From positions 20,522,001 through 20,586,000 of the forward strand of contig OX637339.1 in NCBI GenBank assembly GCA_951799405.1: 64,000 nucleotides of DNA. The letters are read 5' to 3'. The notes beneath the pieces were generated by a model. That model was not told where the DNA came from and did no database searches. It worked only from the letters and a program-made list of their open reading frames with translations. Below, one piece after another: positions 1-64,000 of the stretch (the stretch's first letter is position 1; each line of letters starts with the position of its first letter). Origin of the DNA: Agapetus fuscipes. Its lineage: Eukaryota > Arthropoda > Insecta > Trichoptera > Glossosomatidae. The translations under genes were made by a program, and so were the position numbers.

Positions 1-404
1 GCTAGTTATGGCATACAGATGAGAAGCCTGGAGTCAGACTCTGAAACAAGAGAAACCTCTCCACGTGTTTGAGAACAAAATGCTTCTTCACATTCTCGGA
101 CCTTTGCATGAGGGTGAGAGAGGCGCATCCGTACCATCGCGGAGCTGAGGTCCACATTCTAAGACCCAAGCATAGTGTCGGTAATGGAATCAAGTAGACT
201 TCAGTGGGCCGGATATGTAGCACGTGCAGAGGTCTCCAGGATCATCAGTATGTCTTGTATGGGGCCCCCTTCAGTTTCACACCACGCGGATGTCCCTGGA
301 TGTGGTGGTAGAGGCTCATTGAAATAGATTGAAAAGGCCACACTAACAACGGCACAGATAACGAATAGTGTCAACAATAAAGTGTAGATGTGCTGGTATT
401 CCAG
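1..404. other. Intron sequence upstream of exon 1
   Basis: No exon, RNA gene or recognisable transposon is visible here. The segment ends in a normal 3' splice site (AG at 403-404). Confidence 0.6.
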
Positions 405-546
405 GTGCCGCTTCCTAAAGGCAGCGCCCCCACTGCAGTGGTGCCGTACTTCAGCCAGCTGTACTACGCCTCGCAGCACGACAAGGCCATCCACGTGTGT
501 GACAAGGTCAAGTGCAACGATGACCGCGTGCTCAGGAACAATACGG
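405..546 (+). CDS. LRP1: LRP1 exon 1 of window: last part of a YWTD propeller
   Basis: The frame is open from the AG at 403-404 to GTAAGC at 547. The exon enters in phase 0 and leaves in phase 1. It encodes a propeller strand with the core [16 protein letters not shown], where YYA stands in the YWTD position. It joins exon 2 in frame through a split Asp codon. Confidence 0.85.
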
Positions 547-3500
547 GTAAGCAACTCACCTCCTCACTTGCCAACTAAGCTGCAGCTTCTCCCCGCATAG
601 TCCTCCAAGGGGCGCATGGAGCTGGGGAAGTCTGGATACATGTTACTGGACAATACTTGTGACTGGACAATACTTGTGACTGGACAAAACTTGTGACAGG
701 ATATCTTTTACAAGCAGATTTCATCACAACAAGACTGTAAAAGTGACTGTTAGTACAGCAGCATCAACAGCGATAGCAACAACATATTCAAAAAACCAGG
801 GATGATCTGCTGGGATTTGGACCAAACCATAGTTTAACAGATTGGCAACCTGCATGCAACACTCCATTTCCAATGTGGTCAAAAAGTTCCACTCTTTTCT
901 TGCCAAACCGTGTTCCCTTGTCGATAGATTGCATTATAGAAATTGTAGGATTGTACATTTCTCAGTATTCTGTTTCCTATAGTGGATTGTCATGTTCCAG
1001 ATAATGTGTTATCGCTCCGCATATATGATGCGGCCCTGCAGCATGGCAACAATTCCTGTTCCATGGGGCGCGGGGGCTGCCAGCACCTGTGCCTGCCCAC
1101 GGGGCCCTACACCAGGAGCTGCGCCTGCGCCACCGGCTACCTCACCAACCCTCGCTTCCCCAACAACTGCACAGGTAACCATGCTACAGCCCTACACCAG
1201 CACCTGTGCCTGCCCTACACTTAACTCAATGCGCTGTGGGAGGCAAAGCCAGCGCAGCTCCCGCCACAGTGTTGTTATGCGTGTGTACTTGGACATCCTG
1301 TATATTAGTCGCGCAGCTGCATTCATCACGCCACAGTGTTGTTATGCGTGTGTACTTGGACATGCTGTATATTATTATCCATCTTCGTGTGCGTCGTCTA
1401 CTTTCAGTGTCAGGGAGGAGAGGAGGAAAGAACTCTCTTTTATGAATATATGGAGAGGAATGCTCGGGTACTAGGGAACCGCAGTGTTATGATACTGGGG
1501 GACTTTAACATGAATAGCGTTAGCGGTTCTGCTCTCCTCGAGGATTCCTGCTTCCTTGAAAGCAACCTCCTCACCCAATCCAACACTATTCCAAACGGCC
1601 ACGCCGGCATCCTAGATTTCGTACTGACGAATGAGAGGATGTCGTGTGCAGTGGATCGATGTTTGGAGCCGTTGGTAACTGAGGACAGCTACCACCCCAC
1701 ACTCTCAATTACGGCAATGGTCCGAGGTACGCCTCTGCGCTGTGCACACACACAGGTACGAGCTAGGGACGCTGATGTATGTGTCGGTGAGAGCAGCAAT
1801 GCATTGCACTCATACATACAAAGGTGGCCGTCCTCTGACAATAATATTAATTATAAATACTTGGATGTAATTAGAGTTAATGATATTTTAAGGAATTTTG
1901 ATTTTAATGACTTGTATAATTTTGTAAATCCTGACTGTAACTGTAACTGTAACTCTGTCGCCATTTCGCTAGGGGTGGCCAGAGCCTCTGCAGAGTTGCC
2001 TCCATTTTTTCCTATCCTTACATACCTCTTTCAATTCATTCATATCCATCACCTTTTTCATGCATTTTCTTCTTTTACGCTCACTTTGTATATCCCATTC
2101 TTTCACAATCTCCTCAATCTGATCACTCCATACTTTTCTCGGTCGTCCCTTCCCTCTTTTTCCTTTCACACTTTCTGTGCACTGGAATATTTTTATAATG
2201 TTTTATTTAAGATTATTTGTCTCTGTGCACCTAAAAAGAGAACTAATTATCAAGGTAGGACTTACCCAGCTTGGTTTACTCGTGATATTATAGACAATAT
2301 CAAATGCAAGCAGCGACTTCATGAGAAATATTATAAAAACCGAACTACTTATAATTACGGTGAATTCTCAAAAAAGCGCGCGCAGCTCAAAACTGATATT
2401 AAGAGTGCTCGGAGGTCCTACCTTGATAAAATTCAGTCCGGGATCGGAAGTGATTCTAGGGAATTTTGGAAATATGTTACATCATTAAGGAAAGATGTTA
2501 ACTCAATCCCTACACTGATGGATGAAGACCTTATTACTACAGATCCTCAATCAGTGTGTGAAAGGTTTTCAGAATATTTTCAATCCGTTTACAGCTCTCA
2601 AATCCCTGAATTAGATGTGGAATCTACTCTCAAAAAATTGCCAATATCTAATTCCAATAATATTAGCATTGACCTGTTCACATTGGATGAGGTACAATCT
2701 TGCTTAGTTGGCATAAATCCTAACAAAGCAGCAGGTCCAGATAATATTCCACCAAAAGTCATTTTGGCTATTGCAAAATCCATCGCAAAACCATTGACAT
2801 TTATTTTCAATCTATGTATGAAAAGATGCACATTTCCGCAAATTTGGAAACTCACCAAAGTCATCCCCATACATAAATCTGATTCTAAGACAGATGTTCA
2901 TAACTATAGACCAATCTCTATACTATCAACATTTGCTAAAATATTTGAAAGTTTGATTCATAAGAATCTACTAGAAAATATTAAATCTCGTATCACCATA
3001 CATCAACATGGCTTCCTGCCGAAGAGATCTACTGTCTCTAATCTTCTTATTATTAGTACAGACGTAGCTTCTAATCTGGATTCTTAGCTCCAGACAGATG
3101 TAGTGTATACCGATTTTTCGAAAGCATTTGATCAGGTAGATCATGATATCCTTCTTGAAAAAATGCATGTTCTTGGGTTTTCTAAATCCCTCTTATTTTT
3201 CTTTGCCTCCTATTTGAGGAACAGGCAACAGTATGTCAAGTTAAATGGCTTTACCTCTAATACCTTTCAGCCATTTTCCGGCGTTCCTCAAGGATCAAAT
3301 CTGGGTCCATTGGCCTTTATTATATTCATTAATGATATAGTAGATATCATTAAGTACAGCTCTTGTCTTCTTTATGCAGATGATTTGAAGGTGTACACGA
3401 AAGTCGTAGATATTCACGACTGCATAAATCTGCAAGATGATTTAGATGCATTAGCAGCTTGGGCTGAGAAAAACAAGCTCTTCTTTAACTCAAAGAAATG

Positions 3501-6500
3501 TGTCTCAATGTCGTTCACTAAATCTTTCAGACCCATCTTGCATGAGTACAGTTTTGGTGGGCAATTACTGTCTCGTGTGAAATCAATGCGGGATCTGGGA
3601 GTTGTGTTTGATCCTGGACTGAAGTTCTCCGATCATATAACGCAGCTGATGACTAAGTGCTACCAGCTGCTGGGATTAGTAATCAGAGTGAGCAAACAAC
3701 TCACTGAGCCCAGAGCGATGGTTGACGTCTTCAGCTGCGTTATCCGATCTAAATTAGAGTACGCTGTCGAGGTTTGGACTCCATACCAGCGGAAGTACAT
3801 AGATATGATAGAACTAGTCCAAAAAAAGTTTCTCAGGTATCTCCTCATGAGGCGGTGTGGAAGTTATCCACAATTCATGCATCATGAGGAGCTACTTCGG
3901 GAGACTGGATTTAGAAGCCTGGAAACGAGGCGCAACAGGTCCCTTATGGTGCTCACTCATAAGGTCATCAACGGCTTAATTGACAGTCCCACCCTGTTGG
4001 AGGGCTACAGGTTGTATGTGCCTGACGACTACACCCGAGGGCGAGGACATGATCTATTTCATGTACCGAAAAGCCGTACTGATGTCGTGGCACAACACCC
4101 TGTGACTCGGAGTATAAAGCTCTTAAATAAGTCTAATATAGACATCTTTGAGTGTAATTTATTAACATTTAAAAATCTTGCAATAGAGTTCCTCCCAGCG
4201 TGTTGATAGCTGTGAGGGTGCACTGTAATAAGGGTGACCTGTTGTGCACAATTAAAAAAAAAAAAAAAAAAAAAAAATTAGTCGCGCAGCTGCATTCATC
4301 ACGCCACAGTGTTGTTATGCGTGTGTACTTGGACATGCTGTATATTAGTCGCGCAGCTGCATTCATCACGCCACAGTGTTGTTATGCGTGTGTACTTGGA
4401 CATGCTGTATATTAGTCGCGCAGCTGCATTCATCACGCCACAGTGTTGTTATGCGTGTGTACTTGGACATGCTGTATATTAGTCGCGCAGCTGCATTCAT
4501 CACGCCACAGTGTTGTTATGCGTGTGTACTTGGACATGCTGTATATTAGTCGCGCAGCTGCATTCATCACGCCACAGTGTTGTTATGCGTGTGTACTTGG
4601 ACATCCTGTATATTAGTCGCGCAGCTGCATTCATCACGCCACAGTGTTGTTATGCGTGTGTACTTGGGCATCCTGTATATTAGTCGCGCAGCTGCATTCA
4701 TCACGCCACAGTGTTGTTATGCGTGTGTACTTGGACATCCTGTATATTAGTCGCGCAGCTTCATGACGCACTAGATCTGCTGAGCTGACACTGTTGTTGT
4801 TTACCATCAGGAGTTATTCCTCACAGCTTGTTTGTGCTCCGTGGTTCCAGCAACTCCTAATTGTTAAAAACTTGGCTAATCCTTTTGACGTCTTCTCACA
4901 GGCAAGTGGTTCTTCACCCCTTTCACACCTCTGCCAGGGCTTCAAACCAGGTACTTTCTGACACTGAGTCCAAAACATTGCCCAATATACTAGATCTGCT
5001 GAGCTGACACTATTGTTGTTGACCATCAGGAGTTATTCCTCACAGCTTGTTTGTGCTCCGTGGTGTTTCAGGCATTGAGGAGTTCATCTTCTACTCCATC
5101 AACTGGGAGATCCGCGGCCTGAGCCTCAATGGTGACAACACCACGGCCGTGCTGGGTCCCATCTCCCAGGTGTCCATGGCCACCAGCATTGACTTCCATG
5201 CAGGTTAGTGCTCCTTGTCTCCATTTCTCTTGATCATTATCCTTTTTAATTATTTTCTTGTGATAAATGTTGTGTTGTATTTATTTTGGCATTTTGGTGT
5301 CTCACTGGCACCCCCAGTACCAGTCCAGTCCCCCAGTACCAGTCCAGTCCCCCAGTACCAGTCCAGTCCCCCAGTACCAGTCCAGTCCCCCAGTACCAGT
5401 CCAGTACCCCAGTACCAGTCCAGCACCCCCAGTATAAAAGCGTAAATTGAAAATGTATGGGATAAACGACGGTACTCTTAACCGGACCTCTTTGCTCTTT
5501 GCCGGAACGCGGATCTGCGCTTTGTTTACATTCCAAAGGGTCAATGCTTTGTAACATTTATGTACTTAACTGGTGTACGTGACTATTCATAATAATATAA
5601 TATGTCTGCCTAGCAAAGTTTTGTGCAAAGTTTGGTGCCAGCTATGGCGAGAACTCGTCGGTCTAATTAGACCGACATTATTTCTTATTTTCTTTTTTCT
5701 TTCCCACCTCTATGGTGGTTGGCCACTTAGTCAGGAGAGCACCTCCCGAACAGTCTCAGTAGTAACATCTCAAATTTAGGCCTTAAGTCACATGTTAAGA
5801 CGCTCAGAATCACTTTGCATTTTTGTTTGTAAATTTAAAATCCTCGAGCCCCAAACCCTCACGGCTATAACTTTTCAGTGATTTCTGAGCCTCCTTTGTG
5901 CAAACACTTGGGAAAGTGTAGCTTCTCGGGAGGGCCTTCTGCCACTCGTATCTCACATAACTTTTGCATGCGAGTCCTGTGACACATCCCCGGATGGGAT
6001 GGATATACAGGGCGTGGGTCAGTGGAGGGAAGAATGACCCCTGAGAAAAGGTGTTGTTGTCTGCCTAGTTTTAGAACAAAATGTTTTTTTATAATCATAA
6101 TATTATGAGGCAGTGCAATAAATACGTCACTGGTGATTTTTGTACTTTGTTAGGCACTAAAAAATACTCTATTTCTCTTTTGAGATAAAATATTGGAAAG
6201 GAAATATGTTTTATATCTTTGGAGATACAGACTGGTCTGAAATCCTCCTCCCTCCATTCTTCCCTGTACGATGAGACCTAGGATCCAGTGCTTCTCAAAG
6301 TGCAATTATACCTCATCCAGGACTGGCTGTGGTTGTCCTTGCAGTCTTGCCTCGGAGCATCAGTAAATAGACGTGTGAAGTGCTTGCTTGCATTTGCAGC
6401 TTCTGACTTCTTGTACTGGGCGGACTCTGACCATGGGACGATCAACAGGATCAAGAGAGACGGCACAGGAAGACAGGTGCTGGTGGAGCAGACCGAGTCT

Positions 6501-9500
6501 GTGGACAATGTGCCCATTGACTGGGTCACGGGTAAATATGCTCATCTCTTCCTAGTTCCTTAATAGCCCCGCCCTGTGGGAGAGTTATATCAAGTTATGA
6601 CTAATGAGTACTAGGTGTCTACTGTCACTAAATATATTTTTAAGTGGGGGAAGACATTCCCAGGAAGCTGAAAGCAATAGAACAACAAGACAATGGCCTC
6701 TATGTCAGAGGTGTGCTTTAATTTTACTGACGCTAGAAGCATTACTCAGTTGGCAAGCCATGTGGAATGGACTCCGCACAAAATTGAATTTAGATTTTTT
6801 TTCTCGGTGTACAAACTACACACTTTAACAGGATTATGGCGACCGATAGAAAAATATTTGTTTGCCTTTTCCTTAGCAATCCGGCCGTGTTATACCACTA
6901 TTCTATCCATGTCAATTCATGTGTGGACCTCATTGTTGCTAGACCTCAGGGTTTCCTGTCGTATGCTCAACACAGTGAAGCCCCATGTTTTTATTCCTCC
7001 CTTGTGTCTCCCTGCAGGTCTGGCCGTGGACTGGATCGCTGACAACATGTACTGGACGGACCCCAAGCGCAACGTGATTGAGGTGTCGCGTCTGAACGGC
7101 AGCTCTCGCTACGTGGTGCTGGCCCTGCAGGGGGAGCCCCCAGTGTCCCTGGCCGTGGACCCTCAGCGGGGCTTCCTGTTCCTGGCCGCAGCGGGCTGGG
7201 TGAGGAGGGCGCGCCTGGATGGCTCCCAGCTCACCACCATCTACAACCAGTCACAGCCCGCCTCCATCACCGACATAGCCCTGGACTACGAGGTGAGAAC
7301 TGAAGGTGCTGCAAACCATGTGGCCGCAGTAACAGACCATCTTCTTCTTCTTTGGCACAAAATAAAATATTAGAAGTATAGACTGCTGCATTTGATCAAT
7401 AAATGAGTCCCCAGCAAGCAGATCTGCTGGCTCAATAATACATAAGATTCAACAGGGATAGTAACCATGGAGAACATGCTGCCAACTGCAAGAGATAGGG
7501 AGACATTCTGTCAAGTGATTGTTGATGTGGAGGGGACCTGACACAGCACTACAAGAAGAGAAGAACCCACGGACGGACCCACACGAGGCAACATTTGGTA
7601 TCAAAGGGAAAGCTCTTGGCTGGTTATCTTCCTACCTCACTGAGAGAACACAAACCGTCAAGTTAAATGGAGCTCTCTCTTTGCAGACATTATTGACATG
7701 TGGAGTACCTCAAGGCTCTGTGCTAGGACCCCTGCTTTTTACAATGTATACAAGTGAGTTGGAGGATGTTATTGATAAATGGGGTTTAAAGACCCACATC
7801 TACGCAGACGACTGTCAAATCTATTCCCACTGTAGATTCTCAGATATGAATGACCTCAAGTTCACTTTGAACAGATGCATCAAAGAAGTGAACAAATGGA
7901 TGCTGTCCCATCGACTTATGCTTAACCCAAGCAAAACGGAACTTATGTGGCTTGCCACTCAAAAACGAGCACACATGATTGACAACTCTCCTGTGCACAT
8001 CTCTGGAACAGACATTCTTCCATCAAAATGTGTCAAGTTGTTAGGAGTCCAGCTGGATAGCAGTCTCACTTTGAGTAAACAAATAAGCAAAACCGTCAGT
8101 GCTGGTTTCTACGGCCTCAGGCAGCTCAAGCAAGTCAAGAGTTGCCTCCCACTTGAGGCTATGAAAGCGCTTGTCAATGCCTTTGTTGTGTCCAAGGTGG
8201 ACTACTGCAGTGCCATCTATGCTGCACAACCACTATATCAGCTGAAGAGACTGCAGTCAATACTGAATGCCGGTGCACGCCTGATATTCGGGCAAAACAG
8301 GTACTGCCACATCACGCCACTTCTACAAGGACTCCACTGGCTGAAAATTCCCGAAAGAATTAATTTTAAGCTGAACCTTATTGTGTTCAACGCTTTACAA
8401 GGAATGGCTCCGGAGTACTTACAAGAACTAGTGCGACCCACGGTTATACAGGAGAGAGGACTGACGCTGCGCTCAGCAGAGAGGGGCTCCAAAACGTTGG
8501 TGAACGAGCCATTCAGGAAATTAACCACAGTGTTTGGTAATCGTGCGTTTGCTGTTGCGGGTCCCTCTTCGTGGAACCAGCTGCCACCGGAAGTTTGAGA
8601 ATCAAAATCCAGGGAAAACCTCAAAAAAACCCTCAAGACACACTACTTCGCCGCGATAACACAAAAAGCGCCCTTGGAGTGACAATCTTCACGAAACGGC
8701 GCTATACCAAGTCATCATCATCATCAAGGCAGAGCAGGGGAAGACCTGACCCAGGATTGGACAGAGTGGTGGGGGGACTATTGGGCATGGAAACACAAAA
8801 CTGGTGAAACAACAGTGACAAACAGCATTGACTCAAGACTGCTGATCAAGGAGTTCAAGGCTCACACCGAGTTGTCCGCAAGTCTCAGCGGTGCCTCCAG
8901 TGAGCATTAAGGGGGATGTGAACTTTCTTACATTTTCTATTCCTCACGACATGTCAGCATGAGCTTGTTTTGTATACCAGGTGTACAGAGCTTGAGATGA
9001 CTCACGCTGTTAGCCTGCAGCTTAGATGATGCATCTCCTAATGCAGAGTATTGTTGTGTTGTTTGCAGGCGCAGAAGGTGTACTGGACGGAGCTGTCGTC
9101 CCAGGAGCTGAGGAGCATCAGCTATGGGGGCAGCATGGTGCCAGCCCTGCACAACCTCACTCTAGCTCACCCCCTGGCTCTCTCCATACACAACCAGTAC
9201 ATCTACTGGGTGGAGGGGTAACACACCCTTATATACCCAGTACTTAGTTCAGCTATGGGGCAGCATGGTGCCAGCCCTGCACAACCTCACTCTGGCTCAC
9301 CCCCTGGCTCTCTCCATACACAACCAGTACATCTACTGGGTGGAGGGGTAACACACCCTTATATACCCAGTACTTAGTTCAGCTATGGGGCAGCATGGTG
9401 CCAGCCCTGCACAACCTCACTCTAGCTCACCCCCTGGCTCTCTCCATACACAACCAGTACATCTAGCTGAACTAAGCAACATTGGGCGCGGACAGTACTT

Positions 9501-12500
9501 GGATGGGTGACCGCTCAGGTACACCGCGTGTCGTTGGTATCTTGGACCGGTCCGTAGTCCGTAGTGGCAACACTTCGGACTCGTAAATGGAAGGTTGTGG
9601 ATTCTGATCCCGGCGGAGCACAAAAAATATACCATTTATGTGCTCTGCGCTGAGTTGAAAAATTCATAAACCTTAACCAAAGACCGGTCACTGAAAGGTC
9701 CATCCAACCTTACAACAACTGGGTCTTGCTTGAGAATTGGCGCTTTCTACAGCGACGACCAAGCTCGCAGAGGGCTCTTGAGGTGTGATACACACAAAAA
9801 CAGCGCTCACCAAATAAATCATCCTAATATTATTATTATTATCTACTGGGTGGAGGGGTAACACACCCTTATATACCCAGTACTTAGTTCAGCTATGGGG
9901 CAGCATGGTGCCAGCCCTGCACAACCTCACTCTAGCTCACCCCCTGGCTCTCTCCATACACAACCAGTACATCTACTGGGTGGAGGGGTAACACACCCTT
10001 ATATACCCAGTACTTAGTTCAGCTATGGGGCAGCATGGTGCCAGCCCTGCACAACCTCACTCTAGCTCACCCCCTGGCTCTCTCCATACACAACCAGTAC
10101 ATCTACTGGGTGGAGGGGTAACACACCCTTATATACCCAGTACTTAGTTCAGCTATGGGGCAGCATGGTGCCAGCCCTGCACATGTTAGGATGGTTAAGC
10201 TGCTCACCCCAGACAGCAAAACACTCCAAGCAAATGTTCAGCGCCCCGAGAATAAAGCATTTTATAAAACTCATGTCGATTACACAAATAATAAAAAAAA
10301 TGGATTCACGCAATCGAGGTGAGTTTTACGCAATGCTTCATATAAGGACACAGTTTAAAAGCTACAACTGTATTTGCATTGGCATGTTGTATGTTGTCAT
10401 ACTGGGTATTGTGGTCAGCTCTGTAACTCCGTGTGTCAGCATGTTGTCATGTGTTGAGATGCTGCTCCTGTACCACAACTGGCACAACTCTTGCATTATC
10501 TTGTTTAATTTTAGGATGGATGTAGTTTACCTTTGAACTGGCACTGTTTTTGTTTTGATGTTGCTAATTTCATAATGACTTACATAATGAGTGCTCCCTA
10601 CAACGTGATGTTCTTGGCGACCTTGAGTCCGTCACTCCTTGATCTTTCCTTGTATGATGAAGTATAGTGAACTACAGAGATAGGTTAGATGAGATTCCAA
10701 GAGAGAATTTCTTGACTTATAGGTTGGTATGAGGCTGGCCACTCATACTGTAAAAAAATGTTCACTTTTACAAAAAAATATCACCCCTTGTTTCTGGAAA
10801 GGTCGGCAGGTTTATGCTCATTTGCAGTTTGGATTTTAATTTGTTAGTACACATTCAGCATTTGATAATGAGTTTTGAGTGTTACATATCTTTGCAACTT
10901 AGATTGTAGATTATAATTATATCTGTCCTGTACATGTCCGGTGTTTGGTGTTGCAGGCTGACCAGCCAGGGCTCCATCAGGCGCGCTCCGCTCAGCAACT
11001 TGTCTGACGTGCAGGTGCTGGCCATCTCAGTGGGAGACTCCCTCAAGGACATCCAGGTCTTCTCCAAGGAGAGGTGAGCTTGCAGCATGTGCATGTGTAG
11101 CACGGCCACAGCGAGACATCTCGTGATGTGCTCTTGATGATGAAAAAATAAAATGTGTAAAGGTTGGTGAGCGCCACACCTAGAAACCCGCCTGTGAGCT
11201 CATTCATCACAACTCATGGCTGATTCCAGCAACTCCTCATTGTTAAAGACTTCTTCTCACAGGCAAGTGGTTCTTCACCCCTTTCACACCTCTGCCAGGG
11301 CTTCAAACCAGGTACTTTCTGACACTGAGTCCAAAACATTGCCCAATATACCACAACTGTTTGTTAAAATGTCTCTCTTCAATGGCGCTACAACCCTAAT
11401 GGGGCTATAGTCTACCAAGTGCTGCACCTACAACTCCTGTCCCTGCAGCTGTCTTCCATCTCCCCACCTGGAGAAGCTGTGAGGCATCTCTCTGTCCTCA
11501 CTCCATCCTCACTCATGCTGCATCCTGGACCTATTTCAACCTGGACATTCCTTTGGGAAACATTGTTCCGATATCCTGTGGACATGTCTAGCTTGTAATG
11601 ATATATTCCAAGCATAGATCTAGTAGGACCACTTGTAATTTGCCCACACACTGTAAATCTACATCTCGCCCGCCGCCTAAAGTGGATTATATATGCTGTG
11701 AATAACACTGTAGATGTATTTACATCCAGAGGACAGTTTTCTAAGATTTGAGAATCCATGAAGTGCCTGACCATTGTTTTACATGCTTGCTTCCAGGCAG
11801 CGAGGAATCAACCCGTGCCTGGCTCCCCACAACGCTGGCTGTGAGCAGCTGTGTCTCTACAACGGCACGGCTCCCATCTGTGCCTGTCCTCACGGCAATG
11901 TGGGACCTGACGGCAAGAAGTGCATACGTAAGTTGCTGCCTCTCCTTCTTCATGTTCCACACCCTGCTGGCTGTGTCTCTGCAACAGCCATGTCAAATAA
12001 ATTATTGCCTGCCTGAAGTGTAGCCTGATTTGTTGTGACTGTTTTCCAGCATATGACGCCTTCCTGATGTACTCCAGAGTAGTGAGGGTAGACTCCATAC
12101 ACATGTTCAATGCCACGGACCTCAACGCTCCATATCCCAGCATACAGAACAGGTGAGTCCACACTCCATATCCTAGCATACAGAACAGATGAGTCCACGC
12201 TCCATATCCCAGCATACAGAACAGATGAGTCCACGCTCCATATCCCACCATACAGAACAGGTGAGTCCACGCTCCATATCCCAGCATACAGAACAGATGA
12301 GTCCACGCTCCATATCTCAGCATACAGAACAGATGAGTCCACACTCCATATCCCAGCATACAGAACATATGAGTCCACACTCCATATCCCAGCACACAGA
12401 ACAGGTGAGTCCACGCTCCATATCCCAGCATACAGAACAGATGAGTCCACGCTCCATATCTCAGCATACAGAACAGGTGAGTCCACGCTCCATATCCCAG

Positions 12501-15500
12501 CATACAGAACAGATGAGTCCACGCTCCATATCCCAGCATACAGAACAGATGAGTCCACGCTCCATATCTCAGCATACAGAACAGGTGAGTCCACGCTCCA
12601 TATCCCAGCATACAGAACAGATGAGTCCACGCTCCATATCTCAGCATACAGAACAGGTGAGTCCACGCTCCATATCCCAGCATACAGAACAGATGAGTCC
12701 ACGCTCCATATCCCAGCATACAGAACAGATGAGTCCACGCTCCATATCCCAGCATACAGAACAGGTGAGTCCACGCTCCATATCCCAGCATACAGAACAG
12801 ATGAGTCCACGCTCCATATCTCAGCATACAGAACAGATGAGTCCACACTCCATATCCCAGCATACAGAACAGGTGAGTCCACGCTCCATATCCCAGCACA
12901 CAGAACAGGTGAGTCCACGCTCCATATCCCAGCATACAGAACAGATGAGTCCACGCTCCAAATCTCAGCATACAGAACAGATGAGTCCACACTCCATATC
13001 CCAGCATACAGAACAGGTGAGTCCATGCTCCATATCCCAGCACACAGAACAGGTGAGTCCACGCTCCATATCCCAGCATACAGAACAGATGAGTCCACGC
13101 TCCATATCTCAGCATACAGAACAGATGAGTCCACACTCCATATCCCAGCATACAGAACAGGTGAGTCCACGCTCCATATCCCAGCACACAGAACAGGTGA
13201 GTCCACGCTCCATATCCCAGCACACAGAACAGGTGAGTCCACGCTCCATATCCCAGCACACAGAACAGGTGAGTCCACGCTCCATATCCCAGCACACAGA
13301 ACAGGTGAGTCCACGCTCCATATCCCAGCACACAGAACAGGTGAGTCCACTCTGCATGCTTCACCTAAACTCGTGTCTGTGTTGCTATTCCAGGTAATGC
13401 ACCTTGCACACATTATGAGGAACACAAATACTGCGTAATCTTATCACCCACTAAGGGTAATGCTAAAGAGCATTGTGCCTGAAGAACCCACATGATGGTA
13501 TTTCTTCTATTGATACTAACATTGCAATGTATTATGTATTCCAGGGTGTCCATGAGGAACGCCATAGGTCTCTCCTTTGACTACAACTCCTCCCGCCTCT
13601 TCTACTCTGATATACAGCGGGGATCCATCAACACCGTGTTCTTCAATGGAACAGGACACACAGTTCTTGTGGATCGTAAGAAGCATCCTTCATGTCTACC
13701 AGATAACAATCAAGTCGAGCATCTCTGACACTTGTCCATGACTATGTTCAATAGCGATGGAATCTTCACACAGCCTTATCTTACACCCTAAAAGACTTAA
13801 AATCTCACCATCAATATGAGAGCATGCCATGCTATTTTCATAGTTAACATACACATACAGTCCGGTCGATAGCTCAGTTGGTAGAGTGCTTGCATTCTAC
13901 CCCGGGAACTCGGGTTCGAATCTCACGGAGGAGGGTGTCAGAAATGATTTTCTATTTCGGTGTTTATTTCAAACCCCATAATAAAAATACCGGCAAGGCT
14001 TACTCAGCCTTCACGAGAAATGAGTACCAGCCCCCTCGGGAGCTGGGAAACCCCCACTTCAAGTGAAGTGGTTGGCGTAAGGCCGGCCCCCTTACCTGTA
14101 AAAATAAATAGGTTCAACTCGCCACATGCGACCCCTTCGAGGATAACGCGGCAAGAAGTTACACTATATTTGTAGCTTAGTTGCGTTGCGTTGCGAACAT
14201 ACACCACATTCAAAAGAGCCCCATTCATTCTATATGTTTTCAAAACATCCCATAACATACCTCTGTCTACCGAGTCAACAGTCTTCCAGATCCACGAAGA
14301 CCGAGAACAGCTTCCTCCTTACAGACAATGTTTTTTCAAGTTGTTGAAGTGTGAAAATCTGATCAACGCAGCCTTTACCAGTCTTAAAACCATACGGCAC
14401 ATCAGAAATATATTCACCGGTAGTCAGAAACACATTCTTAGTAATCTAAATCTAAGTTGCAAAGATTTGTATCATTTGAGATTCATATTAAATGCATTCC
14501 CACAAGCAGACACGCATAATTTCGCGCTCACACATGCCGCATGTGGACCTACAATATAAAAACCCAATCTCAAATGAACATAAGCCCTGCAACTCTTGCC
14601 GACCTTCCCTGAAACAGGGGTGACATTGGTAAAGTGAACCATTTTTTACAGTATGGGTGGTCAGCCTCATACCAACCTTTAAGTCAAGGAATACAAGCAA
14701 TTAATTACATCCAGTTATACAAACAAACAAACACTAAAAAATCTACAAAACATCTGTAAAAATGAAAATCGATTCTTGGCCTTAGCCGCCTACATTACAG
14801 ACCAGCCGCCAGTAATAATCACCTTACAAAAACTTTCCTTGTAATACTGATTAGACTGGTTGGTCTGAAATTCAAGTCTTTCTTGTCTCCTTTACTTTTG
14901 TAAATAGCAACAATGACTGCCTTCCTCCAGTCCATGGGCACACATTCACATGTTTTCAACATTTCACCATTCATTCCATCAAATCCAGCAGATTTTCCAT
15001 TCTTCAAACATCCAGTAGATACATTTAAATCTTCTCTCAAAACCTTTAAATAATTATTTTATTCCATTTGTGCATAGGTTGTTCTTTCACCTTGACCAAG
15101 AATTGCCATCCCTGCCTGTATTTACAAGCAAACACTCTTACTACTTTGCTACATGAACCTTGTTGTTGTTGATAGAGCAAGGCTCAGTGGAGGGGCTTGC
15201 CTATGACCACATATTTGGGAAGCTGTTCTGGACGTGCAACAACGATGCCACCATCAACTCTGTGAGCCTGCAGACTGCGCTGCGACTGGCCCAGGACCCC
15301 GACAAGGCCAAGGTCAGCGCCGGCCTGGGCGGGACAGCCAGTGTGGCCGATCCTCGGGCCAACAAGGCCGTGGAGAGGGTCATCAAGCTGGGGGCGACGG
15401 ACAAGCCCAGGGGCATCGCTGTGGACAGCTGCCAGACGTAAGGACCTTCAGACACAATACATCTGCCTGGATTGTCTATGGATTAATGGCAAACTGTATT

Positions 15501-18500
15501 TAAACAAAGCTTCCATACACTCTTGTCTCAAAAAGAAACATAGACAAACCAGGCAGAACATTCTCGTGAACAGTTTATCATCAAAATGTTTTACTAATGA
15601 TTACATTGTCACAGTTTTATTTGCACAAAATGGGGGAGTTTTACCTACCATTAAAACTCTTATTATGTTTCTATAGATGTCTGGAGTCCATATTATGAGA
15701 GAAACAATCACTTTTTCCCTTTTATGTGGTTTTTTAGTCTATTCCTGGGTCTTTGATTTGCACTTTTTTACACTTTAGGCACTTTTCTACTCTATGGTCG
15801 CTTTTTCCCCATTTCCTGTTTCCCTATTTCCAGTTCCCCCATATACCGGTGGCCATTTGTCATAAAGCTCATAATACACCAGGTAGGGGTTACCTGGACT
15901 CCAGACATCTATAGAAACATAATAAGAGTTTTAATGGTAGGTAAAACTCCCCCATTATGTGTTCTGAGAGATGTCTGGAGTCCATATTATGAGAGATCTG
16001 TCTATTATCTCCTGGTGACCGGGGACGTCTTTATTTGATATTAACTGGTTGAAATAGGGAGGGATCTTCTGGAGCTGTATGTTTCAACATCTCTTTCTGA
16101 TAGTATTTTCTGAAAGTGTTTTCTATTGGGTAGTTCTCCAGCCAATTAAGTGATGCGACCGCTGAACGTGTGCTGCCGGGAGTGGCCTCTACTCCTGCTG
16201 ATTTTAGCGTGTTCTTTACCCATCCTCCTATGATTGTTCTTGTAGCTGCCTTCACTTGTCCTCGGGTGCTGATGAACAGGTTATAAATATTTTGTCCTGA
16301 TCTCCTTTCGCGTGATAGTTCAATCAGCTTCCTTATCCAGAAGACTGGGTTGACGTTGTGTTCCTTGGATTCCAGAAGTGTATCTGTTTTTGATCCAACA
16401 AATGGAATTAACACAATTGATGTGCCTTCGTCTAGAAAGTTTCCTTCTGTGATATTTAGCAAGGTCAGATCGTGTACTCTTCTTCCTGAGGATAACAGAA
16501 GTAAGATTGCTGTTCTACACGCAACTTCATAGAGAGAATCTGAACGAGGAGTGTTCCTGACTAGCCAGTCTTTCACTATCTGCGGATTCCACACAGGGGA
16601 CTTAGGAGGGTTAATCCTTACCATTGCTATGGCTTTTAATGTATGTTTCACTAGGAAATCTGAGCTGAGATTCTTTTCCATCATTGGGTTGCAGAAGGTT
16701 ACGATGGCTGACTTGTGTACCAGTATAGTCCTGTATGACAGTTTTTTGTTTATGAACAGTTGCGCTAGATACCTTGCCAATTGATTAGGAGATGATGTGT
16801 TGGGATGGGTATTTTCCGCCAGTATCCAGCGGCACCATCTTTGCCAAGCAGGTTTATATGTGTTGAGTGACATGAATGGATGGGTAGGTAGAAGAAAGGA
16901 TGACTATGAGAGGGTCGTAGGACCAAATGGAAGAGGTGTCATCAATGGCAGTGGGAGACGTCTTGTCGACATGTGTGTGGAGCATGGTATGTTTGTATCA
17001 AATACCTGGTTTAAACATAAAGACGTGCACACATATACGTGGTATGGGCCAAATACTCGCACTGTCATTGACTACATATGTATGGAAGAATGTATGAGAG
17101 GTGCCATAAGAGATGTCAGAGTCTACCAAGGTGTATCCGTGGGATCAGACCATCATCTCTTGTGTGCCACAGTTATGATAGGTAAAGTGAAAATGTTGAA
17201 AAGAACGAAAGTTATTAAGATGAAAAGAATAAAGGTAGAAAAACTAGATGATGAAAGTGTGAGGAATGATTTTGAAGTGGAAGTAAGCCAGATTTTGAAA
17301 TCGGATGAATGCAAGGAATTGGCGAAGAATGCATGTGTAGGAAAAATGTGGGAAACATTTAAAACATGTTTGGTTGAAAGTGCAAAGAAAGTATGTGGAG
17401 AAGTGACGATTGGGCATAGAAAAGGCAATGAATGGTGGAACGATAAGGTTAAACAAGCAGTGAAAGAGAAGAAAGATAGTTATTTAAAATGGATTAATGA
17501 TAGAAAGAATAAAATGTTAGAGACCGAGTACAAAAGGAAAAAATGGCTAGCGAAGAATGAAGTTCAAATGAGTAAGAGAAGTATGGAAGAGAAATTAAGT
17601 GAAAGAGCACAGAATGACTTCTCTGACAATAAAAAGATGTTTTGGAGCTGGGTGAGACAAAACAACGAAAGTTGTAAGTCCACAACTCCGGGAATCAAAA
17701 ATGTCAGCGGAGACATTCTGTGGAATAAAGAAGATGTAAAAAAGAGATGGAAAGAATATTTTAATGAGGTTTTTGGTGAAGATGAATGTGATTTAACTGT
17801 GAAAGGAGAATATGATGAGGGTAATGTTTTGAAAATATCGAAAGAAGAAGTAAGAAAGGTTATAAAGGAATTAAAGAATGGGAAAGCTGCAAGTGTGGAT
17901 GGTGTGAGACCTGAGATGTTGAAAGCGGGAGGAGAATGTGTGATCGAATGGATGAAAGAGCTTTGCGAATTGTGTGTTAGTGTCAAGGAGGTTCCATCGG
18001 ACTGGAGAGAGGCGGTCATTGTGCCAATTTACAAAGGTAAAGGCGACAAAAAAGACTGCCGTAACTACAGACCGATCAGCCTTCTTAGTGTGCCAGGTAA
18101 AGTGCTATGCAAGATTCTTATCCATAGGGTAAGATTATCCACCCAGGAGAAGGTCTCAGATATACAATCTGGCTTTATGCCAGAAAGAGGTTGCGTAGAC
18201 CAGATATTCGCGCTTCGACAGATAGTCGAAAAACAGCTGGCCGTTAATAAAAAGGTCTACGCGGCTTTCGTAGATCTTGAGAAAGCCTTCGACTCGGTGG
18301 ATAGAAGTATGATGTGGTGTGTGCTAGAGAAGTATGGTGTAAACAAAGCACTTTTGAATGCGATACGCGCCATCTATGTAAATAGCAGGGCGTGTGTCAG
18401 GGTGGATGGAGAATACAGCGAGTATTTTAATGTGTACAAGGGTGTGAGACAGGGTTGCATAATGAGCCCGTGGTTATTCAATATAATCATGGATCATTGT

Positions 18501-21500
18501 GTTAAACAAGCGAATCTGGAAGGACATGGCATACAAATTGGAGAGAGAAAAGTCGGAGTTCTGCTTTATGCTGATGACGCAGTATTAATTGCTGATTCAG
18601 CAGCGGAACTCCAGACAATGCTCTCTAGTTTGAACCATGTTCTGTGTGCAAGCAAGTTGAAAATTAATGCAAGTAAGACGAAAGTACTGATTTTTGACAG
18701 AAGGGATGAAACTGAAGAATGCACGTTTATGTTGAATGGTACGAAAGTTGAAATTGTGGATGAATTTAGATACTTGGGAAGTATGTTTGAGAAGAATGGA
18801 AAGATGACAAGAGAACTTGAGAATAGGGTGTGCAAGGGAAAGCAAGTGGTCGGTGCAATAGGAAGAATAGCAAAGAACAAGCGATTGACGATGGATCTGA
18901 GAATGGCGGTACACAATGGCATATTGTTACCGACTTTGATGTATGGAAGTGAAGCATGGACAGTGAATGATAGCGAAATGAGTAAAGTATGTACGGTGGA
19001 AATGAAGCATTTGAGAAGTATGACAGGAAAAACTTTGAGGGATAGAGTTAGGAATGAATGGGTAAAAAAAGAATGTAATTTGAAAGAGGATGTGAAAGTT
19101 AAAGTACAAAAGAATGTGATGAGATGGTTTGGGCATGTGGAAAGAATGAAAGATGATAGACTGACAAAGTATGTATACAAAGAAAGTGTGAAAGGAAAAA
19201 GAGGGAAGGGACGACCGAGAAAAGTATGGAGTGATCAGATTGAGGAGATTGTGAAAGAATGGGATATACAAAGTGAGCGTAAAAGAAGAAAATGCATGAA
19301 AAAGGTGATGGATATGAAGGAATTGAAAGAGGTATGTCAGGATAGGAAAAAATGGAGGCAAATCTGCAGAGGCTCTGGCCACCCCTAGCGGAATGGCGAC
19401 AGAGTTACAGTTACAGTTACAGTTACAGTTACAGTTACAGTTACAGAGTGTGGAAGCTCTCCATCCTGACAGGAGCAGTCTTTTCTCTTCCGCGTTTTGA
19501 AAGATTGCGCATGAGTCTGTGGAGTCTCTGGATACGTAAGTTGAACTCATGTGTGCCGTCGTGGATGCGAACAGGTCTATATCTGGTACTCCGAAATGAT
19601 TGAAAATGGCCTTCGTTGCTGTTGATAAAAGATGCCACTCTGGAGGGGATTTTCCTCTTGATAGGTGATCCGCGTCTCCGTTGTATCTTCCCGGTAGGTA
19701 CTGCGCTGTTAGCGAGATTTCCCATTGGCCTGCCAGAGTCAACAGATCTCGGGTAACATTTAGGAGTGTTTTGGATCTGGTGCCCCCTTCCTTGCGGATG
19801 TAGGCGACTACTGTCTTGTTGTCTGATTGTACCAGAATTTCGGAGCCAGAAAGGTCGTGCGCTGTGCGTTGCAGGGTTGTGAAAACAGCGAACAACTCTT
19901 TTCGTTTGGAGTGCCGCTTCTTTTGTTTGAACGGTCCACTGTCCTGACAGCATCAAGTCGTCCAGAGTTGCTCCCCAAGCTTAGTCTGACGCATCTGTTG
20001 TCAAGAAACGTTCGCAGGTTTCCCTGTGGATGGAACTTGATTCGTTCGCATTCCCTATCCCCCACTCTATTACTTGTAAGCTGTCCTCGGTCATTTGTCA
20101 TGACCTTCTTGGTGACAGGTGCTTCAGTGGCCTGCTCGCTATCTGCAATTGTCTGCAGTGGAGGCGACCATGAAGCTGGCAAAGTTTAGTCTTCCTAGGA
20201 GACTTTCCGCCAGTTTTAAGGACCATTTTCGAGAAGTCAGTATTGCTCGAAGTGAGTGGCACAATGCCTCTTTCTTCCGGTAAGAAAGACCTTCTTGGTG
20301 ACAGGTGCTTCAGTGGCCTGCTCGCTATCTGCAATTGTCTGCAGTGGAGGCGACCATGAAGCTGGCAAAGTTTAGTCTTCCTAGGAGACTTTCCGCTAGT
20401 TTTAAGGACCATTTTCGAGAAGTCAGTATTGCTCGAAGTGAGTGGCACAATGCCTCTTGCTTCCGGCAAGAAAGACGTTCTTGGTGACAGGTGCTTCAGT
20501 GGCCTGCTCGCTATCTGCAATTGTCTGCAGTGGAGGCGACCATGAAGCTGGCAAAGTTTAGTCTTCCTAGGAGACTTTCCGCCAGTTTTAAGGACCATTT
20601 TCGAGAAGTCAGTATTGCTTGAAGTGAGTGGCACAATGCCTCTTGCTTCCGGTAAGAAAGGAATTTGCAATTGTTATGCGTGTCCCAAACGATTCCCAAG
20701 TACTCTAATTGTTGAGTGGGGAAGAGCACTGACTTCTGGAGATTTACATACCACCCCAGAGATTGTAGGATATCTACTGCTAGATGCGATTGCCGACGAA
20801 GATCGTCCTTGGATTGGTTCGCAAGGAGGAAGTCGTCGAGATAAACGATTGTCCGGATATCTCGTCGCAGCAGTAAGTAGTTGGGCTACCCAATTTGTGA
20901 GGGTTGCAAACATTCTGGGGGCAGATGAAAGGCCAAAGATGCGATTGCCGACAAAGATCGTCCTTGGATTGGTTCGCAAGGAGGAAGTCGTCGAGATAAA
21001 CGATTGTCCGGATATCTCGTCGCAGCAGTAAGTAGTTGGGCTACCCAATTTGTGAGGGTTGAAAACACTCTGGGGGCAGATGAAAGGCCAAAGATGCGAT
21101 TGTCGACAAAGATCGTCCTTGGATTGGTTCGCAAGGAGGAAGTCGTCGAGATAAACGATTGTCCGGATATCTCGTCGCAGCAGAAAGTAGTTGGGCTACC
21201 CAATTTGTGAGGGTTGCAAACATTCTGGGGGCAGATGAAAGGCCAAAGGGCAGACTTGTCATCTGAAGTAATTCTCCTCGATAGACCAGTCGCAAAAATC
21301 TCCGATGTGCTATTGGGAGATGAAAGTAAGCTTGCGATAGGTCTCTTTTCGACAACCAATCGTTTGGCTGCAGAAACTCGGACACTTTGTAGTGGCTTAT
21401 GAGTTTGAACGGAGCCGGGTCTAGGAAGAAGTTTTAACGATTTCAGGTTGAAAATTATTCTCGGGGAATCGTCCGATTTGAGTGTTAGGAACATTTTTGA

Positions 21501-24500
21501 TAAGAAACTCTGACACTTTGTAGTGGCTTATGAGTTTGAACGGAGCCGGGTCTAGGAAGAAGTTTTAACGATTTTGGTTGAAAATCATTCTCGGGGAATC
21601 GTCCGATTTGAGTGTTAGGAACATTTTTGATAAGAAACTCTGACACTTTGTAGTGGCTTATGAGTTCGAACGGAGCCGGGTCTAGGAAGAAGTTTTAACG
21701 ATTTTGGTTGAAAATCATTCTCGGGGAATCGTCCGATTTGAGTGTTAGGAACATTTTTGATAAGAAGCTGGGAGATGACTCCGCTGCCTCTATAACTCCG
21801 GATTCGGTCATTTCCTTTATTTGAGAGTCCATTTCGGGTGAAGGACTCGTCTGGTATAGCATTAAGTGGCTCCCTCTGGGAAACCAGATAATCTATCCTT
21901 GGGTCCAAGACAACCCTAAGCCGTTTCTGACGCCGCGGCGGTGAACCTGATTCCGAAGTGTCATATCCGCATTTTTACATCCACACATTGAGATATATAC
22001 TATAGAGTCGCAACCATCATACAATCAGGAAAAAAATGTCAAGCCGAAGTCCGTTGGAAACGTTTTAATGCAGATGCAAGGAGACAATCAGTTTTTATCC
22101 AGCTTCTGCATCGAATAACGCGCACTGTACTCTCAGGTTAAAACAAGATAGCAATAATTTTAGCAAACACATGGCAGACTTCAAACACGACAAAAAGGGC
22201 TGGATGTCATAATTCTCTGATATAAAATTCCCCTACAGTAATACTATTAAAAATGAATGTCAGATTAAAATGAAATGTAACTTTAGTCCTTTACTTTTAA
22301 AAATAATATGAGCAAGTCTTCAACCAGCAACCCGGCAGTATACAACCTTATTGTCGGTGTCAAATGTGTAACATTAATTAAAATATATTTAAGAAAAACT
22401 AATTTTTTTCAAAAATAAATTGTTTTAATAATTAATCTGTGCTAGTATGTTGTGTTTTTTTCATTTGTGCATGTTGTATAATTGATCCAGTTCACAAGCA
22501 ATGGTGTTTGAAAACTCCAATCACAATATTTAGACATTTATGGCAATATGTATTACCACCTGTCACGTCCGTTCGCTGTGTAAGTCTGCGTGAGACTGAC
22601 GAGCCTCAAAATCGGGTTTTTCTCGAGTACGACTTTTGACTTACTACAGGGTGCTACGTGTTTCGAGCAACGTTACGTCTCTAGTATATATACCTCAATG
22701 CATCCACATCACCTGAATCCTGTGAGATTTCGGCGGGAGGTGGCCCTTTTTTGTTATCACAACTCATAACACTGATTTTGATGTTATCTAAAGTAAAAAC
22801 TCCGTTAAAATAACGAAAAACGTTTTTCGTAAATGCGTGGCATACCCACAAAAATACATTATATTTTTGTAGGTATGCCACGCTTATACACTTTTAAACA
22901 CCACAATTTCGCCTGTTTTATTTTTTAATTGTTCACAGGGACACAAGATGGTAAAATAACACTCTTTTTTAAATGTTTTTGCCCAGGAATATTGTCAATT
23001 CACTCAAATTTTCGAAGGTGAATTCAACTGACATGTGACCACAAGGGAAAAATGACGCTTTATGACAAATGGCCACCGGTATATGGGGGAACTGGAAATA
23101 GGGAAACAGGAAATGGGGAAAAAGCGACCATAGAGTAGAAAAGTGCCTAAAGTGTAAAAAAGTGCAAATCAAAGACCCAGGAATAGACTAAAAAACCACA
23201 TAAAAGGGAAAAAGTGATTGTTTCTCTCATAATATGGACTCCAGACATCTCTCAGAACACATAATGGCATCAGCAAGTCGAAAGTGCTTGAGGTAAAATA
23301 AATACTCAACTTGTGACAATAAAAGTGCGTTTAAAAAAAATAGACTTTTTGTTTTTGAAGGACGAGGATCTCCTTGATAGCTCAGCTAGTGAGGCTGCTG
23401 CACTCTAAGCCCTGACTCAGAAATGTATTCCTGTTGGCGCTGCCTTCTATTCCTCTTCCTTTAGTTGCAAACTTCTCAAGTTAATGAGAGTAGAGTTATC
23501 CTAGCATTAAGTGTGGGATGTGCCCCTAGTCTAGTGGCAACGCTTCAGACTCGTAAATGGAAGATTGTCAGTTCGAGTCGCAGCGGAACATCTTTACCAA
23601 AGACTGGTCACCAAAGGTCCATCCAGCCTTATAGCAACTGGGTCTTACTTGAGAATTGGCACTTTCTATAGCGAGGACCAAGCTCGCAGAGGGCTCTTGA
23701 GGTGTGATTCACACAAAAACAGCGCTCACATGGTTATCACCAATAGATCATCCTATAATCTATAATCTAAGTTGCAAGCATATATTCATTCAAAGCTCTC
23801 AGATGTATGCCCACAAACAAACACGTGTAGTTCGCGCTTACAAATGCTGATTGTGTACTTACAAATAAAATCCAAACCTCAAATGAACATAAATGAAATG
23901 AAAATGAAATGAAATGAAATGAAATGAAATGAAATAAAATTTATTCCTTCAAAAAAAACAAATGTAATGAAGGAATTACACTGTCTCACTAGATCTGTGA
24001 TCTGTTCTGAGACAGTGGAATCCGCATCTCAACAAATCACAAGAGAGAAAAAAAGGGTATAATAATATTGACTACTTATATATATTAAATAGTGCGAAAG
24101 TTGATTTCTGTCTCCCAGTTTTCTTCAGCCATTCTATCACAATTCTTCCCAGATTTTTACCCTCTCGGGATATATATTTTTCTATTTTAGGTAGAACATG
24201 ATTGTATATCCTCGGTGCCAAGAAGCAATAATATCTTTGTGCAAAGCTTGTTGTCAGTCCTGGAGGCCGAAGTTGCTGTCTGTTCCTAGTATTGTGTGCA
24301 AGTACGTAGTTGGGTTGATAAGGGGCTGTGTTGTGATATAAATGCAATATGATTCTCTTTATATATAATTGTCTTATATCAAGTACTCCCGTTTCAGAAA
24401 ATAGTTTTTCTGTTGGAAATCTAAATGGTTTCCATCTCATAACCTTTAAAACAGATCTCTGTACTCTTTCTAGAGGACTCAACAATGTTTTCGACATTCC

Positions 24501-27500
24501 TCCCCAGCCTATTATACCATATTCCATAACACTCTGCCCCAGTGCATAGTATACTGTCATTAATGTATTTTCATCCAAAAAATTTCTTAGTATTCTGAAT
24601 AGAAACGTAAGCTTTCTACATCTCTTTACGACTTGTTCAACATGAGTTTCCCATCGTAAGTATTGGTCAATGTATATTCCCAGGTACTTGTACACTTTTA
24701 CGCACTCGAGGGGCTCACATTTACAATCATTATTAGGTATTATACATTTATGTATAGTCAATTCAAATTCATTTTTATGTGGTTGCTGTCTACCATCTAT
24801 ACTAAATGTTGTGTATTTTGTTTTTGATATGTTAAGGGTCAGCAAATTAGTATTCAGCCATTTTTTTATTTTGTTGATCTCCGTGTTTGCAGTCTCAAAA
24901 ACCTCTTTCCATGATTTTCCACTGTACAGCAAAGCGGTGTCGTCAGCAAATGCGACAATTTTTCCAGTATTATTCAATTCACACAAATCGTTTATATATA
25001 CTAAGAACAGAGTAGGTCCCAATACACTTCCCTGTGGCACTCCATATCGATTTTGCGCATAGTTTCCACTTTCAGATCCGATTTTTACTGTTTGTTTTCT
25101 ATTTGTTATATAGCTTTGAAACCATTGTAGTGATGTTCCCCTAATTCCCACATTCTCCAACTTTTTAAGTAATATTTTATGAGGGACGGGATCGAACGCC
25201 TTTTTCAAATCCAAGTAGACAGCCAAACACTTTCTACCTTCATCAATTTCTCTTACAATAAAATCAGTTAGACTATGTATTGCATCCGAGGTGCTTTTAC
25301 CCTTTCGAAACCCATATTGGTTATCTGATAGAAGTTGGTTTGATTCTAAGTAGTGTGCCAATTGAAAATTGACCGCTTTTTCATATATTTTTGATATGGA
25401 ATTCAACAATGCAATTGGTCTGTAGTTCATTAGTTCCATTGGGTCTTCATTCTTATAGATGGGGACAATGATGGCTTGTTTCAGGTGCTCTGGAAATATT
25501 CCTTTCCCAATGCTCAAGTTCAGTGCGTGGGTGAGTGGTGACGCTATTTGGTCACAAGCCAGCTTTAATAATCTTGTGCTTATATTATCTGGTCCCATAG
25601 CACATTCGCCTCGAAGGGAATCAATATTTTTTTTAGTATCATTAATGTTAAGTGTCTTTAACTGTAAGCTACAGTTTTTTGTATCATTATTTCCACTGTG
25701 TTCTCTGAGTACAGCTTCCATTCCCCCAATTTCATTTATTAAGTTATCGGCCAGATCACTACCAACCTTTGAGAAATATTCATTAAAAGCATTTGAGATC
25801 TCATTTGGACTTTTTATTATTTCGTTGTTTCTTCTAATTTATTTAGGACCGATGTTTTTTCTTGATTGTGAAACATTTTCTCTAATTATATTCCAAACAG
25901 TTTTAGATTTATTTATACTTTTATCTATCTGTTTTTTGTAGTGTTCAAATTTGGATTTCTTGATGATGCTGGAGCAAATATTTCTATATCGCCTGTAGTA
26001 AATCTGTAGAGCGTTGTTTATTGGAAATCTCTGTGCCTGTTTATGTAACTTATTCCGTTTGTGTATTGATCTAACTAATCCATCTGTTATCCACGGTTTG
26101 ATTTTCAGAGTTTTGTGATTTACGTTTTTTTGTTCACTATGAGTTTCAATATGTTTTTTTATGATTTGGATAAAGCTTTGCAGAGACATGTTAGGATCTT
26201 CAGAGTTATACACATCCATCCAGGTTTCTCTCTTCAGTGCCTCTAGTAGTTCTTTATAATCAATTATTGTTCTTTTGTTTGGTGCGTTTGCTTTGATTCT
26301 TTCAGATCCGCCCGTAAACACCTCTAAAGCCGTTGTATAGTGGTCTGTAATACAAGTATGCACTATGGTGGATCGTGTCATTGCCCTGGAGCGGACAAAT
26401 ATGTGGTCCAAGCATGTTGAACTTTCTGCAGTTACTCTAGTTGGAGCATTTATGGCCGACACATATCCCATCTCACTCATCAGCTCCAAGTATTCACTAG
26501 CTGATCCGTGGCATTCATAAGCCCTGCAACTCTTGCCGACATTCCCTGAAACAGGGGTGACATTGGCAAAGTGAACCATTTTTTACAGTATGGGTGGTCA
26601 GCCTCATACCAACCTATAAGTCAAGGAATACGAGTAATAAATAACATTTAAGTATAAAAAAATAAAAAAATCCTAATATTATGATATTGCTGTGTGTGTT
26701 GGCAGGCAGGTGTACTGGACCAACTGGAACGCGCACGCGCCCAGCATCCAGCGCGTGTACATGAACGGCTTCCGGCTGGAGTCCATCATCACCACGGAGA
26801 TCAGGATGCCCAACGCCCTCACGCTGGACCACAAGGCGCAGAAGCTGTACTGGGCCGACGCGCGCCTGGACAAGATAGAGCGCACTGACTATGATGGCTC
26901 TCATAGAGTGGTGAGCTGCCCTTCCTTCCTTACTTTACTTGTTGGCTCAAAAGACTTAAAGGTTCAGGGCCTCGGAGGGCTTATGAGGTCAAAAAAGTCC
27001 TAGCTTTTTCTATGATTCTTCTAGCCCATAGCAGCGCCTGCTGCATTAATAAATTAAATAAAATTTACTCAATTTGTGGGTGAATGATGACTTTTTTTAG
27101 AAGCAGCTGTAACCAGGTACAATAATTTATTAACCAGTAAATGTCTGCCAGAAACTTCCAAAAATCTTAGTTGCTGTAAGGCTGGATGGACCTTTGGTGG
27201 CTGGTCTTTGATAAAGGCGAATGAATCCATGTAGCATTAGGTATACTATTTGTAAGAAAATACATCTCTTCCCCAATCCATTCCAATGAAGACTGTGCTT
27301 GTATAGAGTGTGTGTGTCCACAGGTTATCACCAAGGGCACCCCTGACCACCCGTTTGACCTGGCCGTGTACGGAGACTCCATCTTCTGGACAGACTGGGT
27401 GCTGCACGCTGTGGTGCGGGCGGACAAGCTGACGGGGCTCAACATCGTGATGCTGCGCAAGGACGTGCCGCGGCCCATGGGGATAGTGGCCGTAGCGCCC

Positions 27501-30500
27501 GACGTCAACAACTGTAAGCTGCTCCTCTCCTCGTGACATGTCAGGTGCTAGATGTGCCTCCATGATCTGCCCATGGGCATAGTGGCCAGCCAGGATTAGA
27601 CAAAAGGCAGTTGTCATAGCCACCAACATTAAGGATTGGACTGGAATGCGAGTAAGGAGAGTTGTTAATAGTTGCACAGAATATGGAGTCATTTTCCATG
27701 GTGGTTTCTAAATTGTATACAAATGTGCAATGTGCCTTCATATGTAATGTGAGTGTGTGTTGGCAGGTCGCCTGAACCCCTGCCAGATAAACAATGGAGG
27801 TTGCTCTGACCTGTGTCGGCTGAATGCCCGCGGCCAGGTGGTCTGCCGCTGCTTCTCCAGCAGGCAGCTGGACGCCGACCTCAAGAAGTGCATCGGAGTC
27901 TCCGTCTGCTCCTCTGACAGACACGCCACGTTTGAGTGAGTACTATTGCCATTTACTTTGTTGGTTTATGTTACCCAACATATACTTCACCATAGCATCC
28001 CTGTTTTTGACCTGATAGGCTGACTGAATAGTAATTTTGTCTTGTCACTCTACTACTCAAGTTACAGGACACACAGGGTGGCACGAAATCATTTTTTTTC
28101 TAATTTCAAATGTTCATAGTCCATTGATCTGGAATGTTATCTATGGATAAGAGTGTCTGCAGGATGGCATTATAAATAATTCACCATTGATTGATTGAAT
28201 AAATAGTTTCTTGTTGTTTCCTATTCCTTGAATTACTAAGCCCCCACAGAAGATGGAGAACTGTGTGTTACTTTGTGAGCTTGCTGATTTGTTGCTACTC
28301 TGCAGATGTGGAGATGGCAGCTGTATTCCTGAGGAATCCACATGTGACGGCATCCCCCACTGCAGTGATGGCAACGATGAAGACGTCAACTATTGCAGTA
28401 AGCTTGCATGGAATTCTGCTGAATTATACAGTTAACTAGAGATGGAAAAAACGGCTTAGTAAAAAAAACGAAAAAACGCTTACGCTTTTTAAAATAAGCA
28501 GCTTAAAAAGTGTTTTTTCGTTTTTTGGGTTTATTGTAAATATAAAATTTAATTCATTTAGTAGTTTCAGTTTTTCCATATTTACTCAAAAACTATTGAC
28601 ATTATTGAAAAATTTTTGAGTATTAAACCTAAACAATGTAAAGTTCTGTAAGTTAAAAGCAAAAAAAAAAATCCAAAATATAGCACACACGAAAAAAAAG
28701 CTAAAAATGTAAAAAAAACGCGTTTTTTGAAATATTTTTTTGTGGTAGCAATTCTTAAGTTATATATTTTGTTTAAGCTTTATAATTAAGAAAAAAAATT
28801 AATAAACATGCTTGATTTTTTTCATTACTGTAACTATTTTGCTAAGACCATAAAGTGTAAGAAACAAAAACGGCAGATTTAGCTTTATAACACGCCATTA
28901 GCGTTTGAAAAAGCGTTTAAAAAAAGCAGAAGCAACTTTCGTTTAAAACAAAACGAAAACTTTGCTGCGTTTAAAACGAAACGAAAACGAAAGTTGCTTC
29001 TGCTAATTTTATACGCTTTTTCAAACTAAATGAATTAAATTTTAATTAAATCAAAGAACACAGTTTTTCCATATTTACTCAAAAACTATTGACATTATTG
29101 AAAAAATGTTGAGTATTGAACCTAAACAATGTATAGTTCTGTAAGTAAAAAGCAAAAAAAAAATCCAAAATACAGCACACACGAAAAAAAAGCTAAAAAT
29201 GTAAAAAAAAACGCGTTTTTTAAAATATTTTTTTGTGGTGGCAATTCTTAAGTTATATATTTTGTTTAAGCTTTGTAATTAAGATAAAAAATTAATAAAC
29301 ATGCTTGATTTTTTTCATTACTGTAACTATTTTGCTAAGACCATAAAGTGTAAGAAACAAAAACGGCAGATTTAGCTTTATAACACGCCATAAGCGTTTG
29401 AAAAAGCGTATAAAATTAGCAGAAGCAACTTTTTATACGCTTTTTTTTCAAAACGACTTTTCGTTTAAATTGTAAGCGCGCTTAGTTGCTTAAAATAAAA
29501 AGCAGCTATTTTAAACTGCTTTTCGTTTAAACGGCCACCTCTACAGTTAACTGTATGCTTAACTTGCGTTAACTGATGGCTTTTCAATTACATATTTTGT
29601 TATGAAATCCCTCTTCAATAAAAATCTTTGTTTTAAAATTTAGTAACAAAATAAGGTATCAAATTTAATCTTATTTAAAAAAGTGATTGGTGTCCCTCAA
29701 GGTTCTCATCTCAGTCCTCTTTTGTTGGATTTCTTCATAAGCATGTGACAATCATATTAACACTATCATTTGTGGATTACAGCCAGCAGAAAGTGCCCAG
29801 AAGGATTCTTCCAGTGCACCAACAATCGCTGCATCCGCCAAGAGAGCGTGTGCAACCACGAAAATGACTGCGGAGACAACTCTGATGAAGTTAACTGCTC
29901 TTGTGAAGGAGAGCTTTTCAGGTTTGTAGAAATCTTTGTGAATAATTCAGGCCAATTTTACCAACAAAATGGGGGAGTTTTACCTACCATTAAAACTCTT
30001 ATTATGTTTCTATAGATGTCTGGAGTCCATATTATGAGAGAAACAATCACTTTTTCCCTTTTATGTGGTTTTTTTAGTCTATTCCTGGGTCTTTGATTTG
30101 CACTTTTTTACACTTTAGGCACTTTTCTACTCTATGGTCGCTTTTTCCCCATTTCCTGTTTCCCTATTTCCAGTTCCCCCATAACCCGGTCGCCATTTGT
30201 CATAAAGCTCATAATACACCAGGTAGGGGTTACCTGGACTCCAGACATCTATAGAAACATAATAAGAGTTTTAATGGTAGGTAAAACTCCCCCATTATGT
30301 GTTCTGAGAGATGTCTGGAGTCCATATTATGAGAGATCTGTCTATTATCTCCTGGTGACCGGGGACGTCTTTATTTGATATTAACTGGTTGAAATAGGGA
30401 GGGATCTTCTGGAGCTGTATGTTTCAACATCTCTTTCTGATAGTATTTTCTGAAAGTGTTTTCTATTGGGTAGTTCTCCAGCCAATTAAGTGATGCGACC

Positions 30501-33500
30501 GCTGAACGTGTGCTGCCGGGAGTGGCCTCTACTCCTGCTGATCTTAGCGTGTTCTTTACCCATCCTCCTATGATTGTTCTTGTAGCTGCCTTCACTTGTC
30601 CTCGGGTGCTGATGAACAGGTTAAATATTTTGTCCTGATCTCCTTTCGCGTGATAGTTCAATCAGCTTCCTTATCCAAAAGACTGGGTTGACGTTGTGTT
30701 CCTTGGATTCCAGAAGTGTATCTGTTTTTGATCCAACAAATGGAATTAACACAATTGATGTGCCTTCGTCTAGAATGTTTCCTTCTGTGATATTTAGCAA
30801 GGTCAGATCGTGTACTCTTCTTCCTGATGATAACAGAAGTAAGATTGCTGTTCTACACGCAACTTCATAGAGAGAATCTGAACGAGGAGTGTTCCTGACT
30901 AGCCAGTCCTTTACTATCTGCGGATTCCACACAGGGGACTTAGGAGGGTTAATCCTTACCATTGCTATGGCTTTTAATGTATGTTTCACTAGGAAATCTG
31001 AGCTGAGATTCTTTTCCATCATTGGGTTGCAGAAGGTTACGATGGCTGACTTGTGTACCAGTATAGTCCTGTATGACAGTTTTTTGTTTATGAACAGTTG
31101 CGCTAGATACCTTGCCAATTGATTAGGAGATGATGTGTTGGGATGGGTATTTTCCGCCAGTATCCAGCGGAACCATCTTTGCCAAGCAGGTTTATATGTG
31201 TTGAGTGTGGAAGCTCTCCATCCTGACAGGAGCAGTCTTTTCTCTTCCGCGTTTTGAAAGATTGCGCATGAGTCTGTGGAGTCTCTGGATACGTAAGTTG
31301 AACTCATGTGTGCCGTCGTGGATGCGAACAGGTCTATATCTGGTACTCCGAAATGATTGAAAATGGCCTTCGTTGCTGTTGATAAAAGATGCCACTCTGG
31401 AGGGGATCTTCCTCTTGATAGGTGATCCGCGTCTCCGTTGTATCTTCCCGGTAGGTACTGCGCTGTTAGCGAGATTTCCCATTGGCCTGCCAGAGTTAAC
31501 AGATCTCGGGTAAGATTTAGGAGTGTTTTGGATCTGGTGCCCCCTTCCTTGCGGATGTAGGCGACTACTGTCTTGTTGTCTGATTGTACCAGAATTTCGG
31601 AGCCAGAAAGGTCGTGCGCTGTGCGTTGCAGGGTTGTGAAAACAGCGAACAACTCTTTTCGTTTGGAGTGCCGCTTCTTTTGTTTGAACGGTCCACTGTC
31701 CTGACAGCATCAAGTCGTCCAGAGTTGCTCCCCAAGCTTAGTCTGACGCATCTGTTGTCAAGAAACGTTCGCAGGTTTCCCTGTGGATGGAACTTGATTC
31801 GTTCGCATTCCCTATCCCCCACTCTATTACTTGTAAGCTGTCCTCGGTCATTTGTCATGACCTTCTTGGTGACAGGTGCTTCAGTGGCCTGCTCGCTATC
31901 TGCAATTGTCTGCAGTGGAGGCGACCATGAAGCTGGCAAAGTTTAGTCTTCCTAGGAGACTTTCCACCAGTTTTAAGGACCATTTTCGAGAAGTCAGTAT
32001 TGCTCGAAGTGAGTGGCACAATGCCTCTTTCTTCCGGTAAGAAAAACCTTCTTGGTGACAGGTGCTTCAGTGGCCTGCTCGCTATCTGCAATTGTCTGCA
32101 GTGGAGGCGACCATGAAGCTGGCAAAGTTTAGTCTTCCTAGGAGACTTTCCGCCAGTTTTAAGGACCATTTTCGAGAAGTCAGTATTGCTCGAAGTGAGT
32201 GGCACAATGCCTCTTGCTTCCGGTAAGAAAGGAATTTGCAATTGTTATGCGTGTCCCAAACGATTCCCAAGTACTCTAATTGTTGAGTGGGGAAGAGCAC
32301 TGACTTCTGGAGATTTACATACCACCCCAGAGATTGTAGGATATCTACTGCTAGATGCGATTGCCGACGAAGATCGTCCTTGGATTGGTTCGCAAGGAGG
32401 AAGTCGTCGAGATAAACGATTGTCCGGATATCTTGTCGCAGCAGTAAGTAGTTGGGCTACCCAATTTGTGAGGGTTGCAAACATTCTGGGGGCAGATGAA
32501 AGGCCAAAGATGCGATTGCCGACAAAGATCGTCCTTGGATTGGTTCGCAAGGAGGAAGTCGTCGAGATAAACGATTGTCCGGATATCTCGTCGCAGCAGT
32601 AAGTAGTTGGGCTACCCAATTTATGAGGGTTGAAAACACTCTGGGGGCAGATGAAAGGCCAAAGATGCGATTGCCGACAAAGATCGTCCTTGGATTGGTT
32701 CGCAAGGAGGAAGTCGTCGAGATAAACGATTGTCCGGATATCTCGTCGCAGCAGTAAGTAGTTGGGCTACCCAATTTGTGAGGGTTGAAAACATTCTGGG
32801 GGCAGATGAAAGGCCAAAGATGCGATTGTCGACAAAGATCGTCCTTGGATTGGTTCGCAAGGAGGAAGTCGTCGAGATAAACGATTGTCCGGATATCTCG
32901 TCGCAGCAGAAAGTAGTTGGGCTACCCAATTTGTGAGGGTTGCAAACATTCTGGGGGCAGATGAAAGGCCAAAGGGCAGACTTGTCATCTGAAGTAATTC
33001 TCCTCGATAGACCAGTCGCAAAAATCTCCGATGTGCTATTGGGAAATGAAAGTAAGCTTGCGATAGGTCTATTTTCGACAACCAATCGTTTGGCTGCAGA
33101 AACTCTGACACTTTGTAGTGGCTATGAGTTTGAACGGAGCCGGGTCTAGGAAGAAGTTTTAACGATTTCAGGTTGAAAATTATTCTCGGGGAATCGTCCG
33201 ATTTGAGTGTTAGGAACATTTTTGATAAGAAACTCTGACACTTTGTAGTGGCTTATGAGTTTGAACGGAGCCGGGTCTAGGAAGAAGTTTTAACGATTTT
33301 GGTTGAAAATCATTCTCGGGGAATCGTCCGATTTGAGTGTTAGGAACATTTTTGATAAGAAACTCTGACACTTTGTAGTGGCTTATGAGTTCGAACGGAG
33401 CCGGGTCTAGGAAGAAGTTTTAACGATTTTGGTTGAAAATCATTCTCGGGGAATCGTCCGATTTGAGTGTTAGGAACATTTTTGATAAGAAGCTGGGAGA

Positions 33501-36500
33501 TGACTCCGCTGCCTCTATAACTCCGGATTCGGTCATTTCCTTTATTTGAGAGTCCATTTCGGGTGAAGGACTCGTCTGGTATAGCATTAAGTGGCTCCCT
33601 CTGGGAAACCAGATAATCTATCCTTGGGTCCAAGACAACCCTAAGCCGTTTCTGACGCCGCGGCGGTGAACCTGATTCCGAAGTGTCATATCCGCATTTT
33701 TACATCCACACATTGAGATATATACTATAGAGTCGCAACCATCATACAATCAGGAAAAAAATGTCAAGCCGAAGTCCGTTGGAAACGTTTTAATGCAGAT
33801 GCAAGGAGACAATCAGTTTTTATCCAGCTTCTGCATCGAATAACGCGCACTGTACTCTCAGGTTAAAACGAGATAGCAATAATTTTAGCAAACACATGGC
33901 AGACTTCAAACACGACAAAAAGGGCTGGATGTCATAATTCTCTGATATAAAATTCCCCTACAGTAATACTATTAAAAATGAATGTCAGATTAAAATGAAA
34001 TGTAACTTTAGTCCTTTACTTTTAAAAATAATATGAGCAAGTCTTCAACCAGCAACCCGGCAGTATACAACCTTATTGTCGGTGTCAAATGTGTAACATT
34101 AATTAAAATATATTTAAGAAAAACTATTTTTTTTTTTCAAAAATAAATTGTTTTAATAATTAATCTGTGCTAGTATGTTGTGTTTTTTTTTTTCATTTGT
34201 GCATGTTGTAAAATTGATCAAGTTCACAAACAATGGTGTTTGAAAACTCCAATCACAATATTTAGACATTTATGGCAATATGTATTACCACCTGTCACGT
34301 CCGTTCGCTGTGTAAGTCTGCGTGAGACTGACGAGCCTCAAAATCGGGTTTTTCTCGAGTACGACTTTTGACTTACTACAGGGTGCTACGTGTTTCGAGC
34401 AACGTTACGTCTCTAGTATATATACCTCAATGCATCCACATCACCTGAATCCTGTGAGATTTCGGCGGGAGGTGGCCCTTTTTTGTTATCACAACTCATA
34501 ACACTGATTTTGATGTTATCTAAAGTAAAAACTCCGTTAAAATAACGAAAAACGTTTTTCGTAAATGCGTGGCATACCCACAAAAATACATTATATTTTT
34601 GTAGGTATGCCACGCTTATACACTTTTAAACACCACAATTTCGCCTGTTTTAGTTTTTAATTGTTCACAGGGACACAAGATGGTAAAATAACACTCTTTT
34701 TTAAATGTTTTTGCCCAGGAATATTGTCAATTCACTCAAATTTTCGAAGGTGAATTCAACTGACATGTGACCACAAGGGAAAAATGACGCTTTATGACAA
34801 ATGGCGACCGGGTTATGGGGGAACTGGAAATAGGGAAACAGGAAATGGGGAAAAAGCGACCATAGAGTAGAAAAGTGCCTAAAGTGTAAAAAAGTGCAAA
34901 TCAAAGACCCAGGAATAGACTAAAAAAACCACATAAAAGGGAAAAAGTGATTGTTTCTCTCATAATATGGACTCCAGACATCTCTCAGAACACATAATGA
35001 TTGTATTGCTTTTACTTTGAGACACTGGAAGAAAGTGGCGATTGATATTCGTTTTTAATTGGAGTGGGAACACAGATACTAGTAACTCATTCGATAAACA
35101 GGCAGTTTGGCAAAGGAATGAGTCGCAGAAACACCAAGTTCTCATAGTTTTGATGTTGACTGTGAGTTGTTCTACGAGATGCCCTTGTAGTGAGGAGAGC
35201 AGGAGGAACAAGTGAGAAGATGTCGTCAGAACAGACATGCTTATAGCACGTGCACAACAGGCTGAGCGTCCTGACCCTCCCATGCTTGAGGGAATTGCCT
35301 GTGAGAGTAGGTTCATTGCTTCAGTATGAAGACTCATATCTTGTCATTCCAGGTGCACCTCAGGGCAGTGCATAGTGAGCAGCCTGCAGTGCAACTTGGT
35401 GGCCGACTGCCCCGACGCCTCTGATGAGATGGGCTGTCCCCGCAGGGACTGCCAGGCGCCCGGGGCCCTGGGGGCGCGCCCTCCCCCTGACTCCTCTCCG
35501 CCCAGGAACTGCCTGCACACCACGCCCTGCATCCACCCCGCCTGGATCTGCGACGGCAACAATGACTGCCTGGACAACAGCGATGAGATGGGATGCCCAG
35601 GTAACTGTTTTATGCTTCTGCCTCCGATTGTTCCACTATTTATGTTGTCTTCACTTATAATGGAGTTGCTCTGTGTATTTTTTCACAAAACAATCTATAA
35701 TCTAAGTTGCAAAGACCAGCAAAAAAAAGGGGGAAGGAAATGTCGGTAAAAAAAGCTCAAGGAAAGAGTGCGCTGACTAGGTGTATTATTACATCATCTT
35801 CACGCTTAAGAAGTCATGGACAGAGCGTCCGGAAGCTCCAGCTCCTGTAGACCATGGTAACACATCCCAGAAAGCAACTCTCCAGTGTCTATTGCGGGTC
35901 GTATGAGCCAAAAACTCCTATTCAAATAATGCATTGTTTAGAAAAACAAAGAAGAGATTTAGCGCAGAGAGCAGCATGTCTGTTATTAAAAACATAACAG
36001 GAGTGTTTCACTGTATCGTAGCCTCTACTTCAAGCAACTAACTATTTATTGTCAGCCTTCTATTGTCCACATCTGCCATGTTGCCTCTAATCATATGTTT
36101 CCATGTTCCAGTGACCACAGTGGCCCCCGTCTCCGCCAATGGTTCCTCGTGCGGAGCCAACAAGTTCAAGTGCGCCAACAACCTGTGCATCCTGCTGAAC
36201 TGGCGCTGTGACGGGGAGCCCGACTGCCATGACGAGGACGTGGCCGAGAAGGGAGTCAGCTCTGATGAAGCTGGATGCAGTAAGTCTGTCACTCCACTAA
36301 CAAGGTCAAGTGCACCAACAACCTGTGCACCCTGCTGAACTGGCGCTGTGACGGGGAGCCCGACTGCCATGACGAGGACGTGGCCGAGAAGGGAGTCAGC
36401 TCTGATGAAGCTGGATGCAGTAAGTCTGTCACTCCACTAACAAGGTCAAGTGCACCAACAACCTGTGCACCCTGCTGAACTGGCGCTGTGACGGGGAGCC

Positions 36501-39500
36501 CGACTGCCATGACGAGGACGTGGCCGGGAAGGGAGTCAGCTCCGATGAAGCTGGATGCAGTAAGTCTGTCACTCCACTAACAAGGTCAAGTGCACCAACA
36601 ACCTGTGCACCCTGCTGAGCTGGCACCTGGCACTTGCCATCTGTTGTTAATGTCCCTGCACATGTGTCTCACAATGCTGGAAAGTAACTAAGTGTCCTTG
36701 TTGCAGTGCTGTGCCGTGATGACCAGTTTGCCTGCAGCAACAGTGAGTGCATCCCCCTGAGCTGGCAGTGTGACGGCAGCCCTGATTGCACGGATGGCTC
36801 GGATGAAACTATGCATTGCAGTAAGCCATCCAACACACTCTGTTCTTATTATATTGATTTACATAATAGTCCAGGAAGTGGGTGTGTGACGGTCATGTGG
36901 ACTGTGACGGGGGAGATGATGATGATAATGATGAGTGTGTGTTGCAGATAAGCGTGAGTGTGGGGACAATGAGTACAAGTGCCTGTCCTCCAGCCGCTGC
37001 ATCTCCAGGAAGTGGGTGTGTGACGGCCATGTGGACTGTGATGGGGGAGATGATGAGACCCAGAGTGACTGCAGGCTGACCACCACCTGCCAGCCGCACC
37101 AGATGAAGTGCGCAGACGGCATCTCCTGCATCAGCAAGGTAAACACCAGCTGCATTAGTAAAATAACAAGATGTTGCACATTCGTCGGTGGCCTAGTTTA
37201 CTGTGAGTGTATGTTGCTTGCTTAGAGGTTCAACGGATCTATCTCTCTGGCACAGGCTTTGTCTCTGCCATTCAACTATTACAACACAATAAACTATTCA
37301 AGTTACATACCCCCTCCTTGTGGGCCACACTCATCCTCTCTGCTCCTGTAACATGGACAACATTGTCCATCCATCTGTAGTGTGGTCTCCCCATGCTTCT
37401 GATGTGCTCCCACTGTCCCTACTGCAGAGATTGTATGTGCCCACTTGCTGGTGTCTCTTCTTGCCACATGGCCTACATTACAACTGTAATGATGAAGTTG
37501 TGTCGCCCTTGTTGCAGGTGGATCATATTGATGATTGTAATGCACGACCTCATTCATAATCCAGAACTTGGCACACATTGCTTCCTTGCTGTCTCATCCC
37601 CCCCTGGCTTGGTAGGCGTGATGAGTGCAGGAAGAATGATAAGAATTCTCCTGTAGAATGCTTCATAAACCCTCAACTACAAACTATAGCTGATCATGCG
37701 TATGTGGTTGCAGAGCTCCTACTGTGATGGAGACATAGACTGTAACGACGCGTCTGACGAGCACCCCAGCTGCACGGCGCACAACTGCAAGGAGCTGTTT
37801 GACTGCCGGGCAGGCGAGCGCTGCATCAGCAAGAGCTTCCTCTGCGACGGACACAACGACTGCAACAACAATGCTGACGAGGAGCTCGAGATCTGCGGTA
37901 AACACCAATCATGTACACGTACTGTAGATGACATTTATTAATTTATTTATTTCAACGACACATTGTGCCTTTTACATACATGCTTAAAAAAAACCTTGAA
38001 AACAAAGAAAAACAAAAGTAAATAAACAAGCAAAAAAAAAGGAAACACAAATATACAATGACATGCATGAATGAGGAAAGACTGACGAAGAAAGTAAATG
38101 CTGCAAGAATTGATGGATGTCGTGGAATAGGAAGACCGAGAAAGGTATGGATGGACCAAATTTTCGAAATAGCGAGTGAATGGGATATCTAAGCTGCAAA
38201 TATATGTATCATTTGAGATTCCAGATATCCAGATTATCCAGAGATATCCAGAGTCATAATAAAAGGAGAGCTTGTATGAAAAAAATTATGACTGGATGAA
38301 ATGAAAGAAGTATGCAAGGACAGGAAGAAGTGGCGGCTAATCTGCAATGCTGATTTGTAATGTTGGTTTATTAGTTTGCTACATTTTTTGCATAAGAAAT
38401 TTTTGATTTTTTTTGTATAGATTTCTTTTTAAGGTTTTGTTGTTTTTTTTTATACTTAAATGTTATTTATTACTCGTATTCCTTGACTTATAGGTTGGTA
38501 TGAGGCAGACCACCCATACTGTAAAAAATGGTTCACTTTGCCAATGTCACCCCTGTTTCAGGGAATGTTGGCACGAGTTGCAGGGCTTATGTTCATTTGA
38601 GGTTTGGATTTTATTTGTAAGCGCGAACTACACGTGTTTGTTTGTGGGCATACATCTGAGAGCTTTGAATGAATATATCCTTGCAACTTAGATTATAGAT
38701 TATTATAGATTATTTATAGATGCGCTAGCCCAGAGAACATGTAATGCCAGCAATGGACTCTGCACAACTTTGAATTTATATTGTTATGTAAATATAAATA
38801 TTGAAATAAGTATGGGTAGTTATAGTGTTATGTAAATATAAATATTGAAATAAGTATGGGTAGTTATAGTTATAAGAATCCTCAAAAGTATTGGTAGGTA
38901 AGATCGATAATTATGTATAAGTGTAGAATTCTCTAGGCTAAGTAGGTATTTGTTATAATTATAGGAATACTGTGTTACATTTGTAGGTAGGATTTTGGTT
39001 GTATCTCTAGGTAGTACGTGAAGCGTCGAGAAGTAATAATTACTCTGGAACCGTCTAGCAACTTTGGTTCTAGATCATACTGCTCTACAGAGTATAAAGG
39101 TGCGAATGGCCTGCAGAGCGGGCCAGTATCATAGCGACTAACAAAGACATCGAAGCCATCTGATCAGTGAACCGAAACCAAATGGAATAATCGAGAAAGT
39201 AGTGTGAAAATAAATTTTGTAACTGTGTAAAATAAATAACTATTGAAGAAGACCTGTGTGTTTTTAATTTGAAGACAATTGAACCCTAATTTCGTAACAA
39301 TTGGCGTCAGGTGCGGAATTGTCAAGAAAAATTAAGATCTTCTGTCTAAAAATAAATAAAATAAATTAAATAGTGTTAAAATGAACTTTATTCAAATTGA
39401 ACTTTGTGTGAACTGACTTTTGTGAAAACAAGTGTTTAAATAAATTTTTGTTAAAAGAAAAGACGCAAAAGCAAGTTGCTTATAAATTCTGGAACATCAT

Positions 39501-42500
39501 ATGGAACATAATTCTGGACATAACATAATGACTATTTTACCGCATTGAGAAAGTCATCAAATTGGACCATAGTTTTTTTATTATTGTGTGTAAAAAAATA
39601 AAATAAATAAATAAAAATCTTGAAAAATATTACAAAAGAACGTTCCAGATTCATCGAGAAAAAGTTTTTGAATAACTATCCTTTGTTTACAAGTGTGTGA
39701 ATGTACATTAAGTACCTACCTGTGTGTTTGAAAGACTTGAGACGAAATAAATAATTATGTACCTACTATCAGACATTATTATGTTAAAAATATTGGTGAA
39801 TTAAAAATAAATATTAAAAGACAGTACCTACCTACCAATCAGTGTAATCAGACAAATTATTATTTTTGCTAAAGTACGTATTCAAAAGAGCTATATATAT
39901 AAAACTCAAAACTTGTATTAAATAAATTTGAAAATATTTTTGTTTTGACGTAAATTTTGAAAAAAAAAATGGCTAAGGTGAACATCAAGGACCTCAAAGT
40001 CACTGAGCTTAAGAACGAGCTTCTGGAGAGGGACCTGGAGACCTCAGGAGGGAAGGCGGCCTTACAAGCACGCCTCATGGAAGCTCTAGAACAGTCAGGC
40101 GAAGACCCGGCATACTTTGTCATGGCATCTGGGGGAGACCGCGCCCTTGAGGAGCTGAACCTCAGCATCAATGGAAACTTGAAGGAAGGCCTCACTACCA
40201 TGGAGGAGAAGATGACCAGTAACCTGACAGGACTGAAAGTGGAGATGGCTGACAACGCCAAGACCCTGGAGGAGAAGATGGCTGACAACGCCAAGACCCT
40301 GCAGGAGAACCTGACGGACCTGAAAGTGGAGATGGCTGAAAACGCCAAGGCCCTGCAGGAAGACCTCGCCAACATGAAAGAGAAGATGAACGAGAATCTC
40401 ACAACCCTGAAGGGAGAAATGGAGGAGAAGATGACAGCCCTGAAGGGAGAAATGGAGACTCGGATGTCAAATCTGGAGGTACATCTGCGTGCCGAGCTGG
40501 CCGACAAGGGCCAGATGGAGTCCACCAGAATATCCCCCAAAGGCCTTCACGACGAGACCGACCAGGGATGCTCAACTCCAACCAGGGTCACTAGAGGGGA
40601 TGATGACCCTTCGCTGGCGAAGCACAACCTCCCGACCTTCGACGGGAAGACGTCGTGGGAGGAGTATTTGACCCTCTTTGAAACGGCTGCCATGATGGGA
40701 GCCTGGAGCCAGCAGAAGAAGGCTTCGGTTCTCAGCCTGTCGCTCCGAGGAGACGCTCTCAGGGTTCTGCAGGCCATACCCCTGGACAACCGTGGTGACT
40801 TTGGGCAGCTGAAGCAGCGCTTGGATATGCGCTATGGCCACAAGTGCCTGGAGCAGCTGTACAAGTCGCAGCTGAACACAAGGGTGCAGAAGCCCAACGA
40901 GAGCCTCCAGGAGTTTGAAATGGACATCGCCCGCCTGGTACGAGACGCTTACCCGACAGCCTCCGACGACATCTGTGAGAGCTTGGCAGTGGACAAGTTC
41001 CTAAATGGATTGCGGGAATGGGAGACGCAACAAGCCGTAAAACTGGCCCATCCCAAGGCTTTGAACGAGGCGCTCAGCCAAGCTCTCGAGTTTGAGGCTG
41101 TCAAACAGTCCATCAGGGGCCACGCCAGGGTTCGTGCAGTCGAGGCAGAGGAGGTCAAGCTACCTACAACCGAGGAGCTAATTGAAAAAGTGCTGGAACG
41201 TCTGAGACCTCGAAGACGAGACCCACGCTGCTGGAACTGCGGACAGCTGGGCCACCTTAGCACCAAGTGTCCCAAGCCTCAGAAACCCAGAAAACAGGCT
41301 GCGGAAAACTAGAAAGGGTTAATGGGAAGGGGCAACCGTTGACCCACGCTGGAGAGGCCCTGAAATCTGCTGCTACTGTCGCAACCGTGAGAGGAAAAGC
41401 CAGCAGCATTTTTATCAATGGCATAATAGATGGAGTAACTCGTGAACTACTGGTGGACACGGGAGCAACCAGGACAATTCTGAGACGCGACATAGTGGCA
41501 CGAGGTAAGCAGATTGCACCAACAAAGTGGTCTCTGCACACCGCCACGGGAGAGTCAGCACAGGTGTATGGGGAGACGATTGCCACCTTCCAAATTGGCA
41601 GCACCACTTTTGATCATCGGACGTTGGTGGCCAACATTGAAGAAGACGTTATATTGGGAATGGACATACTGGACAGATTTGGGTGCAGTTTAAATTTAAA
41701 GAAAGGGTCCATTAAAATTGGAAATGAAGAAGTCATCCTGCAAAGACGGAAAGAACTGGCTGCACGTGTTATCCTAGCCAAGAATACCGAAGTGAAGGGG
41801 CGATCCGAGATGATAGTGAGTGCCCGCCTGGATTCCAGTAGTACAAATGACCAAATCTGTATGATAGAACCGGAGAACATGGACAATGTTAACAAAGGAG
41901 TCATGGTGGCAAGAACAGTGATTCGCGCAAAGGAGACCATTCCTGTCAAGATCATGAATGTGAACAGCTACCCAGTTAAAATGAATGAAGGTTTTGTTTT
42001 GGGCAGATGTGAGAGGATAACTTCCATTGTGCAACAGATGACAAACATGTCATGCGAAGGAAACAAATTGTCAACACAATTGGAAGCCCTGGTCCACGAC
42101 GCTTCCCAAGGTCTAACCGAGGAGAACAAACGGAGAGTGAGGAGTTTGATCTGCCGCTACCAGAACATTTTCGAGGACTCTAATGGCCGTCTGGGAAGAA
42201 CCAAGGTAGTGCGACATAGCATAGACACCGGAGAAGCGAGACCAATAAAACAGGCTCCAAGAAGACTACCCTTTGCAAAGCGGGAAGAAGCTGACAAGAT
42301 CATCAAAGACATGAGCAAGGATGGCATCATAGAACCATCAAGTAGCCCTTGGACATCCCCGGTGGTACTGGTGAAAAAGAAGGATGGTACCACGAGATTT
42401 TGTGTGGACTACAGACTGCTCAACGATGTTACGAAAAAGGATAGCTACCCTCTGCCAAGGATTGACGACACCTTGGACACATTGGCAGGATGCACCATTT

Positions 42501-45500
42501 TTTCCACATTGGACCTGAAAAGTGGCTACTGGCAAGTTGAATTGGATGCCAAAGATAAGGAGAAAACTGCATTCTCGACTGGATCTGGACTTTGGCAGTT
42601 CACCGTGATGCCATTTGGCTTATGCAATGCCCCCGCCACGTTTGAAAGGCTGATGGAGAATGTGCTGCGAGGACTATCATGGGAAACCTGCCTGGTATAC
42701 TTGGATGACATAATCATCCTGGGAAAGGACTTCAACCATCAGTTGAGAAATCTGGAGCAAGTTTTCGGGCGACTACAAGACGCTGGACTGAAGCTCAACC
42801 CGAAAAAGTGTAACCTGTTCAAGAAACAAGTAAATTACCTGGGACACATAGTTTCTCAACGTGGAGTTGAAGTTGACCCTGCCAAAATCAAGGCAGTAAG
42901 AGACTGGCCCGTGCTGAAGGACAAACATGAAACTAGGAGTTTCCTGGGGCTGTGCACTTATTACAGGAGGTTTGTGCCAAGATTTGCGGACATTGCAAAA
43001 CCGCTCACCAAGCTTACGGAAGAAAACACTCGCTTCCATTGGAGTGATTCCTGCGCACAAGCATTTGAAGAGCTTAAGGGAAGATTAACAAGTGCCCCCA
43101 TCTTGAGCTACCCACGAAAAGATGGAAAGTTCATCCTGGATACCGACGCTAGTAATGTGGGGATAGGAGGCGTCCTTTCCCAAATACAGGATGGGCATGA
43201 GACTGTTCTGGGTTACTTCAGTAAAGTGCTTTCCAAGCCAGAACGAAATTATTGCGTGACCAGACGAGAGCTTCTTGCCGTGATAAAATCAGTGGAACAC
43301 TTCCGCAAATACTTGTACGGGAGAAAATTCACACTACGGACTGATCATGCTGCACTGGTTTGGCTTCTGAAATTCAAAAACCCAGAAGGGCAAGTGGCTA
43401 GATGGATTGAAAGGCTCCAGGAGTATGATTATGACTCCGAACATAGACCTGGCACGCTTCATCGAAATGCGGATGCATTATCCAGACGACCATGCGCCAG
43501 TGACTGCAAACATTGCAGCAAGATGGAGGACAAGGTAGCAATTGTCCAAAGGACGACCACCGAAGATGAGGACTGGCAAGATGAAAAATTGGCGCAAGAC
43601 CAACTGAATGATCCGGACTTGAAGTATGTGATGGAATGGGCGCGAGAAGGAGAAAGGCCAACCTGGGAAAAACTCGCCCCCTTATCACCAACTGTCAAGG
43701 CTTATTGGGCTCAATGGGGATCCATAGTGATAGAAGGAGGGTTTCTGAAACGAAAGATCGAGAAGGAAGACGGCACACTTAGAAGAAAGCAAACCCTCGT
43801 TCCGAGGAGCCGAGTACCGGAAATCCTTGGACTGCTGCATGGAGGAACTTCTGGAGGACATCTAGGCGTTAAGAAGACGCTGGAGAAAGTGAAAGAGCGA
43901 TTTTACTGGATCAACTGCAGCGAAGACGTCAAAGATTGGTGTCGAAAATGTGTAACCTGTGCAACGGCCCATGGACCGCAAAGGAAAAGGCGAGCACCAA
44001 TGCGTCAGTACAATGTTGGCAGCCCCTTTGAAAGAATTGCCATCGACATAGCTGGCCCATTTCCTACAACTGAGAAGGGTAACAAGTACATCATGGTGGT
44101 GATGGATTACTTCAGCAAGTGGGTGGAAGCTTACTCAATCCCTAACCAAGAGGCCGTAACCGTGACTGAAGTTCTAGTTACCGAATTTATCAGCAGGTTT
44201 GGCGTACCCCTGGAATTACATTCTGATCAGGGAAGGAACTTTGAAGCTGCTATCTTCCAGCAAATGTGTGAGCGGCTAGGGATCTACAAGACCAGGACCA
44301 CTGCGCTACATCCACAGTCTGATGGAATGGTGGAAAGGATGAACCGTACCGTGGGGAGGTACTTAGCCAAAGTAGTGTCCAGCCATCAGCGGGACTGGGA
44401 CCGACATCTGCCTTTGTTCTTATTGGCTTACCGGTCGGCTGTTCAGGAAACGACGAAGAAGACTCCCAGCAGCATACTGTTTGGGCGAGAAATGCGACTT
44501 CCTTGTGATCTCAAATTTGGCTGCAAACCAGGTGAAGACCTAGCCGGAGAAGACTATGTGACAGACCTTCGCAGGAGGCTGGATGACATCCATGATCAGG
44601 TCCGCATGAACATCGGGGAAGCCAGCGATCAAATGAAGGAGCGCTATGACACCAGAGCTGACAGCATGGGGTACAAAGCTGGTGACTGGGTGTGGCTTTT
44701 TGACCCCAAGAGGCGCCAAGGATACTGTCCGAAACTTCAGCGTTCCTGGGACGGGCCGTACGAGATCTTGGAGCGCATCAACGATGTGGTCTACCGCATA
44801 AAAAAGAGACCAAACGGAAAACCAAGGGTCGTGCACTACAATCGCCTCTCACCATACCTAGGCGATAATGATGACCAACCAGCCCAAAAAGTACGACAGT
44901 GCGTCGCATCCGAAAGATCACCAGCCTTTGAGACGTTTTGGGAGAACGCGAAGGCAGGGCAGAAGTTTCGCCATGGAGTGACCACAGAAGTCCACAAGGA
45001 CTTATTTGAGGTCACTAGGGACCACACACTGGCATGCAGTGTACCGGAAGATCTAGATATGTCTAGAGGAATTGCACGGGTCTTCCGATACAAATTCGGA
45101 GAACCGCAACCCTCGAGCAGCCCGCAAGGAAGAGCTCTGAGACTACCGAAGGGGCGTCAACAAGCATACTGCCTGGTTGTCCCGGATTCCAGCAACCTGG
45201 AAGAGGACTACAAGGCATTGTGGGACGGCCTTGTTGAGCTGCGTGACTACATGTTGGAGGATCAGCAGGCGCGTCTGGCAATACCGAAGATGGGTGGCGG
45301 CCGCGCTAATCGAGACTGGCGGATAATCCGGAGTATGATTGAAGCAGTGTTCTCGGGAGTCGGCATCAGCGTCATGGTGTGCTGCGAGCAAGCGCAGCCG
45401 AGAGCCAGTGGGGAGAAATCCGTGGACTGCCACTTCTTCCTGACCACAGGGTGTCGACGTGGATCAGCATGCCCCTACCTACACAGAGTCAAGACTGTTC

Positions 45501-48500
45501 CGGGACGAAACAGTCTAGGTGGGGGGTAGTGTTATGTAAATATAAATATTGAAATAAGTATGGGTAGTTATAGTGTTATGTAAATATAAATATTGAAATA
45601 AGTATGGGTAGTTATAGTTATAAGAATCCTCAAAAGTATTGGTAGGTAAGATCGATAATTATGTATAAGTGTAGAATTCTCTAGGCTAAGTAGGTATTTG
45701 TTATAATTATAGGAATACTGTGTTACATTTGTAGGTAGGATTTTGGTTGTATCTCTAGGTAGTACGTGAAGCGTCGAGAAGTAATAATTACTCTGGAACC
45801 GTCTAGCAACTTTGGTTCTAGATCATACTGCTCTACAGAGTATAAAGGTGCGAATGGCCTGCAGAGCGGGCCAGTATCATAGCGACTAACAAAGACATCG
45901 AAGCCATCTGATCAGTGAACCGAAACCAAATGGAATAATCGAGAAAGTAGTGTGAAAATAAATTTTGTAACTGTGTAAAATAAATAACTATTGAAGAAGA
46001 CCTGTGTGTTTTTAATTTGAAGACAATTGAACCCTAATTTCGTAACAATATACAACATTTTTCTCGGCAGGCAAACGCCACAAAGTCCAAACAAGCTGAT
46101 TTGATTACATTATAACGAGGTTGCAGTGTCTATGATGGGGTGATGTTGTGTGTTGCAGTGACCAGCATCTGCAAGCCCAGCGAGCACATGTGTGCTAACG
46201 GGGTGTGCATTGACCAGAAGTATCTGTGTGACGGCAGCAACGACTGTGGGGACTTCAGCGACGAGAGGCAATGCAGTGAGTGCATTCTTTTATTCAATGT
46301 ATTATCTACCTGGACTAGGACTCACTCCCGCATGTGAAGCATCTAATGTGCCACCTTGCCTTGGGCTGCTCAGCCATATCCTGTAATAGCTTTGTGCCAA
46401 AAATTAATCATCACAATCATTAATCGTCACAATGTACATAGCGCCTAAAATAACCTTGAGAGGTTTCTGATTACCAGAAGATCGGAGAGGGAGAATCATG
46501 TGTCTTTCTGTTATTGGTGAGCAGAACCATCTGAGTTCCAAGAGGAATCCACCAGGGGGTGAACATAAAAAGCAAACAATATTAGTCTTCTCATGAATGG
46601 TCCTTGTGTTTGTTGTTATTCAGATATAAATGAGTGCATGGAGAACACGACCTGTGCTCATGAGTGTGTGGACCTGAAGATTGGGTTCCAGTGCGCCTGC
46701 TACCCGGGCTACAAGGTCTCCCCCAGCAACCCACACCTGTGCGTGGACATAGACGAGTGCGCGGAGGACAACCCCTGCCAACACATGTGCAGGTGAGCAG
46801 CTGTTCTGTGGCGTCACCTGGAGGTGCTGTTGATTGTCTTATTTCAAGTTGTTTTAACCCACTAACAAACATTGGTTTTGATATTTCAGAAATGTCCAGG
46901 GAGACTTTGTGTGCTCCTGCCAGGAAGGCTTTGAGCTCATGAGAGACCAGCTGAACTGCCGACCTAAGAGTGAGTACATCTAGTTCAAGGAAGGATGGAT
47001 CCTCATAGTCTAAAACTAATGAGTCTCTCTCCTCAGGTGTCCATGCCAAGCTGATCTTCACTAACCGCTACTACATCCGCACCCTGGACCTCAGCACCGG
47101 GCAGTCCTCCCTGCTGGCTCACAACCTCACAAATGGGGTGGCGCTGGACTTTGACTGGCAGGAGCAGTGCATCTACTGGAGCGATGTCATGCAGACTGGC
47201 TCCAACATCCGGAGGCTGTGCAACATGAACACCACTAATGCAGGAGGGGCGCCCAACAACGCATCCAACTATGAGGTAAACAGCAGGGCAGGAGCTAACA
47301 GCTGAACCAGCTATTCTCTGATAACAACTAGACTGCAAGTATTCTGAAATGACACGCACTGATTTCCAGATCCTCCACTCCTCCACGCTGCAGAACCCGG
47401 ATGGCCTGGCCGTGGACTGGATAGGCAGGAACCTGTACTGGTGCGACAAGGGCCTGGACACCATCGAGGTGTCCCGCCTCTCAGGGCAGCACCGCACCGT
47501 GCTCATCAACAAGAACCTGCAGGAGCCCAGGGCACTGGCGCTGGATCCCAAAGCTGGGTGAGTCACATGCAGGGTGTCACCCCACTAGACAGTTTGTCTG
47601 GTTATCCATAGACGATCTGGGCGGGATGCATTGTTTCTGACATGAGCCTTACTGTAATGTACCTGCATCTGCATTCCTCCAGGGCTTCCCAAGCTGAGAT
47701 GCCAGCTCTCCTCTCTCTCTCAATGCCAGACTAACCGCATGTTGTGTCCTCCCCAGCATGATGTACTGGTCTGACTGGGGCGACTTCCCTCACATTGGTC
47801 GCGCCGGCATGGACGGCTCCCACCCACATGTCATCATCAACTCCTCGCTGGGCTGGCCCAACGCTCTCTTCATCTCCCACGAGAGCCAAGAGCTGTTCTT
47901 CGCGGATGCCAAGGAAGACTACATCGCTGTGTCCAGGCTGGATGGATCCAATCTGCGCTTCTTGCTGAGGAGATGTAAGCTTCCTATTGTTCTTTGCTTC
48001 GCATACTGCTGCTCCTAGGCACAGAGCCTGCATTGCTATTCTTGTATTGTTTGCATCGTTCCTTAATTTCTAGGTTAGTATGTGGCTGAACACCCATACT
48101 GTTAAAAATGATTCACTTTGCCAATGTCACCCCTGTTTCAGGGAAGGTCGACAAGAGTTGCTGTTTTTTATTTGAGATTTGGGTTTTTGTAATGTAAGTT
48201 CAAATGCGGCGTGTGTGCGCAAACTCATACCTGTCTGCTTGTGGGCGTACATTTTATATGAATCCTAATTGTAACATATATTTTTGCTACTTTGATTATA
48301 GAATACATATAAATCCCGAGCAAACTCCTAATGTTATAACTGTTTCATCCACATCAACATCATGCTGGAGAAGCCCATCACAGCTATGGGTGAAACGTTT
48401 GGAAGTTTCAGCTCTGATAGACTGCGGCAACAGATTCTGGAAACCAACACCAATGTTGAATAAGGGGAGCAGGTGGAGGTAGGTAGTTATGGAGTGGGCT

Positions 48501-51500
48501 AGAGCCCGGGGATTGTAAGTTGGATGCTCTGTGTCATGTTGCACTGCGCTCAAGACACTGAGTGAGCATTGCTCAGATAATCCACGCAGCCCATGTCCTG
48601 AATTTCCAGATGAGTCGGAGTCGCTTATCAACCACATCTTTGCCATTGCGGTGTGGAGCGGCAACATCTACTGGAGTGACTGGGAGACCAAGAGCATAGA
48701 GCGCTGCCCGCGCCCGCCCAGCAGGCACGCACACAGACACGCGGGCAGCAGGCCGGCCAGCTGCAAGACCCTGGAGCACCTGGTGCACAAGCCCATGGAC
48801 ATCAGGGTCTACCATCCCCTGCGGCAGAGACCCATCCCAGGTATTCCCAGCACTCATAGCTACAAGCTATAGTCTCCCACCGGAAGACTGACAGGAGAAG
48901 GACCCAAAGACACTTCAGGCTATTTTGGCTGAAGATATCACGCCTATTGGTTTACAAGAGCTTGTCTTAAAGTAGCTGCATCGGAAGCAACGGAAGCAAT
49001 TGAAGGAAGATCATATGTCAGTAATTCTCTGTTCAGAGAGCCAACACAACGAGCTTCTGCCCGGTTTGTCTATGGTTTTCTATTTGGGAAATCACTAGTG
49101 TATGGAGATATATGAAAGCTTTCACATGGTTTGTTTGGTAATCTGTAGACAATCACATGGTCTAGCTTACTATTGTGGTTGTCAGAACAAGAGATCAATT
49201 TATACTTTACTTTTTTAGAACAAGCCTAAATTGAGTTGGGAACACAGATACCGGTAACTCCTTCCATAAACGGGCAGTTTGGTAAAGGCATGAGTCTTGA
49301 AGACACCGAGTTCTCGTAGTTTTGATGTCAAACGCAAAGGGATGAATGTGAGTCGATCTACGAGTTGCCCTTGTTGTGATGAGAGATATGAGGTGTTGAA
49401 AAAGAGAGAATGACATTCTGTTCCCTTGCAGCCTTGTCCCTCGCCTGTGAGCGCCTCAACTGCTCGGGCCTGTGCCTGCTGTCCCCCACTGAGGAGCAGG
49501 CAGCGGGAGCAGCTGCAGTGACGGCCAAGTGCGCCTGCCCCGAGAACTTTGTGCTGGCGGCTGATGGGCGCACCTGCACCGCCAACTGCACCACTGCCCA
49601 CTTTGTGTGCAGAAACTCCCTCAAGTGCATCCCCTTCTGGTGGCGCTGTGACACACAGGTACCTGACAGCATTGCTTGTAGAGTCATGGGCGCCACTCCG
49701 ACCTCTGTCCAGTAATTAGTCAGATCCCAAACCCAAAAACAGAGCAAGGTGTCCATATGGAGCAGTGGTGAATCATCATGCAGTAGGAGCATGCCACTGG
49801 AAAACAAACGCATTGTGTAGACAGAGCTGACTAAGGTTGATGATTACAGCTAATATTCACCCTGTGGTCACGGTAGTCCTCCGAGGCCTCTTTCCTTGAC
49901 TACAAAGAACATAAATGTGCACCACAGTTATGTTGAAATGGAAGTAGTAGTTTTATAATCTGGGCAGCCACATCGAGGCGTGACCACCTTCTGGTGAATA
50001 GAGTACCACTCTCCATAGGAGGTAAGCTAATCCAGCCTTCTGATTCGGTAAGACTTCTAGGAGTCTTACTGGATCGTAACCTGACACTGGATAGGCAAAT
50101 AGATGCCACAATAGCTTCTTCTTTTTTTTCGCTTCGCCAAATAAAGGCAATAAGAAAATGTCTGCCGTCAGATGCGGTTAAGACCCTGGTGAGTGCGTTT
50201 GTGATGTCTCGGATTGACTATTGCTCGACGCTTTATAGTGGTCAGCCGAAGAAACAGTTTAATCGCTTTCAATCTGTGTTGAATTCGGCAGCAAGACTCA
50301 TATTCGGGATTCCCAAATTCGCTCACATCACCCCGCTGTTAAAAAAACTTCATTGGCTTCGTTTCCCGGAGAGGGTGGTCTTCCGTGTTTGTTTAATGGT
50401 ATATAAAGCCATCAATGGCTTGGCCCCACCTGATCTGGCTGATATGATTTCACCTGTTGAAATGGGTGTTAGGAGGCAGACACTCAGATCTGCGGGTGAT
50501 GGAGTAGTCAATTTGGTTCAGCCGCGCCGTCAGATTCGTACAAACTTCGGAGACCGCGCTTTCCGTGTTGCGGGGCCGGTGGAGTGGAACAGACTGCCAC
50601 CCGGAGTGAAGAACTCCAAATCTGTGGGTGTATTTCGAGGAGCACTCAAGGCACACTTGTTTAGAAAGTCTTATCCATGATCGGAGAGGGCCCTTGAGGT
50701 GTGACACACACAAAAACGGCGCTCTCTTATCATGTGTAATTTAAAATAAATCAGCCTGTTATTATTTATTATTATTATAATGTTGATGCTTGTCCAGGAC
50801 GACTGTGGAGATGGCTCAGATGAGCCGGCCTCCTGCCCCACCTTCACCTGCATGCCCGGGGAGTTCCAGTGCAACAACTCTGCCTGCATACACCCCTCCC
50901 TCATCTGCAATGGGGAGGACGACTGTGCCGACAGCTCAGACGAGAGGGACTGTGACAAGGTAAGGCAACAGCTCTGCCTTCATACACTCTTCCAATCCAT
51001 TCCTTCTTTGGTCTTCCCCTTCCGAGGCGAGGATCCCGCATGTGCAGGCACCCATCTGCATTCCTTCTTTGGTCTTCCCCTTCCGAGGCGAGGATCCCGC
51101 ATGTGCAGGCACCCATCTGCATTCCTTCTTTGGTCTTCCCCTTTCGAGGCGAGGATCCCGCATGTGCAGGCACCCATCTGCATTCCTTCTTTGGTCTTCC
51201 CCTTCCGAGGCGAGGGTCCCGCATGTGCAGGCACCCATCTGCATTCCTTCTTTGGTCTTCCCCTTCCGAGGCGAGGATCCCGCATGTGCAGGCACCCATC
51301 TGCATTCCTTCTTTGGTCTTCCCCTTCCGAGGCGAGGATCCCGCATGTGCAGGCACCCATCTGCATTCCTTCTTTGGTCTTCCCCTTCCGAGGCGAGGAT
51401 CCCACATGTGCAGGCACCCATCTGCTTGCCCAGCGCCATCAGGTGAAACACTACGTTTTGGCATTCTCATTTTTCATCTTTGCCGTGTACGTGTATCCAG

Positions 51501-54500
51501 CCACCATTCTATTAGGAGTGGCCAGTACCTCCGCACTTTGCTCTGCCATTCATCACTCTCCTCATGCATGCTTTTCTCTTTTTCTCACCCTGTATATTCC
51601 AGTCATTTGCCATCTCACTTACTTGATCTCTCCATTCTTTCTGTGGTCTTTCCCTTTCATGCTTTCTTCTGACATCACCTTTGCACACTCTTTTTGTCAG
51701 TTGTACATTATTCATTCTTTCTACTCTTTTTGTACTCCTTTGTTCTTTCAACCTCATTCTTGTTTATAGTGCACTTATTTATAACCCGGCCATTCAGTCT
51801 CTTCCTCTGAAGTAAATCATTCATGCTGTACATACTTGACTTAATTCCTCTATCTACTCTCATTAGTGATTTATCTGGATCTAATTTATAATGTTGTCTC
51901 CAGTTCACCTGCCTGTCTACCCAGTTCAAGTGCCAGGGCGCCGGGAACGTGACGGACCGTTGCATCCCTGTGGGGAAGCGCTGCGACGGGGCCGTGGACT
52001 GTGCCGGGGGAGACGACGAGGCCGACTGCCCGCCCAAGACCTGCGAGCCCTCGCAGTTCATGTGCAACAACGGGCTGTGCATCCCCAGCGTGTGGGTGTG
52101 CGACAAAGACAACGACTGCAAGGACAACTCTGACGAGCTGGAGCACTGCAACCAGAGGGTCTGCCCCAGCGACCACTTCAGGTAAGCAACCAGAGGGTCT
52201 GCCCCAGCGACCACTTCAGGTAAGCAACCAGAGGGTCTGCCCCAGCGACCACTTCAGGTAAGCAACCAGAGGGTCTGACCCAGCGACCACTTCAGGTAAG
52301 CAACCAGAGGGTCTGCCCCAGCGACCACTTCAGGTAAGCAACCAGAGGGTCTGCCCCAGCGACCACTTCAGGTAAGCAACCAGAGGGTCTGACCCAGCGA
52401 CCACTTCAGGTAAGCAACCAGAGGGTCTGCCCCAGCGACCACTTCAGGTAAGCAACCAGAGGGTCTGCCCCAGCGACCACTTCAGGTAAGCAACCAGAGG
52501 GTCTGCCCCAGCGACCACTTCAGGTAAGCAACCAGAGGGTCTGCCCCAGCGACCACTTCAGGTTAGCAACCAGAGGGTCTGACCCAGCGACCACTTCAGG
52601 TTAGCAACCAGAGGGTCTGCCCCAGCGACCACTTCAGGTAAGCAACCAGAGGGTCTGCCCCAGCGACCACTTCAGGTAAGCAACCAGAGGGTCTGACCCA
52701 GCGACCACTTCAGGTTAGCAACCAGAGGGTCTGACCCAGCGACCACTTCAGGTAAGCAACCAGAGGGTCTGCCCCAGCGACCACTTCAGGTAAGCAACCA
52801 GAGGGTCTGCCCCAGCGACCACTTCAGGTAAGCAACCAGAGGGTCTGCCCCAGCAACCACTTCAGGTAAGCAACCAGAGGGTCTGTCCCACCGACCACTT
52901 CAGGTAAGCAACCAGAGGAAACTATGACTATAACTAGAAATGTGCTCCAATAACCCATTCATGTAATCAATTAGAGATCTGCCCACTATATTTTATGAAG
53001 TTTTTGATGAAGTGTGTTGAAGTTGTAGCTTGAGTCACATTGCAGATGCAACACAGGTCGCTGCATCCCCATGCGCTGGCGCTGTGATGGTGACCCTGAC
53101 TGTGCCGGGGGAGAGGACGAGCCCCCGGCCTGCCAGCTGGCCGAGGAGCGCACCTGCGAGCCCACCTACTTCAAGTGCGCCAACAACAAGTAAGTCTCCC
53201 TGCTTCTTGTGGCACACCTGCCTGTCTCCTGTGATGGTGACCTTGACCTGTAGAGGGCTGTGTGTTGCAGGTGCATCCCCGGGCGCTGGGCATGTGACTA
53301 CGAGCAGGACTGCCTGGATGGCAGCGATGAGCAGGGCTGCCGCCCGCGCGCCTGCAGTGAGAGTGAGTTCCGCTGCCGGGACGGGCGCTGCATCAGGGGG
53401 CAGCAGCAGTGTGACGGGGAGTACCACTGCGAGGACCGCAGCGATGAGCTGCACTGCAACACCACGTGCCAGGAGGGGGAGTTCAGGTGCAGCAACCCTC
53501 ACTACTGCATCATCGGGTAATACTCCACACAGGACATGCTCTCTATTAGTACTAACTGGTTGCTAGTTATGCGGTTTTCTTTCAGTTAATTATAATTTTT
53601 TGACTGTGTCATTATAAAGGCACTTATCCATAAGATTGGGCTACCTCCGAGCTTGTCTATGATTGTGGTGGAAAGAGATGTCAGCTCCTTAATGCATTCT
53701 GTTGCAGTCCCATCCAGGCAGCCTTGAAGGTCAAGCAGCAGACCTTGAACTGGAAGTCTGGCACAATGCCAACTATTTGAGAGATGAATCTGAAAGAAGT
53801 TGTATAATTAATGTGCAACATAAATTCTCCTTGTTGTGAAATGTATGAATGTATGCCTGATTAAGAATACCACTGATGCTGCTGCCCTGCTCCCCAGAGC
53901 CTGGCGCTGTGACGGGGAGACAGACTGCGCGGACGGCTCAGACGAGATTGGCTGCAAGGCCAGCAACGAGTCCTCAGACGGCTGCCTGGCCGGCACCTTC
54001 AGGTGCAGCAAGCAGGCAGGGCTGTGCATCCCCCACGAGTGGAGGTGTGACGGGGTGGATGACTGCGGGGCGGGCGAGGACGAGGAGCCCGACATGTGCA
54101 AGCACCACATCTGCCTGCCCAGCGCCATCAGGTGACTCACAATTTCTTGCCGTTCTTATCTCAAACTATGTCTGTTCTTACCTAACCTAACTTACCTAAC
54201 GGCTCACATTTATCCATTTGCAGTCAACATTAAAACTTTGAGAACTTACTGCCCGTTAATGGAACAAGTTACTGGTATCTGTGTTCTCACCCCAATTTAA
54301 TATTGTGTCTGATGTAATGTTTGTGCTTGTGTTCCCAGGTGCCCCAACAACAGATGCATCACCATGCAGGCTCTGTGCAGCGGGGAGAACCACTGCGGCA
54401 GCAAGATCAACTACACACTGTTCCAGCACCAGCACCAAGTGGAGATTGCCAACTGTGAGTAGCTCAAGCACCTGCAGTCTCTGAATCAAGTCATTCACAA

Positions 54501-57500
54501 TCAACCTCTTAGAGCTCTTGAGCTCCCTGAAGCCCTGGGAGCTTTTAATTTTTGCAACTGCAACTTCCTGCCACATTGTTCCCATGGGATCACATTTTTC
54601 GAGTGGGACATATTTATTTTCACCAATGTAGCGACCAGCCTTGCTTCAACCACTTCCCTGTTTTTGAGGGGGCAGGTTCTCATTTCTTGTTAAGGTTGAG
54701 TATACCTCGCTAAAACTATGCCTAGGGCTACAAGAGAACATTTGAATGGGAAATCACATCTAGCACCTGTAACCCACGCTGCTTGGCCACCATTTGAGCT
54801 ATTGAGGGGGCTCATGTTGTTATTGACCGGGACATCCTGTATGGTCGGAAGCAAATCTTAAATCTGTCAACCCAGCAAAGCTTGCACCTGTATGTCAGTG
54901 ATAATTAATTGTTGTGTGTAGTGCCAAGTAAAGTGTGGAGCTGAACTGCTGGAGTATTCATTGTGGTTTGTTTATTTCAGGCAAGAACTTGGGCTTGTGC
55001 GGCAGCAACCTCTTCCACTGCGCCAACAACCACTGCATCTCCCAAAACCTCACATGTGATGGTGAGTACAACAACCTGAACCCAAATAAATGAAAACTAG
55101 CTTTACTCTTCCATTGGTCAACCAGCTTCAAAGATTGCCTTGATCTTCAACCATGCTGTAACTCTACCCAAACCATACCAGGGCTGGAAGTCTCATCACC
55201 CCGGTAATTCTTACCTACTACTACTATGAAGACTAATCAGCTGTTCACTTGAGCCCATCTTGGATTGACAGGTCTTCATACTAATATTACCGATATTCGG
55301 TAGGTAAGAATTACCGTGGTGAGACTTCCAGCTCAGTTCTGTAACTCTTTTGTCAGCTTACTCGAGGAAGCCAGAACCTCTGCGAAGCTCTCTACAATTT
55401 TATATATCTCAGCATACTTTTTTCATATCACCCTCATCCATCACTTTTTCATACCTTCAAACATTGGATCATCTATGTCCAATAGCAGCCTTTAAAACAC
55501 ACAATCATTCCCAAAATCTCAAAAAATGACTGAAATGTATAGAACCGATTGATAAATCAACCCATCTGGAAATTTCTCAACAAGGTTCCTCTTTCACAAA
55601 CCCAAATGGCCTTATTCATTAGATTGGTTAAACCTAGTACTACAGTTGAACCTTCTTTTCAGTATAAGAAATGGACTTTAAGCTGATTAAAAAATTAAGA
55701 CCCTTTTATGAATAAGGGGGAAAGTGTGGAAATTAAATGGGACTTAATAATAATAATAATATCAGGCTAATTTATTTTAAATTACAAATGATAAGAGAGC
55801 GCCGTTTTTGTGTGTGTCACACCTCAAGGGCCCTCTCCGATCATGGATAAGACTTTCTAAAGAGGTGTGTCTTGAGTGCGAAATACATCAACAGATTTGG
55901 AGTTCTTCACTCCGGGTGGCAGTCTGTTCCACTCCACCGGACCCGCAACACGGAAAGCGCGGTCTCCGAAATTTGTACGAATTTGACGGCGTGGCTGAAC
56001 CAAATTGACTACTCCATCGCCCGCGGATCTGAGTGTCTGCCTCCTTACACCCATCTCAACAGGCAACATCATGTCAGTCAAATAAGTTGGAGCCAAGCCA
56101 TTGATGGCTTTATATACCATCACACAAACACGGTAGACCACCCTCTCCGGGAAACGAAGCCAATGCAGTATTTTTAACAGCGGAGTGATGTGAGCGAATT
56201 TGGGTATCCCAAATATGAGTCTTGCTGCCGAATTCAACACAGATTGAAAGCGATTGAACTGCTTCTTTGGCTGACCACTATAAAGCGTCGAACAATAATC
56301 AATCCGAGACACAACAAACGCGCCCACTAGGGTCTTGACTGCATCTGACGGTAAACACTTTCTAATAGCCTTAATTTGGCGTAGTGAAAAAAAAGAAGAA
56401 GAAGTAGACTTGTAGTCTTAGTTGGTCTGCATAGAAGGCATTTGACTGTCTTCTATAACCGGAGGACTCAAGGTCGTTACTCTATGATTTGTTGTTGTTT
56501 CCAGGCCAAGATGACTGTGGGGACAACTCAGATGAGCTGGACTGTGGCTCAGACTCCTGTCCCTTCGGCACTTGCTCCCAGACCTGCATACAGAAGAAGC
56601 ATGGACAACATGTCTGCAAGTAGGAAAACTAATTAGTAAACCAAGTAAACCATTGTTCTATAAGTGTTTCTATTGTAATACTAATTAATATATTCTCCTG
56701 ATGTTTACAGGTGTGTTCCTGGCTACCAGACTTTTGGGAACAAGAAATCTTGTGAATCACTCGGTAAATACAAGTCTATTTTTAAGCATGCAATAATGCC
56801 AAATGATATGAAATATAATAAAACTGCATTCATATCTCTAAACTATTCATGTCTCACACATCGCCTGTCTAATTACTGATTCATATTATTTTGCCCAGGT
56901 GCCTCATCTAAGCTGCTGGTCATCAGTGACTTTGACCTGCGTGTGGTGAACCCCTACAAGCCCGGAGACGACTGGCACACTCAGCTGTCCAAGAAAGACA
57001 ACAGCACGCCGTGGTTTAAGATCGGCTCCATGGACCTCATGTACGGAGCCACACAGACAGATCTGTTCTGGACGGAGAGGTTCCGGCCCATGAAGATAGT
57101 GAGGATGACCATCCCCACTGCGGCGGCCAGCACTAACCAAAGTCTGCCTGAGGCACTGCTCAAGAATATAGAGATCGTGGTGAGTGGGATGTGGTGTCCC
57201 TCAAGGGTCTCACCTTGGGCCATTGTTATTGTTTGCTATCTCAAATTCATGGAACAATAAATATATATATATATATATATTGCATTTGTTAAGGGTTGAA
57301 GTTCAGTTTTCAAAAAGTCAAAATAATGTCTTTGTATTATAATAGAATAATGCTGGTTATTCTATTCCAAATACGCTAGAAAGATCAGCCACTTTACCCC
57401 CTCGGCCATGATACCGACAATTTGAACCCAATTCTCTGATTACGTGGATTAGAGCACAGCTGGTGGTATTTGTTTGTTTGAATAAGTGCATGTCATGTTG

Positions 57501-60500
57501 CAGGTGCGTGATGTGGAGCAGGTGAAGGCGCTGGCCGTGGACTGGGTGGGTCGGCGCCTGTACTGGACGGAGAGCCTGCAGGGCTGGGGCATGATCGGGG
57601 CCTCCACGCTGGAGGGCAGGATGAAGGCCGTGGTGCTGGCGGGCGTCAAGGATCCCCACGCCCTGGTGCTCAGCCTGGCCACCAGGTCAGGCACCACACC
57701 TTCATCTCCACCTTATCTCATAGTATCAATTGTATATCTTCACATGCATTAAGGCCAAATTCTTAACAAGATTCTGTTTTTGGTACATGCGAAAGGAGGG
57801 GAGAAGGCCAGTGAAAGCGATACAAGGATGTCCTTTACAACACCTTGAAGGACATTAATGCTCAAGAAGACTAGGAAGAGACAGGGGTGACTACATGACG
57901 GAAAACCATCAAAACCTCACAGACCCATTGCAAACGAGGAGCAGCGCTGTCCCCAATGTGATGCAGTTCACTCTCTCAATAATACCCAGCAACGGGTGTG
58001 AGGCATTAGTGTTATTATCTGGACTGTCTATGAACTGTGTATGAAGTCCATCAGGGCCTGAGAGCCTGACTGATGATCCATTGCTTGTCAGGCACATGTT
58101 ATTACACCCATCACCTTCAACAATAAAAGGCTTCCCCTAACTTAAGCAGATGCTGGGTTCTTGGGAATTGGCTGTGGATGCAGCTTGGCAAAAGGAGACA
58201 CATAAGGTGGAGACGTTAGATTCAGTAGTACTGTATGCACATTTGCTGTTCACAGTGCTTAAATTGATTGATTAATCACCATCATCATCATGAGCTCGAC
58301 AGTCCTGAGTTGCCTTGGCTCAATCCAAGATTCTCCACCACTCTCGCCTGTCTATCGCATTTGTTCTCCAGCCTCATATGCCTGCCTTGGCTGCATCTAC
58401 GTTGACGCTGTCACCAGCCACCTTCAGGTGCCTTATTTTGATGAGCCTGATCACATCGAGCTCTCTGTAGATGTCATGGAGCTCCTTGTTGTAATCTGTA
58501 ATGTTGACTGATGTCGGCAGGGAGATGATCTGGTCCAGCCTGAGCTTCTTCCCGCGCATTGAGCTGTCCTCGCTGTGTGGGCGGGGGCGGCGGGCGCTGG
58601 TGCTGCAGGGGCTGGGCTGGCCCAGCAGCCTGGCCCTGGACGTGCCGGCGGGGCGCCTGTACTGGACGGACCCCAAGCTGGGCCTGCTGGACTCCATCCT
58701 CATCAGCGGCAGGGACAGGCAGCTCATCAGGAGGTTCACAGGAGGTGGGCAAGCCTATGCCAACTTATACCAATCTTCTATCATTTGCCATGTTGGCCTG
58801 TTTATTTGCCCACTTTATTTGATTTAATTCATTCATCGTCAATGACAACTCCGGTAGGTCTTGGCCTCACTGATTAACCGAGGCCACCGCTGCCTATTTA
58901 ACGCCTTTCTCCTCTAGTGCCATATTTCTCCTGAATGGTAGTCTGCTTCCCCCCTCCCCCCCCCAATAATATATAATGTACATATTAAGATGATTTGTTT
59001 GGTGATAGCTTTTTTGTATGAAAGAGCCTTCTGCAAGCTTGGTCCTCACTATACAAAGCACCAATTCTCAAGCAAGACCCAGTTGCTGTTAAGCTGGATG
59101 AACCTTCCGTGACCGGTTTTGAAGGAAAATTATTTTTTTAACCCAGGGAAGAGCATCTTTTGGAACAGTTTTGAACTGAACTACAGACTGGTCCCAAAGT
59201 GGTGTCACTAAATGAACTCTCTAAGTTAAGAATAATTTTTGGTTCCAGATGAGAAGCCGTTCCGCCTGGTGGTGTTTGAGGACTTTGTGTTCATGTCCAC
59301 GTACCACACACAGAACGTGATGCGCATGGATAAGTTTGGCCGCGGCAACGTCACGTACCTGGTGCGCGGCCTCAACAAGATCTCCGCCATGGTCATCATG
59401 CAGAGCAACGCCCAGGACCAGACATGTAACTCCCCGCGCCCCTCCCGCCTATATCTCATTACTTTTTTTTAACTAGTATCTTGGTATGAGGTTGACACCC
59501 CATGCGGGAAAAACTTGGTTCACTTTCGCCAATGACACTCCGGTTTTGGCGGCGAAAAGTTCATATTCTGTGTGAGGCATGGTTTATTTTGTAAGTACAC
59601 ATGCAACATATGTCATGGTGAACTTACATGTGTCTTATTGTGAGTGTGTATTATATATCAGCCTTACATGACAATCTGTCTTTGCAACTTAGATTATAAA
59701 TTATATTGACCCTTGTGGAAGCAACCAATAGTTTGAAAGAAACAGCAAAACCGGAATTATTTCGGACACCCTCGGTGGGATTCGAACCCGAGCTCTCGCC
59801 ATGGAATGCAACTACTCAACCAACTAAGCTATCAACCGGGCCATTTAGACAAGAATTAGTTTTGTAAAAAGAGACTGATAATAAATGAGCCATGCAGCAG
59901 TGACTTGATGACTTTGTAGTTCTACATGCAAGCATGCTGCTTCAACTCGACATAGCCACATAGAGCAGTGGTGTTGGTGGAGCTGGTGACTGAAGTGTTG
60001 TGTGTTGCAGTGAGGAATGTGTGTGAGTCCTCGCCCTGCCACCAGAGTGCGCTGTGCCTGCTCTCCTCCGAGCCCCAGGGCTACGGCTGCATCTGCCCTG
60101 AGGGCCTGCTCAAGCTGGACAACAACACCAAGGTGAGACTAACACTTCAATGGCCCATCATGCCATGCCTGAGCTCCTTCATCAACCAGCGGGCCACCAC
60201 ACACCTCATCCATCTCTTTCCTTTTCCAGTCCCACCCTCCCCCCGCATATTAATACAAGGCTATTCTGGGTGTTCCCAAAGCCCTCATAATTACTATTCT
60301 CTCCAGGCTTCCATGATGGTTCACTCATTGACAGAATATTTGGAGAAGCTGGGCCAGTTGTCTGGAATAAACTATCTCTCGATCTGGGAATCCACCAACC
60401 CACCGCCACCTTCAGAAGGGGATTTAAGAACGCCGTACACAAAGGGCCATGGTGCCCTTGAGATGGTTATGAACCATCAAACGGCACCACAGGGAAAAAG

Positions 60501-62249: not shown

Positions 62250-62417
62250 GTGAGTGCTGCTCCCTCTTGCTTATATGCTCAGTCTGCTCATGTTCTCCTG
62301 GACAGGGTGACCAGCAGGCGGGCTGCGACATTTGCAGCACAACCATCTTCTCCACCGTGCTCAAAGGACTGCCTACCACTCTTGCGAGGTGTGCTCAAAA
62401 AGTAAATGGAATTTGTA

Positions 62418-64000
62418 TATTTTTTTTTTTTTTTTTTTTTTTTTTATTTATTTTAAAGAAACACAACAGCACATACAAAGCATAAACTCGCAAAAGAATG
62501 AAAAGAAAAATATTTTAAGGCCAATAACAGGTTTCGTTAACTTAAAAATTTCAAAGATACAAACAATCCATATCTACAAATAGCAATACGAAGAGAAAAA
62601 AATAAACAAAATAACAAGGTTTAAAATAAAACACAAGAAAAAAAAACCAACTAACAACAAATAATCAGAAAAAAACAACTAACAGAGAACAGGTTTAAGA
62701 AAAACGAGAAATACATATACATACATATTTATATATATATATATATATGCGCAAATACACAGAGAGATGAAAGGATGTTTGAGGAAAGGAGGAAGGATGA
62801 TAAAAGGGATGAGAAGGGAGCTACCTTGATAAAACAGCAATCACACCGTCGAGAAATTTACTTTTTGATAATAAAAATATGTCTACATCGTTAAAATTAT
62901 CATTGTAAGTGCTGAGCAATCTGTTCATTATTGAATTTTTAGCATAATTTGAATGATATGTATTAGAAAAGAATAGAGAACCAAGTCTAGTGCGTCTAGA
63001 GTGTGGTACACGATAAGTGATCCCCCCACATAGAGAATTAGAATCAATATAGCCATGAATGAGCCCATATAAAAAACTCATGTCTAGGAGAATCCGACGG
63101 GATTTCATTGGCATCATTCCATGATGATGAGCGGCAGCACGATGATCATTAAAGTAAACATGTGCCCTGAAGTTTAGATGCTTAAGAAATTTGTTCTGGA
63201 TACCTTCTAGTCGACGTATATATGTATCATACATGGGGTTCCAAACAGGAGATGCAAATTCAAGAATACTGCGAACATAGGCAAAATACGGTGATTTAAC
63301 TGCATTCAAATCCTTAAAATCACTGCAAGCTCTCAAGACAAATCCTAGCACTTTGTAAGCCCTCTCAGTGATGGAAAAGATATGTGAATCGAAAATTAGT
63401 CCAGCGTCCATATAAACTCCAAGGTCCCTCACTCCGGTTACGGTCTTCAAATAATTATTATTAATCTGATAGTTGTAAGTTAAGGGAATTTTCTTTCGAG
63501 TGAAAGTTATTTGTTGACACTTATTTACATTCAGAGATAAATCATTAAGGATACAGTAATGCGAGAGCCTATCAAGGTCGCTTTGCAGCATTAGGCAGTC
63601 CTGATAATTATCTATCCTCATATACACTTTTGTATCATCAGCGTACAACAAGCATTTTGCGTGTTGAAAACAACACTCAATATCATATACATATGCATTA
63701 AATAAAAGAGGACCTAAGTGGGAACCCTGGGGGACCCCAGAGGGAATTGTTAAATAATTGGACCTACAGCCACCGACGACTACCGCTTGAGAACGCCTGT
63801 TTAAATATGAGGAGAACCACCGCAAAAGATTGCCGTGTACTCCGAGTGTATGCAATTTTTGTAATAACACACGATGATTGACTCTGTCAAACGCCTTAGA
63901 GTAGTCCGTGTACACGACATCAATCTGTCCACCTCTGTCCATTTCCTTGAAGACGCAGTCAGTGAAAACTGCCAGATTAGAAACAACCGATCTCTTCCTT
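62418..64000 (-). mobile_element. LINE-5: poly(A)-tailed non-LTR retrotransposon, runs off the window
   Basis: On the minus strand an intact RT frame (from the window edge to the stop near 62821) has [32 protein letters not shown] and LLYADDTKVY. A noncoding 3' region and a T run at 62420-62445 (the poly(A) tail) follow. It is related to LINE-1. (AT)n lies at about 62728-62748. Confidence 0.9.

Follow-up and report, generated by a model that had tools for sequence, protein, structure and literature searches.

Minisatellites across exon-intron boundaries of an insect LRP1 gene: probable products of exon-biased duplication and selection

Minisatellites that straddle an exon-intron boundary are known from amphioxus, where they have been called mirages. 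Excerpts of the two papers concerned place them in Adh3, the globins BflGb6 and BflGb9, TnC and PGBD5, and describe a tandemly repeated boundary together with its splice site, at the donor or at the acceptor, with a unit of about 10-160 bp (PMC3087553; PMC3902484). In the same excerpts copy number is unstable (two BflGb6 haplotypes have 3 and 6 repeat units) and splicing is reported as undisturbed (PMC3087553; PMC3902484). The LRP1 gene of a caddisfly contains arrays of this kind, with units that likewise span the boundary and the splice site at either donors or acceptors. Judged against the excerpted accounts, the difference is taxonomic, not structural: the mirage cases are cephalochordate and the present host is an insect. 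Numbers differ too, with one or two mirages per gene and ten arrays of up to 34 copies in LRP1. So does the evidence. The excerpts give RNA support for the mirages, whereas the LRP1 arrays are described from genomic DNA, with a placement statistic. Junction minisatellites, for which the excerpted literature has cases from lancelets, are now extended to an insect, and ten independent cases in one gene open their position to statistical testing.

A second comparison is with intron gain and sliding by tandem duplication, represented in extracts of the source papers by the AGGT model, Drosophila near intron pairs and potato RdRp (PMC2891723; PMC4974935). There, as in LRP1, a tandem duplication includes splice signals and a copy turns intronic (PMC2891723; PMC4974935). 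The outcome described in those extracts differs: gain or sliding leaves an intron that is new or newly placed, whereas the LRP1 copies have multiplied into minisatellites with no sign of a new intron. On the question of new introns, homologous residues run uninterrupted across the array introns in the clear cases. The arrays would be a lasting source of material for intron gain and sliding by tandem duplication. The third comparison is with ordinary GC-rich minisatellites, which are enriched in human subtelomeres. These share unit size, high identity and interspersed variant copies with the LRP1 arrays, which differ in lying at junctions and in having exon-rich units. Repeats of earthworm metallothionein and of avian GC-rich genes, to the extent that the source extracts describe them, are not junction arrays.

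The window is the whole 64,000-nucleotide stretch of DNA analysed. The gene is identified as insect LRP1 from protein homologs, which rules out an amphioxus origin, and its model has 82 exons over 117 kb. A quick tree puts it beside Lepidoptera, and the best COX1 hits are to Trichoptera, at 84%. The model was made ab initio and pruned by hand: from 117 finder exons, 26 were dropped by eye (mostly copies within arrays or mobile elements) along with 9 downstream, and three exon ends were hand-corrected. In tblastn with insect LRP1 proteins, homology support is weak or absent for array exons 15, 21 and 77. An earlier note had placed four donor arrays at exons 6, 9, 18 and 31 of the gene. Counted from the window start this numbering matches the model, in which they are exons 38, 41, 50 and 63. 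Tandem Repeats Finder (TRF), used for the array calls, recovers all four; each begins in the exon and crosses a GT donor, and the exon ends have been copied as described, the exon parts of the units being 100, 28, 121 and 34 bp. All four are thus present, but as a tally for the gene four was too few, an acceptor array at 61893-62186 and five arrays upstream having been overlooked. LRP1 has 10 arrays in which the tandem unit covers the boundary plus the splice site, 7 at donors and 3 at acceptors, with five in the window and five in the 40 kb upstream. Their unit length is unconstrained modulo 3.

The features are all on the forward strand, apart from one insert to which no strand is assigned. 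Exon 38 (9069..9217, from the gene model and tblastn) seeds with its 3' end an array of 130-bp units that include 30 bp of intron. The array is in two parts, 9118..9465 and 9841..10183, split by a 375-bp insert (9466..9840) that looks SINE-like by eye on inspection of the sequence; Rfam, scanned at gathering scores, had no match anywhere in the window. Every copy after the first is one G short, which shifts the frame. The tblastn matches of four insect LRP1 proteins stop at 9215 in this exon, although some of them best-match another repeat of the protein. Exon 41 (12050..12152) belongs to the gene model, and homologs pass straight from it into the next exon. Its array (12125..13357) has 34.2 copies of a 36-bp unit with 8 bp of intron, and the donor is CAGGTGAGT in 17 of 34; the other 17 have lost the GT. 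Exon 50 (36112..36279, from the gene model and homology) codes for what we take, from its motif, to be an LDL-receptor class A module. Here 3.3 copies of a 140-bp unit, 19 bp of it intron, occupy 36159..36624. F and I in the functional copy become V and T in the decoys, and each of 8 homologs scores higher with the functional copy than with either decoy. Exon 63 (51904..52181, from the gene model and homology) is followed by 20.3 copies of a 38-bp unit (52148..52918; 4 bp of intron), with CAGGTAAGC as the donor in 17 of 20 and CAGGTTAGC in 3. Five of the 19 decoys carry a stop. A cockroach homolog matches exon 63 over residues 3455-3550, ending at 52182, and the following exon resumes at 3548. 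The acceptor array (61893..62186) has 2.3 copies of a 127-bp unit. We take the last of them, at 62098, to hold the true acceptor; exon 77 begins there (62098..62249, from the gene model with weak homology, E 0.003 to 0.2). An intron-only array serves for comparison (50998..51425, 61 bp x 7, called by TRF) and begins 38 bp past a donor.

The arrays are alike in position, not in sequence. No 11-mer is shared in 153 pairs of 18 arrays, on both strands, which supports the independent origin that had been claimed. A single repeat family, or mobile element, inserted repeatedly is ruled out by this lack of a common 11-mer.

What would the extra copies do to the protein? Use of the neighbouring decoy would bring in a stop in 8 of the 10 arrays, and in the other 2 a frameshift with no stop in the first extra unit. 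The suggestion that decoy donors are tolerated appears sound. In 5 of the 7 donor arrays it is the copy on the exon side that has private differences; the first copy of the other two (36 and 38 bp) is identical to the decoy consensus. The peptide of the functional copy is also encoded by 3 of 3 decoys in a 111-bp array and by 2 of 4 in a 95-bp array. Where the match is clear (exons 30, 41 and 63), homologs have no extra residues between the first donor and the next exon. Apparently the splice site attached to the exon is the one used, and the other copies would be spliced out.

The claim that chance would not place minisatellites repeatedly at such borders can be put in numbers. Among the 21 non-transposon arrays (counting the array at 77770-78369, and leaving out both the second half of the 130-bp array and any TRF rows in stretches taken by eye for mobile elements), 10 span a junction, where uniform placement within the gene predicts 3.26 (P 2.9e-4). 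The position is therefore non-random, if less strikingly so under stricter placement. In tests on 20 arrays, without the one at 77770-78369, P becomes 0.013 when placement is limited to 300 bp or less from exons and 0.038 when it is GC-matched (6.3 expected vs 3.2). G+C accounts for about half of the junction excess, and the remainder over GC-matched placement is marginal. None of the 21 arrays is wholly exonic. The exon share of the unit averages 0.72, compared with 0.50 for random spanning placement (P 0.003) and 0.57 for GC-matched placement (P 0.013). Purely intronic arrays also tend towards exons, with 5 of 11 lying 40 bp or less from an exon edge where 1.2 are expected (P 0.004).

The best explanation, with a probability of about two in three, is that these are mirages of an insect gene, that is, boundary-spanning minisatellites left by exon-biased duplication and a selective filter, not by donor-aimed machinery. 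In a first step, tandem duplication would be frequent at the locus, chiefly in or beside GC-rich exons. Duplications within exons would then be purged, judging from the survivors, and those bearing a splice site would be close to neutral, the exon-attached copy alone being used and the rest removed with the intron. Finally, unequal exchange or slippage may have produced the expanded and homogenised intronic copies that are seen, while selection would preserve the functional copy at the array edge. The lack of wholly exonic arrays, the exon-rich units, the protein-breaking decoy changes and the continuity of homologs in the clear cases argue for this reading. Against it stand the marginal excess over GC-matched placement, the two donor arrays whose first copy matches the decoys, the decoys that keep the functional peptide, and the hand-pruned exon model with its poorly supported array exons. 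Nor does selection alone fit, since with uniform origin it would give intron-only and spanning arrays at about 5 to 1, unlike what is observed. If only the exon-attached copy works, splicing must find the site nearest the exon when up to 17 are identical, which is what exon definition predicts. Such arrays are ready-made natural constructs: a single exon faces 17 identical donors (in a row of 20) or, in another case, 11 identical acceptors. With only the exon-nearest site making the full protein, exon definition could be tested on them directly.

It is possible, if rather unlikely, that a process acting at exon borders creates the duplications, whether by transcription, splicing-coupled R-loops, nucleosome edges or slippage at the GC step. 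The junction excess (P 3e-4) and the intronic arrays next to exon edges speak for it. However, G-over-C skew of the units on the coding strand is inconsistent, scattering about zero from -0.26 to +0.22 among the 10 arrays, and on this ground R-loop linked breaks, one origin put forward in the earlier note, are rejected. Donors and acceptors are alike affected. Whether acceptors share the enrichment had been left open; they are hit too, in 3 of 10 junction arrays, and this, with the 5 intronic arrays near exon edges, speaks against a process specific to donors. Across the genome, three strong donor motifs in tandem give 33, 313 and 322 match rows vs 31, 247 and 196 for the reversed motif, counting rows of at least three copies, not independent arrays, with weaker or shorter arrays escaping. 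Any genome-wide excess at donors is small, at 1.1-1.6 times the control. Moreover, 200 kb elsewhere has 7 high-identity arrays and 24 exon candidates with no overlap between them, where two to three would be expected at the LRP1 rate, though the sample is small and noisy and some candidates are spurious, which makes this weak. An allied proposal, unlikely in its turn, is that splice junctions themselves are tandem-duplication hot spots in this lineage, through break-and-copy coupled to splicing or transcription at the two edges of exons, LRP1 being the extreme. Genes would then pile up identical decoy splice sites, feeding later intron sliding or gain.

Perhaps LRP1 merely lies in a duplication-prone, possibly subtelomeric, region and arrays persist wherever they are tolerated, with no further cause. 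LRP1 itself is an outlier among the loci compared. The 134-kb stretch around it has 34 high-identity arrays vs the 7 in 200 kb elsewhere (four arbitrarily chosen blocks, with mobile-element arrays counted on both sides). Among the matches listed on contigs C1-C14 there are at least 44 donor-array places, 3 of the 44 in LRP1 where about 0.02 would be expected, assuming 300 Mb on C1-C14; this expectation is post hoc, LRP1 having been picked for its arrays. A (TTAGG)13 stretch lies about 2.6 kb from one end of C7, and LRP1 about 80-200 kb from the same end. However, the TTAGG stretch is short and the left end of C7, the one contig whose ends were read, has no TTAGG. A mere hotspot is quite improbable given that junctions are hit three times over uniform placement and that the units are exon-rich. 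Exon GC as a full explanation was likewise rejected: two other genes, of which one matches Pfam FERM_F1 and looks JAK-like by eye and the other matches GSAP, have five coding segments that equal LRP1 in GC3 yet are array-free, a weak argument from few exons. That the assembler made the surplus copies is very improbable, as the copies hold interspersed shared variants, two arrays are interrupted by what look by eye like mobile elements, insertions that would postdate the copies, and 148 contigs for 618 Mb suggest long reads.

A second gene, encoding Ig domains, has a donor array of 56 bp where an exon match ends, to judge from that single match and some short match strings, and this too speaks for the best explanation. 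This gene is presumably DIP/lachesin-like.

The four arrays reported first, with units of 130 bp (window 9118-10183, split), 36 bp (12125-13357), 140 bp (36159-36624) and 38 bp (52148-52918), were recovered with those units by Tandem Repeats Finder. As the earlier note had described, each of them begins within a coding stretch and runs on across a GT donor. They are not the only junction arrays, that is, tandem repeats whose unit spans an exon-intron boundary including the splice site. A fifth within the window is an acceptor array at 61893-62186. With 40 kb of upstream and 30 kb of downstream flank added, five additional ones were found in the upstream flank, all in LRP1: an acceptor array at -25161 (39 bp x 6.2), a donor array at -24808 (85 bp x 9), an acceptor array at -19012 (85 bp x 10.9) and donor arrays at -13630 (95 bp x 5.6) and -3057 (111 bp x 4), all in window coordinates. 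The 169-bp exon at -24945 to -24777 is flanked on both sides, by an acceptor array and a donor array. This is the structure of the amphioxus 'mirage', as two papers describe it (PMC3087553, PMC3902484); the host here is an insect. No report of such arrays in insects was found among open-licence papers. A related phenomenon, the creation of new intron positions by tandem duplication, is already known in insects, according to a Drosophila study (PMC2891723).

The host gene was modeled with a self-made exon finder, whose 117 exons over a 134-kb stretch were pruned by hand (26 dropped by eye and 9 downstream) to 82, comprising 13.6 kb of coding sequence spread over 117 kb. The predicted protein matches insect LRP1 along the entire searched part (3720 residues; best Periplaneta, 53%), and the final exon, with an NPVY motif, lies at about 78.8 kb. 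At a lax tblastn threshold (E 10) each of four insect LRP1 proteins supports 75 to 81 of the 82 exons, and a single protein at E 1e-3 supports 71. Nine exons bear junction arrays. Among them, exons 15 and 21 are weakly supported or unsupported, exon 15 lacking a match to three of the four proteins, and array-bearing exon 77 has weak homology support. Some best matches of exons 38 and 50 fall on other repeats of the LRP1 protein. A quick tree with long branches groups the protein with Lepidoptera (SH-aLRT 100); an earlier tree without Lepidoptera placed it beside beetle, lacewing and one further sequence. For COX1, taken from contig C148, the top three hits are Trichoptera at 84-83%, with other insect orders close behind, in a scoring of the 7998 candidates that had most words in common; the insect is probably a caddisfly or a close relative of one. 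A GC-AG intron (CAG|GCAAGT) is predicted at window 61550. Coding sequence is strongly GC3-rich, at 0.84 in LRP1 exons and 0.85-0.95 in five coding segments from elsewhere in the genome, whereas four sampled 50-kb blocks have 36-38% G+C.

Could the arrays have landed on splice junctions by chance? The earlier note thought not. Among 21 LRP1 arrays (score at least 90, period at least 15, identity at least 90%, leaving aside those in stretches taken for mobile elements), seven span donors, three span acceptors, 11 are intronic and none is wholly exonic. Acceptors are involved as well as donors. Placing a single unit randomly on the gene, with arrays collapsed, mobile elements removed and placements treated as independent, gives 3.26 spanning arrays against 10 observed (P 2.9e-4), and under four alternative thresholds, which admit 19 to 28 arrays, P lies between 1.9e-4 and 7.5e-4. 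For a 20-array set the expectation is 2.17 over all introns (P 7e-6), 3.19 with mobile elements excluded (P 2.2e-4) and 5.21 when placement is confined to DNA no more than 300 bp from exons (P 0.013). GC-matched placement of this set raises the expectation to 6.34 (P 0.038). GC matching may over-correct, because spanning an exon itself makes a unit GC-rich. Array-bearing exons are not higher in G+C than other exons (0.592 vs 0.605). Of the 11 intronic arrays, five are no more than 40 bp from the edge of an exon, where 1.21 would be expected (P 0.004).

The arrays have their position in common and, as the earlier note stated, no sequence. They are biased toward the exon, which makes up 0.64, 0.38, 0.64, 0.74, 0.78, 0.77, 0.78, 0.86, 0.89 and 0.70 of the ten units, and unit lengths modulo 3 are mixed. 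The neighboring decoys, the extra splice-site copies in the intron, would spoil the protein: use of the nearest one gives a stop in 8/10 arrays and a frameshift in two, where an in-frame stop follows soon after the first extra unit. In most donor arrays the exon-side copy differs from the decoys, with private differences in 5/7, and several arrays have decoy changes that would disrupt the protein. However, the first copy is identical to the consensus in the 36-bp and 38-bp arrays, and the same peptide is encoded by 3/3 decoys of the 111-bp array and 2/4 of the 95-bp array, which counts against this reading. In the clear cases (exons 30, 41 and 63), insect LRP1 proteins have no inserted residues between the array exon and the next.

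These features would fit a local duplication hotspot with a preference for GC-rich exon DNA. Duplications wholly inside exons would be purged, the exon-nearest splice site would be used, and copies would expand through unequal exchange or slippage. In a few cases array ends hint at how arrays originate: by eye, the 39-bp unit has GTGTTTG on both flanks, and about 8 bp of the upstream 85-bp acceptor unit (CTTATTGT) are absent from both flanks. The hotspot may be linked to the chromosome end, as a lead only; an outward-oriented (TTAGG)13 lies 2.6 kb from the right end of contig C7, with LRP1 80-200 kb from that end. This insect telomere-type repeat (C7:20679130-20679194) has its G strand toward the contig end, and the extreme end past it resembles, by eye, a virus-like replication gene.

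A genome-wide scan for donor motifs in tandem gave a mild excess over the reversed motif. Three tandem MAGGTRAGT copies with gaps of 20-50 gave 33 rows against 31, from six distinct places, one within LRP1; a single array on contig C16 supplies 21 of the 33. The shorter MAGGTRAG gave 313 against 247 (gaps 20-50) and 322 against 196 (gaps 60-90), and the matches listed from both scans (contigs C1-C14) fall in 44 distinct places, three in LRP1. Several of the others resemble one mobile element (widths all 192 bp). Strong-donor arrays are therefore rare and mildly over-represented, with LRP1 an outlier. High-identity arrays number 34 in the 134-kb LRP1 stretch against 7 in four arbitrary 50-kb blocks, mobile-element arrays being counted on both sides. 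At one place on C3, what reads as coding sequence ends at the donor of a 56-bp unit (..QYMCQINTDPMKSQ|GTGAG), and the array sits where an Ig-domain exon match terminates (73% identity to an approximate query). LRP1 is therefore probably not the only gene to carry such arrays.

Other repeats also occupy the locus. Three adjacent arrays (186, 155 and 130 bp) belong to a composite repeat with two copies in LRP1 (window 20102-21766 and 31860-33491) and one on C2 (block B2); it is probably a mobile element that has tandem repeats as part of its own sequence. A 67-bp intronic array (1261-1375 and 4277-4764) is apparently split by a LINE-like element with, by eye, a reverse-transcriptase-like ORF. 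An LRP1 intron holds what looks by eye like a Gypsy-like LTR element (38700-45620). Its ORFs span 39954-41309 and 41261-45526, and both of its ends carry a 44-bp tandem repeat. Past the 3' side of LRP1, a 34 bp x 34 array (89405-90558) is open for 472 codons on the minus strand.
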